NCBI RefSeq assembly: GCF_030296015.1
Contig: NZ_AP027368.1
Span: 1,550,001 to 1,614,000 of the forward strand
Source: Ferrimonas sp. YFM
Lineage (GTDB): Bacteria > Pseudomonadota > Gammaproteobacteria > Enterobacterales > Shewanellaceae
Direction: 5' to 3'
DNA: 64,000 nt
Part shown: positions 1-64,000 of the stretch, in pieces
Layout: each line of letters opens with the position of its first letter
Numbering within the stretch: the stretch's first letter is position 1
Position numbers and translations under genes: made by a program
The notes under the pieces: generated by a model
What the model was told of the DNA's origin: nothing
Database searches by the model: none
Seen by the model: the letters and a program-made list of their open reading frames with translations, nothing else

Positions 1-1
1 G

Positions 2-415
2 AAGTACATTGGTCTGGGCGTAGTACCCGCCAACGCTTCCATCGTGGAACTGGGCAAATCCCAGGGCATCAACGGCGACGAGCTGAAGAAATCCATCGCC
101 CGCTACAACGAGTTTGTGGCGGCCGGTAAAGACGCTGATTTCGAGCGTCCTCAGCTGCCTCGCGCCCTGAACGAAGGCCAGTACTACGCCATCGAAGTGG
201 GCCCAGGTGTGCACCACACCATGGGTGGCGTGAAGATCGACAACAAGTCCGAAGTTCTGGACACCAAGGGTAAGGTGATTCCTGGCCTGTACGGTGCCGG
301 TGAGGTGACTGGTGGTGTTCACGGCGCCAACCGTCTGGGTGGTAACGCCATCTCCGACATCGTGACCTTTGGTCGCCTGGCCGGTGAGGAAGCGGCCAAG
401 TACTCCAAGCAGTAA
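2..415 (+). CDS. Fumarate reductase flavoprotein (flavocytochrome c family), C-terminal part
   Basis: Only the last 137 codons are in the window; the gene starts upstream. The visible part is the C-terminal end of the FAD domain of the soluble periplasmic fumarate reductases used for anaerobic fumarate respiration in Shewanella and Ferrimonas. Visible motifs are HHTMGGVKI, which belongs to the substrate-binding and FAD-capping region, and [17 protein letters not shown] followed by NAISD, the FAD-binding end shared by flavocytochrome c and succinate dehydrogenase type flavoproteins. It ends normally at TAA and is followed by a strong terminator. The haem domain of a flavocytochrome c would be N-terminal and cannot be seen, so a heme-free urocanate- or fumarate-reductase paralogue remains possible. 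Confidence 0.88.
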
Positions 416-448
416 CAGCGAACATCAGTTTCATTCCTGCACGCTTTT

Positions 449-475
449 GGGAGGGCCTCGCGCCCTCCCTTTTTT
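449..475 (+). terminator. Rho-independent terminator after the fumarate reductase gene
   Basis: An 8-bp GC-rich stem (GGGAGGGC pairing with GCCCTCCC, 449-456 and 462-469) with a 5-nt loop is followed by six T. It lies 34 nt after the stop codon. Confidence 0.9.
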
Positions 476-616
476 GTGCCTGCCTCTCCGGATTCAGCCT
501 GAACTCTGTTTGTTGTCATTCCCCGCAGTATTGAGTGTCGCCGCGGCACCCTGGCGCCGACACCCCTGCTGTCGCCGTCAAAAAACTCAGCAGAGAACTC
601 GATACAGTGGAAATAA

Positions 617-638
617 AAATGTGATCAAAGTCACATTG
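617..638 (+). promoter_or_regulatory. Predicted CRP binding site upstream of the DUF2057-like gene
   Basis: TGTGA-N6-TCACA (620-635) is a perfect CRP core with the flanking A/T bases of the 22-bp consensus. A weak -10-like TATAGG at 651-656 lies downstream and the gene starts at 706. The arrangement suggests cAMP-CRP activation of this gene; Shewanella-type bacteria also use CRP for anaerobic respiration genes. The site is visible; its function is inferred. Confidence 0.7.
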
Positions 639-705
639 TCTGTTAGATCTTATAGGGAGTGGCGGCATAGAGCCGTACAGCACGCGCTACAGGGAGAGAA
701 CAACA

Positions 706-1104
706 ATGCGTACACTGATTGCATCCGCGGCCATGATGATGGCATCCATGGCTTCAGCCAGCACTCTGACCCTGCCCACAGGCTTCTACGCCATGGAGGT
801 CAATGGTGCACCCGCCCAGCAGCAGGGACGTACCCTGGAACTGGGAGAGGGCAAGCAGGTGGTGACCCTGAGGTACATCAACCCCTACATCAGTCACCCC
901 GAGTCCAACGACTTCTACACCTCCAAGCCTCAATATCTGGTGTTCAACGCCGGAACCGGGGAGATGCAGCTGGTGCTGGACGAGCGCCGCCAGTTTGATC
1001 CCTACGCGGCCGATCTGAAGTTCCACATTCAGGCCAATGGCCGCAAGGTGGCCATGAAACGCTACAGCGGTCATTCGGCGATTGCCGCGGCCCTGGCTGA
1101 CTAG
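706..1104 (+). CDS. Small exported protein, DUF2057/YccT-like
   Basis: The protein has 132 residues with a clear Sec signal peptide (about residues 1-19, ending SMASAS). The rest, beginning TLTLPTGFYAMEVNG, resembles the DUF2057 family of small periplasmic proteins, in which a short beta-rich domain starts just after the signal peptide. Their molecular function is not known. ATG 706 follows AGGGAGA at a good distance. The gene stands alone between two terminators, behind a near-consensus CRP site, so it is probably regulated by carbon or electron-acceptor status. The family assignment rests on the N-terminal pattern and length only. Confidence 0.6.
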   Translation: MRTLIASAAMMMASMASASTLTLPTGFYAMEVNGAPAQQQGRTLELGEGKQVVTLRYINPYISHPESNDFYTSKPQYLVFNAGTGEMQLVLDERRQFDPYAADLKFHIQANGRKVAMKRYSGHSAIAAALAD

Positions 1105-1147
1105 TTCCAAACGCAACATCTGTCTTCATCCGCACGATAAATTCGGG

Positions 1148-1166
1148 GAGCCATAGGCTCTTTTTT
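1148..1166 (+). terminator. Terminator after the DUF2057-like gene
   Basis: A 5-bp stem GAGCC/GGCTC with an ATA loop is followed by six T. The stem is short but has the correct form and lies 44 nt after the stop. Confidence 0.7.
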
Positions 1167-1210
1167 ATGTCAGTTTCTTGATGCCGGCAGCCAGCCAATG
1201 TTGGGGGCCG

Positions 1211-2332
1211 TTACTCCAGATACCAGTACCCCAGGTTGATGAACTCCAGCAGGGTGGCGCTGTCTGTCTCGTCAGCCAGAAGCGGTGCCAGGGTCTTGGC
1301 GTCCAGGTGAGCCTGTTCCCTCAGCGGCAGCGCCGCAGCCGATGAGTTCAGTTGCCAGTGGTGACCGTCCAGGTAGAGGCTGCCGGGCAGATCCCCCTCC
1401 AGATGCAATACCTTGAGGCCGCCGATGCGCACCAGGCTGTTTCCCCGCTCCAGGGCTGCGGTGAGCCAGGGCAGATCCACCGGCTCTTCCGGGGGCAGGG
1501 GCTCAAGCTCGAACCGGTTCTGGCTGAGCAGGCTGCCCAGCATGGGGCGCAGGGTCGTGGGAGCCGTCATCAGCTGGATCATCAGATTCGCCAGTCCCTG
1601 CTGATGGTCTGCGCTGATAAGAGAGGCTTGCCCGGGCTCAGAGTCTGAGGTGAACCGCTGTTGGCCCTGGTTGGTGTCCTGCAGCTGGTCGGCCAGCTGG
1701 CACAGCAGCTCCTGTTGGCTGGGGGCACGAAATCCCACAGAGTAGGAGAGGGAGGGGGCCAGGGTCTGACCGCAGTGGGGGTAGCCCGGTGGAATGTAAA
1801 GCAGATCCCCCGGGCCCATCTCCACATCCAACAGAGGCTCAAAATCCTCCACCAGCGCCAGGGCGCCGCTGCCCTGCCTGGGCTTGTGCTCGCCCAGATC
1901 CCCCACCTGCCAACGGCGCCGGCCCTGCCCCTGGATGATAAATACATCGTAGTTGTCGATGTGGGGACCCACTCCGCCTCCCGGGGCGGCAAAGGAGGCC
2001 ATCAGATCATCGAAGCGCCAGTCCGGCAGGAAGCGGAAACAGGCGGCCAACTCGCTGGCGGCGGGCTCCAGGTGATTGACCGCCTGCACCAGCAGCTGCC
2101 AGCCGGACTCGCCCAGGCGCTCAAAGTCGGTGACCGGCCCCGATTCGCTGCGCCACTGGTCTCCTTGCTGAATGACCAGCCGGCTGCTGACCGACTCTTC
2201 CGTCGCCAGGCCCGCCAGCTCATCGGGCTCTATGGGGTCCTGGAAGTCGGCAAAGGCGCCTTTGATAAACAGGGGCTTCTTCTGCCAGTGGTGGTGCAGA
2301 AACTCCCGGGTGTCGAGACTCAGGTGGTACAT
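1211..2332 (-). CDS. roxA: Ribosomal protein uL16 arginine 3-hydroxylase (cupin/JmjC oxygenase)
   Basis: The protein has 373 residues and is close to E. coli YcfD/RoxA along its length. This Fe(II)/2-oxoglutarate oxygenase hydroxylates an arginine of ribosomal protein L16. The iron ligands are visible as H124-x-D126 in GPHIDNYDVF and H186 in IPPGYPHCG, within one residue of the E. coli numbering. The C-terminal winged-helix-like part ends GYWYLE, as in E. coli (GYWFFEG). The start at 2332 (MYHLSLDT) matches the family start and has AGGAG 4 nt upstream; an in-frame ATG at 2356 has AGGAG directly abutting it and is less likely. The gene lies 55 nt downstream of the RND permease gene with no terminator between them. 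Confidence 0.93.
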   Translation of the reverse strand: MYHLSLDTREFLHHHWQKKPLFIKGAFADFQDPIEPDELAGLATEESVSSRLVIQQGDQWRSESGPVTDFERLGESGWQLLVQAVNHLEPAASELAACFRFLPDWRFDDLMASFAAPGGGVGPHIDNYDVFIIQGQGRRRWQVGDLGEHKPRQGSGALALVEDFEPLLDVEMGPGDLLYIPPGYPHCGQTLAPSLSYSVGFRAPSQQELLCQLADQLQDTNQGQQRFTSDSEPGQASLISADHQQGLANLMIQLMTAPTTLRPMLGSLLSQNRFELEPLPPEEPVDLPWLTAALERGNSLVRIGGLKVLHLEGDLPGSLYLDGHHWQLNSSAAALPLREQAHLDAKTLAPLLADETDSATLLEFINLGYWYLE

Positions 2333-2387
2333 GGCGCTCCTTGTCGATATGGCCATCTCCTTTGGGACCCCGGATTATATCCATTCC

Positions 2388-5300
2388 CTAGCCCTTAGGC
2401 GACGGAATGCGGAAGAACAGGGCGTAGAGCACCGGCACCACAATCAGGGTCAGCAGGGTGGCGAAGGAGAGTCCCCCCACCAGCACCACCGACATGGAGC
2501 GGAAGAAGGCGTCGAAAAACAGCGGCAGCACCCCCAGTACCGTGGTCAGGGCGCCCATCATCACCGGTCGCACCCGACTGGCGGAGGCGTCGATCACCGC
2601 CTGGTAGGGGGGCTTGCCTTCATCGATCTCCAGATCGATCTGATCCACCAGAACGATGGCGTTTTTGATCAGCAAGCCGGAGAGGGAGAGCAGGCCGAGG
2701 ATCCCCATAAACTCCATGGGGGTGGCGGTGGTCAGCAGGCCGGCCACCACCCCAATCAGGGCCAGGGGCACCACCAGCCAGATGATTACCGGCTGGCGGA
2801 CGGTGCCGAACAGCACGAAGACGATCACCACCATAAACAGGATGCCCAGGGGGATCACCGAGGCCAGATCCTCCTGGGATTCGGTGGAGTCACCATACTC
2901 GCCGTCCCACTCCAGGGTGTAGCCGTTGGGCAGGGGGATCGCCTCCACCTGGCTCTTGATGCGCCCCAGCAGATCCGACGCCAGTTCGCCGGGAAGGGGG
3001 TCGCTCTGGGCCTTGATGGTCCACAGCCGGTCCTCCCGCTTTATCTGTCCGTCGCGCCAGGTGGTGCGAAACCCCTCCACCACCTGGGTGATGGGCACGG
3101 TCTGGCCGGTAGAGGCGCTCAGCACCTGGATGTTCTGAATCCCCTCGATGCCCACCCGCTCCAGGGCCGGGGCCCGGGCGAAGATGGGGATGAGGTCGTC
3201 AAACTCCCTAAAGGTGCCTATCTGGCGGCCGGAGAAGTTGGTCAGCAGCGCCATGGCCAGATCTTCCCGGTTGATGCCGGCTCGCCGGGCCTCCGATTCC
3301 GAATACAGGGGTTCGATGACGCTGACCGGCTGGCGCCAGTCGTCCTTGATGGCGATGGCGCCGCCGTCGGCAATCATGATCGCCTTGGCCTGATCCGCCA
3401 GCTGTCTGAGCACGGCCCTATCCGGCCCCTTGAAGGTGGCCTCGATCTTGGAGCCGCCTCCGGGACCGAGGACGAAGCGCCATACCTTGGCCTGGGCATT
3501 GGGGAAGGTCTGATCGATGTGGTTCTGAATCTTGGGGATCAGGGTGTCGTTGCGCCGGTAATCATCCAGCCTGACCAGCAACTGGCCGTAGGCGCTGTTC
3601 TCCGACTCCGGGGCGTACACCAGCATGTAACGCAGGCCGCCGGCCCCTATGGTGGCGTTGACCGACTCCACCCCCTCCTGCTCCAGGACAAAGGCTTCGA
3701 TGGCGGCCAGGTCTTCATAGGTGCGCTCGATGTCACTGCCCTGGGGCAGCCAGTAATCCACCACCATCTGCGGGGTGGTGGACGCGGGAAAGAAGCCATC
3801 TTTGACGAACTGAAAGCCCCAGGCGGAGACAAGAAACAGACCAAAGACCCCAAGCACCAGCAGGCCGCGCAGTTTCAGCGACAGCTCCAGGGTGGCCTTG
3901 TAGCTGCGGATAAAGCCGCTCTCCGCTGACTGCTGCGCCTGGCCCTGCTGCTCCTTGAACAGCCAGTAGCAAAAGAGCGGGGTCAGGGTCAGGGCGAACA
4001 CCCAACTGTAGAACAGGGAGATGAGGATCACCCAGAACAGGTGGCCGGTGTACTCGGCGGTGTCGCCGGGGGCAAAGCCGATGGGGGCAAAGGCGATGAT
4101 CCCTACCAGGGTGCCCCCCAGCAGGGGCCACTGGGTCTGGGTGACGATGGTTTTGGCGATCTCCAGTTTTTTGATGCCCCGCTGCATCCCCACCAGAATC
4201 CCTTCGGTGACCACGATGGCGTTGTCCACCATCATCCCCAGGGCGATGATCAGAGCCCCCAGGGAGATGCGGTGCATGGGGATACCGCTGATGTGCATGG
4301 TGGCCAGGGTGGCGGCGATGGTGAGCAGCAAAATGGCGCCAATCACCGTGGAGGATTTCAGTCCCATAAACAGCAGCAGGGTCACCACCACAATGGCCAG
4401 GGCGATAAGCACATTGGCCACAAACCCCTGTACCGAGGCCTCCACCTCCTGGCCCTGATGATAGAACTGACCGACCTGGATGCCCCAGGGACGGCGGCTT
4501 TCCGCCTCTGCCAGCTTGGCGTCGATCGCCTTGCCCACCTTAACGATGTTGCTGCCCTGAACCGCGGAGATCCCCACAGCCACCGCCGGCTGACCGTTGA
4601 AACGGTAGCTGTGATCCCTGGGGGTCTGGTAGCCACGCCAGACGTTGGCGATGTCCTTGAGGTAGACCACCTGGCCGTCTGCGGTGGAGGAGACCTGCAG
4701 GTTACGGATGGACTCCACCGAGTCGATGTTGCCACTGGGGTAGATGATCACCCGCTTGTCGCCTATTTTCACATCTCCGGCGCTGCTGACGGTGTTCTGG
4801 CTCTCCAGGGTGGCGTAGATGTTGTTGATGTTCAGGCCCAGGGCGGTGGCGTGGGCCCGGGAGATCTCCACATAGATCCCCTCGCTGCGTTCTCCGCCCA
4901 GGGTGACCTTGGCCACATCCTCCACCTGCAGCAGTTCGCTCTGCAGCTGTTTGGCGTAGTGGCGCAGTTCGGCGTCAGAGAAGCCCTGGCCGGTGATCAG
5001 GTAGTAGAGGCCGTAGACATCGCCGAAGTCGTCCACCACTACCGACTCGTAGGTGCCCGGGGGCAGGTCGCTCTGGGCGTCACGCACCTTGTTTCTCAGC
5101 TTGGTCCACACCAGCTGCAGGGCATCCTTGCTCTTGGAAAACTCATACTTGATGTTGACCTTGATCTCCGACACCCCATCGGAGGAGGTGGACTCAAGAA
5201 AATCCACCTCCTGCATCTCCTGAATCGCCTGCTCCAGAGGGTCGGTGACCTCCTCGGCCACCTCCTCGGGACTGGCCCCAGGGTAGAGGGTGATCACCGG

Positions 5301-5444
5301 GGCCTCCCGAATGGTGAAGTCCGGGTCTTCCAGCCGGGGCATCTCCTGGTAGGCGTTCCAGCCCCCCATGCACACCAGGATGATCAGGATGACGCTGAAC
5401 ACCTTGTTGCGGATGCTGAACTCTGCCAGGTTCAATCCTGCCAT
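2388..5444 (-). CDS. RND efflux transporter, inner-membrane permease subunit
   Basis: The protein has 1018 residues, typical of AcrB-type drug/proton antiporters: a transmembrane helix at about 12-32, a large periplasmic loop, a helix bundle at about 340-540, a second loop and a final bundle from about 855. In the proton-relay helix the motif is MVDNAIVV, with Asp407 present but the second acidic residue (AcrB Asp408) replaced by Asn408; this is common in TriC/VexF-like subfamilies. It is the second gene of an operon: the adaptor gene ends 13 bases inside its start. No outer-membrane channel gene is present here, so TolC or a similar protein encoded elsewhere is presumably used. The substrate cannot be predicted. 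Confidence 0.93.
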   Translation of the reverse strand: MAGLNLAEFSIRNKVFSVILIILVCMGGWNAYQEMPRLEDPDFTIREAPVITLYPGASPEEVAEEVTDPLEQAIQEMQEVDFLESTSSDGVSEIKVNIKYEFSKSKDALQLVWTKLRNKVRDAQSDLPPGTYESVVVDDFGDVYGLYYLITGQGFSDAELRHYAKQLQSELLQVEDVAKVTLGGERSEGIYVEISRAHATALGLNINNIYATLESQNTVSSAGDVKIGDKRVIIYPSGNIDSVESIRNLQVSSTADGQVVYLKDIANVWRGYQTPRDHSYRFNGQPAVAVGISAVQGSNIVKVGKAIDAKLAEAESRRPWGIQVGQFYHQGQEVEASVQGFVANVLIALAIVVVTLLLFMGLKSSTVIGAILLLTIAATLATMHISGIPMHRISLGALIIALGMMVDNAIVVTEGILVGMQRGIKKLEIAKTIVTQTQWPLLGGTLVGIIAFAPIGFAPGDTAEYTGHLFWVILISLFYSWVFALTLTPLFCYWLFKEQQGQAQQSAESGFIRSYKATLELSLKLRGLLVLGVFGLFLVSAWGFQFVKDGFFPASTTPQMVVDYWLPQGSDIERTYEDLAAIEAFVLEQEGVESVNATIGAGGLRYMLVYAPESENSAYGQLLVRLDDYRRNDTLIPKIQNHIDQTFPNAQAKVWRFVLGPGGGSKIEATFKGPDRAVLRQLADQAKAIMIADGGAIAIKDDWRQPVSVIEPLYSESEARRAGINREDLAMALLTNFSGRQIGTFREFDDLIPIFARAPALERVGIEGIQNIQVLSASTGQTVPITQVVEGFRTTWRDGQIKREDRLWTIKAQSDPLPGELASDLLGRIKSQVEAIPLPNGYTLEWDGEYGDSTESQEDLASVIPLGILFMVVIVFVLFGTVRQPVIIWLVVPLALIGVVAGLLTTATPMEFMGILGLLSLSGLLIKNAIVLVDQIDLEIDEGKPPYQAVIDASASRVRPVMMGALTTVLGVLPLFFDAFFRSMSVVLVGGLSFATLLTLIVVPVLYALFFRIPSPKG

Positions 5445-6463
5445 GGTTTCACCTCCATCCCCTCCGCCAGGTAGGTGCCGCCGGCGGCCACTATGGTGTC
5501 GCCGATGGCCAGCCCCTGTTTCACCGGCACCAGGTCACCCACCCCTTCCGCCACCTGAATGTCCCGGCGACTGACGGTGTTGCTCTGCTGCTGATAGAGC
5601 CACACATAGGTCTGTGTGCCCTGTTGCTGTACTGCATCCAGGGGGATCGCCAGGGTATTGCTGTTGGCCCCGGGGGGCGTGGCTTCCACCGTGGCCAGCA
5701 TGCCGGGGAGGATCAGCTTGTCCTCAGGCGGGGTAAACAGCCAGGTAACCGGGTAGGTCTGGGAGCTGGGGTCGGCAATCAGGCCGATCTCTTTGAAGCG
5801 GGCGGTAAAGCGTCGGCTGGGGTCGGCGTTGATGTACACCTCGACCGTGGGGGGGGCGGCGTCCTGAATCAGCCTGGAGGGAACATTGAAGTTCACCTCA
5901 AGCTCTTGGGTGTCGATCAGCTTGGCCACCAGTTCCCCGGCGGCGATGTTCTGCAGGTTGATCACCGGCACCTGGGCGATGATGCCGGAGAAGGGGGCGT
6001 GCAGGACGCTGTCATCCAGGGCTTTCTGGGCGATCCCCAGGTTGGCCTTAGCGATGTCCCGGGCGGAGAGCTGCTTGGTGAGGTCGCTTTGAGAGATCAG
6101 TCCCTTGGAGGCCACCTGCTCCAGTCGCCGGTACTCCCGCTCGGCGTTGTCATACTCCGCCTGGGCCGAGGCCAGTTTATTGAGGAAATCCCTCTGGTCC
6201 AGTTTGGCCAGCAGCTCCCCCTCCTGCACCTGTTGCGCCTCGATGATATTGAGCTCCTTGAGCAGGCCACTGACCTGGAAGCTCAGGTCGGCGTCCCTGG
6301 AGGCGTCCACCACGGCGGGGAACTCATAGATCTGATTGCGCTGGGCGTCGGTGATGGTGAACAGCTTTACCGGCCTGACGGCAGCGGCACGCTGTTGTTC
6401 CGGTTCCGGGGAGCAGGCGATCAGCAGCGGCAGGCTGAGCAGCAGGGGTTTCAGGGCGTCCAT
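5432..6463 (-). CDS. RND efflux periplasmic adaptor (membrane fusion lipoprotein)
   Basis: The protein has 343 residues and an N-terminal lipoprotein signal ending LPLLIAC, so it is probably anchored in the inner membrane. It has the HlyD/AcrA-type order: barrel-sandwich half, alpha hairpin (about 80-140), second lipoyl half (SVLHAPFSGIIAQ), and beta-barrel domains. The start at 6463 has GGAG 7 nt upstream and puts the signal peptide at the N-terminus; an upstream in-frame start at 6559 would add 32 residues and overlap the purB terminator. It forms an operon with the permease and would connect it to an outer-membrane channel. Confidence 0.92.
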   Translation of the reverse strand: MDALKPLLLSLPLLIACSPEPEQQRAAAVRPVKLFTITDAQRNQIYEFPAVVDASRDADLSFQVSGLLKELNIIEAQQVQEGELLAKLDQRDFLNKLASAQAEYDNAEREYRRLEQVASKGLISQSDLTKQLSARDIAKANLGIAQKALDDSVLHAPFSGIIAQVPVINLQNIAAGELVAKLIDTQELEVNFNVPSRLIQDAAPPTVEVYINADPSRRFTARFKEIGLIADPSSQTYPVTWLFTPPEDKLILPGMLATVEATPPGANSNTLAIPLDAVQQQGTQTYVWLYQQQSNTVSRRDIQVAEGVGDLVPVKQGLAIGDTIVAAGGTYLAEGMEVKPWQD

Positions 6464-6526
6464 CTGGGTCTCCGTCGGGGAAAGCTCAGTGTTTAGCCTA
6501 GACGAAGATGTTGAATGATAGAGGAA

Positions 6527-6554
6527 AGAAAAACGCCACCTTAGCGGTGGCGTT
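6527..6554 (-). terminator. Terminator after purB
   Basis: On the minus strand a 9-bp stem AACGCCACC/GGTGGCGTT with a 5-nt loop runs into a T-rich tract. It separates purB from the efflux operon. Confidence 0.88.
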
Positions 6555-6571
6555 TTCACAGAGCGGTGAGG

Positions 6572-7939
<1,368 letters not shown>

Positions 7940-8048
7940 TTAGGACTCCTTGGGTACAAAGACAGAGGTTGTGACCCGGGCTCGTGCCAGGGTTCATTAT
8001 AGTTGCGGGCAATTCTATCAAAGGCCCGCCCGAGTTTGGAGGGCTGGC

Positions 8049-8077
8049 AAAAAAAGATGCGCCCGTGGGGCGCATCT
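8049..8077 (-). terminator. Terminator after hflD
   Basis: On the minus strand a 10-bp stem AGATGCGCCC/GGGCGCATCT with a 3-nt loop is followed by a run of T. Confidence 0.92.
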
Positions 8078-8098
8078 TCTGGGTTGTTCACCCTATGG

Positions 8099-8710
8099 CT
8101 ATCTCAAGGCCTGCATCGCCGCCTTGACCATGGCGCCCCGCGAGAACATCAGCTGGCGGCGCTTGCCACCGAGCTGGCGCCACAGCACCGCCGCCCGAAC
8201 GGCGCCGAGCAGCAGGGCGCGGATGCGGGCCTGGTTGCTGCTCTGCTGCAGCTGCTCCGGGTTGCCGACCACCTGGATCTTGGCGCCTAGGGGGCTGATC
8301 ACATCGCTGTAGATGGAGGCCATGTTGGCCAGCACCTGAGGATCGGTCAGCTCGAAGTGGTGCAGCTGACGCTTCACCTGGCTGATGCGCTCACCCAGCA
8401 TCCCCAGGGCAGAGGAGTTTTTCGCCAGTTTGCGCTCCAGGGCCAGGATGCCGACGATGTAACGGGTCAGGTCCACATCCTTGCGATTGCCATCGCCGAT
8501 CTGGTCCACCAGGGTACGGAAGCCGGCGTTGAGCTGATGGCGGTCGTAGACCTCCTCCACGCTGTCCGGGGTGGTGATCATCACCGCGCCCAGGGAGTGG
8601 CTCATCGCCTCCTCATCGACCCGGCCATAGCGAGCCAGTTGCTGCACCTGCCATACCGCCTGACAAAGGGCGGCAAAGGCCAGGGTGCGCGCTTGCAGGT
8701 TATCTTGCAT
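8099..8710 (-). CDS. hflD: High-frequency lysogenization protein HflD homologue
   Basis: The 203-residue, mostly helical protein matches HflD in length and in the blocks LAFAALCQAVWQVQQLA and NRKDVDLTRYIVGILALE. In E. coli HflD is a peripheral inner-membrane protein that binds phage lambda CII and lowers lysogeny; its normal cellular role is unclear. The gene follows mnmA by 11 nt, the same mnmA-hflD-purB order as in E. coli, and the pair ends at the terminator at 8049. Confidence 0.93.
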   Translation of the reverse strand: MQDNLQARTLAFAALCQAVWQVQQLARYGRVDEEAMSHSLGAVMITTPDSVEEVYDRHQLNAGFRTLVDQIGDGNRKDVDLTRYIVGILALERKLAKNSSALGMLGERISQVKRQLHHFELTDPQVLANMASIYSDVISPLGAKIQVVGNPEQLQQSSNQARIRALLLGAVRAAVLWRQLGGKRRQLMFSRGAMVKAAMQALR

Positions 8711-8721
8711 CTTAAATTCCG

Positions 8722-9831
8722 TTAGCGAATGACAGCGTCGATGATGCCGCCGCCCAGGCAGACCTCACCATCATAGAATACGGCGGACTGGCCAGGGGTG
8801 ACCGAAGAGACCGGCTCATCGAACATCACTTCCAAATCACCATTATCCAATACCTTGAGGCTACAGGGAATATCCTGTTGGCGATAGCGGGTTTTTACCG
8901 TTATCCGGCTGCCATCGGCCGGACCCTTGCGGTCCACCCAGTGCAGCTGGTTGGCCACCAGGCCTTTGGAGAAGAGCCTGGGGTGGTCGGCCCCTTGGGC
9001 CACCAGCAGGACGTTGCGCTCCAGATCCTTGTCCACCACGTACCATGGGTCATCGCCTGAATTCTTCAGGCCGCCGATCCCCAGCCCTTTACGCTGGCCC
9101 AGGGTGTGGTACATCAGCCCCTGATGGGTGCCGATCACCTCACCGTCGACGGTCTCGATGTCACCGGGCTGAGCGGGCAGGTACTTGGCCAGGAAATCGG
9201 TGAATTTGCGCTCGCCGATGAAACAGATGCCGGTGCTGTCCTTCTTGGAGGCGGTGACCAGATCCTGCTCCTCGGCGATGCGGCGCACCTCTGGCTTCTC
9301 CAGCTCACCCACGGGGAACAGGGTCTGGCCCACGTGTTCACTGCCCAGGGTGTAGAGGAAGTAGCTTTGGTCCTTGTTGCCATCCAGGCCTCTGAGCATC
9401 TGGAAGCGGCCGTCCTCGGTTTCGCGTCGGCGCACATAGTGGCCGGTGGCGATGTAGTCGGCACCCAGGGCTTCGGCGGCGAACTCCAGGAAGGCTTTAA
9501 ACTTGATCTCTTTGTTGCACATGATGTCCGGGTTGGGGGTGCGTCCCGCCTTGTACTCCTCCAGGAAGTACTCGAACACATTGTCCCAGTATTCTGCAGC
9601 AAAGTTGACGCTGTGCAGCTCGATGCCCAGCTTGTCACATACCGCCTGAGCGTCGGCCAGATCCTGCGCTGCGGCGCAATACTCTTCGGTGTCATCTTCC
9701 TCCCAGTTCTTCATGAACAGGCCCTCTACCTGATAGCCCTGCTGCATCAGCAGATAGGCGGAGACAGAGGAGTCGACGCCGCCGGACATACCGACGATCA
9801 CCTTTTTTGAGCTGTTATCTGACATAGACAA
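8722..9831 (-). CDS. mnmA: tRNA-specific 2-thiouridylase
   Basis: The 369-residue enzyme makes 2-thiouridine at the wobble position 34 of tRNA for Lys, Glu and Gln, taking sulfur from the IscS/Tus relay. The PP-loop ATP site is [10 protein letters not shown] near the N-terminus. The two catalytic cysteines lie in [12 protein letters not shown] and [12 protein letters not shown]. The start at 9831 (MSMSDNSS) is used; an in-frame ATG two codons later is also possible. It is the first gene of an operon with hflD. Confidence 0.97.
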
Positions 9832-9860
9832 GCGAATTCCGGTTAGTAGTGTGGCTCAAC

Positions 9861-9886
9861 AAAAAACGGCGCCCGCAAAGCGGGCG
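9861..9886 (-). terminator. Terminator between rluE and mnmA
   Basis: On the minus strand a 7-bp stem CGCCCGC/GCGGGCG with a 3-nt loop is followed by CCG and six T. It lies about 90 nt beyond the rluE stop and 30 nt before mnmA. Confidence 0.8.
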
Positions 9887-9974
9887 GGGCAGAATTTTAT
9901 CACGAAATGGCCATATGGGGTTAGTGTTGCCCCCCTTCAAGAGGGGAAGTGGAGAAATTTCCAAATAGTTGGAA

Positions 9975-10589
9975 TTAATTCTCCAGCTGGCGGTATTCGC
10001 CACTGGCCAGACCGTCCAGGGTCCAGTTGCCCATGCGATAGCGAATCAGCCTCAGGGTCGGGTGGCCGATGTGGGCGGTCATGCGGCGCACCTGACGGTT
10101 GCGTCCCTCGATGATGGTGATCGCCAGCCAGCTGGTGGGGATGGACTTGCGCTCGCGGATGGGCGGGTTTCGCGGCCACAGCCCCTGGGGCTCCTCTATG
10201 CGCTCCACCTTGGCGGGCAGGGTAGGGCCATCCTTGAGTGTCACCCCGTCGCGCAGCTGCGCCAGCGCGTCGTCACTGGGTTCTCCCTCGACCTGGACCC
10301 AGTAGGTCTTGCTGGTCTTCTTGCCTGGCTGGGTCAGCCTGGCCTGAAGCTTGCCGTCGTTGGTGAGCACCAGCAGTCCTTCGCTGTCCCTGTCCAGGCG
10401 GCCGGCGGCGTACACCCCGGCAACGGGAATGAAGTCCTTGAGGGTGGCGCGATTCTGATCGTCGGTGAACTGGGTCAGTACATCGAAGGGCTTGTTGAAC
10501 AGCAGCACCTTTCTCGGGCCCTGAGGCGGGCGAGGGCGATTTGCCGATGCCGGACGGCGCGGGGTTCTTTGGGGTCTTCTCTTTTGCAT
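9975..10589 (-). CDS. rluE: 23S rRNA pseudouridine(2457) synthase
   Basis: The 204-residue protein belongs to the RsuA/RluB/E/F family of single-domain pseudouridine synthases. The catalytic Asp is in [12 protein letters not shown], and GRNRQVRRM is the second conserved block. The N-terminal 25 residues are Arg/Pro-rich and basic, as in RluE, with no S4 domain. In E. coli RluE modifies U2457 of 23S rRNA and is encoded next to icd; the same divergent rluE/icd arrangement is seen here, which supports this member of the family over RluB or RluF. Confidence 0.93.
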
Positions 10590-10930
10590 CCCCCTAGTTT
10601 ACCCAGCTTGATACCCAGGGACTAGGGTATGTCGGTGCCAGCGAAACAATTTTGTACCGCTCGATGAACCGGTAAGCGGTTTAGGCTCGCTTTTGCTGTG
10701 ATTTTAGGCAGATACTCCGGCGGCTGCCAACATCTCACCGACGAAAAAACAACCCCTAGACCAAGGTTCAATGGTATGACCCTTATGATGAAGTCATACT
10801 CAATGACGCGAAGTGGTGGCCGTTTCTAATCTGTGCAGTCTGGTATATGATGACGGCGAAATGTGACAAAGCTCATGATTCGGTCGGAAGGGCCGGCCCC
10901 CCTACATGCGCAAGGAAAAAGGAGAATTAC
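10590..10930. promoter_or_regulatory. rluE/icd divergent intergenic region
   Basis: This 341-base noncoding stretch carries the promoters of rluE (minus) and icd (plus). A -10-like TATATGAT occurs at 10844-10851, about 80 nt before icd, without a convincing -35. A TGTGA half-site at 10862 followed by N6-TCATG is a weak CRP-like match. No RNA gene or repeat was found in it. Confidence 0.4.
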
Positions 10931-12184
<1,254 letters not shown>

Positions 12185-12213
12185 GAGGCTGTGTAGCCAC
12201 AGGTTGCGAGCAA

Positions 12214-12247
12214 CAAAAAAAGCAGACCCTCGGGTCTGCTTTTTTTA
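12214..12247. terminator. Bidirectional terminator between icd and cspD
   Basis: An 8-bp stem AGCAGACC/GGTCTGCT with a 4-nt loop is flanked by seven A on the left and seven T on the right. It serves the convergent icd and cspD genes. Confidence 0.93.
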
Positions 12248-12261
12248 ATTCAGATTCCGCC

Positions 12262-12468
12262 TTACTTGACGGGAGTGATGTTGGAGGCGTGCATCCCCTT
12301 GGGACCCTCTTCCATCTCAAACTCCACGTTCTGGCCGGCCTTTAGTGTCCGATACCCTTCCATCTGGATGGTGGAGTAGTGGGCAAACACGTCTTCACCT
12401 CCGGTCTCAGGGCAGATAAATCCGAATCCTTTGGCGTTGTTAAACCACTTCACTGTTCCGTTAGCCAT
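12262..12468 (-). CDS. cspD: Cold-shock-domain protein, CspD type
   Basis: The 68-residue protein consists of one cold-shock domain with both RNP motifs, KGFGFI and DVFAHY. The sequence [20 protein letters not shown] and the ending [10 protein letters not shown] resemble CspD, which in E. coli is induced in stationary phase and inhibits replication by binding single-stranded DNA. Its position divergent from clpS-clpA is the same as in E. coli. The start at 12468 (MANGTVKWF) has AAGGAAG upstream; an upstream in-frame start adds residues without family similarity. Confidence 0.92.
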
Positions 12469-12666
12469 ACCTCGACTTCCTTCCATTAGTCTTGAATCGT
12501 CTTGTAATCGTCTGGTTTCGCCCATATAACTGGTAGTGAGGGCGAAACGTAGCGGCCAACTATTGATGTTGACTCTTTATCTATTAACAAATGAGTAACA
12601 TGGTCGTCAAGCCCTAAATGAATCACAATCTTCAACAAACCCCAACGGAATGACTAAGCTTTTACA

Positions 12667-12981
12667 ATGAGCAGAGAGACCCTACCAGACTTGGTTGTTG
12701 AGAGAGACTCTCAAGAACAGGCTGTGGAGCCACCGCCTCAGTACAAGGTGATACTGAATAATGATGACTACACACCCATGGACTTTGTGGTTGAAGTACT
12801 GCAGAAATTTTTTGCCAAGCCCGTCGAGGAAGCGACGGAGATCATGTTGACAATCCACCATCAGGGAAAGGGTATTTGTGGGTTGTACACCCTGGACATC
12901 GCCGAAACTAAGGCGATGCAGGTAAACCGGTACGCTCGTGAACACGGTCATCCTCTGTTGTGCTCAACAGAGCGCGTGTAA
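12667..12981 (+). CDS. clpS: ATP-dependent Clp protease adaptor ClpS
   Basis: The 104-residue N-recognin binds N-terminal Leu, Phe, Tyr and Trp and delivers substrates to ClpAP. The degron pocket block [16 protein letters not shown] and the later HHQGKGICG are conserved, with a flexible N-terminal extension of about 28 residues that is needed for ClpA delivery. It is directly upstream of clpA (34 nt). Confidence 0.97.
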
Positions 12982-13015
12982 CTAGCATGTCCAACGTAAC
13001 TCAGGGGAACTCCAT

Positions 13016-15283
13016 ATGCTGAACAAAGACCTCGAACTGACCTTGAACACGGCGTTCCAGCGGGCCAAGAACAGCCGCCACGAGTTCATGACCGTAGAGC
13101 ACCTGCTGCTCGCCCTGCTGGACAACCCGGCCGCCAAAGAGGCCCTGGAGGCCTGTGGCGCGAAGCTTGTGACCCTGCGACAGGAGATCGAGGGCTTCAT
13201 TGAACAGACCACGCCGCTGATCCCCGCCGACGATGAGGAGCGGGAGACCCAGCCGACCCTGGGATTCCAGCGGGTACTGCAACGGGCCGTATTCCACGTA
13301 CAGAGCAGTGGGCGCAACGAGGTGTCCGGTGCCAACGTGCTGGTGGCCATCTTCAGCGAGCAGGAGTCCCAGGCGGTCTACCTGCTGCGCAAATCCGACG
13401 TCACCCGGCTGGATGTGGTCAACTTCATCGCCCATGGGGTGGTGAAGGGTGGCGAGGACATGGACGCCGGCGGTGATGACAGCCAGGAAGAGGTGCAGAG
13501 CGAAGAGTCCGCCGAGGGCAATGAGAAGCTCGAGAACTTCGCCACCAATTTGAACGAGCAGGCCAAAGCCGGTCTGATTGATCCTCTGATTGGCCGCGAC
13601 AACGAACTGGAGCGGGCCATCCAGGTATTGTGCCGCCGCCGCAAGAACAATCCGCTGCTGGTGGGCGAAGCCGGCGTGGGCAAGACCGCCATCGCCGAAG
13701 GCCTGGCCTATCGCATCGTCAATGAGCAGGTGCCTGAGGTGATGGCTGACGCCATCATCTTCAGCCTGGACATGGGCTCGCTGCTGGCGGGCACCAAGTA
13801 CCGGGGCGATTTTGAGAAACGCTTTAAGGCGGTGCTGCGTCAGCTGCAGCGTCGCAAGAACGCCATCCTCTTTATCGATGAGATCCACACCATCATCGGT
13901 GCCGGCGCGGCCAGTGGCGGCATGATGGACGCCTCCAACCTGCTTAAGCCTCTGCTGTCCAGCGGCAAGCTGCGCTGCATCGGTTCCACTACCTACCAGG
14001 AGTTCCAGGGGATCTTCGAGAAGGACCGGGCCCTGGCTCGTCGTTTCCAGAAGATCGACGTGGTGGAACCCAGTGTGGAGGACACCATCCGCATCCTGCA
14101 AGGCCTGAAGGAGCGTTATGAGCAGCACCATGCGGTGCGCTACACCCAGTCGGCGTTGACCGCGGCGGCGGAGCTCTCCTCCAAGCACATCAATGAACGT
14201 CACCTGCCTGACAAGGCGATCGACGTGATTGATGAGGCGGGGGCTCGCATGGCGCTGTTGCCGCCGTCTAAGCGCAAGAAGACGGTGTCGGTGAATGACG
14301 TTGAGGCGATCATCGCCAAGATGGCGCGGATCCCCGAGAAGTCGGTGTCCGCCTCTGACAAGGATCTGCTGGCCAACCTGGACCGCAACCTGAAGATGGT
14401 GGTCTTCGGTCAGGACCCGGCCATCGACGCCCTGACCGCGTCTATCCGCCTCTCCCGCTCAGGCCTGGGCAATGAGGACAAGCCCGTGGGCAGCTTCCTG
14501 CTGGCCGGCCCGACCGGGGTGGGTAAGACCGAGGTCACCAACCAGCTGGCCAGGCTGATGGGGATCGAGCTGATCCGCTTCGACATGTCCGAGTACATGG
14601 AGCGCCACAGTGTCTCCCGTCTGGTGGGTGCGCCTCCAGGCTATGTGGGGTATGACCAGGGTGGCCTGCTCACCGATGCGGTGCTTAAGCATCCTCACTC
14701 CGTGGTGCTGCTGGATGAGATCGAGAAGGCTCACCCGGATGTGTACAACCTGCTGCTGCAGGTGATGGACCATGGCACCCTGACCGACAACAATGGTCGC
14801 AAGGCGGACTTCCGCAATGTGATCCTGGTGATGACCACCAACGCCGGTGTGCAGGAGACCATCCGCAAGTCCATCGGTTTCCGTCAGCAGGACCACAGCC
14901 TGGACGCCATGAGTGAGATCAACCGGGTATTCACCCCAGAGTTCCGCAACCGCCTGGATTCCATCATCTGGTTCAACCATCTGGATATGCAGGTGATCGC
15001 CAAGGTGGTGGACAAGTTCCTGGTGGAGCTGCAGGCGCAGCTGGACGCCAAGAGCGTCACTCTGCAGGTGGACGAGGATGCCAGGGTCTGGATGGCCGAG
15101 AAGGGCTACGACGAGAACATGGGCGCCCGCCCCATGGGCCGCCTGGTTCAGGAGCAGCTCAAAAAGCCTCTGGCCAATGAGATTCTGTTCGGTCGCCTCC
15201 AGGATGGCGGTGAGGTGCAGGTGACGGTGGAGTCCGATGAACTGACCTTCCACTATGCCCCGGAAGAGGTGGCGGAAGCCTGA
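13016..15283 (+). CDS. clpA: ATP-dependent Clp protease ATP-binding subunit ClpA
   Basis: The 755-residue AAA+ unfoldase works with ClpP. It has an N-terminal Clp_N repeat domain (1-145), a first AAA module with GEAGVGKT and LFIDEIHT, and a second with GPTGVGKT and [14 protein letters not shown]. An IGL-type loop for ClpP docking is visible as KSIGFRQ in the second module. No ClpB-type middle coiled coil is present. It forms an operon with clpS, and the aminoacyl transferases bpt and aat that create degrons are encoded about 0.4-1.8 kb further on. Confidence 0.97.
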
Positions 15284-15299
15284 TAATCTGCCCGATAAA

Positions 15300-15329
15300 C
15301 AAAAAGCCCAGCGTTTGCTGGGCTTTTTT
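15300..15329. terminator. Bidirectional terminator between clpA and infA
   Basis: An 8-bp stem AGCCCAGC/GCTGGGCT with a GTTT loop has A-rich sequence on the left and six T on the right. It lies between convergent clpA and infA. Confidence 0.93.
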
Positions 15330-15369
15330 GAATCCGGCGTCGGCCGCCGAGGCGACCTCGCAACAGGAA

Positions 15370-15603
<234 letters not shown>

Positions 15604-15660
15604 TTACGAAACAAAAATCGGGCGTATCATGCCGCAATTTACGGCTAGTGTAAAGTTGGC

Positions 15661-16359
15661 TTAGGCCAGGGTGTGCCAGCCGCCGGTTGTCAGGGTCTGA
15701 TAGGGGCGATACTGGGTTTTGTAGGCCATCTTCCGGCACTCTTCGATCTGGTAGCCCAGATAGAGAAAATGCTTACCCTCACTCTTGGCGTACTCCAACT
15801 GTTTAAGTATACCGCACACCCCCAAAGAGCGCTTATCCAGCTCGGGCTCGAAGAAGGTGTAGACCGCGGACAGCGCCTGACTGAGGCGGTCGGTCACCGC
15901 CACCAACACCAGCTTGCCGTCCAGGCGCCCCTCCAGATACCTCTGCTCCAGCCAGTCGCAGGGCAGGAAGCGGTTGAACTGTTCATCTGTGGGAGGATAC
16001 ATGGGACCGTCGCTGTGACGTCCGCGAATGTACCTGTGGTACAGGGCCCGGTGCTCATCGGTGGGCTGACTGACCACCCGCCAGGTCAGATCCCGGTTCT
16101 TGGCCAGTATCCGCCTCTGAGAGCGGCTGGGCACAAACTCTTTCACCAGAACCCGAACCGGCTCGCAGGAGCGACACTCAGGGCAGTGGGGGCGATAGAC
16201 ATCGCTGCCGCTGCGCCTAAACCCCAGGCTCATCAATCCCTCGAAGTGGCCCGGGTTCATCTTGCTCTGCACAATCAGCAGTTGTTCTTTCTTCTCAGGC
16301 CGGTAGCTGCACTCGAAGGGTTGGCTCAGCCCCAGAGGCAACCGGCTCACCTCAGACAT
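15661..16359 (-). CDS. bpt: Aspartate/glutamate leucyltransferase
   Basis: The 232-residue protein belongs to the Ate1-like bacterial transferases that add Leu from Leu-tRNA to N-terminal Asp or Glu, creating a primary N-degron for ClpS. The Cys-rich motif CPECRSCEPVRV near residue 58 and the ending KTQYRPYQTL are conserved in the family. It overlaps the end of aat by 8 bases, so the two transferases are co-transcribed. The assignment to Bpt over a true arginyltransferase follows from its bacterial length and neighbours. Confidence 0.93.
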   Translation of the reverse strand: MSEVSRLPLGLSQPFECSYRPEKKEQLLIVQSKMNPGHFEGLMSLGFRRSGSDVYRPHCPECRSCEPVRVLVKEFVPSRSQRRILAKNRDLTWRVVSQPTDEHRALYHRYIRGRHSDGPMYPPTDEQFNRFLPCDWLEQRYLEGRLDGKLVLVAVTDRLSQALSAVYTFFEPELDKRSLGVCGILKQLEYAKSEGKHFLYLGYQIEECRKMAYKTQYRPYQTLTTGGWHTLA

Positions 16360-17065
16360 TCAGGTTGATCTCCTGTGGTTGCCAGCGGGCCGGGTCCACC
16401 CGCTGATCCCGGCAGCCGGACAGAAGCTGCAGAAACGCCTCGCGGGAGAGGTTTTCACTGCCCAGGTGGGCCAGGTGTTCATTGGGCACCTGGGCGTCAA
16501 TCCACTGTACGTTGCACGACTTCAGGTGGTGGTTCAGGGCCCAGAAGGCCGCCTTGGAGGCGTCGCTCTGACGGTGGAACATCGATTCCCCGCAGAACAG
16601 CCCGCCCACCAGTACGCCGTAGAGACCGCCGACCAGAGTGCCGTTGTGCCACACCTCCACCGAGTGGGCCTGGCCCAGACGGTGGAGTTCCAGGTAGCCG
16701 GCGCGCATCTGGGGCGAGATCCAGGTGCCCTCCTGTTTGGATCTGGGGGAGGCACAGCCGTCGATGACGCCGGCGAAATGGTGGTTCAGGGTCAATCGCC
16801 ACCCCATGCGCCGCACCGATCGCTTCAGGCTGCGTGAGGGGCGGTGATTGGCCACCCGAAACACCGCCCTGGGATCCGGTGACCACCAGAGAATGGGCTC
16901 GTCCGGGTTGAACCAGGGGAAAATCCCCCTCCGGTAGGCCTGCATCAACCGCTCCGGGGAGAGGTCGCCTCCTATGGCCAGCAGGCCGTTGGGTTCGGCC
17001 AGTGCTTCCTCCGGGGTGGGGAACCAGTGATGTTCATTATTGAGGTAGCGGACAACCTTGACCAT
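16352..17065 (-). CDS. aat: Leucyl/phenylalanyl-tRNA--protein transferase
   Basis: The 237-residue enzyme adds Leu or Phe to proteins with N-terminal Lys or Arg, making ClpS-ClpAP substrates. Conserved blocks are LLAIGGDLSPERLMQAYRRG, FPWFNPDEPILWWSPDPR and GLYGVLVGGLFCGESMFH. It is the first gene of the aat-bpt operon. Confidence 0.97.
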   Translation of the reverse strand: MVKVVRYLNNEHHWFPTPEEALAEPNGLLAIGGDLSPERLMQAYRRGIFPWFNPDEPILWWSPDPRAVFRVANHRPSRSLKRSVRRMGWRLTLNHHFAGVIDGCASPRSKQEGTWISPQMRAGYLELHRLGQAHSVEVWHNGTLVGGLYGVLVGGLFCGESMFHRQSDASKAAFWALNHHLKSCNVQWIDAQVPNEHLAHLGSENLSREAFLQLLSGCRDQRVDPARWQPQEINLNV

Positions 17066-17112
17066 AACGCGTACTATAGAACCTGTGTCTTATTAAAGTT
17101 AGCGAAAAAACC

Positions 17113-17583
17113 ATGCAGGTGATACGAGGATTGTTGGTGCTGATGCTTCTCGGCACCTCCCTGGCCCATGCCCAGGTCTATAACCGCAACCAGGCGGTGC
17201 CGGTGCAGAAGGTGGATTATGCCACAGTGGAATCGGTACGCCAGGTGGAACAACAGGAGCTTATCGAAGATCGTAACCGGGGGTGGAAGACCTTTGGTGG
17301 TGCCCTTATCGGTGGCCTGATCGGCAATCAGTTCGGGGATGGCTCCGGGCGGGATGTGGCCACCGTGGTGGGGGCCCTGCTGGGAGCCAACATGGCTCAT
17401 AACCGCAACCCCGGTTATCAGGTTCGCCAGGTACGGCTGGTGGAGCTGATTGTGGTGACCGAAGAGGGGGAACGCCTCATGGTGCTGCAGGACAGAGATC
17501 CGTCGATGCTGTTTGCTCCCGGGGATGAGGTGAGGCTGGTGTTCCTCTCCAATGACAATGTCCGGGTCGACAAGGCGATGTAG
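17113..17583 (+). CDS. Exported glycine-zipper 2TM domain protein
   Basis: The 156-residue protein has a signal peptide (cleavage likely after SLAHA). A glycine-zipper segment follows at about 58-95: GGALIGGLIGNQFGDGSGRD, then a second GALLGANMAHN, the pattern of the 17-kDa antigen/SlyB-like outer-membrane family. Unlike SlyB it has no lipobox cysteine, so it would not be lipid-anchored. The C-terminal half is a small beta-rich region. Such proteins are thought to stabilise the outer membrane; a specific role cannot be given. Confidence 0.75.
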   Translation: MQVIRGLLVLMLLGTSLAHAQVYNRNQAVPVQKVDYATVESVRQVEQQELIEDRNRGWKTFGGALIGGLIGNQFGDGSGRDVATVVGALLGANMAHNRNPGYQVRQVRLVELIVVTEEGERLMVLQDRDPSMLFAPGDEVRLVFLSNDNVRVDKAM

Positions 17584-17605
17584 CGCTAGCAGGCGCCAGC
17601 GACAG

Positions 17606-17631
17606 AAAAGGGCGCCCTGAGGCGCCCTTTT
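17606..17631. terminator. Bidirectional terminator between the glycine-zipper gene and cydC
   Basis: An 11-bp stem AAAAGGGCGCC/GGCGCCCTTTT with a CTGA loop lies between two convergent genes. Confidence 0.88.
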
Positions 17632-17636
17632 GCGTG

Positions 17637-19292
17637 TTAGTGACCGCTGACAATCCGGCCCTGTTCCACCTGCAATACCCTGTCCATTCTTTCCAGGCCG
17701 GCGCTCTTATGGGTGACATAGAGGACGGTGCGCCCGCCCTGAAGCAGCCCATCCAGAACCTGTCGCTCGGTGCTGTCGTCCAGCCCCTCGGTGGGTTCAT
17801 CCATCAGCAGCACAGAGCCTGGGTGGAGCAGGGCACGGGCCAGGCCGATGCGGCGGGCTTCGCCGCCGGAGAGCTGCCGCCCTCCCTCACCCAACCAGAG
17901 TGCCAGCCCCTCCTTCTCCAGCAGGCCCTTGAGGCCCACGGCATCCAAAGCCTCTTCCAGCTCTGCATCATTGGCCCCGGGCCTGGCCAGCAGCAGGTTC
18001 TCTTTCAGTGTGCCGCTGAACACATGGACCCGTTGTTCCACCAGGCAGACCTGTTGCCGCAGTGTGGCTTCGCTGAGCTCCTGCCAGGGGGTCGAGCCCA
18101 GAGTCAGGCTGCCTGAAGTGGGTTGCCACTCCCGGCTCAGCAGGTTCAGCAACGAAGATTTACCACAACCTGTTTTACCCACCAGGGCCACCTTCTCGCC
18201 GGGAGCCAGAGTCAGGTTGACCTGCTCCAGAGCGGCAAGGGGGCTGCCTGGGTAGGCAAAGCTGACGTCATTGAGTTGGATGGGGGCATCCTGCCAGCCG
18301 GCCAGGCCAAAGGTGAGCGATGGGCGCTGCTCCAGCACTGGCCTGAGTCGTCCGGCGGCATTGATGGTGTGACTCAGGTGCTGGAAGGCACCGGCCACAG
18401 GCACCAGGGCTTCGAAGCTGGCCAGGGTCACAAAGGCCACCAGGGCCAGCAGTGGCCCGGGCGGAGTGAGGCTGCCAATCTGATCGGCGGCCAGATAGAG
18501 CATCAGTACCAGGGCCCAGCCGTTGAGCAGCTGCAGCAGGGCCTGGGAGGCGGCGGTGACCCGGGTCAGCTGGCGCTGGGATTGCAGCAGCCCAGACTCG
18601 GCCTGGCGGATCTGGCCACGCTGGGCCTGGGTGCCGCCATAGACCGCCAGTTCGGTCTGGGCAGCAATGAAGTCCACCAGCTGCTGGCGCAGGGTGCGGG
18701 TGCTTTCCCCCAACTGCCGTCCGGGTGCGCGACCCAGGCGGTAGAAGATCAGCGGCAGGATCACCAGCAGGCTCAGCAGAATGGCCACCAGCACCGCTGC
18801 CAGGGTCGGATCAAACAGGGCCACCAGGGCGCCTACGGCGGCGATGGCTACTATGGCCGCCACCAGAGGGGAGATCAGCCTCAGGTAGAGGTGGTCCAGG
18901 GTGTCCACATCCGCCACCATACGATTCAGCAGATCGCCGTCGCGCAGATCGCCTCTGTCCCCCGGAGTCAGAGGGGCCAGGGCACGGAAGAAGCGGTCGC
19001 GCAGATCGGTGAGCAGACGGAAGGTGGCATCATGACTGACCACCCGCTCGGCCCAGCGGGCTGCGGTGCGCAGGATGGAGAGGCCACGGACCCCGCCGCT
19101 GGGGTACATGTAGTTGAACTGACCGCGGGTCGCCACCACCAGGCCGGCACTGGCCGACGCGGCCAGGAACCAGCCGGACAGGGAGAGCAGGCCGATGCTG
19201 GCACACAGGGTGACAATGGCCAGCACAATACCCAGGCTCATCATCCTCCAATGGGGGCGGAACAGGCTCAGGAAGGGTTTAAGATCATTCAT
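17637..19292 (-). CDS. cydC: Heterodimeric ABC exporter CydDC, CydC subunit
   Basis: The 551-residue half-transporter has six transmembrane helices (about 15-310) and an ATPase domain with Walker A LVGKTGCGKSS, signature LSGGEARRIGL and Walker B VLLMDEPTEGLD. CydDC is required for assembly of cytochrome bd and c-type cytochromes and was described as a glutathione/cysteine exporter, later as a haem transporter. The start at 19292 (MNDLKPFL) overlaps the cydD stop by 8 bases and fits the family; upstream in-frame sequence lies inside cydD. Confidence 0.95.
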   Translation of the reverse strand: MNDLKPFLSLFRPHWRMMSLGIVLAIVTLCASIGLLSLSGWFLAASASAGLVVATRGQFNYMYPSGGVRGLSILRTAARWAERVVSHDATFRLLTDLRDRFFRALAPLTPGDRGDLRDGDLLNRMVADVDTLDHLYLRLISPLVAAIVAIAAVGALVALFDPTLAAVLVAILLSLLVILPLIFYRLGRAPGRQLGESTRTLRQQLVDFIAAQTELAVYGGTQAQRGQIRQAESGLLQSQRQLTRVTAASQALLQLLNGWALVLMLYLAADQIGSLTPPGPLLALVAFVTLASFEALVPVAGAFQHLSHTINAAGRLRPVLEQRPSLTFGLAGWQDAPIQLNDVSFAYPGSPLAALEQVNLTLAPGEKVALVGKTGCGKSSLLNLLSREWQPTSGSLTLGSTPWQELSEATLRQQVCLVEQRVHVFSGTLKENLLLARPGANDAELEEALDAVGLKGLLEKEGLALWLGEGGRQLSGGEARRIGLARALLHPGSVLLMDEPTEGLDDSTERQVLDGLLQGGRTVLYVTHKSAGLERMDRVLQVEQGRIVSGH

Positions 19293-20976
19293 GGCCGGCC
19301 TCCCTGGGCTGAATCTCCAATACCTGGTCCAGCTCCTCCAACGCCTGACGGCGGTGACTGACCAGGACCACACTTCGTTGTTGCCAGTGATGTCTCAGGC
19401 CGTCCATCACCAGGGTTTCACTCTTGTGATCCAGGCTGGCGGTAGGCTCATCTAATAGCAGCAGAGGGGCATCCTTGAGCAGGGCGCGGGCCAGGGCCAG
19501 GCGCTGAGCCTGACCGACGGACAGGCCACTGTTGCGGTCCCCGACTCTGTGGGCCAGCCCTTCGGGGAACAGGGCCAGGGCCTCGTCCAGATGGGCGAGG
19601 GCACAGGCCTGGGCCAATTGCTCTTCGGAGACCTGAGGCTGACCCAGCAGCAGGTTGTCACGGACACTGCCATGAATCAGGGCGGGGTTCTGTCCCAGCC
19701 AGCTGTAGTGGCCCATCCAGTGATCCCGTGCCAGGTCTCGTACCTCAGTGCCATTCACCTTGAGGCTGCCCTGGTAGGGCATCAGGCCCATGAGCGTCTT
19801 GAGTATGGAGCTCTTGCCGGCCCCGGAGGGGCCCACCAGGCCGAGCTTCTCTCCTGGCTTCAGGCTGAAGCTGACCGGGAGAGTCAGTGGGGTGCCGTCG
19901 GGGGCGATGACCACCAGCTGCTGCGCATCTATGCTGAGGCCTTCTCCCAGGTTCGGGGTGTGTTGGCCGGCGGCTTGCGGTTCAGGCTGCTCCAGGAATT
20001 CGACGATGGATTCGGCGGCGCCCAGGGCTTGGGCCTTTGCATGATAGAAGGCGCCAAGATCTCGCAAGGGCTGATAGAACTCTGGGGCCAGCAGCAGTAC
20101 CAGGAAGCCGGTAAACAGGGTGATGCCGGCGCCATAGTGGCCGAAGTCCAGATGGCCGAGATAGCTGAAACCGAAGTAGACCGCAATCAGGGCGATGGAG
20201 ATGGCGGCGAAGAACTCCAGCACCGCCGACGAGAGGAAGGCCATGCGCAGCACCTCCATGGTGCGTTCACGGAACTCCTCTGAGGCCTGGTTCAGGGAGC
20301 GGGCCTGGGCGTCAACGGCGGCAAACTGGCGTATGGTGCTGATGCCGCGAAGCCGGTCGAGGAAGGTGCCGGAGAGGCGGGCCAGGGCCTGGAAGTTGCG
20401 CTTGTTGGCGTCGGCGGCGCCCATGCCGATAATCGCCATAAAGAGAATGGTGAGCGGAGCGGTGCCCAGCAGGATAAGGCCGGCGATCCAGTTGATGGGG
20501 AACAGCAGCACCAGGATCATCAGGGGGATCATCCCTGCCAGCATCATCTGGGGCAGATACTTGGCGAAGAAGTCCTGCATCTGCTCGGTCTGCTCGAGCA
20601 GCATGGTGGTCCAGGCCCCCTGGGCACGCTGTGCCGTATAGGCGGGGCCCAGGCGGTCCATCTTGTCCAGGATGGCGCTGCGGGTGTTCTGGCGGACCAG
20701 AGCACCAATATTGAAGCTGAAGCGCTCGCGCCCGGCCAGTGCCAGGGATTTGAGGGCGATGAGTGCTGCCAGCATCAGGAACTGTTGGCTTAACTGCTCC
20801 TTGGCCACCTCGAGGATGATGAGTTGGTGCAGCAGGTCGGCCAGAATCCACGCCTGGCCGATGATCGCCAGACCGGCGAGCAGGCCGCACCCCAGGGTGA
20901 GCATCAGCCACAGGCGGGCCGGCTTGGCAGCGCCGCGGAGCCAGGAGGTCAGGTGGCGCTGAAGGGCTTTATCCAT
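19285..20976 (-). CDS. cydD: Heterodimeric ABC exporter CydDC, CydD subunit
   Basis: The 563-residue half-transporter partner of CydC has an N-terminal membrane domain with the block GAWTTMLLEQTEQMQDFFAK, Walker A LVGPSGAGKSS, signature LSVGQAQRLAL and Walker B LLLLDEPTASLD. It is the first gene of the operon. Its place between trxB and cydC gives a small redox-homeostasis group. Confidence 0.95.
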   Translation of the reverse strand: MDKALQRHLTSWLRGAAKPARLWLMLTLGCGLLAGLAIIGQAWILADLLHQLIILEVAKEQLSQQFLMLAALIALKSLALAGRERFSFNIGALVRQNTRSAILDKMDRLGPAYTAQRAQGAWTTMLLEQTEQMQDFFAKYLPQMMLAGMIPLMILVLLFPINWIAGLILLGTAPLTILFMAIIGMGAADANKRNFQALARLSGTFLDRLRGISTIRQFAAVDAQARSLNQASEEFRERTMEVLRMAFLSSAVLEFFAAISIALIAVYFGFSYLGHLDFGHYGAGITLFTGFLVLLLAPEFYQPLRDLGAFYHAKAQALGAAESIVEFLEQPEPQAAGQHTPNLGEGLSIDAQQLVVIAPDGTPLTLPVSFSLKPGEKLGLVGPSGAGKSSILKTLMGLMPYQGSLKVNGTEVRDLARDHWMGHYSWLGQNPALIHGSVRDNLLLGQPQVSEEQLAQACALAHLDEALALFPEGLAHRVGDRNSGLSVGQAQRLALARALLKDAPLLLLDEPTASLDHKSETLVMDGLRHHWQQRSVVLVSHRRQALEELDQVLEIQPREAGHE

Positions 20977-20997
20977 AACAACTGTCTTTCAAAGGCG

Positions 20998-21023
20998 AAA
21001 AGGGGGAGTCTGAGCTCCCCCTT
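20998..21023 (-). terminator. Terminator after trxB
   Basis: On the minus strand a 7-bp GC stem (GGGGGAG/CTCCCCC), extended by A-T pairs, is followed by TTTTCG. It separates trxB from cydD. Confidence 0.8.
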
Positions 21024-21043
21024 GAATCTGATTAACCGGAACC

Positions 21044-22027
<984 letters not shown>

Positions 22028-22053
22028 CTATGGGCCGAAGGGGCAAAAGAAAA

Positions 22054-22075
22054 GGGGGCCATTGCCCCCTTTTTT
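22054..22075. terminator. Terminator between trxB and ald
   Basis: A 6-bp stem GGGGGC/GCCCCC with a 4-nt loop is flanked by AAAA and TTTTTT, usable from both strands. The plausible user is ald, transcribed from the right. Confidence 0.75.
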
Positions 22076-22095
22076 CGATTGCACTGTCAGGTTTT

Positions 22096-23214
22096 TTATC
22101 CAACCAGCAGGGAGCGGGGCTCGACGAACTCGAAGTTCAGGGCCTCGGCCACCTCTTCACAGGTGATCTTACCGTCCATCACGTTCAGGCCATTCAGCAG
22201 GTGCTTGTCGTCCAGCAGGGCCTGCTTATACCCCTTCTCCGCCAGGGCCACGATGTAGGGCAGGGTGGCGTTGTTCAGGGCGAAGGTGGAGGTGCGGGGC
22301 ACGGCGCCCGGCATGTTGGCCACACAGTAGTGCACTACATCGTCGACGATGTAGACAGGCTCCTGGTGGGTGGTGGGCTTGGAGGTTTCGACACAACCGC
22401 CCTGGTCGATGGCCACGTCCACAATGGCCGCGCCGGGCTTCATCTTGCTGATGTGCTCGCGGGTCACCAGCTTGGGCGCCGCTGCGCCGGGGATCAGGAC
22501 GCCGCCAATCACCAGATCCGCTTCCAGTACGTGCTTCTCCAGGGCTTCTGCTGTGGAGTAGATCACCTTGGCGCGGTTCTCGAACTGATGGTTCAGGTCA
22601 CGCAGTACGTTGACGTTGCGGTCGAGGATGGTGACGTCGGCACCCAGGCCTACGGCCATCAGGGCGGCGTTGCGGCCAACCATGCCGCCACCGATGACGA
22701 CGACTTTGGCGGGCTCTACGCCGGGGACACCACCCAGCAGCATGCCGCGGCCCTGGTGAGATTTTTCCAGGGCCTGGGCGCCGGCCTGGATGGACATGCG
22801 ACCGGCGACTTCAGACATGGGGGCCAGCAGAGGCAGGCCGCCTTTATCATCGGTGACGGTTTCGTAGGCGATGCAGATGGCGCCACTCTTAACCAGATCC
22901 TCGGTCTGAGGCAGGTCCGGGGCCAGGTGCAGGTAGGTGAACAGGATCTGGCCGGGGCGCAGCATGGCACGTTCTACTGCCTGAGGCTCTTTTACCTTTA
23001 CAATCATCTCCGCCTGGGCGAAGACCTGCTCTGCGGTGCCGAGGATCTCGGCGCCGGCGTTGATATAGTCCTGATCGTCAAAACCAATACCACTGCCCGC
23101 CTGGGTTTGCACCAGTACCTGATGGCCGCGACGGGTCAATTCCCGCACGCTGGCTGGCACCATGCCAACACGGTACTCGTGATTCTTAATCTCCTTTGGC
23201 ACACCGATGATCAT
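22096..23214 (-). CDS. ald: Alanine dehydrogenase
   Basis: The 372-residue enzyme converts L-alanine to pyruvate and ammonia with NAD+. The N-terminal [20 protein letters not shown] and the nucleotide-binding [20 protein letters not shown] are the standard Ald blocks; the catalytic Lys and His are in the VKVKEPQ and YLHLAPD regions. It is divergent from lrp across 184 bases that contain a strong Lrp box, so Lrp probably controls it. Confidence 0.97.
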
Positions 23215-23307
23215 ATTGTCCCCTTTTGTATTTTCTATTAATCCACAGGCGTAAGTATGGAAAAACTACCCCTGAATATGATTTTTTCGTGGCTATCGGG
23301 TGCGAAT

Positions 23308-23322
23308 CAGTATATTATTCAG
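23308..23322 (+). promoter_or_regulatory. Predicted Lrp box in the ald/lrp intergenic region
   Basis: CAGTATATTATTCAG matches the E. coli Lrp consensus YAGHAWATTWTDCTR at 14 of 15 positions. It sits 77 bases before lrp and 94 before ald. Lrp binding here would let it autoregulate and control ald in response to leucine or alanine. Confidence 0.75.
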
Positions 23323-23323
23323 T

Positions 23324-23340
23324 CGGAAGTTTTTCTTCCG
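23324..23340 (+). other. Small hairpin in the lrp leader region
   Basis: CGGAAG, a five-T loop and CTTCCG form a 6-bp inverted repeat directly after the Lrp box. It may be a leader hairpin or part of a second operator; nothing distinguishes these. Confidence 0.4.
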
Positions 23341-23398
23341 ATATATTTGGGCATTATTAGGATAAAATCCCAACCAAGAAGGGAAAAGGAAGCACAAA

Positions 23399-23905
23399 AT
23401 GGCATATAATAAGAAAAAGCCACTCAAAGAGTTGGACAGAATCGACCGCAACATCCTTAATGAACTGCAAAAGGATGGCCGCATCTCCAACGTTGAACTG
23501 TCCAAGCGCGTGGGTCTCAGTCCGACTCCCTGTCTGGAGCGGGTTAAGCGCCTCGAGCGCCAGGGTTTCATCCAGGGTTACACCGCTCTGGTTAACCCCC
23601 ACTACCTGGGCGCCTCTTTGCTGGTTTATGTGGAGATCACCCTCAATCGTGACTCCCCGGACGTGTTTGATAAGTTCAATCACTCCGTGATGGCTCTGGA
23701 AGACATCCAGGAGTGCCACCTGGTATCCGGCGATTTCGACTACCTGCTGAAGACTCGCGTGAGCGACATGTCCGCTTACCGTCAGCTGCTGTCCGACACC
23801 CTGCTGAAGCTCCCCGGCGTGAAGGACACCCGCACCTACGTGGTGATGGAGGAGGTCAAGCAGACCAGCCGGGTTCAGATCAGTCAGACCACCATCCCTG
23901 CCTGA
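23399..23905 (+). CDS. lrp: Leucine-responsive regulatory protein
   Basis: The 168-residue regulator has an N-terminal winged helix (ILNELQKDGRISNVELSKRV, recognition helix SPTPCLERVKRL) and a C-terminal RAM/AsnC effector domain. It is close to E. coli Lrp over its length, including the ending EEVKQTSRVQI. It lies upstream of ftsK as in E. coli and divergent from ald. The 5-residue lysine-rich start MAYNKKK is preceded by AAGGAAG. Confidence 0.97.
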   Translation: MAYNKKKPLKELDRIDRNILNELQKDGRISNVELSKRVGLSPTPCLERVKRLERQGFIQGYTALVNPHYLGASLLVYVEITLNRDSPDVFDKFNHSVMALEDIQECHLVSGDFDYLLKTRVSDMSAYRQLLSDTLLKLPGVKDTRTYVVMEEVKQTSRVQISQTTIPA

Positions 23906-23925
23906 TCCTCGGGAAACCCCCAGCC

Positions 23926-23952
23926 AACAGTGCCTCCAGCGGAGGCACTGTT
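23926..23952 (+). terminator. Hairpin after lrp, probable terminator
   Basis: A perfect 12-bp stem AACAGTGCCTCC/GGAGGCACTGTT with a 3-nt loop follows the lrp stop by 20 nt. The T tract is poor (GCGTTT), so termination may be partial and allow some readthrough into ftsK. Confidence 0.65.
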
Positions 23953-24067
23953 GCGTTTAGGCCCCTGTAAACCCTGCCAATAACTGTATAGATAACCATG
24001 CATCTGCCGCCATTGTCTGATATGGTAGGCTTCTCTATTGAATCTGCGAGAAAAAAAGGGTTACGCC

Positions 24068-26686
24068 TTGAGTGAGCAAGAGACTGCGCCACGCACTCTA
24101 AACGGCATTCAGCGATTACTGGAACTGGGGTTAATTCTCTGTTGTGCCCTGGCTCTCTATCTCCTTGCCGCCCTGGGAAGCTTCCATCCGGCGGATCCGG
24201 GCTGGAGCCAGACCGCCTGGGACGGGCAGGTGCACAATACCATGGGGCGGGTCGGCGCCTGGCTGGCAGACCTGCTCTATTTCGCTTTTGGCATCAGTGC
24301 CTGGGCCATTCCGGTGCTGACCGCTGGCATAGGCTGGCTGATGTTCCGCCGCAGCTACCACCTTGGCGAGATTGACTACTTTTCTGTAGCCCTGCGCATT
24401 GTTGGCCTGCTGCTGATGCTGCTTGGCTTCTCCACTCTGGCTTCCATCAATGCCGATGACATCTACTACTTCTCCGCCGGTGGCGTGATTGGTGATGTGA
24501 TTCGCGATGCCATGCTGCCCTATTTCAACCTGATGGGCACCACCTTGTTGCTGCTCTGCTTCATCGGCGCGGGTTTCACCCTGTTTACTGGTTTGAGCTG
24601 GGTGACCGTGGTGGAGGCGGTGGGCGCCGGTGTTATTAAGGCGCTGTTGTGGCTCTGGGCCCTGCCGAGCAGGATGCTCAATCGTGACAAGGGGGAGCCG
24701 ACGCCGGCCGAAGACGACATCCTGGCCGTGGCCCAGAAGCACAAAGAGCCCGCCTTTAGCGGTGGTGCCACGCCCGCCTATGCCACCTCTGCCATCTCGG
24801 CGGACCTGGACAGGGATGCAGACAGTGGCGAGGATGAGCCCACCGACTGGCTTGACCGGGTGCCTTTCCTTTACCGTTTCCGCTGGTTCAACCGTTTCGT
24901 CGCCTGGTATGACGAGCGTCGCTACGGGCCGGAAGAGGCCCAGGATGAGCCGCCGCAGTTGCCCTCCAAGGCTGAGCCCCAGGTGGATACCGAGGCCCTG
25001 TTCGGCGCCAGAACCGAACCGGTGATGGGAGACGAGCCCCAGCAATCTGAGCCGGTTATGCCTGCTCTGACCCAGGGGTTGACCCCTGAGGCTCCGGAAG
25101 CCGCAGTTGCCCCTAAGGCAGCCAAACCGAGAAAGGCAGCAAAAACCAAAGGTGAGCAACCCCTGCCCGTAGCTGCTCAAGCACAGGCCGAAGTTCAGAC
25201 TCTTATGCCCACCCTGGAGCTGCTGGACAGGCCCAATAAGAGCCAGAACCCCATCAGTCGCGAAGAGCTGGATCAGATAGCCCGCCTGGTGGAGCTGAAG
25301 CTGGCGGATTTCAGCATCTCTGCCCAAGTGGTGGACGTGCATCCCGGGCCGGTGATCACCCGGTTTGAACTGGACCTGGCTCCCGGAGTCAAAGTCTCCA
25401 AGATCACCAACCTGGCCAAGGATCTGGCCCGAGCCCTGTCGGCGGTCAGTGTGCGGGTGGTCGAGGTGATTCCCGGCAAGTCGGTGATCGGCCTGGAACT
25501 GCCCAATAAGCACAGAGAGATTGTTTATCTGCGCGATGTACTGGGCAGCGACAAGTTTGAGCAGTCCAAGTCCAACCTGGCCATGGTGCTGGGGCAGGAC
25601 ATCGCCGGCTATCCGGTGACCGTGGACCTGGCGAAGATGCCCCACCTGCTGGTGGCGGGTACCACAGGCTCGGGTAAGTCGGTGGGGGTCAACGTGATGA
25701 TCCTCAGTCTGCTGTATAAGTCCACGCCGGAAGAGGTGCGGCTGATCATGATCGACCCCAAGATGCTGGAGCTGTCGGTCTATGAGGGGATTCCTCACCT
25801 GTTGTGTGAGGTGGTCACCGACATGAAGGAGGCCTCCAACGCCCTGCGCTGGTGTGTGGGAGAGATGGAGCGCCGCTACAAGCTGATGTCTGCCCTGGGA
25901 GTGCGAAACCTCAAAGGCTTCAACGCCAAGGTACAGGAAGCCCGAGACGCCGGTGAGCCCTTGACCGACCCCCTGTGGAGTGCAACGGATTCCATGGATG
26001 TGCAGCCTCCTGAGCTTGAGAAGCTGCCCTCCATCGTGGTGGTGGTGGATGAGTTTGCCGACATGATGATGATCGTTGGTAAGAAGGTAGAGGAGCTGAT
26101 CGCCCGTATCGCCCAGAAGGCCCGGGCCGCCGGCATCCACCTGATCCTGGCAACTCAGCGCCCGTCGGTGGATGTGATTACCGGCCTGATTAAGGCCAAC
26201 ATTCCCACCCGCATCGCCTTCCAGGTGTCCAGCCGGGTGGATTCCCGCACCATCCTGGATCAGCAGGGTGCGGAGCAACTGCTGGGGCAGGGTGACATGC
26301 TCTATTTGCCGCCGGGTACCGGGGTACCGATGCGGGTCCATGGGGCCTTCGTGGACGATCACGAGGTGCACCGGGTGGTGGCGGATTGGCGCGCCCGAGG
26401 TGAGCCTGATTACATTGAGGAGATCCTGGCCGGCGAGAGCGGCGGGGAACAGGTGCTGCTCCCCGGAGAGAGCGGCGACGCAGAGGGGGAGAAGGACCCT
26501 CTGTATGACGAGGCGGTGGCATTCGTGATTGAGTCACGCCGGGCGTCCATCTCCAGTGTTCAGCGTAAGCTGAAGATCGGTTACAACCGGGCGGCGCGCC
26601 TGGTTGAGGAGATGGAACAGAGTGGGCTGGTGAGTCCTCCGGGCCACAACGGCAACCGTGAGGTGCTGGTGCCCGCCAGAGATTAG
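24068..26686 (+). CDS. ftsK: DNA translocase FtsK
   Basis: The 872-residue divisome protein pumps the chromosome terminus during septation and activates XerCD at dif. It has four N-terminal membrane segments (about 15-185), a proline- and alanine-rich linker (about 240-370) that is much shorter than in E. coli, a motor with [12 protein letters not shown] and a DEFADMMM Walker B region, and a C-terminal winged-helix gamma domain ([18 protein letters not shown]) that reads KOPS. The start is uncertain: TTG 24068 has AAGGG 7 nt upstream and gives LSEQETAP; another TTG at 24038 is in frame; no suitable ATG is visible. Confidence 0.95.
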
Positions 26687-26753
26687 ACAAGATGCCCGGG
26701 GGAGGGATTGGCGCAACACTCTCCAACTGAGGCATCACCTCCAGAGAGGAACT

Positions 26754-27353
26754 ATGAAAAGAGTGATTTTGGCAGCAGCCCTGCTGCCCGTTCTGGCTCA
26801 TGCCGGGGCAGAAGAGAACCTGAAACAGAAACTGGCGCAGCTGGACAGCTTCCAGGCGTTCTTCAGCCAGCAGGTGTTCGACGACCAGGGCGAGCTTATC
26901 CAGGAAGGCGAGGGCCGCCTGGCGGTGAGTGCCCCGGACCGTTTCCGCTGGCAATTGACCGCGCCGGAGGAGAGCCTGGTGGTGGCCGATGGCAGTGCCG
27001 TTTGGGTCTACGATCCCCTGATGGAGGCGGTGTCCATCTACCGTCAGGACGATGCCATCGCCCAGACGCCCCTGACCATACTGACCCGTACCGACGATGA
27101 GGCCTGGAGCCAGTATCAGTTCAGTCAGGATGGCCAATGCTTCGATGCCGAGCCGGTCAGCGAAGAGAGCCACATCCGCCGTATGTCCGTCTGCTTCCAG
27201 GGAGACAGCATCGCCTCTCTGGCTATGCTGGACAGCCAGGCGGTTCGCAGCGAGTTTACCCTGTCCGGTTTCAGCACCGAGGCCGTGGCCGCGGAGCAGT
27301 TTCAGTTCAAGGCGCCCGAGGGCACCGAGATAGACGATCAGCGCGGCCAATGA
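26754..27353 (+). CDS. lolA: Outer-membrane lipoprotein carrier protein LolA
   Basis: The 199-residue periplasmic chaperone moves lipoproteins from LolCDE to LolB. It has a signal peptide (cleavage near LAHAGA) and conserved blocks [26 protein letters not shown] and [11 protein letters not shown]. The start at 26754 follows AGAGAGG. It lies between ftsK and rarA as in E. coli, and the stop overlaps the rarA start (ATGA). This is the housekeeping copy; a divergent LolA-like protein is encoded in the APE cluster at 55363. Confidence 0.96.
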
Positions 27354-28670
27354 GCAGCCTGAGCCTGGACTTTAGCCCGGATTTTCGCCCCCTGGCGGCG
27401 CGAATGCGCCCGGAGAAGCTGGAGCATTACATAGGCCAGGAGCATCTGTTCGCCCCTGGCAAGCCGCTTCGTCAGGCTTTGGAGGCGGGCCGCGCCCACT
27501 CCATGATCCTCTGGGGCCCGCCGGGTACCGGCAAGACCACCCTGGCAGAGCTGGTGGCCAGCTACTCCAATGCCCATGTAGAGCGGATCTCCGCGGTGAC
27601 CTCCGGGGTCAAGGAGATTCGTGAGGCGATCGCCAAGGCCAAGGAGGTCGCCCAGGCCCAGGGGCGGCGCACCCTGCTGTTTGTGGATGAGGTCCACAGA
27701 TTCAATAAGAGCCAGCAGGACGCCTTTTTGCCCTTCATCGAAGATGGCACGGTGATCTTCGTCGGCGCCACCACGGAAAATCCCTCTTTCGAGGTCAACA
27801 GTGCACTGCTCTCCCGGGCCAGAGTCTATGTGATCAAGAAGCTGGACGCCGACGCCATCAAGCGGATCCTCAGCGATGCCCTGGCCGATACAGAGCGGGG
27901 GCTGGGTAAGCTCGGTCTCAGCATGGCCGAAGAGGTGCTGACCGCCCTGGCGACTCTGGTGGACGGCGATGCCCGCCGCGCCCTGAACCTGTTGGAGCTG
28001 ATGGCGGACATGAGTGAGGATGGCGTCCTCACTCAGGAGATGCTGACTCAGGTGGCCGGCGAGCCGGTGGCCCGATTCGACAACAAGGGCGACCAGTTTT
28101 ACGACCTGATCTCGGCGGTACACAAGTCGGTGCGTGGCTCCAATCCGGATGCGGCCCTCTACTGGTATTGCCGCATTCTCGAAGGGGGCGGCGATCCCCT
28201 CTATGTGGCCCGGCGCTGTCTGGCCATCGCCTCCGAGGATGTGGGCAACGCCGACCCCAGAGCCATGGAGGTGGCCCTGAACGCCTGGGACTGCTTCCAT
28301 CGGGTTGGTCCGGCGGAAGGGGAGCGAGCCATCGCTCAGGCCCTGGTCTATCTGGCGGCGGCGCCTAAGAGTAACGCTGTCTACACCGCCTTCAAGGCGG
28401 CCCGGATGCGGGCGCGGGAAACCGGCCACCTGGAGGTGCCTGTGCACCTGCGCAATGCCCCCACCAAGCTGATGAAGGAGCTGGGTCACGGTGCCGAGTA
28501 CCGCTATGCCCACGATGAGCCGGGAGCCTATGCCGCCGGTGAGGTCTACCTGCCGCCTGAGCTGCAGCAGGAAAAGTTCTACCAGCCTACGGAACGAGGC
28601 CTGGAGAGGAAGATCAAAGAGAAACTCAATCAGTTGGCGGAAATGGACCGCCAAAGTGGGAACAAACGCT

Positions 28671-28678
<8 letters not shown>
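27350..28678 (+). CDS. rarA: Replication-associated recombination protein A
   Basis: The 442-residue AAA+ clamp-loader-like ATPase (RarA/MgsA, related to yeast Mgs1 and human WRNIP1) acts at stalled forks. Visible are Walker [10 protein letters not shown], Walker [20 protein letters not shown], sensor 1 [12 protein letters not shown] and the C-terminal tetramerisation region with [14 protein letters not shown]. The start at 27350 overlaps the lolA stop; the longer in-frame reading into lolA has no similarity. Confidence 0.96.
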
Positions 28679-30346
<1,668 letters not shown>

Positions 30347-30368
30347 TTCAAAGCGCCCGTAATTCGAT

Positions 30369-30397
30369 AAAAGCCCGGCCAAGAGCCGGGCTTTTTT
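30369..30397 (+). terminator. Terminator after serS
   Basis: A 9-bp stem AAGCCCGGC/GCCGGGCTT with a 5-nt loop is followed by a six-T tract. Confidence 0.93.
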
Positions 30398-30432
30398 GTG
30401 GTTGAGGTGAGGGCAATCGTGGTACTGAGGCC

Positions 30433-30645
30433 CTAAGGGTCCCGCTTCTCCAACTGTTTCAGCCGCTGCCTCAGGGCAACCACTTCGCTCAGCAGGGCGG
30501 AGAACACCAGCACCATGATGGAGATGATGGAGAGTTCGCCACTGGAGTAACTGTCATAGCGCATCACCGTGTAGACCACGGCGGTCAGCAGCAGGACCAG
30601 GGTGGAGAGCAGCATGGTGTAGCGCCTCTTCAGGGTGGATGCCAT
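30433..30645 (-). CDS. Small two-helix membrane protein of unknown function
   Basis: The 70-residue protein has two hydrophobic segments (about 11-30 and 37-56) joined by a polar turn (RYDSYSSGE), then a basic, coiled-coil-prone tail (EVVALRQRLKQLEKRD). I do not recognise a named family. It lies alone, convergent with serS and pointing away from the zinc locus. The codon use is like that of its neighbours, which supports it being real. Confidence 0.55.
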   Translation of the reverse strand: MASTLKRRYTMLLSTLVLLLTAVVYTVMRYDSYSSGELSIISIMVLVFSALLSEVVALRQRLKQLEKRDP

Positions 30646-30845
30646 ACTTTGATGATAGACGGCGAATACCTATTTAGCATAGCTAGGCCAGTGACTTAGC
30701 TTAATCTTGCCCAGGTGGCTATTGGCCTGTGGTATCAGTCAGTTCAGGTGACGCCTCCGGTTACAACTCTTTGCTGTTGCTGAACTGCTATGGATGGTAT
30801 AGATCTCTTTTTATGTCAGTTTTCCCCCAAGTGCCTCAAGTCTCT

Positions 30846-31142
30846 ATGCCCAAGACCGCCAAACCACAGCGGGCCCTGGTCCTGGTTCTGATGATCTGGA
30901 CAGCCAATCTGTCGATGTTAGCCAGCCAGGGGTTGGAGGAGGCACTGCATCATCACGAGGCGGGCGTACCCTGTGTACACGCCCTGCTGATTGACCACTG
31001 GTTTCAGGCAACTGGCCTGTCCGGGGTCACCTGGCCTGCCTCCTCGCCGTTTCTGAACAGGGTGGTGCCCGAGCTCCGCCCCCTGGTTCAGCCTGTGCCC
31101 CAAAACAGAGGCAACCGCGATCCACCCATTGCTCTGTCATGA
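30846..31142 (+). CDS. Small His-containing membrane or exported protein upstream of zrgA
   Basis: About 98 residues: a basic N-terminus, one hydrophobic segment (ALVLVLMIWTANLSMLAS, usable as signal or anchor), then EEALHHHEAGVPCVHALLIDHW, where clustered His and a Cys could bind metal. It is similar in plan to small DUF2607/DUF2946-like proteins found near metal transport genes, but the match is not firm. The start is unsure: ATG 30813 is in frame and neither has a good ribosome-binding site. It stops 37 nt before the His-rich ZrgA homologue, so joint transcription and a metal-related role are inferred. Confidence 0.5.
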   Translation: MPKTAKPQRALVLVLMIWTANLSMLASQGLEEALHHHEAGVPCVHALLIDHWFQATGLSGVTWPASSPFLNRVVPELRPLVQPVPQNRGNRDPPIALS

Positions 31143-31179
31143 ACCCACCCTTTTTTCGATTCATAGACGGAGTTTCTCT

Positions 31180-31740
31180 ATGGGAACCAACACAAAACTG
31201 GGTCAGGTTGCCCTGTTGATTGGCTTAGTTCAGATGCCGATCGGCGTAATGGCGTCGGACCACCAAGATCATCATCACCACGAATTTGAAGAGCATCAGG
31301 CCCACCTGCATGGCCAGGGCCTGTTGACTCTGGTCCAGGACCAGAACCTGGTGCAGGTCAGCCTGGAGGTAGATACCCACTCTCTGTGGGGCTTTGAGCA
31401 TGCACCGGCCGATGAGAGCCAGTGGGCTAAGGTGGAGCAGGTGCTGGCTCAACTGGAGACGGGCCATGGGTTGTTCAGCCTGAACGGTGAGGCCCAGTGC
31501 CGTCCTGACGGGGTCAGCCTGAGTCGGCCCGAAGGGCTGGATCATCCTACGGAGCACGGTCATATGGAGCTGGAGGTCAGTTGGCAGTGGCGCTGTAAGG
31601 CCCCCTCGGCCCTGAATCAACTGGAGGTGGGCCTGTTCGACCAGTTTCCTGAGCTGCACTCGTTGACGGTCCAGCGGCTGACAGCCCAGGGCAGTGGCGG
31701 AGGCCAGCTCAGTCGCCAGCACAGCACCCTGAGCTGGTAG
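31180..31740 (+). CDS. zrgA: ZrgA-family zinc uptake protein (DUF2796)
   Basis: The 186-residue periplasmic protein has a signal peptide (about 1-25) and directly after it a histidine cluster, HQDHHHHEFEEHQAHLHGQ (residues 28-46), followed by the beta-rich domain of the DUF2796/ZrgA family. In Vibrio cholerae ZrgA is part of the second zinc-uptake system ZrgABCDE. The start at 31180 has GGAG 8 nt upstream. It is followed by an ABC ATPase and permease and a DUF3299 gene, the same set as in Vibrio. No recognisable Zur box was found upstream. Confidence 0.8.
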   Translation: MGTNTKLGQVALLIGLVQMPIGVMASDHQDHHHHEFEEHQAHLHGQGLLTLVQDQNLVQVSLEVDTHSLWGFEHAPADESQWAKVEQVLAQLETGHGLFSLNGEAQCRPDGVSLSRPEGLDHPTEHGHMELEVSWQWRCKAPSALNQLEVGLFDQFPELHSLTVQRLTAQGSGGGQLSRQHSTLSW

Positions 31741-31748
31741 GGGGCATC

Positions 31749-32438
31749 ATGACTCAATTGGCCATAGAGGGCCTGAGCTACCACTGGCCAGGTTCAGGGC
31801 GTGAGCTCAGGGTGGATGAGCTGGTATTGAACGCCGGGGAGAGGGTGTTGCTGCAGGGGCCATCTGGCAGCGGTAAGTCGACGTTGCTCAATCTGATCAG
31901 CGGCGTGTTGTCCGGCTATCAGGGGAAGCTCAAGCTGGAAGGGGACGAGTTGTCTGCCCTGTCTGCGGTGGGCCGGGATCGGCTGCGGGCGGAGTCCATG
32001 GGGATCATTTTTCAGCAATTTAATCTGCTTCCCTATCTGAATGTGGAAGAGAACGTGCTGATGCCACTGAAGTTTTCAAAAGAGCGCCGGCGCAGACTCG
32101 ACAATCCTGCCAGGGAAGCCCGCCGGTTGCTCACCGCCATGGAGCTGGATGAGGGCCTGCATCGTCAGCCGGTGACTCAGTTGTCCGTAGGCCAGCAGCA
32201 GCGGGTGGCGGTTGCCAGGGCGCTGATCGGTGCGCCAGGGCTGATTCTGGCGGATGAGCCCACTTCGGCCTTGGATCCCAAGGCCAGAGACAGTTTCCTG
32301 TCGTTGCTGACGCAGCAGTGTGCCCAGTCAGGCTCGGCCTTGCTGCTGGTCAGCCATGACCCGGCGCTGGCCGAAGTGGTGGAGCGCGGCTACCAGTTGG
32401 TGGTCAATCAGCAAGTCACCGAGGTGCTGCCATGTTGA
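31749..32438 (+). CDS. ABC transporter ATP-binding protein of the Zrg-type zinc locus
   Basis: The 229-residue ATPase is of the LolD/MacB type: Walker A GPSGSGKST (37-45), Q-loop IIFQQFNLLPYLNVEENV, Walker B LILADEPTSALD. The signature motif is LSVGQ instead of LSGGQ, a tolerated variant. It pairs with the FtsX-type permease that follows (7-base overlap). Whether the pair moves zinc itself or acts as a mechanotransmission device on ZrgA-like partners is not known from sequence. Confidence 0.88.
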   Translation: MTQLAIEGLSYHWPGSGRELRVDELVLNAGERVLLQGPSGSGKSTLLNLISGVLSGYQGKLKLEGDELSALSAVGRDRLRAESMGIIFQQFNLLPYLNVEENVLMPLKFSKERRRRLDNPAREARRLLTAMELDEGLHRQPVTQLSVGQQQRVAVARALIGAPGLILADEPTSALDPKARDSFLSLLTQQCAQSGSALLLVSHDPALAEVVERGYQLVVNQQVTEVLPC

Positions 32439-33682
32439 GCCTGATGACACGAAGCATGGCCAACCGCCGCACCAGTGTCGGACTGACCCTGGCGGTGATC
32501 GCCCTCTCTGTCGCCCTGTTTATCGGGGTGGAGATGGTCAGAACCCAGGCCAGGCAGAGTTTTGCCAACACCATCTCAGGCACGGATCTGGTGGTGGGGG
32601 CGAGAAGTGGCAGCATCAATCTGCTGCTCTACTCTGTGTTCCGCTTGGGGGATGCCACCAACAACATCGGCTATGACACTTACCAGAGGCTGGCGGGTAC
32701 CAAGGGTGTGGCCTGGACCATTCCCCTGGCCCTGGGGGATTCCCATAAGGGATACCGGGTGGTGGGTACCAACCTGAATTATTTCAACCATTATCAATAT
32801 GGCAAGGGACAGTCTCTGGCTCTGGCCCAGGGGACCCGATTCGAAGGCTTGTTTGATGTGGTCCTGGGTGCCGAGGTGGCCACCAAGCTGGGTTACCAGC
32901 TTGAAGACAAACTGGTGCTCTCCCACGGCGCCGGGGCGTCGGTCAGCTTCTCCAAACACGATGAGATGCCTTTCACCGTGGTGGGCATTCTGGCGCCAAC
33001 CGGCACGCCGGTGGACCGAAGCCTGCACGTGTCTCTGGAAGCCATAGAAGCGATCCATCTGGGATGGCAGGGGGGCAGTCGCCGCTATGCGGTCAGTGGC
33101 GATCAGGTGGACCAGTATGACCTGACTCCCAAGACCATCACCGCCTTCCTGGTCGGGCTGGAGAGCAAGTTGAGACTGTTGGGGGTCCAGCGGGCCATCA
33201 ATAACAACCGCTCTGAGCCTTTGTCTGCCATCTTGCCCGGTATGGCCCTGTCCCAGTTGTGGGCTCTGCTGTCTCAAGGGGAGCGGGCTTTGGCCATCGT
33301 TTGCGGTTTTGTGGTGGCGGTGGGCCTGACGGGCATGCTGACCACCTTGCTGGCCAGTTTGGGAGAGCGGCGTCGGGAGATGGCCATATTGAGGGCCATG
33401 GGGGCCGGGCCCAGACACATCTTCCTGTTGTTGTGGGGAGAGGCGGCGCTGCTGAGCCTGATTGGAACCCTGTTCGGTTATCTGCTGGCTCAATTGAGTG
33501 TGCTGGTGCTGGCGCCCTGGGCAAGGAGTCAGTATGGTCTGGAGCTGAGCCTTGGCATGCCCGCAGATTCTGTGCTGTGGATGATGGGGGCGGTGCAGTT
33601 GGCCGGTACCCTGGCCGGGATTTTGCCCGCCTGGCGAGCCTACCGCCATACCCTCAGTGATGGCCTGACCCAAAGATTGTAA
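32432..33682 (+). CDS. FtsX/MacB-type ABC permease of the Zrg-type zinc locus
   Basis: The 416-residue protein has the MacB layout: helix 1 (about 18-35), a periplasmic domain of about 230 residues, and three C-terminal helices (about 290-405), with the coupling block ERRREMAILRAMGAGPRHIF. LolE/MacB-type permeases do not usually carry out bulk metal import, which makes the proposed zinc role of this system mechanistically unusual. Confidence 0.88.
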   Translation: MLSLMTRSMANRRTSVGLTLAVIALSVALFIGVEMVRTQARQSFANTISGTDLVVGARSGSINLLLYSVFRLGDATNNIGYDTYQRLAGTKGVAWTIPLALGDSHKGYRVVGTNLNYFNHYQYGKGQSLALAQGTRFEGLFDVVLGAEVATKLGYQLEDKLVLSHGAGASVSFSKHDEMPFTVVGILAPTGTPVDRSLHVSLEAIEAIHLGWQGGSRRYAVSGDQVDQYDLTPKTITAFLVGLESKLRLLGVQRAINNNRSEPLSAILPGMALSQLWALLSQGERALAIVCGFVVAVGLTGMLTTLLASLGERRREMAILRAMGAGPRHIFLLLWGEAALLSLIGTLFGYLLAQLSVLVLAPWARSQYGLELSLGMPADSVLWMMGAVQLAGTLAGILPAWRAYRHTLSDGLTQRL

Positions 33683-33692
33683 GGAGAGAAAA

Positions 33693-34193
33693 ATGAAAAT
33701 GCGATATCTGTTGTTGGCTGTCCTGGCCCTGGTATCCCAGATGGTTAGTGCCGAGGTTAAGGTGTTGGAGTGGGAGGATCTGATCCCCGCCGAGGAGCGA
33801 GATAATCCCTTACCTCCACCCTCCAATGCCATTCACCCCATGTTTGCCGATGAGAGTGCTCCCATCGACTGGGTGCAGACCTATGGCGGTGTAGTGGAGG
33901 GCCTCAATGGCAAGGAGGTGCGACTGGCCGGGTTTGTGGTTCCCCTGGAAGGGGACGAAAACAAGGTGACCGAGTTCCTTCTGGTTCCCTATTATGGGGC
34001 CTGCATCCACGTGCCGCCGCCACCGACCAACCAGATCGTCTATGTGAACTATCCAGAAGGACTGCCTCAGGACATTGTCTGGGACGCGGTATGGGTGACA
34101 GGCACCCTCAGTGCGGTGACCTATGATATGGAAACCTTTGCGGCGGGATACTCTCTGAAGGCGACTCTGGCCAACCCCTACGATGAGGGTTAG
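33693..34193 (+). CDS. DUF3299 exported protein of the Zrg-type zinc locus
   Basis: The 166-residue protein has a signal peptide (about 1-20) and the DUF3299 blocks LEWEDLIPAEE, VRLAGFVVPLEGDE and FLLVPYYGACIHVPPPPTNQ. The invariant Cys and His of ACIHVPPPP could bind a metal. It is the last gene of the locus, 10 nt after the permease. Zrg-type loci of vibrios carry the same gene; its own function is unknown. Confidence 0.85.
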   Translation: MKMRYLLLAVLALVSQMVSAEVKVLEWEDLIPAEERDNPLPPPSNAIHPMFADESAPIDWVQTYGGVVEGLNGKEVRLAGFVVPLEGDENKVTEFLLVPYYGACIHVPPPPTNQIVYVNYPEGLPQDIVWDAVWVTGTLSAVTYDMETFAAGYSLKATLANPYDEG

Positions 34194-34279
34194 GCCAGGG
34201 TTTTCGGTTCCTCCAGGGGGAGGGCATGACGTTCTTTTCAGGGGCATTTTCGGGTGATGCAGAGGTAAATTCAGTTAAG

Positions 34280-34323
34280 GGCAATAAGTTAGTTGCCTAA
34301 AGTCCGAGGGTGAATATACTCGG
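34280..34323 (+). promoter_or_regulatory. Promoter and two inverted repeats upstream of the MarR regulator gene
   Basis: A -35-like TTGCCT (34293-34298) and a -10 TATACT (34315-34320) are 16 bases apart, about 36 before the ATG. The inverted repeat GGCAA-N8-TTGCC (34280-34297) overlaps the -35 and CCGAG-N10-CTCGG (34304-34323) covers the -10. Autorepression by the MarR protein is a natural reading. Confidence 0.55.
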
Positions 34324-34355
34324 CAATTATCTGTTGAATTTTGTATAGGAAGAAC

Positions 34356-34841
34356 ATGCCTGAGGCACAATACTGGCCTGAGGTGCTTGTGGCACTTCGG
34401 CGCATCATCCGGGCGACCGACCTGCAGTCTAAAAGAATGATCAAAGCCTGCGGGCTGACCATTCCCCAGGTCATGGTACTCAGAGCCATTGATACTCTCG
34501 GGGATGTGACGGTGCGCCGTCTGTCGAACGACGTTTCCCTGAGCCCGGCAACGGTCACCACCATCTTGAATCGACTGCAGGATCGTGGGTTGATTGAGCG
34601 AGTGCGAAGTCAGACCGATAAGCGTATCGTCAATGCCAGGCTGACCGAGGAGGGGAGCCGGGTGCTGGCGTCGGCGCCACCACTGCTGCATGAGAAGTTC
34701 ATCGATCGTTTCGAGAACCTCAACGATTGGGAAAAGACCCAGATTCTCTCCTCCATGCAGCGTGTTGCCTATATGATGGATGCAGAAACCCTGGATGCGG
34801 CACCTCTGCTGGATATCGCCTCTCCGGATACAGTGAAGTAA
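34356..34841 (+). CDS. MarR-family transcriptional regulator
   Basis: The 161-residue protein has the winged helix-turn-helix of MarR proteins (DVTVRRLSNDVSLSPATVTT, wing DRGLIERVRSQTDKRIVNARLT) between dimerisation helices. The start at 34356 has AGGA 5 nt upstream; an upstream TTG at 34341 is in frame. It has its own promoter with two inverted repeats and lies next to a porin and a BCCT transporter, whose upstream regions share a palindrome. The ligand is unknown. Confidence 0.85.
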   Translation: MPEAQYWPEVLVALRRIIRATDLQSKRMIKACGLTIPQVMVLRAIDTLGDVTVRRLSNDVSLSPATVTTILNRLQDRGLIERVRSQTDKRIVNARLTEEGSRVLASAPPLLHEKFIDRFENLNDWEKTQILSSMQRVAYMMDAETLDAAPLLDIASPDTVK

Positions 34842-34855
34842 ACTTGAAACCCCAT

Positions 34856-34883
34856 AAAAGGGCGGCGTAAGCCGCCCTTTTTT
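34856..34883 (+). terminator. Terminator after the MarR gene
   Basis: An 11-bp stem AAAAGGGCGGC/GCCGCCCTTTT with a GTAA loop ends in six T. Confidence 0.93.
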
Positions 34884-34900
34884 GTGCCTGAAGTCAGCAT

Positions 34901-34922
34901 AATCATTTGAGATCAAATGATT
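34901..34922. promoter_or_regulatory. Perfect 10-bp palindrome upstream of the porin gene
   Basis: AATCATTTGA, a 2-nt spacer GA and TCAAATGATT form an inverted repeat with no mismatch, 100 bases before the porin ATG and beyond the MarR terminator. It contains ATTTG-N4-CAAAT, also found before the BCCT gene at 37928-37941. It is not an FNR box, whose arms are further apart. Probable operator. Confidence 0.65.
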
Positions 34923-35021
34923 GGTTCGTTAACATGTGACGCTGTTGCGTCCCGTCCGTTACAGGAATGTGGTTCGGGGCGTCTGTTGGAACATTCATAA
35001 TTTCATTTAGGACGCGTTGTA

Positions 35022-36221
35022 ATGAAAACCAAACTGGCCATTGTCATCGGTATGATTTTCTCTGCCGCGGCTGCCGCTCAAACCAGTGAAATCGAGGAGC
35101 TCAAGCAGCGAGTCGATGAGCTGGAGAAGCGTCAGCAAGCGGTCGAGCAGGAGAAGGATGAGGGAGGGATCACCTTGGGTGGTGCGGCTCGATTCCAATA
35201 TAGCTATGAAGATTATAGCGATGACAACAGCGACAGAGGCGGAGACTTCGACTTTGATGTGTTCAGGTTAGATGCCAATGGTAAGATCGGCGACCTGACG
35301 CTGTCCGCTCAATACCGTTGGTATCAATACATGGATGTGCTGCACCACGCCTGGGTCGGCTATGATTTCAGCGACACTCAGAGTGGTCAGATCGGTGTCA
35401 CCCAGGTGCCCTTCGGTATTCTGCCTTACGCTTCTCACAGCTTCTTCTTCAGCTCAAACTTTTACACTGGCCTGGAAGATGACTATGACATGGGCCTGAA
35501 CTATAAGTTTGAGTCCAAACGAAATCGACTGGATGTGGCGTTCTACAAGAACGATGAGCAGGGCGGCATCGATGGTTATGTGTCTGAGCGCAGCGATCGT
35601 TACTCCTATGACGTGCTTGGGGTGCGCCTTGAAGGCGAAGGCACCTACGATGCGCCGAGCCTGGAGGTGGGGGAAACCAACACCTTCAACCTCCGTTACG
35701 CCCATACCCTGGAGTTGGACGGCGGCTCGGTAGAGCTGGGCCTGTCCGGTCAGTTTGGTGAGCTGGAAGTGGATGGCAACATGGATGGCGACCACTGGGC
35801 TGCAGCGGTTCACGGCGTCATCAACTACGGTGCCTGGAACGTTCAGCTTCAGGCATCCGACTACGAGTACGACATCGATGGCATGGATGTGGAGCAGATG
35901 GTGGTTGGTGCTTATGCCTTCTACGACTCCATTCCCGCAGAAGCGATCACCTACACCGCCAACATCGCTTACAGCCTGCCGGTGAAGATGGGCCCGGTCA
36001 CCAACCTGACCTTCTACAACGATTACTCCCTGATGACCGACAAGCCGGGCGAGTTGGACGACACCTTCATGAACGTCACCGGTATGGCGATCAGTGCCGG
36101 TGCCCTCTACACCTACGTGGATTTTGTGGTTGCTGAGAATCAGCCCTTTATCGGCGGCACCCTGGTGGGCAGTGGTGACACCAACAAGCGGGTGAACATC
36201 AACTTCGGCTACTACTTCTAA
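35022..36221 (+). CDS. Outer-membrane porin with N-terminal coiled coil
   Basis: The 399-residue protein has a signal peptide (cleavage after AAAAAQ), a short coiled coil (SEIEELKQRVDELEKRQQAV, about 22-46), then alternating beta-strand sequence of a 16-strand barrel, ending in FGYYF with the terminal Phe needed by the BAM machine. The plan resembles OprO/P-like phosphate-selective porins and similar Shewanella porins. It lies between a MarR gene and a convergent BCCT transporter, so a role in entry of the same solute through the outer membrane is inferred. Confidence 0.82.
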   Translation: MKTKLAIVIGMIFSAAAAAQTSEIEELKQRVDELEKRQQAVEQEKDEGGITLGGAARFQYSYEDYSDDNSDRGGDFDFDVFRLDANGKIGDLTLSAQYRWYQYMDVLHHAWVGYDFSDTQSGQIGVTQVPFGILPYASHSFFFSSNFYTGLEDDYDMGLNYKFESKRNRLDVAFYKNDEQGGIDGYVSERSDRYSYDVLGVRLEGEGTYDAPSLEVGETNTFNLRYAHTLELDGGSVELGLSGQFGELEVDGNMDGDHWAAAVHGVINYGAWNVQLQASDYEYDIDGMDVEQMVVGAYAFYDSIPAEAITYTANIAYSLPVKMGPVTNLTFYNDYSLMTDKPGELDDTFMNVTGMAISAGALYTYVDFVVAENQPFIGGTLVGSGDTNKRVNINFGYYF

Positions 36222-36241
36222 GCCTGAAGTTCACAGCTTCC

Positions 36242-36269
36242 AGCCCCGCCCATTGGCGGGGCTTTTTTT
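36242..36269 (+). terminator. Terminator after the porin gene
   Basis: A 9-bp stem AGCCCCGCC/GGCGGGGCT with a CATT loop is followed by seven T. Confidence 0.93.
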
Positions 36270-36293
36270 GTCTGGTGGTTGGTCGCGGGCCAA

Positions 36294-36319
36294 CAAAAAG
36301 GGGCGCCGCTGCGCCCCTT
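36294..36319 (-). terminator. Terminator after the BCCT gene
   Basis: On the minus strand a 9-bp stem AAGGGGCGC/GCGCCCCTT with a 4-nt loop runs into TTTTTG. It lies 17 nt after the BCCT stop. Confidence 0.88.
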
Positions 36320-36336
36320 GGAACCGGAATGTGAGG

Positions 36337-37911
36337 TTACCCTCTTGGCTCGGTCTTCATGCCTTTGACCAGACTGACGCACATCATCAGCAGGATAAAG
36401 GTGAAGGGCAGGGCGGTGGAGATGGTGCCCGCCTGCAGGGCCTGAATCGCTTCGGTGCCGCCGATCCACAGCAGAGTCGCGGCGATGGCGCCTTCGATGG
36501 TGGCCCAGAAGATGCGCTGAGGTACAGGGGCGTCCACCTTACCGCCGGCGGTAATGCTGTCGATCACCAGGGAGCCGGAGTCGGAAGAGGTGATGAAAAA
36601 CACCATGATCAGCACGATGGAGATTACTGACAGGAAGGTGCTCCAGGGCAGGGCATCATAGGTGTAGAACAGCGCCAGGGTGATGTCCGACAGGCCATTG
36701 GTGCCCAGTTCGCCCACCTTGTTGACGATCTGATCGATGGCGATGCCGCCAAATACCGACATCCAGATGATGCACACCGCTGTGGGGATAAACATCACTG
36801 CAATCAGGAACTCACGCACGGTGCGGCCTTTGGACACCCGGGCGATGAACATGCCAACAAAAGGAGACCAGGAGATCCACCAGGCCCAGTAGAACACGGT
36901 CCAGCCGTGCATCCAGGCTTCATCTTCCCGACCATGGGGGTTGCTCAGGGGCAGCAGGTTCTCGGCGTAGCCCAGCAGGGTTTGCCCCAGATTGCCGAAG
37001 GCGACGGCGGCGCCCACCAGGGTCACAAACACCAGCAGGGCCAGAGCCACCAGCATGTTGACGTTACTCAGTACCTTGACGCCGCCTTCGATGCCCCGGA
37101 CCACGGAGACCACCGCCAGACCGGTGACAAAGGCGATGACGCCAACCTGCATGCCGATGCCGCCTTCGGTGCCAAACACATGATTGATGCCGCTGGTGGC
37201 CTGTTGGGCACCCAGGCCCAGGGAGGTCGCCAGGCCAAACAGGGTCGCCAGCACCGCCATGATGTCGATGATGTGGCCAAACCAGCCCCAGGTCTTGTCC
37301 CCCAGGATGGGGTAGAAGATGGAGCGGATCGACAGGGGCAGCCCCTTGTTGAAGGCGAAGAAGGCCAGGGACAGGGCGACCACGGCGTACATCGCCCAGG
37401 GGTGCAGGCCCCAGTGGAAAATGGTGGCGCCCATGGCGACTTTGACCGCTTCCGGAGAGTTGGCTTCCACGCCCAGTGGCGTCTCATACCAGCCGGTGAA
37501 GTAGGCAACGGGCTCGGCAACGCCCCAGAACATCAGGCCGATGCCCATGCCGGCGGCAAACAGCATCGCCATCCAGGACAGGTTGGAGTGTTCGGGACGG
37601 GCGTCGGCACCGCCAAGGCGGATGCGGCCGTAGGGGCTGACCACCAGCCATAAACAGAAAATCAGGAACAGGTTAGCCGACCACATAAAGAGGGCGTCGA
37701 AGTTGTTTATGATTTTCCACTTGATGCCGTCGAGGGCGGCTTTGGCGGTGGCGGCATCGCTGATCAGGATGGCTGCCAGGAAAAGAAGAATCAGGCCGGC
37801 ACTGATGCCGAATACAGGGTTATGGACATCAAACCCCCACTTCTGAATGTTGTCTTGACCAACGGTATAGTCAGTATTATCGATACTGTACTTATCTATG
37901 GGGTTACTCAT
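36337..37911 (-). CDS. BCCT-family betaine/choline/carnitine-type transporter
   Basis: The 524-residue protein has twelve membrane segments and the BCCT tryptophan motif WWISWSPFVGMFIARVSKGR. The helix-3 motif is GMGIGLMFWG, with the glycine found in Na+-coupled betaine-type carriers (BetP) where the proton-coupled choline carrier BetT has Asp. A sodium-coupled betaine or DMSP-type substrate is therefore the best guess. The start at 37911 (MSNPIDKY) has GAGAGGA upstream; a TTG at 37923 is in frame. It is convergent with the porin. Confidence 0.93.
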   Translation of the reverse strand: MSNPIDKYSIDNTDYTVGQDNIQKWGFDVHNPVFGISAGLILLFLAAILISDAATAKAALDGIKWKIINNFDALFMWSANLFLIFCLWLVVSPYGRIRLGGADARPEHSNLSWMAMLFAAGMGIGLMFWGVAEPVAYFTGWYETPLGVEANSPEAVKVAMGATIFHWGLHPWAMYAVVALSLAFFAFNKGLPLSIRSIFYPILGDKTWGWFGHIIDIMAVLATLFGLATSLGLGAQQATSGINHVFGTEGGIGMQVGVIAFVTGLAVVSVVRGIEGGVKVLSNVNMLVALALLVFVTLVGAAVAFGNLGQTLLGYAENLLPLSNPHGREDEAWMHGWTVFYWAWWISWSPFVGMFIARVSKGRTVREFLIAVMFIPTAVCIIWMSVFGGIAIDQIVNKVGELGTNGLSDITLALFYTYDALPWSTFLSVISIVLIMVFFITSSDSGSLVIDSITAGGKVDAPVPQRIFWATIEGAIAATLLWIGGTEAIQALQAGTISTALPFTFILLMMCVSLVKGMKTEPRG

Positions 37912-37925
37912 TAATCCTCTCAAAA

Positions 37926-37943
37926 AGATTTGTTCTCAAATCT
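37926..37943. promoter_or_regulatory. Palindrome upstream of the BCCT gene
   Basis: AGATTTG-TTCT-CAAATCT lies 15 bases before the start codon, close to the ribosome-binding site. The core ATTTG-N4-CAAAT is the same as in the palindrome before the porin. It may be a shared operator; as RNA it could also form a hairpin near the ribosome-binding site. Confidence 0.5.
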
Positions 37944-38398
37944 ACTTTTCGTTGTTATTCGTCTTAATGCGGGACGAATGCTAACAAATTGTTTAGGTAG
38001 AACTCAAATTAATGCCAGGGTGTCGTCGAGACCTTTAGTTGGTGGGTTGTTAGTTATATTTAATTAAAACATATGGTTATCGTGATGTGCGGGCGTATTT
38101 AATTGGTTGCTGCTCATACTAGATTATCCAGGTGTGCGCTTTGGGCTTGAATATTATTTAATCAGTTGAAGGAGGCTGCCGTTAGCCAAAGTCGATGCCA
38201 ATATTACAGCTCGAATAAATGGGCTGAGCAGAAGATGGTTAAGGTTTGATTTGAGAGACTGCGGACAATTGCTGTGCAACTTCCAGCCTATGGCAGTGCT
38301 TTACTATAGCGGTGAGTAAACTTCTGACACTCCAAAGCCAACCTGAGCGGCCTTGGATAAATCGCAGTTGGCAAAAATGAGGCTGTGCTGACGCCGAG
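37944..38398. other. AT-rich noncoding stretch upstream of the BCCT gene
   Basis: These 455 bases are clearly more AT-rich than the surroundings and carry no convincing gene on either strand. A short minus-strand open frame that begins inside the next gene has no coding character. It probably contains the BCCT promoter and possibly binding sites for osmotic or nucleoid regulators; no RNA gene or terminator was seen. Confidence 0.45.
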
Positions 38399-39157
38399 TC
38401 ACCACCTTTGGCCGGTGTAATCCAGCAGCCGCACTTCTCTCTTGCCCAGATCAAACGCGGCGGTCAGGCTGCCACTTTTACCTATGGCCCGCTGGGAGGG
38501 CAGGTGCAGATAGAGGGGAATTTGAGTGTGACTGAGGGTCACGGGTTGCCAAAGGCCGCTCTCGCTTTCGGTCAGCACCTCGAGGAACACAGTAACAATC
38601 AGGGCATCACTGTTGTTGCCCCCCATGCCGTACCCCAGCCTGTGAAGGGGGTAGAAGGGATTATCCAGGTCATAGCGACTGCCGGAGGGCACCGTCATTC
38701 TGAATCTGTAGCTGAGATAGGAGGCGGCACGCTCCGGGTAGGTCAGCTCCAGAGGCTCCTGATGATAGGGACTGTTCCGGTCGAAAAATGGGGTAGTCTG
38801 TTTGCGGCGGCTGTCATTGGAGGCGGCGTCGAAGCACAGTGGTCGCTCCCCCTCTTTCGCAAGGTAACGGTAGACCAGGCAGCTCAACTCACCGCCGAGT
38901 TGCCGCAGGCCCCGCTCCAGGTTGGGGTCCCGGCTGAGATCTCGTACCAACTGCCGCTGCTCACCGCTGGTGTTGAGGGCCATCAACCCCTGAAGGACAC
39001 GCTGGTTTTCGGCGGTGGGTGGGTACCAGTGGTTGCCGGAAATGGCGTACTCGAAGGAGCGAATGTGGTCTACCTGGAAATAGAACTTGGGGTAGGCGTG
39101 CCTGGCCCAGGCAGGAAGAGAGGCGGCCAGTATCATCATCAGCAGTGCAATTCTCAT
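38399..39157 (-). CDS. Exported protein of unknown function
   Basis: The 252-residue protein has a Sec signal peptide (cleavage after LPAWA) and no further membrane segment, so it is probably periplasmic. Two Cys about 19 residues apart (SCLVYRYLAKEGERPLCF, near 107-124) could form a disulfide. The C-terminal half alternates hydrophobic and polar residues like a beta sandwich. I do not recognise a family. The start has GGAGG 7 nt upstream. It stands alone between the BCCT promoter region and a racemase gene transcribed the other way. Confidence 0.7.
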   Translation of the reverse strand: MRIALLMMILAASLPAWARHAYPKFYFQVDHIRSFEYAISGNHWYPPTAENQRVLQGLMALNTSGEQRQLVRDLSRDPNLERGLRQLGGELSCLVYRYLAKEGERPLCFDAASNDSRRKQTTPFFDRNSPYHQEPLELTYPERAASYLSYRFRMTVPSGSRYDLDNPFYPLHRLGYGMGGNNSDALIVTVFLEVLTESESGLWQPVTLSHTQIPLYLHLPSQRAIGKSGSLTAAFDLGKREVRLLDYTGQRW

Positions 39158-39357
39158 GGTATCCCTCCGAGAGACGCTGGATAAATCATACTCAATTCAC
39201 GGCCTGACTGTTAAGCTTTCTAATTGAAAATCAACAGAATTGTTGAGTCTTAATTGGAGTTGCAAGCAAAGCTGTGAGCCGAAGCGCAATTCTGTCCAAG
39301 CGCTAGGAAGAGCCCAGGCCTACCCTGAAGCAGTTGGGTTATGAGAATCGAGGACAT

Positions 39358-40050
39358 ATGAAAACCATAGGCATCATTGGCGGCATGAGCTGGGAGTCCA
39401 GCGTCAGTTATTACCAGTTGATCAACCGCGGGGTCGCCGCCGCCCAGGGAGGGCTGCACAGCGCCAAACTGGTGCTCTACAGTGTGGATTTTGCGGAGAT
39501 TGAAGCTCTGCAGAGCAGTGGCGACTGGCAAAGGTCGGGAGAGCTTTTGGCGCAGGCGGCCAGGGCCCTGCAGTCTGCCGGCGCCGATTTTGTGGTGATC
39601 GCCACCAATACCATGCACAAGGTGGCGGATCAGGTGATGGAGGCGGTGGCGATCCCTTTGCTGCACATCGCCGACGCCACCGCCGATGCCCTGCTGGATG
39701 CCGGCATAGACTGCGTCGGCTTGTTGGGGACGCGCTTCACCATGGAGCAGGCATTCTACCGCGAGCGCCTGGAAGCCAGAGGTATCCGGGTGTTGGTGCC
39801 CGGAGAGGCCGGACGGGCCATGGTGGATAGGGTGATCTACCAGGAGTTGTGTCGTGGAAAAGTGGAGCCTCAGTCCCGTCGGGATTACCTGGAGGTGATC
39901 GACCAGTTGGCGTCAGAGGGGGCTCAGGGGGTGATCCTGGGGTGCACCGAGATTGGCCTGCTGGTGGGCGAGGGGGACACCGGGGTTCCCCTGTTCGATA
40001 CCACGGAGATACACGCCAAAGCGGCAGTTGCCAACGCGCTGGAATCATGA
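39358..40050 (+). CDS. ygeA: Aspartate/glutamate racemase family protein, YgeA type
   Basis: The 230-residue protein closely resembles E. coli YgeA from MKTIGIIGGMSWESS to the end, a PLP-independent racemase of broad amino-acid range. Of the usual catalytic pair, the second Cys is present in GCTEIGLL, while the first position is Thr in ATNTMHKVAD, as it also is in E. coli YgeA. The start at 39358 has GAGG upstream. The next gene encodes an AaaT-type amino-acid acetyltransferase, so the two may both act on unusual or D-amino acids. Confidence 0.87.
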   Translation: MKTIGIIGGMSWESSVSYYQLINRGVAAAQGGLHSAKLVLYSVDFAEIEALQSSGDWQRSGELLAQAARALQSAGADFVVIATNTMHKVADQVMEAVAIPLLHIADATADALLDAGIDCVGLLGTRFTMEQAFYRERLEARGIRVLVPGEAGRAMVDRVIYQELCRGKVEPQSRRDYLEVIDQLASEGAQGVILGCTEIGLLVGEGDTGVPLFDTTEIHAKAAVANALES

Positions 40051-40101
40051 GAAAAAGATAGGTTCCCGCTGGAATTCAACAACATAAAACAGGGAGACAC
40101 C

Positions 40102-40596
40102 ATGATCATTCGCGCCCCCCGCCCCGAAGATGCCGCCGACATTACCCAGACCATGGCGCAGCCGATCTGTTATGGCAATACCCTGCAGATGCCCCATCCC
40201 ACGGAGCAGATGTGGCGTGAACGGCTGGCCAACAAACCGGATAATTTGCATGTGCTGGTGGTCGAGGTGGAGGGCAGGGTGGTGGCCAATGGTGGACTGG
40301 AGCTGATGGCGTCACCCAGGCGACGGCATGTCGCCAACATGGGCATGGCGGTGCACCCTGAATTCCATGCCCGGGGCGTGGGATCGGCGCTGCTGGCGGC
40401 GCTGCTGGAGCTGGCGGACAACTGGCTGGCGTTAAGGCGCATCGAACTTGAGGTGTACAGCGACAATGAGGCGGCCCTGGGGCTTTATCGTAAGCACGGC
40501 TTCGAGGTGGAGGGGACCGCCCGGGACTATGCCTTCCGGGACGGTCGCTACGTGGATGCTCTGCTGATGGCCCGGATCCGGACACCGGACAGCTAG
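40102..40596 (+). CDS. aaaT: GNAT N-acetyltransferase, AaaT/YhhY type
   Basis: The 164-residue protein matches E. coli YhhY (AaaT), an L-amino-acid N-acetyltransferase acting on Phe and Met, in NTLQMPHPTEQMWRERLA, HVANMGMAVHPEFHARGVGS (acetyl-CoA pyrophosphate loop) and RIELEVYSDNEAALGLY. It follows the racemase by 51 bases on the same strand. Its last bases overlap the convergent DUF6702 gene by 4. Confidence 0.83.
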   Translation: MIIRAPRPEDAADITQTMAQPICYGNTLQMPHPTEQMWRERLANKPDNLHVLVVEVEGRVVANGGLELMASPRRRHVANMGMAVHPEFHARGVGSALLAALLELADNWLALRRIELEVYSDNEAALGLYRKHGFEVEGTARDYAFRDGRYVDALLMARIRTPDS

Positions 40597-41066
40597 GGCA
40601 GGATCAGGGTCACCGATGGCTGGGCCCGGTTGAGCTGCCAACTTTGAGTCTGACGAAAGTCCTGAAGATTCAGGGTATTCACCTGGCTGGGCTCCACCTC
40701 CTGCAACAGGGTCAGGGTGATGGTCAGAGGCTGTCCCCGGTATTCGCCGATGGGCAGTTCCTGGTAGATAAGGAGGTCTTTCACTGTGGGATCGATGCCA
40801 ACCCAGTTGGGCTGCAGTTGCAGCCCGGTATCGGTCTCCAGCCTGAAGTGTTGGTTCAGATACGCTTCAAGCTGCATCTCTGCGTCGGCGAACCCCTGAC
40901 TGGCGGGCAGCTCCAGGGCTCGCCCCATGTCCCGGGCGCTGTAACGGTGGATGATCTCCAGGGACTGACCATTGCGACTCAGGGCAATTTCAGTCAGGCC
41001 AAAGTGATAATTATGGGCCCAGGCACCGCCGCACAGCAGTGCCAGGACCAGAAGCCAGAGTCTCAT
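40593..41066 (-). CDS. DUF6702-like exported protein
   Basis: The 157-residue protein has a signal peptide (cleavage after GGAWA) followed by HNYHFGLTEIALSRNGQSLE, the typical opening of DUF6702 proteins, which form a beta sandwich of unknown function. It overlaps the stop of the M1 peptidase gene by 4 bases (ATGA) and so is translationally coupled to it. The same pairing of M1 peptidase and DUF6702 is known from Shewanella and Bacteroidetes, which points to a shared task. Confidence 0.72.
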   Translation of the reverse strand: MRLWLLVLALLCGGAWAHNYHFGLTEIALSRNGQSLEIIHRYSARDMGRALELPASQGFADAEMQLEAYLNQHFRLETDTGLQLQPNWVGIDPTVKDLLIYQELPIGEYRGQPLTITLTLLQEVEPSQVNTLNLQDFRQTQSWQLNRAQPSVTLILP

Positions 41067-43423
41067 TGGTTCTCCTTTGCGTCCTCCTTCAGAGGTTCGG
41101 CGTACTTCTGCATCATGTTCTTCTTCTTTTTCTCCTTAAACAGCTCCAGCCTGGAGGGCAGGATCTGTCTCGGGTAGTGGTTGTTGTCCACATTGGTGTC
41201 GGCGGTCTGCCAGTGGGGGTCCACCACCACAGAGATGAGTCTTTTCTCCATGGGACGTACCAGCATCTTGGTCACTTTCTTGGCGTTTTTCACCCAAATT
41301 TCTGCTGGTAGGATGAGCGGCTCAATGCTGCCGTCGTCGTAGCTGAGTTCCAAGATGATCGGCATCACCAGGCCACCCAGGTTGGAGAAGTCCAGCAGGT
41401 AGACGTTGTGGTCATCCTGCAACAGCTCCCGCTCGAAGGGCTCCAGCTTGGCCAGCATCTCGGCGTAGTCGTTGCGATCCTTATTGGTGGCGGTGAACTG
41501 GTCGTGCTCGTTGTAGAAGTCCTGCTGCTCGGGCTTGCCATCGATGAAGCGAGGCATCCCCTGGTTGCGCAGCTCGGTGATGGTTTCCGGCTTCTCCTGA
41601 TGCTGCTGGCGCTGCCACTGGGACTCGATGTCCGGATCCTTGGTGTTCACCGTGAAATGGCGCACCCGGTCGATGCTGATGTCGACGTGATCCGTGGTGT
41701 AGAACCAGCCCCGCCAGAACCAGTCCAGGTCGATACCGGAGGCGTCTTCCATGGTGCGGAAGAAGTCCGCCGGCATCGGGCGCTTGAACTTCCAGCGCTC
41801 GGCGTACTCCCGGAAGGCGAAATCGAACAGATCACGGCCCAGGATGGTTTCCCGCAGGATGTTCAGGGCGGTGGCAGGCTTGGCATAGGCGTTGTTGCCA
41901 AACTGCAGAATCGACTCGGAGTTGGTCATGATCGGCACCTGACCCTCACTCTTCATGTAGGAAATGATCTCCTGGGGCTCACCGCCCTTGGAGGGGTACT
42001 CCTCCTCCCAGGCCTGTTGGGCCAGGTACTGAACGAAGGTGTTGAGCCCCTCATCCATCCAGGTCCACTGGCGTTCATCGGAGTTAACGATCATCGGGAA
42101 GTAGTTGTGGCCCACCTCATGGATGATCACAGTGATCAGGCCGTACTTGGTGCGCCTGGACCAGGTGCGGTCGCTGCGGTCTTCCTTGTTGATCTCAGGG
42201 CGAGGGCCGTTGAAGGAGAGCATGGGGTACTCCATGCCGCCCACGGGGCCGTTGACCGAGATCGCCACCGGGTAGGGGTAGTCGAAGCTGTAGCTGTTGT
42301 AGACGTCGATGGTGTGGACGATGGCGGCGGTGGAGTACTTGTCCCACAGCGGCGTGGCCTCCTCGGGGTAGAAGGACATGGCCAGGGTGTCGGTGCCGCC
42401 CTTTTTGTATCCTTGGGCATCCCACAGGAATTTGCGGGAGGAGGCCCAGGCAAAATCACGCACCTGGTCCGCCTTGAAGCGCCAGGTCTTGGTGCCCTTG
42501 CTGCGGCGCTGCTCGTTCTCCAGTGCTTCCTCTTTGGTGATGATGTACACCGGCTTGTCCGCCTCTCTGGCCTGCTCCAGGCGTTGGCGCTGGGTGCGGG
42601 TCAGCACCTCTTCCGGGTTGCTCAGAGTACCGGTGGCGGTGACCACATGGTCGGCGGGTACGGTGATGTTCACCTCATAGTCGCCAAACTCCAGGGTGAA
42701 CTCGCCATGGCGCAGGAAGGGTTTGTTGTGCCAGCCGTGGGCGTCGCTGTAGACCGCCATGCGGGGGAACCACTGGGCGACTTCGTACAGGTAGTTGTCA
42801 TCCCGCTCGAAGTACTCATAGCCGGAACGCCCGCCCAACGCTTTCTGCTCGTGGATGCGGTATTGCCAGCCAATGGTGAGCTCGAAGCTCTGTCCGGGCT
42901 TGAGGGCGGTGGGCAGATCCACCCGCATCAGGGTGTCCACCAGAGTGTACTTCAGGGGCTGGCCACCCTTGCCACTGACCTGGGTCAGGTTGATGCCAGA
43001 GGGGTGCACCTGGGTCATCAGTTCCCGGCGGTAGCTGCCCATGTCGATGCGATTGGCCTTGTCCCCTTCGTCGGCCACAGACACGGTGCGCATCCGGTTG
43101 GCCATGGAATCCTGACGGAAGCGGTTGGCATCCAGTTGCAGCCACAGGTAGCGCAGGCTGTCCGGGGAGTTGTTGGTGTAGGTGATAATCTCTTTGGCGG
43201 ACAGGCTCTGATTGGCGTCGTCTAGGGTTACGTCGATGTGGTAATCCGCTTGCTGTTGCCAGTACTGGTGGCCAGGCGCGCCGGAGGCGGTGCGGTAGCT
43301 GTTGGGGGTGGGCAGCAGCTCTTCGAGCTGGCGGAACTTGTCACCGGCGACCAGCAGCGGGTCGGCGGCCAGGGCTGAGGTGGCGATCAGCGACAGCCCC
43401 AGGAAAAGGGAGCGAAATGACAC
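41063..43423 (-). CDS. M1-family zinc metallopeptidase, exported
   Basis: The 786-residue protein has a signal peptide (cleavage after SALA), an N-terminal beta domain, and a thermolysin-like catalytic domain with H435-EVG-H439 and, 19 residues on, E458 in WMDEGLNTF, the three zinc ligands of M1 peptidases. The substrate-binding GAMEN motif appears as GGMEYP (395-400). The C-terminus is lysine-rich (LFKEKKKKN). It is larger than simple M1 aminopeptidases without an ERAP-type C-domain match, like the M1 proteins paired with DUF6702. Substrate unknown. Confidence 0.9.
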   Translation of the reverse strand: MSFRSLFLGLSLIATSALAADPLLVAGDKFRQLEELLPTPNSYRTASGAPGHQYWQQQADYHIDVTLDDANQSLSAKEIITYTNNSPDSLRYLWLQLDANRFRQDSMANRMRTVSVADEGDKANRIDMGSYRRELMTQVHPSGINLTQVSGKGGQPLKYTLVDTLMRVDLPTALKPGQSFELTIGWQYRIHEQKALGGRSGYEYFERDDNYLYEVAQWFPRMAVYSDAHGWHNKPFLRHGEFTLEFGDYEVNITVPADHVVTATGTLSNPEEVLTRTQRQRLEQAREADKPVYIITKEEALENEQRRSKGTKTWRFKADQVRDFAWASSRKFLWDAQGYKKGGTDTLAMSFYPEEATPLWDKYSTAAIVHTIDVYNSYSFDYPYPVAISVNGPVGGMEYPMLSFNGPRPEINKEDRSDRTWSRRTKYGLITVIIHEVGHNYFPMIVNSDERQWTWMDEGLNTFVQYLAQQAWEEEYPSKGGEPQEIISYMKSEGQVPIMTNSESILQFGNNAYAKPATALNILRETILGRDLFDFAFREYAERWKFKRPMPADFFRTMEDASGIDLDWFWRGWFYTTDHVDISIDRVRHFTVNTKDPDIESQWQRQQHQEKPETITELRNQGMPRFIDGKPEQQDFYNEHDQFTATNKDRNDYAEMLAKLEPFERELLQDDHNVYLLDFSNLGGLVMPIILELSYDDGSIEPLILPAEIWVKNAKKVTKMLVRPMEKRLISVVVDPHWQTADTNVDNNHYPRQILPSRLELFKEKKKKNMMQKYAEPLKEDAKENQ

Positions 43424-43561
43424 GGACGGTTTCCTTCTTAAGGGTGAATCCCACGGCCGCTTTGGTTATGAGTTTGGTGCGGCGGGGTGTTGTGGCGCGG
43501 GCAAGATACCATAGGCGCGTAGCGCTGAAAAACCTGTGAAGGAGCCAGGTGGGAACGGCTG

Positions 43562-43617
43562 ACCAATAAATCTAATTCAGCTGTTTAGACTGAGGCTAAC
43601 GCGCCGGATTTATTGGT
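43562..43617. repeat. 11-bp perfect inverted repeat with 34-base spacer
   Basis: ACCAATAAATC (43562-43572) and GATTTATTGGT (43607-43617) are exact complements, between the M1 peptidase start and the punR end. The 259-base gap 43424-43682 holds nothing else recognised. It could be a paired operator for the M1 gene or a small mobile-element end pair; no transposase is near. Confidence 0.5.
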
Positions 43618-43682
43618 GAAAACTGCCGAATCTCAAGAGAAAGGAAACAGGAAAAAATGTGTAAGCTGGTTTTTCACCGGGG

Positions 43683-44585
43683 TCAGTTCAGCCATTCCCG
43701 GTTCAGCTGTTCTCTATCTTCCCCAAGATAATCCAGCACCCAGGTCAGCAGGGCGTTGGACTCATCCTTGCGCCAGGCCAGGCAGCAATGACTGGGACTG
43801 CGTGGGGTGGGCAGGCTTTTTTCCACCAGGATGCCCCGGGCGATCAGCGGCTCGGCGTAGTGGCGGGGCATACAGCCCAGGCCCAATCCCTCGCTGAAGC
43901 AGGCGATGGCGTTGGGCCAGTCGGGCACCATCAGCCGGCGCTGGTGAGGCAGTTGCCAGTTACTGCGCTTTGGCAGGGTACGGGCACTGTCCTCCAGGCT
44001 GATGGCGGGGTAGTGGCCTATGGCCTCTTCATTGAGGTGCTCTGCGCTGGCCAGGGGATGATGGGCCGCCATCACAAAGGCCCAGTCGATCTCGCCCATG
44101 TCCAGATAGCCGAAGTCTCCGCCCACGGGAATGGCGGAGGTGGCACCAATGGCGATCTCCGCCCGGCCATCGGCCAGGGCATCCCACACGCCATTGAACA
44201 CCTCCATGCTGATCACCAGTTCGGCGTTGTCGAAGTGGCGGTAGAAGTCCCGAATCAGGGCGGTGATTCTGTGGGGTTTGACCACGTTGTCCAGGGCCAG
44301 GCGCAGGGTCTGCTGCCAACCGCTGGCGACCCTCAGGGTCTGGGCTTTGACCTCCTCCATCTGCCTGAGCATCGCCCTGGCCTCGGCGATGAAGTGCTGG
44401 CCCGCTTCGGTCAGCTCGACCCGGCGAGGCAGACGATGGAAGAGTTCGACCCCCAGATCTCCCTCCATTTGGCGCACCCGGTAGCTGATGGCGGAGGGCA
44501 CCTTGTGAAGTTGACCGGCGGCCGCAGTAAAACTGCCCAGGCGGGCGACACAATCCAGCAGTTCGAGATCGGCTTTGGCAAACAT
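43683..44585 (-). CDS. punR: LysR-type regulator, PunR type
   Basis: The 300-residue regulator has an N-terminal winged helix (GSFTAAAGQLHKVPSAISYR) and a periplasmic-binding-like effector domain. It is close to E. coli PunR (YdhB) including EVFNGVWDALADGR and AIGATSAIPVGG; PunR activates punC in response to purines. It is divergent from a punC homologue as in E. coli. ATG 44585 is used; a TTG two codons earlier is also in frame. Confidence 0.88.
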   Translation of the reverse strand: MFAKADLELLDCVARLGSFTAAAGQLHKVPSAISYRVRQMEGDLGVELFHRLPRRVELTEAGQHFIAEARAMLRQMEEVKAQTLRVASGWQQTLRLALDNVVKPHRITALIRDFYRHFDNAELVISMEVFNGVWDALADGRAEIAIGATSAIPVGGDFGYLDMGEIDWAFVMAAHHPLASAEHLNEEAIGHYPAISLEDSARTLPKRSNWQLPHQRRLMVPDWPNAIACFSEGLGLGCMPRHYAEPLIARGILVEKSLPTPRSPSHCCLAWRKDESNALLTWVLDYLGEDREQLNREWLN

Positions 44586-44603
44586 AAGCAATCAAATATT
44601 TTG

Positions 44604-44628
44604 AACGATAACCCAGGATAATATCGTT
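44604..44628. promoter_or_regulatory. Inverted repeat in the punR/punC intergenic region
   Basis: AACGATA-N11-TATCGTT is a perfect 7-bp dyad with the spacing expected of a LysR-type operator, 18 bases from the punR ATG. It is the best candidate PunR site. Confidence 0.6.
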
Positions 44629-44723
44629 TAATTTTCTTCATTACGACAAATACAATCCCTGGCGTTGATATACATGGGGCTGGCGCCACCTCGCTCGATG
44701 AAAATTGTTGAAAGGTATTTGTT

Positions 44724-45932
44724 GTGAAAACCACCAAACTGGAGATGGTCTACCTGGCGGCCCTGTCGATGCTGGGATTTGTCGCTACCGATATGTATCT
44801 GCCCGCCTTCGAGCGGATGCAGGATTTCTTCGGCAGCGGCCCGGAAGCGGTGGCGCTGTCCCTGTCGGTGTTTCTGGCGGGTCTGGCCATAGGTCAGCTC
44901 CTCTGGGGCGCGGTGTCAGATCGGTTGGGCCATCGTAATGCCCTGCTGGCGGGCCTGGCTCTGTTTGTATTGGCCTCTGTGGCCATCGCATACAGCCACA
45001 GCATCTGGCAGCTGCTTGCCCTGCGGTCTATGCAGGCGGTGGGCGTCTCCTCTGCCGCGGTCATCTGGCAGGCGATGGTGATCGCCGAGAAGAGTGACCG
45101 CGAAGCGCAGCGCCTGTTTGCCAGCATCATGCCCCTGGTGGCGCTGACCCCGGCCCTGGCACCCCAACTTGGGGTGGCCTTGATACAGTGGTTTGACTGG
45201 CAGGGGATATTCATCGGACTGGCCTTGATGGGACTGGCGTGCCTGTTGGTCACCCTTGCTCGTCCTGGCCGCAAGCCTTATGCCTCCAAAGGGAGCGTGG
45301 CGGCGGACTTTGCTCTGCTGCTGCGACGGCCAGGCTATCTGGGCAATGTGCTGATCTACAGCTTTGGCTCGGCCGCCTTCTTCGCGTTTCTGACCGGCCT
45401 GCCCAAGGTGATGACCGAAATGGGCTACGGCGCCGCTGACATCGCCATGGTGTTTCTGCCTCAGACCCTGGCTTTTATGGCCGGCGGTTATCTGGGCAAA
45501 CGCCTGGTGGAGAGGTTGGGGGATGAATGGGTGCTGAAACAGCTGCTGGTGCTGTTTGGGTTTGCCTCCCTGCTGTTGGTGGTTGTGTCCTTGCTGCCTA
45601 TCCCTGTCATCTGGCCGCTGTTGGCGCCTTTCTGCCTGCTGGCCGCCGCCAATGGCGCCCTCTATCCCATCGCGGTCAACCGTGCCCTGGGCCAGGCGAG
45701 GGAGTGCCCGGCGACGGGGGCGGGACTGCAGAACAGCATCCAGATCAGCATCAGTTTTACCGCCAGCGCGGCGGTGGCGCTCTTTGCCAGTCAGGCGCAG
45801 GAGGCGATCGGTATCGCCATTGGCTTGAGCTGTGTCGGGGTGATGCTCGGCTATGTGGTGTCTGATGCCAGGCAGCGCGGTCAGTGGACCAGGCCGGATC
45901 CGGCTCGGGTGGCCCTTGACGAGCGGGAGTAG
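44724..45932 (+). CDS. punC: MFS transporter, purine nucleoside importer PunC type
   Basis: The 402-residue carrier has twelve membrane helices and the DHA1-like motif WGAVSDRLGHRNALL between helices 2 and 3. It resembles E. coli PunC (YdhC), which imports purine nucleosides such as adenosine. The divergent PunR-type regulator strengthens the assignment. The start is GTG 44724, with GAAAGG upstream. Confidence 0.87.
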   Translation: MKTTKLEMVYLAALSMLGFVATDMYLPAFERMQDFFGSGPEAVALSLSVFLAGLAIGQLLWGAVSDRLGHRNALLAGLALFVLASVAIAYSHSIWQLLALRSMQAVGVSSAAVIWQAMVIAEKSDREAQRLFASIMPLVALTPALAPQLGVALIQWFDWQGIFIGLALMGLACLLVTLARPGRKPYASKGSVAADFALLLRRPGYLGNVLIYSFGSAAFFAFLTGLPKVMTEMGYGAADIAMVFLPQTLAFMAGGYLGKRLVERLGDEWVLKQLLVLFGFASLLLVVVSLLPIPVIWPLLAPFCLLAAANGALYPIAVNRALGQARECPATGAGLQNSIQISISFTASAAVALFASQAQEAIGIAIGLSCVGVMLGYVVSDARQRGQWTRPDPARVALDERE

Positions 45933-45947
45933 TCTCTCTCCGTTGCC

Positions 45948-46823
45948 CTAAGGGGGCACAGGCGGGCCGGCCAACTGGCTGGGCGGCGAAGCTAAGGTGG
46001 GAGAGGTCAGTTGATTGAATCTGAGCAGCAATCTGTGTTGATGTTCCGGGTGTTCGCCGGTAAAGGTTCTGGCATGGGCGCAGTGGGGCATCAGCCAGAA
46101 CTCTTTCCGGGTTTGTACCGCGCCGTAGAGCTGGATGGAACGCTGCGCTGGAATGAGTCGGTCCTGGTTGCAATGACTGACCACCACAGGCAGATGGCTT
46201 AAGGCGGTGATCTGCTCCATTGGGGCGCCATCTGTGTCGACCACCAGGGGCATCAGGCTACGCCAGAGTGTGCCGCCGGGGTAAGTGCCCACCACGTCCT
46301 GAGCCAGCAGAAGGTAGTCATCGAAGGAACTGTCCAGTACCAGCAGGTCAAAGCGCTGCTCCAATCCGCTACTTGAGAGCCCATCCAGGGCGATGGCGCC
46401 TCCCATGGAGGTGGCGAGTATGATTTTGGGCAAAGAGCGAAAGCCCGGCCGGGTTACGGCGTGTTCGAGCAGAGAGCGGGCGTCCTGGGCCAGCACATCT
46501 CTTGTGGCTTTGCCGCTGGAGAGCCCGAAGCCTGAGTAATCAAACAGCAGAACCTGATAGCCCTGGCCCACCAGCCACACCGCCTTTTCTCCGGTTTCGT
46601 CAAGATGGCCACTGTTGCCATGAAAGTGAATCACCAGCGCTTTGGCGGCGCCTGAGGGGGTATGCAGCTGAAGGTGTAACTGGTTGCCGGAGAGGGAGTC
46701 CAGGAAATAGTTCTCTATGCCTGGGCCTATGCGCATTACATCGGCACTCTTGGGTGAGTAGAAGAACCGATGGCCGCAACCGCAAAGGCTCATCGACAGC
46801 AGGGCAAGCAGCATTAATCGCAT
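45948..46823 (-). CDS. Alpha/beta hydrolase, lipoprotein
   Basis: The 291-residue protein begins with a lipoprotein-like signal (LSMSLCGC), so it is probably membrane-anchored. The hydrolase fold shows the oxyanion block HFHGNSGHLDETG, the nucleophile elbow ATSMGGA with catalytic Ser, a likely acid in NQDRLIP and the His in PHCAHAR. It resembles the BEM46/YtmA-like serine hydrolases; the substrate is unknown. It is convergent with punC and lies beside the APE cluster edge. Confidence 0.8.
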   Translation of the reverse strand: MRLMLLALLSMSLCGCGHRFFYSPKSADVMRIGPGIENYFLDSLSGNQLHLQLHTPSGAAKALVIHFHGNSGHLDETGEKAVWLVGQGYQVLLFDYSGFGLSSGKATRDVLAQDARSLLEHAVTRPGFRSLPKIILATSMGGAIALDGLSSSGLEQRFDLLVLDSSFDDYLLLAQDVVGTYPGGTLWRSLMPLVVDTDGAPMEQITALSHLPVVVSHCNQDRLIPAQRSIQLYGAVQTRKEFWLMPHCAHARTFTGEHPEHQHRLLLRFNQLTSPTLASPPSQLAGPPVPP

Positions 46824-46889
46824 TCAAGTCTCCTTCAGGAGGCCTAAGGGCAACCTGTGATGGATTCACCTGATAGTGCGGGTTTCTAT

Positions 46890-47519
46890 TTATAAAGGTC
46901 TGAATTTCAAGTTAGTACAGATGGAAGGCTTGAGCAAACTGTCGCCGCATACCAGGCTGGCACTCACTCCGGTAACCGGGGACCAGCAAAGGGCCCAGGA
47001 ATCCAAGCAGAGGAAGGGGTCGGAATTCGAGGGGATATTTATTTCGCCAATTTTCTTGATCAGGTCGGGCGTTATATCTTGCGTTGCCTTAAAGGTCGCT
47101 TCGTATAGGCACCAACGAGGAAATAGTTGATCTTTTGGCCATTTAAGGTATTCGGCATACTGGTGGAGTTTATTATTTTTTTCTAATTGAATATCCACCC
47201 CTATGGCAGTATTCAGGCACAGGGCGACGGCGACGAACTGGCCGGTGTGGCTGATGGAGATTCGCCAGTCGGAATCCAGGAATCTGGGCTGCCCAGAGGG
47301 GGTGTGGCACCAGGTGTCTGGCAGCTCACCATCGCTGTTAAGTTCGCCAAACAGAGCTTTGACCGCATCTCTTTGTTGTTCTTTTAATTTCTTGGTGTTT
47401 AACGGCGCTGAAAATTCAGCCAGACCCACTCTAATCTTCTGGCATTTTGTGATTACGGACCTATTTAGAGTTATTGTCATCGCTGGTGACTCTGATTCAG
47501 AGGCCTCTTGTTGTAACAT
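46890..47519 (-). CDS. 4'-phosphopantetheinyl transferase of the aryl polyene cluster
   Basis: About 209 residues with the Sfp/EntD motifs: ISISHTGQFVAVAL, GVDIQ (Mg2+ site) and WCLYEATFKA (the W-x-x-KEA-x-K block). It would attach the phosphopantetheine arm to the two acyl carrier proteins of the operon that starts 67 bases away on the other strand. The gene is visibly more AT-rich than its neighbours, a hint of separate origin. Start unsure: ATG 47519 or ATG 47480, neither with a good ribosome-binding site. Confidence 0.8.
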   Translation of the reverse strand: MLQQEASESESPAMTITLNRSVITKCQKIRVGLAEFSAPLNTKKLKEQQRDAVKALFGELNSDGELPDTWCHTPSGQPRFLDSDWRISISHTGQFVAVALCLNTAIGVDIQLEKNNKLHQYAEYLKWPKDQLFPRWCLYEATFKATQDITPDLIKKIGEINIPSNSDPFLCLDSWALCWSPVTGVSASLVCGDSLLKPSICTNLKFRPL

Positions 47520-47586
47520 ATGTAAAAAAAGGCTATGGTAGCGCGCGCTTAGCGGCCTTTCGAATTTAATTTAAATCAAGAAAAAC
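47520..47586. promoter_or_regulatory. Divergent promoter region of the aryl polyene cluster
   Basis: The 67 bases between the transferase gene and the 18-gene operon are the only untranslated space before 63572 and so must hold both promoters, unless they lie in coding sequence. AT-rich sequence (TTTAATTTAAATC) precedes the operon. No clear -35/-10 pair could be fixed. Confidence 0.55.
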
Positions 47587-48279
47587 ATGAAGCAGATATT
47601 CCCTGTTCTGGAGTGGAAAGGGTGGTGTTCTGGGGGTTCCATGGATCTGGAATCACTGCCTGAGTATCCCTGGAAAGATGAAGGTGACGCACCTGTTGTC
47701 AGTGTGGTGCCTGCGATGCAGCGCCGCAGGCTCACTCGTCTGTCCAAAATGGCGCTTCATGTTGCTTCCTTCCTGGACGAGTCTCACGACCTGCCTTCGG
47801 TGTTCGCCTCTCAGCATGGCGAGGTGGCCCATACGATGACCATGTTAAATGGCATCTTTGCTGGTGAAGCCCCATCACCCACCAAGTTCAGCCAGTCAGT
47901 GCACAACTCCGCCTCGGGTGCCTACGGCATCCATTTCTCAAATCAGGCACCTTCCACCTCTATTGCGGCAGGGCGCGACACCCTGTTTTCCGCTCTGGTA
48001 GAGGCCCGGGCCATGCTCGAGCCGGGGAGGGATGTGCTGGTCATCTATGTGGATGTGCCTCTGCCGGAGCGATTTCGCGGCACCGAGGAGCCGGCGATCG
48101 CCCTGGGCATCAGGCTCTCTCTGAACGGCGTGCGTCAATTGGTGGCCGAAACCACCACAGACGCTCCAGAGCCCTGCGATCAGCCTGCCTGGCAGCTATT
48201 AAGTCTGCTGCATAAGGGCGAAGGGGAGTCTGTGGTGACTCAGGAGCGCCAGCGTGTGCGCTGGAGCCTGGAGTCATGA
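47587..48279 (+). CDS. apeC: Beta-ketoacyl synthase-like chain length factor
   Basis: The 230-residue protein is the short ketosynthase-like partner of APE clusters (ketoacyl-synt_2 type). It has VHNSASGAYGIHFSNQAPS, where a ketosynthase would have its active-site Cys; no such Cys is present, so it should be non-condensing and work as a heterodimer with the ApeO ketosynthase, as known for the Xenorhabdus system. It opens the operon and overlaps the next gene by 4 bases. Confidence 0.83.
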   Translation: MKQIFPVLEWKGWCSGGSMDLESLPEYPWKDEGDAPVVSVVPAMQRRRLTRLSKMALHVASFLDESHDLPSVFASQHGEVAHTMTMLNGIFAGEAPSPTKFSQSVHNSASGAYGIHFSNQAPSTSIAAGRDTLFSALVEARAMLEPGRDVLVIYVDVPLPERFRGTEEPAIALGIRLSLNGVRQLVAETTTDAPEPCDQPAWQLLSLLHKGEGESVVTQERQRVRWSLES

Positions 48280-49094
48280 TGGCGCAGCTCTATCATCTTT
48301 ATCGCATTGTGGTGACTGGCCTGAGCTTCACCCTCTTCGGGGTGGGCGGACTGGTGACCGGTCTGCTGTTTTTCCCTCTGCTGGCGATGCTGCCCGGGCA
48401 GCCCATGGTAAAGGAGCGCCGGGCCCAGCGGTGCGTGCATCTGATGTTTCGTGGTTTTGTCCGCTTCATGGAGTTGTTGTGGGTGACCCGGGTCCAGGTG
48501 GATAAGCCAGAACGTCTGGCTCAGGCCAAGGGGTGCATCATTATTGCCAATCATCCCTGCCTGCTGGATGTGGTGGTAATGATCTCCGTGGTGCCTCACA
48601 CCAACTGCATCGTCAAACAGTCCCTGCTGCGCAACCCGTTTATGCGCTGGGTGATCAAGGCGGCAGGCTACATTGCCAACGACGACCCTGAATCCGTGGT
48701 TCGGGACGCAAAAGAGCGTTTGGAGCGGGGTGACAACCTCATTGTGTTCCCAGAAGGCACCCGCACCACCCCCGACAATCCCGTGAGCATGCAGCGCGGG
48801 GCGGCAAGACTGATTTTACGTAACCGAGCGCCGGTGCTGCCGGTTACAATCCGTTGCACACCGACCACTTTGACTAAGGGAACACCTTGGTATCATGTGG
48901 CCCCCCGACGATTCATCATCGATCTCAGGGTGGGCGAACAGGTCATCTATGCCCCGGACCCAGAATTACCCGAGTCCCTCCAGGTACGGCAACTGACTCG
49001 TCGCCTGGAGGCTGGTTACAACATGGAGCTACACCCGAATGAGCGAATTGAAACTGGAATTGAAACAACTGATCATCGAGTCCTTAGAACTTGA
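48276..49094 (+). CDS. Lysophospholipid-type acyltransferase of the aryl polyene cluster
   Basis: The 272-residue protein has an N-terminal hydrophobic segment (about 10-40) and the PlsC motifs NHPCLLD with H93 and D98, and FPEGTRT (158-164). It belongs to the 1-acylglycerol-3-phosphate acyltransferase superfamily. In its position (as apeD in other APE loci) it probably transfers an acyl chain during assembly of the lipid carrying the polyene. Its last 56 bases overlap the following acyl carrier protein gene, an unusually long overlap. Confidence 0.85.
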   Translation: MMAQLYHLYRIVVTGLSFTLFGVGGLVTGLLFFPLLAMLPGQPMVKERRAQRCVHLMFRGFVRFMELLWVTRVQVDKPERLAQAKGCIIIANHPCLLDVVVMISVVPHTNCIVKQSLLRNPFMRWVIKAAGYIANDDPESVVRDAKERLERGDNLIVFPEGTRTTPDNPVSMQRGAARLILRNRAPVLPVTIRCTPTTLTKGTPWYHVAPRRFIIDLRVGEQVIYAPDPELPESLQVRQLTRRLEAGYNMELHPNERIETGIETTDHRVLRT

Positions 49095-49308
49095 AGAGAT
49101 CACCCCTGAAGAGATTGAATCTGACGAACCTCTGTTTGTTGAAGGCCTGGGACTGGACTCCATCGACGCCCTGGAGTTGGGCGTAGCCATCAAGAAACGA
49201 TACGGTGTGAAGCTGGATCCCAACGCCGAGGATACCCGCTCTCACTTCGCCAGTGTCACTGCACTGGCCAACTTTATCGAATCACAGAAGAAACAGGAGT
49301 CCCTGTAA
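49039..49308 (+). CDS. apeE: Acyl carrier protein 1 of the aryl polyene cluster
   Basis: The 89-residue carrier has its attachment serine S41 in GLGLDSIDALEL. In APE systems two carriers hold the starter aryl acid and the growing polyene. It is translated from inside the end of the acyltransferase gene and its stop overlaps the start of the second carrier. Confidence 0.9.
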   Translation: MSELKLELKQLIIESLELEEITPEEIESDEPLFVEGLGLDSIDALELGVAIKKRYGVKLDPNAEDTRSHFASVTALANFIESQKKQESL

Positions 49309-49556
49309 TGAGCCGCAGAGAGCAACTGCTTGCGGAACTGTCCGCCATCCTGATCGAAGAGTTTGAGATCGACGCCGATGACATTCAGCCGGACGCCAAC
49401 CTCTACGAAGACCTGGACCTGGACAGCATCGATGCTGTTGACCTGGTCATCAAGCTGCAACAATCCTCAGGCGTAAAGATTCAGCCCGAGGAGTTCAAGG
49501 CCGTGAGAACCGTCAATGACGTTCTGGACGCCCTGGAAAAACTGATTCCCGCGTGA
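49308..49556 (+). CDS. apeF: Acyl carrier protein 2 of the aryl polyene cluster
   Basis: The 82-residue carrier has S40 in DLDLDSIDAVDL. It is a distinct carrier, not a duplicate of the first: the sequence outside the motif differs widely, so the two probably have separate partners (starter and extension). Confidence 0.9.
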   Translation: MSRREQLLAELSAILIEEFEIDADDIQPDANLYEDLDLDSIDAVDLVIKLQQSSGVKIQPEEFKAVRTVNDVLDALEKLIPA

Positions 49557-50092
49557 TGAAACGCCTGTTGGCCGTGGTGGCAACCTTGCTGCTGCTGGCT
49601 TACCCCGTCCTGGTGTTCCTGTCGGTGAACCAGGGGGGCGGGATGATACTGGCCGCCCTCCTGTTTCTGGTGTTGGCGGCCAGAGCGATTCTGGCCCCGG
49701 CGGGCAGCAGATTGTTGCCGCTGGCCGGGTGTGCCTTGGTGGTGCTCTACGGCGTGACCCGTCAGGACCAGGTGCTGATGTGGTATCCGGTGTTGGTGAA
49801 CCTGGTGATGCTGGTGACCTTCGCCCTGACGTTGAAACGGGGCCCCAGCATGATTGAACGTTTCGCTCGCTTACGCCACCCCAATCTGCCCGAGGCTGCC
49901 CGGCCCTATCTGGAGCGGGTGACCCAGGTCTGGTGCGGGTTTTTCGTGATCAATGGCAGCCTGGCGCTGGCGACCGTAGTGATGGGAAATCTGCAGTGGT
50001 GGGCCATCTACAATGGCCTGATCTCTTATGTATTGATGGGGACACTTATGGCCGGTGAATGGCTGGTGCGTCCCAAGCACGAGGCGGTGTAA
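49556..50092 (+). CDS. COG4648-type membrane protein of the aryl polyene cluster
   Basis: The 178-residue protein has five or six hydrophobic segments and the conserved block RLRHPNLPEAARPYLERVTQ, followed by WCGFFVINGSLAL. This family is found in APE and related pigment loci, in the apeG place, and is often misnamed. Its role is unknown; a membrane partner of the synthase or export genes is inferred. ATG 49556 overlaps the carrier stop (TGATG). Confidence 0.85.
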   Translation: MKRLLAVVATLLLLAYPVLVFLSVNQGGGMILAALLFLVLAARAILAPAGSRLLPLAGCALVVLYGVTRQDQVLMWYPVLVNLVMLVTFALTLKRGPSMIERFARLRHPNLPEAARPYLERVTQVWCGFFVINGSLALATVVMGNLQWWAIYNGLISYVLMGTLMAGEWLVRPKHEAV

Positions 50093-51399
50093 TGAGGTTA
50101 AGTATCGGTCAGGCACTGATGCGAGATGACAGTGTCAGCTGTGTGCTCACCGACGAGGGTAGCATTGATCTTGACCAGTTGCGCATCGACATCGCTCGGG
50201 TTCAGAGTTCTGTGCCGGCAGGGATAAGCCGGGTCATGCTGCACAGTGAGTGCAGCGGCGTTTTCCTGGTGCGCCTGCTCGCCCTGCTGGGTCTCGGCGT
50301 TGAGGTGGTGCTGCCCGCCAATGGTCAACCCGATACCCTGGCCAAACTGGCCACAGAACACCAGCTGCAGATGGACGATGACTGGCAGCCCAATGCTGGC
50401 CAGCCTGAGCCCCTTCGCTGGAGCCAGCAGGGCAGGCTGAGGCTGTTCACCTCCGGCAGCAGCGGGGATGCCAAGCCGGTGGAAAAGACCCTGGAGCAGA
50501 TAGAAGCGGAGCTGGGCGCCCTTGAACAGATGTTTGGCGCTCAGTTGGCCGGCAGCACCCTGATCGCCAGTGTGTCGCACCAGCACATCTATGGCCTGCT
50601 GTTTCGTGTACTCTGGCCCTTTGTCAGCGGTCGTCCCTTTCTGGCTCAGACCCTGCTCTACCCTGAGTGCATAGAGGGCGCGCTGTTGCGCCACGCCCCT
50701 GCGGTTCTGGTGGCCAGCCCTTCGGTATTGGAGCGCTGGGATCTGGACGGACGCGGTGTGCCGCGCCTGGCCTTCAGCTCAGGGGGCCCCTTGGCCCGTC
50801 CGGCTGCCGTTGCCCGAGCCCAGGCCTGGGGACAAGGGGTGGTCGAGATCTATGGCAGCACCGAAACCGGGGGCATCGCCCGGCGTCAGGCTTCCTGCGC
50901 TCAACCAGAGCCTGCCTGGCAGCCCTTTCCCGGGGTGGAAACCCGGATTGAGGCCCAGCGGCTACGGCTTCGCTCCGCCTTCATTGATCCCCAGGGCTGG
51001 TACCTTACCGATGATCTGGTGGAGCCGACGCCAGAGGGGTTTTGCCTCATCGGCCGGGCAGACCGCACGGTCAAGTTGGCGGAGAAACGGGTCAATCTGG
51101 TGGCCATGGAGCGAGCCCTGGAGTCGTCCGTCCTGGTTCGCAAGGCGGCCCTGGTGATGCTGCCTGGTCGCCGTGCCCAGCTGGGGGCGGCGCTGGAGCT
51201 GACCGCCGCCGGTCAACAAGCCCTGGCAGACATGGGCCACCGGGGACTGTCAGAGAAACTGAAGCTGGCCCTGATCGGCGAGTTCGAACGGGTCACCCTG
51301 CCGAGACGTTGGCGCTATCGGCAACAACTGCCCTACAACAGTCAGGGCAAGTTGCCCAGGACCGCTTTATTGGAGCTTTTTGATGTTAACCAAGGTTGA
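50092..51399 (+). CDS. apeH: AMP-dependent acyl/aryl-ACP ligase of the aryl polyene cluster
   Basis: The 435-residue adenylating enzyme has the phosphate loop TSGSSGDAKPVEK and YGSTETGG, followed by DRTVKLAEKRVNL (hinge) and a C-terminal catalytic-Lys region QGKLPRTAL. It would activate the aryl starter acid, 4-hydroxybenzoate or a cinnamate, and load it on a carrier protein. It is shorter than typical acyl-CoA ligases, with a reduced N-terminal part, as usual for APE ligases. Start TAATG overlaps the preceding stop. Confidence 0.85.
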   Translation: MRLSIGQALMRDDSVSCVLTDEGSIDLDQLRIDIARVQSSVPAGISRVMLHSECSGVFLVRLLALLGLGVEVVLPANGQPDTLAKLATEHQLQMDDDWQPNAGQPEPLRWSQQGRLRLFTSGSSGDAKPVEKTLEQIEAELGALEQMFGAQLAGSTLIASVSHQHIYGLLFRVLWPFVSGRPFLAQTLLYPECIEGALLRHAPAVLVASPSVLERWDLDGRGVPRLAFSSGGPLARPAAVARAQAWGQGVVEIYGSTETGGIARRQASCAQPEPAWQPFPGVETRIEAQRLRLRSAFIDPQGWYLTDDLVEPTPEGFCLIGRADRTVKLAEKRVNLVAMERALESSVLVRKAALVMLPGRRAQLGAALELTAAGQQALADMGHRGLSEKLKLALIGEFERVTLPRRWRYRQQLPYNSQGKLPRTALLELFDVNQG

Positions 51400-51739
51400 C
51401 CCTATCTGGGTGGCCCATGCTCAGGACGGCCCTTTGCACAGCTTCGAGCTGACGATTCCACAAGACCTGGATTACTTTCGCGGTCATTTCAACGGTGCCC
51501 CGGTGTTGCCCGGGGTGGTGCAACTGCAGTGGGCGATCCGCAAGGCTCAGCAGACCTTCCAGATGGCGGAGTATTGTGCCCGCCTGGACGTGGTTAAATT
51601 CCAGCATCTGCAGTTGCCCGGACAGAGTGTCACTCTGGAGCTGGAACGGCTCGACGACACCCGGGTGCGTTTTGCCTATTTCAGTGGCGATAAACGCTAT
51701 TCCAGCGGTCGCATCGTGTTTGAAGCGGAGAGTGCATGA
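51383..51739 (+). CDS. apeI: 3-hydroxyacyl-ACP dehydratase, ApeI type
   Basis: The 118-residue hotdog protein has the FabA/FabZ-like block YFRGHFNGAPVLPGVVQLQW with the catalytic His35. It removes water during polyene formation, in described APE systems together with ApeP. ATG 51383 has GGAG 7 nt upstream and lies within the end of the ligase gene. Confidence 0.85.
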   Translation: MLTKVDPIWVAHAQDGPLHSFELTIPQDLDYFRGHFNGAPVLPGVVQLQWAIRKAQQTFQMAEYCARLDVVKFQHLQLPGQSVTLELERLDDTRVRFAYFSGDKRYSSGRIVFEAESA

Positions 51740-53400
51740 CGCCCTGCCTGCTGATCCCCCATTACAATCACAGCAAACAGCTGCCACCGGTGCTGGATTC
51801 CCTCGAGGGCCATGGCATCGACTGTGTGCTGGTGGACGACGGCTCGACCGAGGAACACCGTCAGGCGTTGGCGGCAATGATCTGCGACCGCCCCTGGGTC
51901 AAGCTGGTTCAGCGACCACAGAACGGCGGTAAAGGGGCCGCGGTCAAGACCGGCTTGCACTGGGCGTTCGAGCAGGGGTACAGCCACGCGATTCAGGTGG
52001 ATGCCGATGGCCAGCACGACCTGGGCGATCTTCCGGAGTTGTTGGCGCTGTGCCAGGCTCATCCCCAGGCGCTGATCACCGGCATTCCCCGTTATGATGA
52101 TTCAGTGCCTCGCCACCGCTATTGGGCCAGGTATCTGACCCATGTCTGGGTCTGGATCGAGACCCTGAGCCTGGAGCTCAAAGACACCATGTGCGGCTTC
52201 AGGGTCTACCCACTGGCTTCTGTGGTCGAGGTGCTGCGCAGCCAGAAGCTGGGGGACCGGATGGATTTCGATCCGGAGATCATGGTGCGCATGCACTGGC
52301 AGGGGGTTCCCTTTATTCAGCGCCCCACCAAGGTGATCTACCCGGAGCAGGGGCTGTCTCATTTCCGTGCCCTGCAAGACAACTGGCTGATCAGCAAGAT
52401 GCATACCCGTCTGGTGTTTGGCATGCTGTGGCGCGCGCCCAAGTTGTTGCTGCGCAAAGGCCGCAGCCGCCACTGGAGCAAGGCCTCTGAGCGTGGCGCC
52501 ATGTGGGGACTGAAGACTCTGCTGTGGCTCTATCGCCATGGTGGCCGCTGGCTGTGTCAGGGGTTTCTGCCCCTGCTGATTGGCTACTTTTACCTGACCG
52601 GGACTCAGGCCAGAAGCGCCTCCAGAGACTTCCTCTACCGCGTGGCCAAGGCCAAGCAGGGACCACAGGCACCCAGGCCGGGCCACTGGCAAAGCTACCG
52701 CCATTTCCTGAATTTCGGCCAGGCTGCCCTGGCCAAGCTGGACGCCTGGAGCGGAAGGCTGGATGTGGGGCCTGCTCAGTTCCCCAACCGACATCTGCTG
52801 GTGGAGCTGTTTGAGCAGCGCCGGGGAGCGGTGATTCTGACCGCCCATTTCGGCAATATCGAGATATTCCGGGCGGCGGCAGAGAGTCAGTTTAAACCCA
52901 GAATCAATGTGCTGGCCCTGACCAGTCATGCGGCCAAGTTCAACGCCATTCTCAAGGAGCTTAATCCGGAATCCCAGGTTGAGCTGCTTCAGGTGGACGA
53001 TCTTGGTGTGGAGACCGCCATGCTGCTGCAGGAGCGGGTCTCCAACGGTGAGCTGGTGATCATCGCCGGCGATAGAACCTCGGCCAGCAACTTTGGCCGA
53101 GTCCACTATGCGCCCTTCCTCGGGGCGCCGGCACCCTTCTCGGTGGGGCCCTATGTGCTCGCGTCCGTGCTGGAGTGCCCGGTCTACCTGATGTTGGGGC
53201 TGCCCACCCCCGAGCTTCATATGGAGAAGCTGTCAGATTCGCTCAAGGGACCGAGAAAAGAGCGGCAGGCGCAGATTGGCCGCTGCATAGACGACTATGC
53301 CGCCCGACTGGAGCGTGAGGTGCTCAAGCACCCGCTCCACTGGTTCAACTTTTATGATTTCTGGCTGCGGGATGATGCCCTGCAGCTGGATAAGGATTGA
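51736..53400 (+). CDS. Bifunctional glycosyltransferase family 2 / LpxL-type acyltransferase
   Basis: The 554-residue fusion starts with a GT2 domain (about 1-240; DDGS at 34-37 and the DADGQHD metal site at 89-95) and continues, after a hydrophobic linker near 265-290, with a lauroyl-acyltransferase-like domain (about 310-545; HFGNIE at 371-376 with the HxxxxE catalytic pair). It occupies the apeJ position. It could both glycosylate and acylate the lipid anchor of the polyene. ATGA overlap with apeI. Confidence 0.87.
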   Translation: MTPCLLIPHYNHSKQLPPVLDSLEGHGIDCVLVDDGSTEEHRQALAAMICDRPWVKLVQRPQNGGKGAAVKTGLHWAFEQGYSHAIQVDADGQHDLGDLPELLALCQAHPQALITGIPRYDDSVPRHRYWARYLTHVWVWIETLSLELKDTMCGFRVYPLASVVEVLRSQKLGDRMDFDPEIMVRMHWQGVPFIQRPTKVIYPEQGLSHFRALQDNWLISKMHTRLVFGMLWRAPKLLLRKGRSRHWSKASERGAMWGLKTLLWLYRHGGRWLCQGFLPLLIGYFYLTGTQARSASRDFLYRVAKAKQGPQAPRPGHWQSYRHFLNFGQAALAKLDAWSGRLDVGPAQFPNRHLLVELFEQRRGAVILTAHFGNIEIFRAAAESQFKPRINVLALTSHAAKFNAILKELNPESQVELLQVDDLGVETAMLLQERVSNGELVIIAGDRTSASNFGRVHYAPFLGAPAPFSVGPYVLASVLECPVYLMLGLPTPELHMEKLSDSLKGPRKERQAQIGRCIDDYAARLEREVLKHPLHWFNFYDFWLRDDALQLDKD

Positions 53401-53402
53401 TC

Positions 53403-54956
53403 ATGGAACAGCAGACGACCTCCACCCTGGAGAGCGGAATCATTACCCTGGGCGAGAGTGCTCTGACCATAGAGCAGGTGAACGCCATTGCCGATGGCGC
53501 CAAGGTTCGCCTGAGCGACAGCGAGCAAGTCATTGGTCGCTTGCAGCGCAGCGCCGATCTGCTGGATACCCTGCTGAAGCAGGACGGTGAGATCTACGGC
53601 GTGACCACCGGCTACGGCGATTCCTGCACCGTATCCATTCCCGACCATCTGGTGGAGGAGCTGCCCCTTCATCTGACCCGTTTCCACGGCTGTGGCCTGG
53701 GGCGTTATCTGGATCTCAGACAGGGCAGGGCGGTGCTGGCGGCGCGTATGGCGTCCCTGGTGATTGGCCGTTCCGGGGTCAGTGTGGCCCTGCTGCAACG
53801 CATGGTGGACCTGCTCAACCATGACATCATCCCCCGCATCCCGGAGGAGGGTTCGGTGGGGGCCAGTGGCGATCTGACGCCACTGTCCTACATCGGAGCC
53901 GTGCTGGTAGGGGAGCGCGAGGTTTATTACCGCGGCGAGGTGCGGGAAACCCAGGACGTCTACGCCGAACTGGGCTGGCAGCCCCTGGTGCTGCGTCCCA
54001 AGGAGGGCCTGGCGTTGATGAACGGCACCGCGGTGATGACCGCCCTGGCCTGTGATGCCTTCGCCCGTGCCGAGTATCTCAGTCGCCTGTGTGCCCGTAT
54101 GACGGCGCTGTGTTCCATTGCGCTTAAGGGCAACCCCTATCACTTTGACCCCCTGCTGTTTCAGGCCAAGCCTCACCCAGGTCAGGCGGAAGTGGCTCAC
54201 TGGATCTACCAGGATCTCGGCGGTAATGATGGCAACCCCAACCCGCCACGGTTGCAGGACAGGTATTCCCTGCGCTGTGCTCCCCATGTGATTGGTGTGC
54301 TGGCGGACGCCCTGCCGTTTTTGCGGCAGACCATCGAAACCGAGCTCAACAGTGCCAACGACAACCCCATCATCGATGGCGAAGCGGGCCGAATTCTCCA
54401 CGGTGGCCACTTTTACGGCGGTCACATCGCCTTTGCCATGGACAGCCTGAAGAATGCGGTGGCCAACCTGGCGGATCTGATGGATCGGCAGTTGGCTCAT
54501 CTGGTGGACACCAAGTTCAATAACGGCCTGCCCCGCAACCTGTCCGCTTCGACCGGCGATAGGGCGGCCATCAATCATGGCTTCAAGGCGGTGCAGATTG
54601 GCGCGTCCGCCTGGACCGCCGAAGCGCTGAAGCAGACCATGCCAGCCTCGGTGTTCAGCCGCTCCACCGAGTGCCATAACCAGGACAAGGTCAGTATGGG
54701 CACCATCTCGGCCAGGGATGCCCTGAGGGTGCTGACCCTCACCGAGCAGGTGGCCTCGGCGTTGCTGCTGGCCAGCTATCAGGCGGTGTGCCTGCGTCGC
54801 CGTCTTGACGGCGACCTGCCTCTGACCTGTGGCGTTACCGCCCTGATGGAGCAACTGGCTCAGGAGTTTGATCTGGTGATTGAGGATCGCCCCCTGGAGC
54901 ACAGCCTGCGTCAGACGGCCAGCCAGATTCAGCAGCAGTACTGGCGGGTGCCCTGA
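53403..54956 (+). CDS. Aromatic amino-acid ammonia-lyase of the aryl polyene cluster
   Basis: The 517-residue MIO enzyme has the self-cyclising Ala154-Ser155-Gly156 in GSVGASGDLTPLSY, the catalytic Tyr65 in IYGVTTGYG, and NSANDNPIID. It is of histidine ammonia-lyase ancestry, but the selectivity pair, Ser-His in HAL and His-Leu in bacterial TAL, reads Phe94-His95. In the cluster it would make a cinnamate or coumarate starter from Phe or Tyr. Not every APE locus has such a gene. ATG 53403 follows AAGGA. Confidence 0.85.
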   Translation: MEQQTTSTLESGIITLGESALTIEQVNAIADGAKVRLSDSEQVIGRLQRSADLLDTLLKQDGEIYGVTTGYGDSCTVSIPDHLVEELPLHLTRFHGCGLGRYLDLRQGRAVLAARMASLVIGRSGVSVALLQRMVDLLNHDIIPRIPEEGSVGASGDLTPLSYIGAVLVGEREVYYRGEVRETQDVYAELGWQPLVLRPKEGLALMNGTAVMTALACDAFARAEYLSRLCARMTALCSIALKGNPYHFDPLLFQAKPHPGQAEVAHWIYQDLGGNDGNPNPPRLQDRYSLRCAPHVIGVLADALPFLRQTIETELNSANDNPIIDGEAGRILHGGHFYGGHIAFAMDSLKNAVANLADLMDRQLAHLVDTKFNNGLPRNLSASTGDRAAINHGFKAVQIGASAWTAEALKQTMPASVFSRSTECHNQDKVSMGTISARDALRVLTLTEQVASALLLASYQAVCLRRRLDGDLPLTCGVTALMEQLAQEFDLVIEDRPLEHSLRQTASQIQQQYWRVP

Positions 54957-55378
54957 TGAGTGGCTTGCCTTCTGCGATGGTCAGGGTGGAGGTGCCCTTT
55001 CACGACTGTGATCCCATGGGGATCACCTGGCACGGCAACTATCTGCGCTATTTCGAGCTGGCTCGCTGCGCCTTGCTGGATTCGTTCCAGTACAACTACC
55101 GGCAGATGGAGGAGTCGGGCTACCGCTGGCCCATCATCGATCTCAAGGTGCGCTACCCCCAGCCATCGACCTTCGAGCAGAAGCTTGAGGTCCATGCTGA
55201 GCTGGTGGAGTGGGAGCAGCGCCTGAAGATTCGCTACAAGGTTCTGGATGCCGACAGCGGTCGCCGCCTGGTCAAGGGGGAGACGGTGCAGGTGGCGGTG
55301 CACAATGAAACCGGTGAGATGTGTCTGGTGTCGCCCCAGGTATTACGAGAGAGGTTGTCTCCATGGCTCGATGGTTGA
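54956..55378 (+). CDS. Acyl-CoA/ACP thioesterase, 4HBT family
   Basis: The 140-residue hotdog thioesterase has FHDCDPMGITWHGNYLRYFE, with the catalytic Asp in the DxDPMG motif typical of 4-hydroxybenzoyl-CoA thioesterase relatives. It may release or edit the acyl chains of the pathway (apeK place). ATG overlaps the lyase stop (TGATG). Confidence 0.85.
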   Translation: MSGLPSAMVRVEVPFHDCDPMGITWHGNYLRYFELARCALLDSFQYNYRQMEESGYRWPIIDLKVRYPQPSTFEQKLEVHAELVEWEQRLKIRYKVLDADSGRRLVKGETVQVAVHNETGEMCLVSPQVLRERLSPWLDG

Positions 55379-55926
55379 TGCTGTTTCTGTTGCTGGCCCC
55401 CTCAGCCAGGGCTCTGGATCTGGGGGCATTGCAACGCCTGCTGGATACCGAGCAGCCGGTTCGGGGTCATTTCCAGCAATCCAAGACTCTGGCTTTTCTC
55501 TCCAAACCCATGGTGAGCGAAGGGGCCTACCTGATGGCGCCCGGGTTGGGATTGATCTGGGACCAGGCCACACCCTGGCCTCAGGAGATGATTCTCAGCC
55601 AGGGAAAGTTAACCATGGATGGCGAGACGGTAGAGATGCAGGCGGGGCCCTTCGCTCCGGTGATTGCGGCCTTGATGCAGGGGCAGCTGGAGACCCTCAG
55701 GGAACACTTTACCCTGGCCGGAGAGGGCAGCCTGGAAAGCTGGCGCCTCCATCTGGTGCCCAGGGCTGAACCAATGATCCAGCTGTTCAGTGCCATTGAG
55801 ATTCGCGGTGAGCAGCAGCGGGTTCTCGGGCTCACCCTGACCGACACCGCCGCCCAACCCACTGAGATTCGTTTCAGCGACATCCATTTCGGTGAACTGA
55901 AGGAGGATGAGCGTGCTCGCTTCTGA
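55363..55926 (+). CDS. LolA-like outer-membrane carrier protein of the aryl polyene cluster
   Basis: The 187-residue protein has a signal peptide (cleavage after SARA) and LolA-like blocks RGHFQQSKTLAFLSKPMVSE and a glutamine-rich core. It is quite different from the housekeeping LolA at 26754. Such copies accompany APE clusters and probably carry the aryl polyene lipid, not lipoproteins, across the periplasm. AGAGAGG precedes ATG 55363, inside the thioesterase end. Confidence 0.83.
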   Translation: MARWLMLFLLLAPSARALDLGALQRLLDTEQPVRGHFQQSKTLAFLSKPMVSEGAYLMAPGLGLIWDQATPWPQEMILSQGKLTMDGETVEMQAGPFAPVIAALMQGQLETLREHFTLAGEGSLESWRLHLVPRAEPMIQLFSAIEIRGEQQRVLGLTLTDTAAQPTEIRFSDIHFGELKEDERARF

Positions 55927-58225
55927 GCGAACTCACCTCTCCACAGGCCGGGGCTGGATGCTCTGGCTGGGCTTACTGCTGCTGCTGTTCTCGGCGGCGG
56001 CCGTTCGCCTGGAATTCCGCCTCCCCAGGCTGGACACGGAGATCACCGCCCTGTTGCCCAGCGCCGATGACTCCAGCCCGGCCACCCAAGTGCTGGAGCA
56101 GATGGCGGCGTCCGGCGCCAATACCCTGTTCCTGATGCTGGAGGGTACCGACACCGCACAAACGCGCCAGGCCCTGGAGACACTGGTTCCGTCATTGGAG
56201 CGGGCCGGACTCACTTTGGTGGCCCCGGGCAGTGAGCAGCAGCTTGCCCTGGGAAAGGCACTGTTTCCCTATCGGTTTGGTCTGCTCAGTGACCAGGCCC
56301 GCACCAGGCTCAATCAGGACGATCCCCAGCTGTGGCTCAAGCCTCTGCTGCGTGCCCTGGCGACGCCAGGAACCACACCGGCGGCGGGTCTGATCAGTCA
56401 GGACCCCCTGCTGTTGTTCCCTGACTACCTCTCCTCGCTGGCGGGATCCCAGGGCAACTGGCATCCGGGCCCCCTGGCCCTGGAGAGGCCCTGGGAGGAC
56501 AGGCAACTGTTGCTGAGCCAGTGGCAGGTTGAGGGCAGCGCCTTTGACATGGGGCGGCAACAGAGCGTGCTCGACCAACTGGCCCAATTTGAATCGGCGA
56601 ACCCGCAGATCCGCCTTAGCCGTGTCGGTGTGTTGTTCCACGCCGCCGAGGCGGCCCGCTCGGCCCGTCAAGAGATGACCTGGCTGGGCAGCGCCTCACT
56701 ACTCATGGTGGTGCTGCTCTCCTGGTTGGCGTTCCGGCGCCTGATGCCTCTGGCCTGGTTGCTGCTGGTGGTGGGCTCGAGCATGTCGGTGGGGGTTCTC
56801 GCCTGCCTGTTGCTGCTGGGCGAACTGCATGCCATCACCCTGGTGTTTGGCACCACCTTAGTCGGTGTGGCGGTGGACTATACCCTGCATCTGAGCTGCC
56901 ACGGTGCCGGTAACAGTCGCCGGGCGGCATCGATGCTGCGCCGTCCCATGGCTCTGGCCCTGATCAGCTCCTGCCTGGCCTACCTGGTGATGCTGTTGCT
57001 GCCCTTCCCCGGCCTGAAGCAGATGGCGGTGTTCTCTGTGGCCGGTCTGTGCTGGGCCTTTGTGACGGTTCAGTGGATGCCCGCAATGGGGTTTGATTCC
57101 CCCAGCCTGGCACCAGGGCTGGTGCCCAGGGCCGGCGCCCTGGCGCACGCCACCCGCCGCCTGACCGGTTCGACCCTGTTCTGGGCACCCCTGCTGGCGC
57201 TGACGTTGACCGGGCTCAGCCGCCTCGGGGTGGACGACGATATTCGTCATCTTCAGCACAGTGATCCCCAGCTGTTGTCTCAGCAGGACAGGGTGCAGAC
57301 CCTGCTGTCTCAGCCGGACCAGAGTCGCATGTTGCTGGTGGAAGGGGCGACGGCAGAGCAGGTTCTTCAGATTGAAGAGGCACTGAACACCAGGCTGGAT
57401 ACGCTGGTGACCTCCGGGGCTTTGACCGGATACCGGGGGGTGTCCGCGTCCTTGCCCTCCCTGGCCCGGCAGAGGAGTGACCGGCAACTGCTGGCTCGGC
57501 GTTATCAGGACCCCGGGTTGGTGGCGATGATGCAGGGGATGGGGTTTGATCCCAAGATGTTGCCCCGGCTGTCTCAGGCCATTGAGCAGGCTCCGCTGCT
57601 GACTCCGGAACGCTGGTTGTCTCACGACGCCCTGGCGCCGCTGCAGATGCAGTGGCTGGGGCAGGGTGAGCAGGGCTGGCGGACTGTGGTGCTGCTTGAG
57701 GGTGTGCGTGACCTGGATGCCCTGAAGTCGCTGGCAGATGGCCGGGAGGTTCAGTACCTGGACAGGGTGGAGGACCTCAGTCAGTTTATGGCGCACTACC
57801 GGCTGGCATTGTCTGTGGTGATGGGGCTGATTCTGTTGGCGGCACTGCTGTTGGTGAGTCGCAGCTATGGCTTGGGAGCCGGGGTGCGCATTGTGGCAGC
57901 GCCAACGGTGTCGGCGCTCCTGGTTCTGGCGCTGTGGGGGCTGCTGGGAACCCCTGTCAACCTGTTTCACATGCTGGGTTTGCTGCTGATGTTTGGCATC
58001 GCCCTGGATCAATCCCTGTTTCTGGCGACCTGCGGGCCAGGTGAGCTGGGGCGCTGTGCCCTGGCCATCGGCCTGAGCGTGGTGTCCACCGTTGCCGCCT
58101 TCGGCATGCTGGGCCTGTCCCAGACGCCCGCCCTGGCGGCCTTCGGCCAAAGCCTGAGCCTTGGGTTACTGGCGGCCCTGGTGCTTTCCACCTTGGCCCT
58201 GACAAACGACAAGAAGGACAGTTAA
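55913..58225 (+). CDS. MMPL/RND-family exporter of the aryl polyene cluster
   Basis: About 770 residues with an N-terminal helix, a periplasmic domain, five helices (about 255-400), a second periplasmic domain and five more helices (about 630-765): the MMPL plan. The motif GTTLVGVAVDYTLHL carries the proton-relay Asp, and GIALDQSLFLA is its C-terminal counterpart. It probably extracts the finished lipid from the inner membrane and passes it to the LolA-like carrier. GTG 55913 lies 6 nt after AGGAGG; ATG 55907 directly abuts that site and is less likely. Confidence 0.87.
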   Translation: MLASERTHLSTGRGWMLWLGLLLLLFSAAAVRLEFRLPRLDTEITALLPSADDSSPATQVLEQMAASGANTLFLMLEGTDTAQTRQALETLVPSLERAGLTLVAPGSEQQLALGKALFPYRFGLLSDQARTRLNQDDPQLWLKPLLRALATPGTTPAAGLISQDPLLLFPDYLSSLAGSQGNWHPGPLALERPWEDRQLLLSQWQVEGSAFDMGRQQSVLDQLAQFESANPQIRLSRVGVLFHAAEAARSARQEMTWLGSASLLMVVLLSWLAFRRLMPLAWLLLVVGSSMSVGVLACLLLLGELHAITLVFGTTLVGVAVDYTLHLSCHGAGNSRRAASMLRRPMALALISSCLAYLVMLLLPFPGLKQMAVFSVAGLCWAFVTVQWMPAMGFDSPSLAPGLVPRAGALAHATRRLTGSTLFWAPLLALTLTGLSRLGVDDDIRHLQHSDPQLLSQQDRVQTLLSQPDQSRMLLVEGATAEQVLQIEEALNTRLDTLVTSGALTGYRGVSASLPSLARQRSDRQLLARRYQDPGLVAMMQGMGFDPKMLPRLSQAIEQAPLLTPERWLSHDALAPLQMQWLGQGEQGWRTVVLLEGVRDLDALKSLADGREVQYLDRVEDLSQFMAHYRLALSVVMGLILLAALLLVSRSYGLGAGVRIVAAPTVSALLVLALWGLLGTPVNLFHMLGLLLMFGIALDQSLFLATCGPGELGRCALAIGLSVVSTVAAFGMLGLSQTPALAAFGQSLSLGLLAALVLSTLALTNDKKDS

Positions 58226-58227
58226 CG

Positions 58228-59445
58228 ATGCACACGGAGAAGCGCACCCTGGTGGTGATCGGTGCCGGCCCCTCCGGCGCCCTGGTGAGCGCCCTGATGA
58301 AGCAGCAGGGGCGCGATGTGGTGGTGCTGGAGCGGGATCAGTTTCCCCGGTTCTCCATCGGAGAGAGCCTGCTTCCCCAATGCATGGCCTTTATGGAACA
58401 GGCGGGCTTACTGGGCGCGGTGGAGCAGGGGGGCTATCAGCATAAGAACGGCGCGGCCTTTGCCTGGGGCGATCGCTACACCGAGTTCGATTTCCGCGAG
58501 AAGTTCTCTGCGGGCCCCGGCACCACCTACCAGGTGCCCAGGGCCGACTTCGACAAGCGCCTTGCCGACGCCGCTGAGGCTCAGGGGGTGGAGATTCGTT
58601 ATGGTCACACCCTGGTGGATGTGACCCTGGAGCAGCAGGGAGCCAGCCTGGTGGTTGAGGCTGATGGCCAGAGGTATCGCATTGAGTGCGATTTCGTTCT
58701 GGATGCCAGCGGTTTTGGCCGTGTGCTGCCCAGGCTGCTTGATCTCGAGCGACCCTCAGACTTTCCGTCGCGACGGGCCATCTTCACCCACATCCAGGAC
58801 AACGCCGACGGCCGCTTTGATCGCAACAAAATTCTGATTACTGTCCACCCCGAGCACCAGGATCTGTGGTTCTGGCTGATCCCCTTCTCCGACGGTCGCG
58901 CTTCGGTCGGCGTGGTGGGGGAGGAGCACTTCTTCAAAGAGGGGGTGCCCTGGGAGGAACAACTCAAGGCTTGGGTGGCGGCGACACCCAGCCTGGCCTT
59001 GGTACTGGCCGACAGTCAGTTCGACCGTCCGGTTCAGAGCCTCAAGGGCTATTCGGCCGACGTCACCACCCTGGCAGACCGGCGTTTTGCGCTCCTGGGC
59101 AACGCCGGTGAGTTCCTCGACCCCGTATTCTCCTCCGGCGTCACCATCGCCATGAAGTCTGCGGTGCTGGCCGCCCAGGTGCTGGGAGAACAACTGGACG
59201 GCCGCAGCGTAGACTGGCAACAGCGGTATGCCCGGCCGCTTCAGCAAGGGGTCAACACCTTCAAGACCTACGTCAAAGCCTGGTATCGGGGGGATTTTCA
59301 GACGTTGATGTTCCACCCCAACCCCAACCAGGAGATCCGTGATATGGTCAGTGCCATTCTTGCCGGCTACGCCTGGGACCGGGAAAACCCTCTGGTTCGC
59401 GAGAGTGAGCGTCGTCTGACGGCCTTGGTGGAGTTGTGTCGATGA
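58228..59445 (+). CDS. FAD-dependent halogenase/monooxygenase-like protein of the aryl polyene cluster
   Basis: The 405-residue flavoprotein has the FAD site GAGPSG (12-17), RFSIGESLLP, and GNAGEFLDPVFSSGV (291-305). WFWLIP (214-219) fits the WxWxIP signature of flavin-dependent halogenases, and K73 in HKNGAAFAWG fits the region of their catalytic Lys. It may therefore halogenate the aryl head; some relatives with the same fold are hydroxylases or reductases without halogenase activity, so the reaction is unproven. Gap of 2 bases from the exporter, ATGA overlap with the next gene. Confidence 0.78.
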   Translation: MHTEKRTLVVIGAGPSGALVSALMKQQGRDVVVLERDQFPRFSIGESLLPQCMAFMEQAGLLGAVEQGGYQHKNGAAFAWGDRYTEFDFREKFSAGPGTTYQVPRADFDKRLADAAEAQGVEIRYGHTLVDVTLEQQGASLVVEADGQRYRIECDFVLDASGFGRVLPRLLDLERPSDFPSRRAIFTHIQDNADGRFDRNKILITVHPEHQDLWFWLIPFSDGRASVGVVGEEHFFKEGVPWEEQLKAWVAATPSLALVLADSQFDRPVQSLKGYSADVTTLADRRFALLGNAGEFLDPVFSSGVTIAMKSAVLAAQVLGEQLDGRSVDWQQRYARPLQQGVNTFKTYVKAWYRGDFQTLMFHPNPNQEIRDMVSAILAGYAWDRENPLVRESERRLTALVELCR

Positions 59446-59999
59446 AGCAGACTCTGGTGCTGTTGATGGCCCTGCTCCTGAACGGGTGCGCCTTGCTCAA
59501 GGGGGAGACCTGCCCCTACCTGGCACCAGGGGTTGGTTATTGTCTGTTGTCGCCCACAGAGGTGGCGAGTCAGAGGCAGATTGAGAAGATCGCCATCGAG
59601 ATACCGGGCGCGCCGAAAATGACGCTCCACGGTGTACGTGAAAACACCCCGGGAACCATGGTGCTGGCGGCCACCGGAGCCGCTGGCCAGATCAGCTTGT
59701 CAGTGAAGTGGGACGGCCAGCAGTTGGCCTCCCAAAGCAGTGGTTTGCCGGACTCCCTAGACCCGGCCTGGTTGCTGGCCCTGGTTCAGCTGAGCGAAGC
59801 CCCCCTTGCCGAGGTGGAGACGGCCCTCAGCGGGGCGGGTTTGACCGAAAGCAGCAGCGGCGAGCTGAGGCAGCGTGAGTTATGGCAGGGCAGTGAACGG
59901 CTGATGACCCTGAGTCACTCTCACGACTACACCCGGGTAGAGCACCACAGGTATGGACTGACTATGACCATCACTACTTTGAGTCGGGAGGCACTGTGA
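59442..59999 (+). CDS. DUF3261 lipoprotein of the aryl polyene cluster
   Basis: The 185-residue protein has a lipoprotein signal with lipobox LNGC (Cys16) and a DUF3261 domain. By analogy with LolB, a lipoprotein acceptor in the outer membrane for the cargo of the LolA-like protein is a reasonable inference. ATG 59442 has the ATGA overlap with the preceding stop. Confidence 0.78.
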   Translation: MKQTLVLLMALLLNGCALLKGETCPYLAPGVGYCLLSPTEVASQRQIEKIAIEIPGAPKMTLHGVRENTPGTMVLAATGAAGQISLSVKWDGQQLASQSSGLPDSLDPAWLLALVQLSEAPLAEVETALSGAGLTESSSGELRQRELWQGSERLMTLSHSHDYTRVEHHRYGLTMTITTLSREAL

Positions 60000-61177
60000 A
60001 CAGCTATCGATTGAGTGCTCCGGCTCTCTTTACTTCCCTTGGGCTGGATGTCCAGTCTCTGGTGGACCGGGTGCTTGGCAGCCGCCAGCCCGTCATGACC
60101 GCATCGGACAGCTTCAGCGGGGAGCGCAGTTATGTGGTGGGCCAGGCGCCGGCCCTGGAGACGCCCCTTCCGCAGCCACTGGCCCACTGGGATTGCCGGA
60201 ACAACCGCATGCTGGCGGCCTGTTGCGATCAGATCTCTTCCCAGATAGAGGCGCTGAAGACCCAGTACGGCAATGACGCCATTGCGGTGATTCTGGGCAC
60301 CTCGACCTCGGGCATCGAGGAGTATGAACTGACCCTTGCCGAGGAGCAGGCCGGTCAGTCGGTGCGCGACTACCACTACCGAAAACAGGAGATGGGCACC
60401 GCCGCCCTGTTTGTGGCAGAGCGGTTTGAACTCCAGGGCTGTGCCTACACGGTGTCGACGGCCTGCTCGTCGGCCGCGAAGGCGATGGCTTCTGCCGCCA
60501 GGCTGCTGGATGCTGGCCTGGCCGATGCGGTGATCTGTGGCGGAAGTGACAGCCTGTGCAGGCTGACCGTCAATGGTTTTGATGCCCTGGAGTCCTACTC
60601 AGACAACCAGTGTTCGCCGTTAACCCAGGGGCGCGATGGCATCAACATCGGCGAAGCCGCGGTGCTGTTTGTGATGACCCGAGAGCCCGGAGGCATTCGC
60701 CTGACCGGGACCGGCGAGAGCAGTGATGCCCACCATGTATCGGCTCCCCACCCGGAGGGCCGGGGCGCCGAAGCCGCGATGCGTCAGGCGCTGCAATCAG
60801 CCTCCCTGCAGCCTGAGCAGCTGGATTACATCAATCTCCATGGCACCGGCACCCCACTGAATGACAAGATGGAGTGCGCCGCCATCGAGCGTGTGTGTGG
60901 CGACAGGGTACCGGTGAGCAGCACCAAGACGCTGACCGGACATACCCTGGGAGTCGCGGGTGCCTTGGAAGCCGCCCTGTGCTGGGGCCTGCTCAGTGAC
61001 TGTAACCCTGAACGCAAGCTGCCGCCTCAGTTGCTGTTTGGGGAGAAGGATGCCGAATTGGCTCAGGTTCGTCTGGCCGATGAGCAGGACAGGTTGCCTG
61101 CAGGCGGCCGCATTTTAAGTAACTCTTTTGCCTTTGGTGGCAGCAACATAGCCCTTATATTGGAGCGAGAAAGCTAA
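59996..61177 (+). CDS. apeO: Beta-ketoacyl-ACP synthase, ApeO type
   Basis: The 393-residue condensing enzyme has the full thiolase-fold triad: Cys157 in STACSSAAKAM, His282 in LHGTGTPLND and His316 in KTLTGHTLG. In the studied APE system the matching enzyme forms a heterodimer with the chain-length-factor-like ApeC. The start is GTG 59996, with GTGA overlap. Confidence 0.88.
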   Translation: MNSYRLSAPALFTSLGLDVQSLVDRVLGSRQPVMTASDSFSGERSYVVGQAPALETPLPQPLAHWDCRNNRMLAACCDQISSQIEALKTQYGNDAIAVILGTSTSGIEEYELTLAEEQAGQSVRDYHYRKQEMGTAALFVAERFELQGCAYTVSTACSSAAKAMASAARLLDAGLADAVICGGSDSLCRLTVNGFDALESYSDNQCSPLTQGRDGINIGEAAVLFVMTREPGGIRLTGTGESSDAHHVSAPHPEGRGAEAAMRQALQSASLQPEQLDYINLHGTGTPLNDKMECAAIERVCGDRVPVSSTKTLTGHTLGVAGALEAALCWGLLSDCNPERKLPPQLLFGEKDAELAQVRLADEQDRLPAGGRILSNSFAFGGSNIALILERES

Positions 61178-61179
61178 TC

Positions 61180-61632
61180 ATGACCCACCCCCTTTCTCAA
61201 TACCTGCCCCATGATGAGCCGATGATTCTCATCGATGAGCTGGTGTCCCATGAGACCGAGAGCCTGAGCTGTAAGGTGACCCTGAGCGAAGACTCTCCCT
61301 TCTATGACCCTGACACCCGACGGGTGCCCGAATGGGTGGGCATGGAGTATATGGCCCAGACCGTGGCCGCCCTCGCCGGTGTGGAAGCCCGGGCAAGAGG
61401 GGAGGAGGTGCGCATTGGTTTTCTGCTGGGCACCCGAAAATATCAGGTTCATGAGCGTGCCTTTGCCCTCAACACGCCCTACATCATCCGGGTAGAACGC
61501 CTCTATCAGGACGAGGACGGCATGGCCAACTTTCAGTGCGATATTTTCCGGGAGCAAAGCCCGGTGGCCAGCGCCAGAATCAATGTTTTTCAGCCTAATA
61601 ACGTTAATGAATTTCTAGGAATCCCCTCATGA
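61180..61632 (+). CDS. apeP: 3-hydroxyacyl-ACP dehydratase, ApeP type
   Basis: The 150-residue hotdog protein has the ApeP/FabZ-like pattern YLPHDEPMILIDEL, EYMAQTVAALAG and GFLLGTRKYQ. It works with ApeI in forming the conjugated double bonds. It lies 2 bases after apeO and has a 4-base overlap with apeQ. Confidence 0.86.
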   Translation: MTHPLSQYLPHDEPMILIDELVSHETESLSCKVTLSEDSPFYDPDTRRVPEWVGMEYMAQTVAALAGVEARARGEEVRIGFLLGTRKYQVHERAFALNTPYIIRVERLYQDEDGMANFQCDIFREQSPVASARINVFQPNNVNEFLGIPS

Positions 61633-62354
61633 CACGACGCATATTAATCACCGGTGCCAGCCGGGGAATCGGACGTGCCATCGCTCTGAAGCTGGCCGGT
61701 CCCGATGTCGAACTGGTGCTTCACTATCACAGCAACAGCGCCGCCGCCGAGGCGGTGGCCCAGGAAGCCGAGCAGCAGGGCAGCCGAGTCACCTTGGTGA
61801 GCTTCGATCTGGCCGATGGCGAGGCCTGTCGACACGCACTGGAACAGGACATGGAGCACCATGGTGCCTACTATGGCGTGGTATGCAACGCAGGCATCAG
61901 CGACGATGCCGCCTTCCCGGCCATGTCAGAGGAGAGCTGGGATAAGGTGCTGCGCACCAACCTGGACGGTTTCTATCATGTGGTGCACCCGATAGTGATG
62001 CCCATGGTCCAGAGCCGCAAAGGTGGTCGTATCGTTACCCTGTCCTCCCTCTCCGGGGTGGCAGGCAATCGCGGTCAGGTCAACTACAGCGCCGCCAAGG
62101 CAGGCATCATCGGTGCCACCAAGGCGCTGGCTCTGGAGCTGGCCAAGCGAAAGATCACCGTGAACTGCGTGGCCCCGGGCCTCATCGAAACCGACATGAC
62201 CGAGGCTCTGGACGAAAAGATGCTCAAGGATCAGATCCCGGCACGTCGCTTCGGAAAACCGGATGAGGTGGCTGCGGCAGTGGCCTTCCTCATGAGCGAT
62301 GATGCCGCCTACATCACCCGCCAGGTGATCTCGGTGAATGGAGGCATGCTGTGA
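61629..62354 (+). CDS. apeQ: 3-oxoacyl-ACP reductase, FabG/ApeQ type
   Basis: The 241-residue short-chain dehydrogenase has the NADPH site TGASRGIGRAIAL, NAG in VVCNAGISD, and the catalytic Ser-Tyr-Lys with NYSAAKAG. It reduces each beta-keto intermediate before dehydration. Start ATGA overlap with apeP. Confidence 0.9.
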   Translation: MTRRILITGASRGIGRAIALKLAGPDVELVLHYHSNSAAAEAVAQEAEQQGSRVTLVSFDLADGEACRHALEQDMEHHGAYYGVVCNAGISDDAAFPAMSEESWDKVLRTNLDGFYHVVHPIVMPMVQSRKGGRIVTLSSLSGVAGNRGQVNYSAAKAGIIGATKALALELAKRKITVNCVAPGLIETDMTEALDEKMLKDQIPARRFGKPDEVAAAVAFLMSDDAAYITRQVISVNGGML

Positions 62355-63571
62355 AGCGGGTTGTCGTCACCGGCATGGCCGGTATCTCCCCCATAGGCCA
62401 GGACTGGCCGAGCATTCAGGCGCGCATGGCCGCAGGTCAGAACGCGGTGGTGCGTATGGACGAGTGGGACTGCGCCGAGCAGATGCATACCCGTCTGGCT
62501 TGCCCTGTGACCGATTTTGAGAAGCCCGCCCACTACAAACGCAAAGCGGTTCGCTCCATGGGGCGGGTGTCTCTGATGGCTACGGCGGCCACCGAGCGCG
62601 CCCTCGACGATGCCGGCCTGCTGGGAGACCCGGTTATCCAAAGTGGCGCCATGGGGGTCGCTTATGGTTCCTCTACCGGCTCTACGGATCCCATCAAGGC
62701 GTTTGGCCGCCTGCTCAATGACGGTGATATGACCGGGGTGACGGCCACCAGCTACATTCAGATGATGGCCCACACCACCGCGGTCAATGTCGGGGTATTC
62801 TTCGGTCTGAAAGGGCGGGTTCACACCACCTCCAGCGCCTGTACCTCGGGAAGTCAGGCCATAGGTTACGCCTTTGAGGCGATCCGCAGCGGGCGGCAGA
62901 CCATGATGGTGGCCGGCGGCGCCGAGGAGCTGTGTATCTCTGAGGCGGCGGTGTTCGACACCCTGTTCGCCACCAGCACCCGAAACGATCAGCCGCAGCA
63001 GAGCCCGCGCCCCTTCGATAAGGACAGGGATGGCTTGGTGATTGGCGAAGGAGCCTGCACCCTGATTCTGGAGGAGCGGGAGCACGCTTTGGCTCGCGGG
63101 GCCACCATCTACGCTGAAGTGCTGGGTTTTGGCACCAACAGTGATGGCCTGCACGTGACTCAGCCTAACCAGGAAACCATGGCGGTGGCCATGCAGCAGG
63201 CGTTGGATGACGCCAGCCTGGGGGCAGAGGACATAGGTTACGTCTGTGCCCATGGCACCGCCACCGACCGGGGTGATGTGGCCGAGAGCCAGGCCACCGC
63301 GGCTGTACTGGGCCGCAAGCCCATCAGTTCCCTGAAAAGCTACGTCGGTCATACCCTGGGAGCCTGTGGTGCCCTGGAAGCCTGGTGGAGCATCGAGATG
63401 ATGCGACAAGGCTGGTTTGCCCCCACCATCAATCTGGACGAGGTTGACGAGCTGTGTGGTGACCTGGACTACATCACCGGATCGGGCCGTCAGATGGCGG
63501 TAGACAAGGTGATGAGCAATAACTTCGCTTTTGGCGGCATCAATACGTCACTGATTTTTGCTCGCCCGTAA
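62351..63571 (+). CDS. apeR: Beta-ketoacyl-ACP synthase, ApeR type
   Basis: The 406-residue FabF-like condensing enzyme has Cys164 in TTSSACTSGSQAIG, His301 in CAHGTATDRGD and His334 in YVGHTLGACG. It is the second active ketosynthase and may carry out the first condensation with the aryl starter or act on its own homodimer. It is the last gene of the packed 18-gene series; GTG start with GTGA overlap. Confidence 0.9.
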   Translation: MKRVVVTGMAGISPIGQDWPSIQARMAAGQNAVVRMDEWDCAEQMHTRLACPVTDFEKPAHYKRKAVRSMGRVSLMATAATERALDDAGLLGDPVIQSGAMGVAYGSSTGSTDPIKAFGRLLNDGDMTGVTATSYIQMMAHTTAVNVGVFFGLKGRVHTTSSACTSGSQAIGYAFEAIRSGRQTMMVAGGAEELCISEAAVFDTLFATSTRNDQPQQSPRPFDKDRDGLVIGEGACTLILEEREHALARGATIYAEVLGFGTNSDGLHVTQPNQETMAVAMQQALDDASLGAEDIGYVCAHGTATDRGDVAESQATAAVLGRKPISSLKSYVGHTLGACGALEAWWSIEMMRQGWFAPTINLDEVDELCGDLDYITGSGRQMAVDKVMSNNFAFGGINTSLIFARP

Positions 63572-63577
63572 CACCGG

Positions 63578-63599
63578 GTGCCCCGGACTGCCGGGGCAC
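63578..63599 (+). other. Strong hairpin after apeR
   Basis: A 9-bp stem GTGCCCCGG/CCGGGGCAC with a 4-nt loop lies 6 bases after the apeR stop. No T run follows directly (five T come 9 bases later), so it may be a weak terminator, an attenuator or an mRNA 3'-stabilising hairpin, with the next gene possibly still in the transcript. Confidence 0.55.
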
Positions 63600-63625
63600 G
63601 CCCACTGCTTTTTAGGGATTATGCT

Positions 63626-64000
63626 GTGCCCCACCTGATCTTGGTATCCGCCAATCGTTTTACTACCCCCTATCCCGTCTACCCTCTGGGATTGAGCTAT
63701 CTGAAGAGCTACCTCAATCGGGAGTGGCCCGATCTCAGAGTGTCTCTGATTGACATGAACATGATGGAAGAGTCGGAGCTTACTCAGAGGATTCAGGCGT
63801 TGGCCCCGGATTATGTCGCCGTCTCTTTGCGCAACATTGATGATGTGGACCAGATTCATAAACGCAGCTTTGTCGAGGGCTACGGCGAGGTGATTCAGGC
63901 CATCCGCAGGGGCTCCCAGGCCCCCATTGTCCTCGGTGGTGCCGGCTATTCTCTGTTTCCCGAGCGGTTGCTGGCTGAGCTCCAGGGGGATTACGGCTTG
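63626..64000 (+). CDS. B12-binding radical SAM-type protein, N-terminal part
   Basis: The first 125 codons are visible; the window ends inside the gene. GTG 63626 follows TAGGGAT at a suitable distance. The sequence looks like the N-terminal Rossmann-like cobalamin-binding domain that precedes the radical SAM barrel in many B12-dependent enzymes: YPLGLSYLKSYLNREWP, then APDYVAVSLRNIDDVDQ and APIVLGGAGYSLFPERLL. The cysteine motif CxxxCxxC that would prove radical SAM chemistry lies beyond the edge. It is on the APE strand, 54 bases after apeR, so a role in modifying the pigment or in a neighbouring lipid pathway is possible. Confidence 0.7.
   Translation, partial: MPHLILVSANRFTTPYPVYPLGLSYLKSYLNREWPDLRVSLIDMNMMEESELTQRIQALAPDYVAVSLRNIDDVDQIHKRSFVEGYGEVIQAIRRGSQAPIVLGGAGYSLFPERLLAELQGDYGL

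Follow-up and report, generated by a model that had tools for sequence, protein, structure and literature searches.

A B12-binding radical SAM gene beside an aryl polyene operon of a common subtype in Ferrimonas

The window, a 64,000-nucleotide stretch of Ferrimonas sp. YFM, contains genes that resemble the aryl polyene (APE) locus of E. coli, together with an ammonia-lyase, a halogenase-like flavoprotein and, downstream, a B12-binding radical SAM protein. A first-pass annotation regarded the first two as insertions, counted all three as a non-standard gene set, and proposed a product with an unusual aryl head or tail. Which of these genes, if any, sets the locus apart from other APE operons?

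Gene content of the operon

The open reading frame list and a Pfam search identified 18 tightly packed genes on the forward strand, from 47587 to 63571 (Table 1). Adjacent genes overlap by 1-58 bases or are spaced by 2 bases, which agrees with the earlier description of overlaps or gaps within about 10 bases. The order from apeC to apeR is that of E. coli, with the ammonia-lyase and the flavoprotein in addition, and the previously noted match to described APE loci was borne out by both the Pfam matches and the comparison with E. coli CFT073. Ketosynthase and chain-length factor (KS/CLF), two acyl carrier proteins (ACPs), aryl-ACP ligase, ketoreductase (KR), two dehydratases, exporter, LolA-like protein, DUF3261 protein and acyltransferases are all present. 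By its genes, this is a complete operon of the APE type, with a yellow pigment as the predicted product.

Some assignments are less direct. The identities of apeG and apeM rest on similarity to CFT073; neither protein has a Pfam match. The best NCBIfam match of ApeH was 4-coumarate-CoA ligase, at 79.8 bits and under cut-off. Comparison with CFT073 revealed no counterpart of apeA or apeB in the operon, and the frame before apeC (46890-47519, reverse strand) matched no Pfam or NCBIfam family.

Table 1. Positions in the window of the operon genes and of the features that follow them
Feature	Position	Strand	Evidence
apeC, chain-length factor (KS-like)	47587..48279	+	PF13723, E 2.6e-48; 27% to CFT073, order conserved
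apeD, lysophospholipid acyltransferase	48276..49094	+	PF01553; 40% to CFT073
apeE, acyl carrier protein; true start perhaps later	49039..49308	+	PF00550; DSI site
apeF, acyl carrier protein	49308..49556	+	PF00550; DSI site
apeG, COG4648-type protein by homology	49553..50092	+	47% to CFT073 ApeG; no Pfam match
apeH, aryl-ACP synthetase (AMP-binding)	50059..51399	+	PF00501
apeI, dehydratase	51380..51739	+	PF22818 ApeI-like
apeJ, glycosyltransferase/acyltransferase fusion	51736..53400	+	PF00535; PF03279 sub-cut-off; 46% to CFT073
APE-type aromatic amino acid ammonia-lyase (MIO)	53397..54956	+	PF00221, E 1.7e-159; RFHGCG and ASG motifs
apeK, 4HBT thioesterase	54956..55378	+	PF13279
apeL, LolA-like	55321..55926	+	PF19574
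apeM, RND/MMPL-type exporter	55907..58225	+	30% to CFT073 ApeM; HpnN sub-cut-off; no Pfam match
Halogenase-like FAD protein	58228..59445	+	PF04820, E 3.5e-22; conserved motifs; closest solved structure 3nix
apeN, DUF3261/LolB-like	59436..59999	+	PF11659
apeO, ketosynthase	59996..61177	+	PF00109/PF02801
apeP, dehydratase	61180..61632	+	PF22817 ApeP-like
apeQ, ketoreductase	61629..62354	+	PF13561; 59% to CFT073
apeR, initiating ketosynthase	62351..63571	+	PF00109; 63% to CFT073
G+C-rich hairpin between apeR and B12 gene	63578..63599	+	gap segment folds at -26.1 kcal/mol
B12-binding radical SAM protein, TIGR04072	63629..64000, on to 64975 beyond the window	+	B12-binding and Radical_SAM domains

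The ammonia-lyase and the flavoprotein in other APE loci

PF00221, the MIO motif ASG and the motif R[FY]HGCG identify the lyase as an ammonia-lyase of the APE type. This confirmed its earlier identification, except that the frame opens with TTG at 53397 rather than at 53403. In an alignment of 26 lyases from APE loci (window included), the motif reads F-H in 25 and Y-H in one, and all ten lyases aligned from non-Ferrimonas loci that hold relatives of the B12 gene carry S-H. The protein stays under the curated NCBIfam cut-offs for hutH (376.7 versus 539), FlxA (317 versus 700) and BagA/FevW (420.5 versus 1000). A stray HutH was considered and rejected, because the genome encodes a separate, higher-scoring PF00221 paralogue and the operon lyase has the RFHGCG motif of APE loci.

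The flavoprotein was likewise correctly recognized as halogenase-like, passing PF04820 with 79.3 versus 21 bits. A lysine, WxWxIP and FLDPVFSSG are present in all 21 aligned flavoproteins (window included), and the lysine aligns with that of the halogenases CmlS and 3e1t. The WxWxIP motif and the lysine have a role in halogenases. The protein fails the CmlS equivalog cut-off (160.8 versus 900 bits). It thus has the family and motifs of a flavin-dependent halogenase, with halogenation as its putative activity.

Neither gene is rare. Among 25 near-complete APE loci of relatives (a count that leaves out two loci, on contigs 6173 and 3192 bases long), 23 have the lyase at the apeJ/apeK junction and 16 have the flavoprotein after apeM. 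In a class-wide sample of 15 APE genomes (from 19, leaving out three with a sub-cut-off ApeP match and the window's own genome), the lyase was found near apeP in 8 and the flavoprotein in 7; these tallies do not include two matches of 34%, a lyase at 12 kb distance from apeP in one genome and a flavoprotein 15 kb away in another. Both genes also occupy the matching places in Pseudoalteromonas and Acinetobacter. The view that this APE owes an unusual character to insertion of the two genes draws on their absence from E. coli CFT073 and, near apeP, on the lack of the lyase in 7 and of the flavoprotein in 8 of the 15 class genomes. Their identical positions in many relatives and distant genera, and motifs that are uniform across loci, leave this view hardly any probability, and the claim that they are rare is already refuted by the counts. 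Judged by gene content, the lyase and the flavoprotein mark common APE subtypes and belong to the usual make-up of many APE operons. With this false lead cleared, the B12 gene is the one gene singled out as worth testing, and it is now this gene that could make the head or tail unusual, as the other two no longer provide grounds for it.

The B12-binding radical SAM gene downstream of apeR

The gene is cut by the window edge. In an NCBIfam profile search its protein passed the TIGR04072 cut-off of 360 bits with a score of 397.7 (rSAM_ladder_B12, lipid biosynthesis B12/radical SAM protein), in agreement with the B12/radical SAM type given in the first-pass annotation. The protein probably begins at GTG 63629 and not at 63578, because this start aligns across five species and AGGGA precedes it in four of them; the gap after apeR would therefore be 57 bases. 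The next NCBIfam families, BzaD (181 bits) and tryptophan 2-C-methyltransferase (108 bits), were both under cut-off. BzaD methylates a benzimidazole ring. The AlphaFold model (pLDDT 90.9) superimposes on TsrM with a TM-score of 0.87-0.88, and the next different proteins reach 0.73 at most. The B12-binding domain, the CxxxCxxC cluster and the TsrM-like fold are features of a class B (B12) radical SAM methyltransferase, although the fold group also includes OxsB and AprD4, neither of which transfers methyl groups.

TIGR04072 proteins over cut-off were detected in 5 of the 60 genomes searched. They were present in all five APE-bearing Ferrimonas and absent from nine Ferrimonas without APE, from 23 other APE-bearing relatives and from the 15 class-wide APE genomes. 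The B12 gene can thus indeed be called non-standard, being detected over cut-off in Ferrimonas alone among the APE-bearing gammaproteobacteria searched. It directly follows apeR in all five genomes, although Ferrimonas is one lineage and the five cases may represent a single event. Its protein is 63-90% identical between species. In F. senticii the frame overlaps the apeR stop; in four of the five species the gap carries a hairpin. A 251-aa gene that follows the B12 gene in Ferrimonas is the immediate neighbour of apeR in one sister genus, where six loci show this arrangement (L082, L083, L086, L089, L092 and L093), and in a further locus (L091) an ApeB methyltransferase takes the place of the B12 gene, 17 bases past apeR.

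Other close relatives of the protein mostly adjoin flexirubin/APE-type genes in Bacteroidota. Such homologues lie nearby in 23 of 25 TIGR04072-relative loci outside Ferrimonas, one of them with an over-cut-off FlxA lyase; two relatives (L113 and L115) are outside any such cluster. The Ferrimonas gene may or may not have come from Bacteroidota; an unrooted family tree separates the Ferrimonas and Bacteroidota proteins by a long branch. In a sample of 296 Bacteroidota genomes, with at most five candidates scored per genome, only the seed genome exceeded the TIGR04072 cut-off, and one further genome reached 272.6 bits. In a plasmid search with the B12 protein, identity was 27% or lower in the best 10 of 79 records.

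With one query for both groups, ApeB was not found in the five APE-bearing Ferrimonas and was found in 13 of the 23 other APE-bearing relatives; the remaining 10 lack both ApeB and an over-cut-off TIGR04072 protein. Of the 25 loci of relatives, 8 have only a locus ApeB, 16 only the flavoprotein, one neither and none both. Since flavoprotein-type loci are generally without a locus ApeB, the idea that the B12 gene is present only to replace ApeB is weakened: its absence from Ferrimonas is expected from the subtype and by itself calls for no replacement. The same exclusion also lowers the odds of the explanation that we prefer below. It suggests two routes to finish the aryl head and might offer a simple rule by which to predict the structure of an APE.

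Possible role of the B12 protein and comparison with known systems

PMC8253772 describes the roles of the Ape proteins of E. coli and Xenorhabdus. By analogy, an aryl acid would be loaded on ACP by ApeH, the chain started by ApeR and extended by ApeO/ApeC, reduction and dehydration carried out by ApeQ, ApeI and ApeP, and attachment and export by ApeD, J, L, M and N. The ammonia-lyase would turn an aromatic amino acid into the aryl acid needed, and the flavoprotein would oxidise or halogenate the head. We favour, at a probability of roughly 45%, a common lyase-plus-flavoprotein operon to whose end Ferrimonas has added a TIGR04072 enzyme that methylates a carbon atom, most probably one in the aryl head. 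The analysis establishes which genes are present, their order and conservation, the families they fall into and the fold predicted for the B12 protein, whereas all reactions of the lyase, the flavoprotein and the radical SAM enzyme in this organism are inferred. The closest fold, that of the aromatic C-methyltransferase TsrM, and closest families that include aromatic C-methylating enzymes speak for C-methylation. Points against this explanation include the hairpin that parts the B12 gene from apeR, the two relatives outside clusters and the non-methylating enzymes in the same fold group.

A less probable but serious alternative places the action of the B12 enzyme on the polyene chain and not on the aryl head: the chain would be C-methylated, cyclised or otherwise rearranged by radical chemistry, in line with proposals for the ladderane pathway. 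The family is named for ladderane lipid clusters, whose products have no aryl head; APE and flexirubin-type contexts have in common a polyene bound to a carrier protein; and modification of the head may already be provided for in the flavoprotein subtype. For cyclisations or oxidative cascades, Rattray 2009 (PMC2649909) lists among the candidates Kuste2803, a B12 radical SAM protein that may or may not belong to TIGR04072. Against this stand the aromatic C-methylating enzymes among the nearest family and fold matches, and the expression of ladderane candidate genes including kuste2803, which, in the portion of PMC4790861 concerned, yielded no ladderanes, although the proteins were undetected in first trials. 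That the operon is an ordinary one with the B12 gene as a neighbour without pigment role is unlikely. The G+C-rich hairpin in most species and the lack of the gene from the other APE loci and genomes examined would fit, but the gene co-occurs with APE across 14 Ferrimonas genomes, keeps its place, encodes a protein 63-90% identical between species, and belongs to a family associated with flexirubin/APE-type genes in another phylum. Quite improbable, finally, is the broader idea that TIGR04072 comprises polyene-modifying radical enzymes common to aryl polyene, flexirubin and ladderane pathways, with the Ferrimonas APE chain methylated or cyclised by radical chemistry; if true, the operon would give tractable access to the way ladderane rings form, a step still unsolved.

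Should APEs be modified by the B12 enzyme, as in the preferred explanation, TIGR04072, named for putative ladderane clusters, would gain a substrate class in culturable bacteria. A literature search for flexirubin and radical SAM returned nothing, one for aryl polyene and ammonia lyase gave, judged by title, no match on APE biosynthesis, and one for Ferrimonas pigment or polyene gave no Ferrimonas pigment work by title among the matches listed. Word searches of APE papers, including one on APE ketosynthases, found nothing on the genes discussed here, and no radical SAM enzyme is mentioned in the available portions of the papers on celluxanthene and flavoaffinin. What may be new is a B12 radical SAM gene joined to an otherwise common APE subtype, with predicted C-methylation of an aryl polyene.

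E. coli CFT073 shares the apeC-apeR order (15 genes matched by tblastn, apeN by DUF3261 annotation); it carries apeA and apeB but no lyase, flavoprotein or B12 gene. Closer in content are Pseudoalteromonas donghaensis (NZ_CP032091) and Acinetobacter baumannii (CP035931), with the same genes and order, the lyase at apeJ/apeK and the flavoprotein at apeM/apeN. They differ in an apeJ split in two genes, in other genes after apeR, in the absence of a B12 radical SAM gene from these stretches and, in A. baumannii, in apeH and apeI forming one frame. TsrM, the tryptophan C2-methyltransferase, shares the B12-binding and radical SAM fold at 22-23% identity, and to our knowledge has no link to polyenes. 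The xanthomonadin and arcuflavin clusters, as described in parts of PMC3691225 and PMC3949708, make aryl polyenes and have a halogenase gene, but obtain the starter via a XanB2-type chorismatase; neither 'ammonia' nor 'radical SAM' appears in the main text of PMC3949708. Ladderane biosynthesis is described as combining phytoene-desaturase-like genes with those of type II FAS (PMC2649909, PMC4790861, both in excerpt), and the Pfam scan found no phytoene-desaturase-like gene among the operon proteins. The flexirubin-type cluster of Bacteroidales bacterium CF combines lyase, KR, KS, acyltransferase, TIGR04072 protein, KS, CLF-like protein, LolA and glycosyltransferase. Such Bacteroidales clusters differ from the Ferrimonas operon in gene order, in an FlxA-type lyase with the SH motif, and in a B12 protein that is 42-48% identical.

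Operon content and distribution of the lyase and flavoprotein genes

Neighbouring genes in the 18-gene run either overlap by 1-58 bases or lie 2 bases apart, in keeping with the tight packing described in the first-pass annotation. Its gene calls were confirmed by Pfam and by similarity to E. coli CFT073. Pfam identified a KS-like chain-length factor, an acyltransferase, two ACPs, an AMP ligase, an ApeI-type dehydratase, a glycosyltransferase and an aromatic lyase among the first genes, and a thioesterase, a LolA-like protein, the flavoprotein, DUF3261, a KS, an ApeP dehydratase, a KR and another KS among the later ones; apeG (47%) and apeM (30%) were identified by similarity to CFT073. A 209-aa frame upstream of apeC is without Pfam or NCBIfam match.

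Positions of the features discussed (the window is bases 1550001-1614000 of the 4.66 Mb single-contig genome)
Feature	Sequence	Position	Strand
209-aa frame	window	46890-47519	-
18-gene run	window	47587-63571	+
MIO ammonia-lyase	window	53397-54956	+
Halogenase-like flavoprotein	window	58228-59445	+
Hairpin in apeR/B12 gap	window	63578-63599	
B12 radical SAM gene (crosses window edge)	window	63629-64975	+
251-aa protein	L006	3117-3872	
Aromatic-lyase family paralogue	G000:C1 (own genome)	4352460-4353929	
Aromatic-lyase family paralogue	G000:C1 (own genome)	3515026-3516504	
B12 protein copy	L113	9983-11344	
B12 protein copy	L115	9992-11353	

The ammonia-lyase and the flavoprotein had been regarded as rare insertions, a view refuted by their distribution. 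The aryl polyene (APE) marker PF22817 was present in 28 of 60 screened genomes (own and relatives). For the remaining 27, the APE regions were compared; two lay on very short contigs, leaving 25 near-complete loci (L070-L094). The lyase was found in 23 of these (missing from L074 and L094), the flavoprotein in 16 (missing from L074-L081 and L091), and both in 15; without the four Ferrimonas loci, the counts were 19/21 and 12/21. Locus L094, which is without the lyase, has a rearranged order in which two apeH matches flank apeI and apeG. Across the class, a spread sample of 185 genomes contained 15, not counting that of the window, which exceeded the PF22817 cut-off. A lyase (59-63% identity) lay within about 10 kb in eight of them, a flavoprotein within about 5 kb in seven (on the opposite strand in G108), and both were present in four. 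The two are common APE genes.

The ASG of the MIO group is kept in all 26 aligned APE-locus lyases, window included. The selectivity pair, which governs amino-acid choice, is F-H in 25 and Y-H in one. The operon lyase scored below the NCBIfam thresholds of HutH, FlxA and the other named lyases, so these families do not fix its exact amino acid. The genome also encodes two more paralogues of the aromatic-lyase family, whose aligned stretch is without the ASG triad. A Lys aligned with that of halogenases, WxWxIP and FLDPVFSSG are kept in 21/21 aligned flavoproteins. The nearest solved structure is 3nix, followed by CmlS, and the protein fails the CmlS NCBIfam cut-off. Halogenation is possible.

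Whole-genome searches with E. coli ApeB, the APE methyltransferase, covered all 28 APE-bearing genomes. ApeB was found in 0/5 Ferrimonas and 13/23 other relatives, beside the APE locus in eight (G017, G021, G036, G039, G043, G045, G054, G055) and away from it in five, all of one genus (G026, G029, G030, G033, G035). The flavoprotein was absent from all eight loci with ApeB beside them, no ApeB was found beside any of the 16 flavoprotein loci with this query, and L081 alone of the nine flavoprotein-free loci was without ApeB. The tally over 25 loci (ApeB only, 8; flavoprotein only, 16; neither, 1; both, 0) shows that locus ApeB and flavoprotein are mutually exclusive in this set, which suggests two head-tailoring subtypes.

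A B12-dependent radical SAM gene behind apeR

The gene that crosses the window edge, followed outwards to its stop, encodes B12-binding and radical SAM domains and matches TIGR04072 (397.7 bits, cut-off 360). The nearest named relatives belong to Ferrimonas; the B12 protein of F. futtsuensis is 88% identical. The claim that this gene is non-standard was upheld. Among the 60 genomes, TIGR04072 exceeded its cut-off in five, namely the Ferrimonas genomes that carry PF22817. The nine Ferrimonas genomes without that marker and the 23 APE-bearing relatives outside the genus had no match above the cut-off, and neither did the 15 class-wide APE genomes (three weak matches, 82-93 bits). It is this gene, not the lyase or the flavoprotein, that makes the operon a real variant.

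It directly follows apeR in all five APE-bearing Ferrimonas genomes, with a 251-aa gene behind it. In six loci of a single sister genus the latter immediately follows apeR, which suggests that the B12 gene was inserted into an older arrangement. The 251-aa protein has no Pfam family above cut-off and is possibly an unrecognised APE-linked gene. In locus L091, ApeB occupies the slot after apeR instead.

The B12 frame overlaps the apeR stop in F. senticii. In the four other species 53-57 bases separate apeR from the conserved start, though in F. futtsuensis an ATG is also present at the apeR stop. A G+C-rich hairpin occupies this gap in the window and in L070, L071 and L072 (4/5 species). TTTT immediately follows the stem in L070 and L071. 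The hairpin could be an attenuator, or else a terminator that once marked the end of the operon.

A pattern-based scan of genome contigs with the five-sequence alignment returned 29 loci, four of them from Ferrimonas. The remaining 25, at 42-48% identity, comprise 24 with Bacteroidota taxa in their titles and one titled 'uncultured bacterium'. APE-protein homologues lay near the B12 homologue in 23 of the 25 (only two or three in six of these). They were not found near it in L113 and L115, where the Bacteroidota copies of the B12 protein adjoin a conserved gene product of roughly 600 aa outside a pigment cluster, possibly reflecting a second role of the family. L121, picked because its genome is complete, has as neighbours a lyase, KR, KS, acyltransferase, KS, CLF-like protein, polysaccharide deacetylase, LolA and glycosyltransferase; its lyase, the only one of the 25 loci scored, is FlxA (828 bits against 700). 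The selectivity pair was S-H in 10/10 lyases aligned from non-Ferrimonas B12 loci. A long branch sets the Ferrimonas proteins apart in an unrooted tree, and among 296 sampled Bacteroidota genomes the seed genome alone exceeded the TIGR04072 cut-off.

Predicted reaction of the B12 protein

The AlphaFold model of the B12 protein (29-sequence alignment, pLDDT 90.9, pTM 0.90) is closest in fold to TsrM (TM 0.87-0.88), named a tryptophan C2-methyltransferase in its record, and then to MgmA, OxsB, AprD4, CysS and TokK (TM 0.64-0.73). After TIGR04072, the nearest profile families, both below cut-off, are tryptophan 2-C-methyltransferase and BzaD, which methylates a benzimidazole ring. We infer that the enzyme would C-methylate the aryl polyene, with the head the likelier site, and tentatively assign this reading a probability of about 0.45. 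The estimate had been 0.5 while the B12 gene was considered a stand-in for the missing ApeB; that argument is weakened by the ApeB/flavoprotein exclusion, because flavoprotein loci without ApeB are common. Action on the polyene chain, to which the TIGR04072 family name and passages of Rattray et al. (2009; PMC2649909) on Kuste2803, a possible member of that family, point, consequently became slightly less improbable, and is still unlikely. Head methylation stays the preferred reading.

Comparison with known aryl polyene loci

The window's gene order agrees with that of E. coli CFT073 from apeC to apeR, as had been claimed for described loci; apeN was matched by annotation only, and apeA and apeB of the CFT073 cluster were not found in the window operon. 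CFT073 itself fits the exclusion pattern, with ApeB present and the flavoprotein absent. Zhou et al. (2013; PMC3691225) state that, of the examples in their Figure 5, L. enzymogenes and Xylella fastidiosa lack halogenase genes. In Cupriavidus campinensis the flavoprotein is present, and a lyase was not found in the compared stretch. The annotated APE loci of Pseudoalteromonas donghaensis and Acinetobacter baumannii carry both genes at the same places as the window. The Ferrimonas operon is a variant of this known APE type, with the lyase and flavoprotein as common members and the B12 gene as the unusual one.
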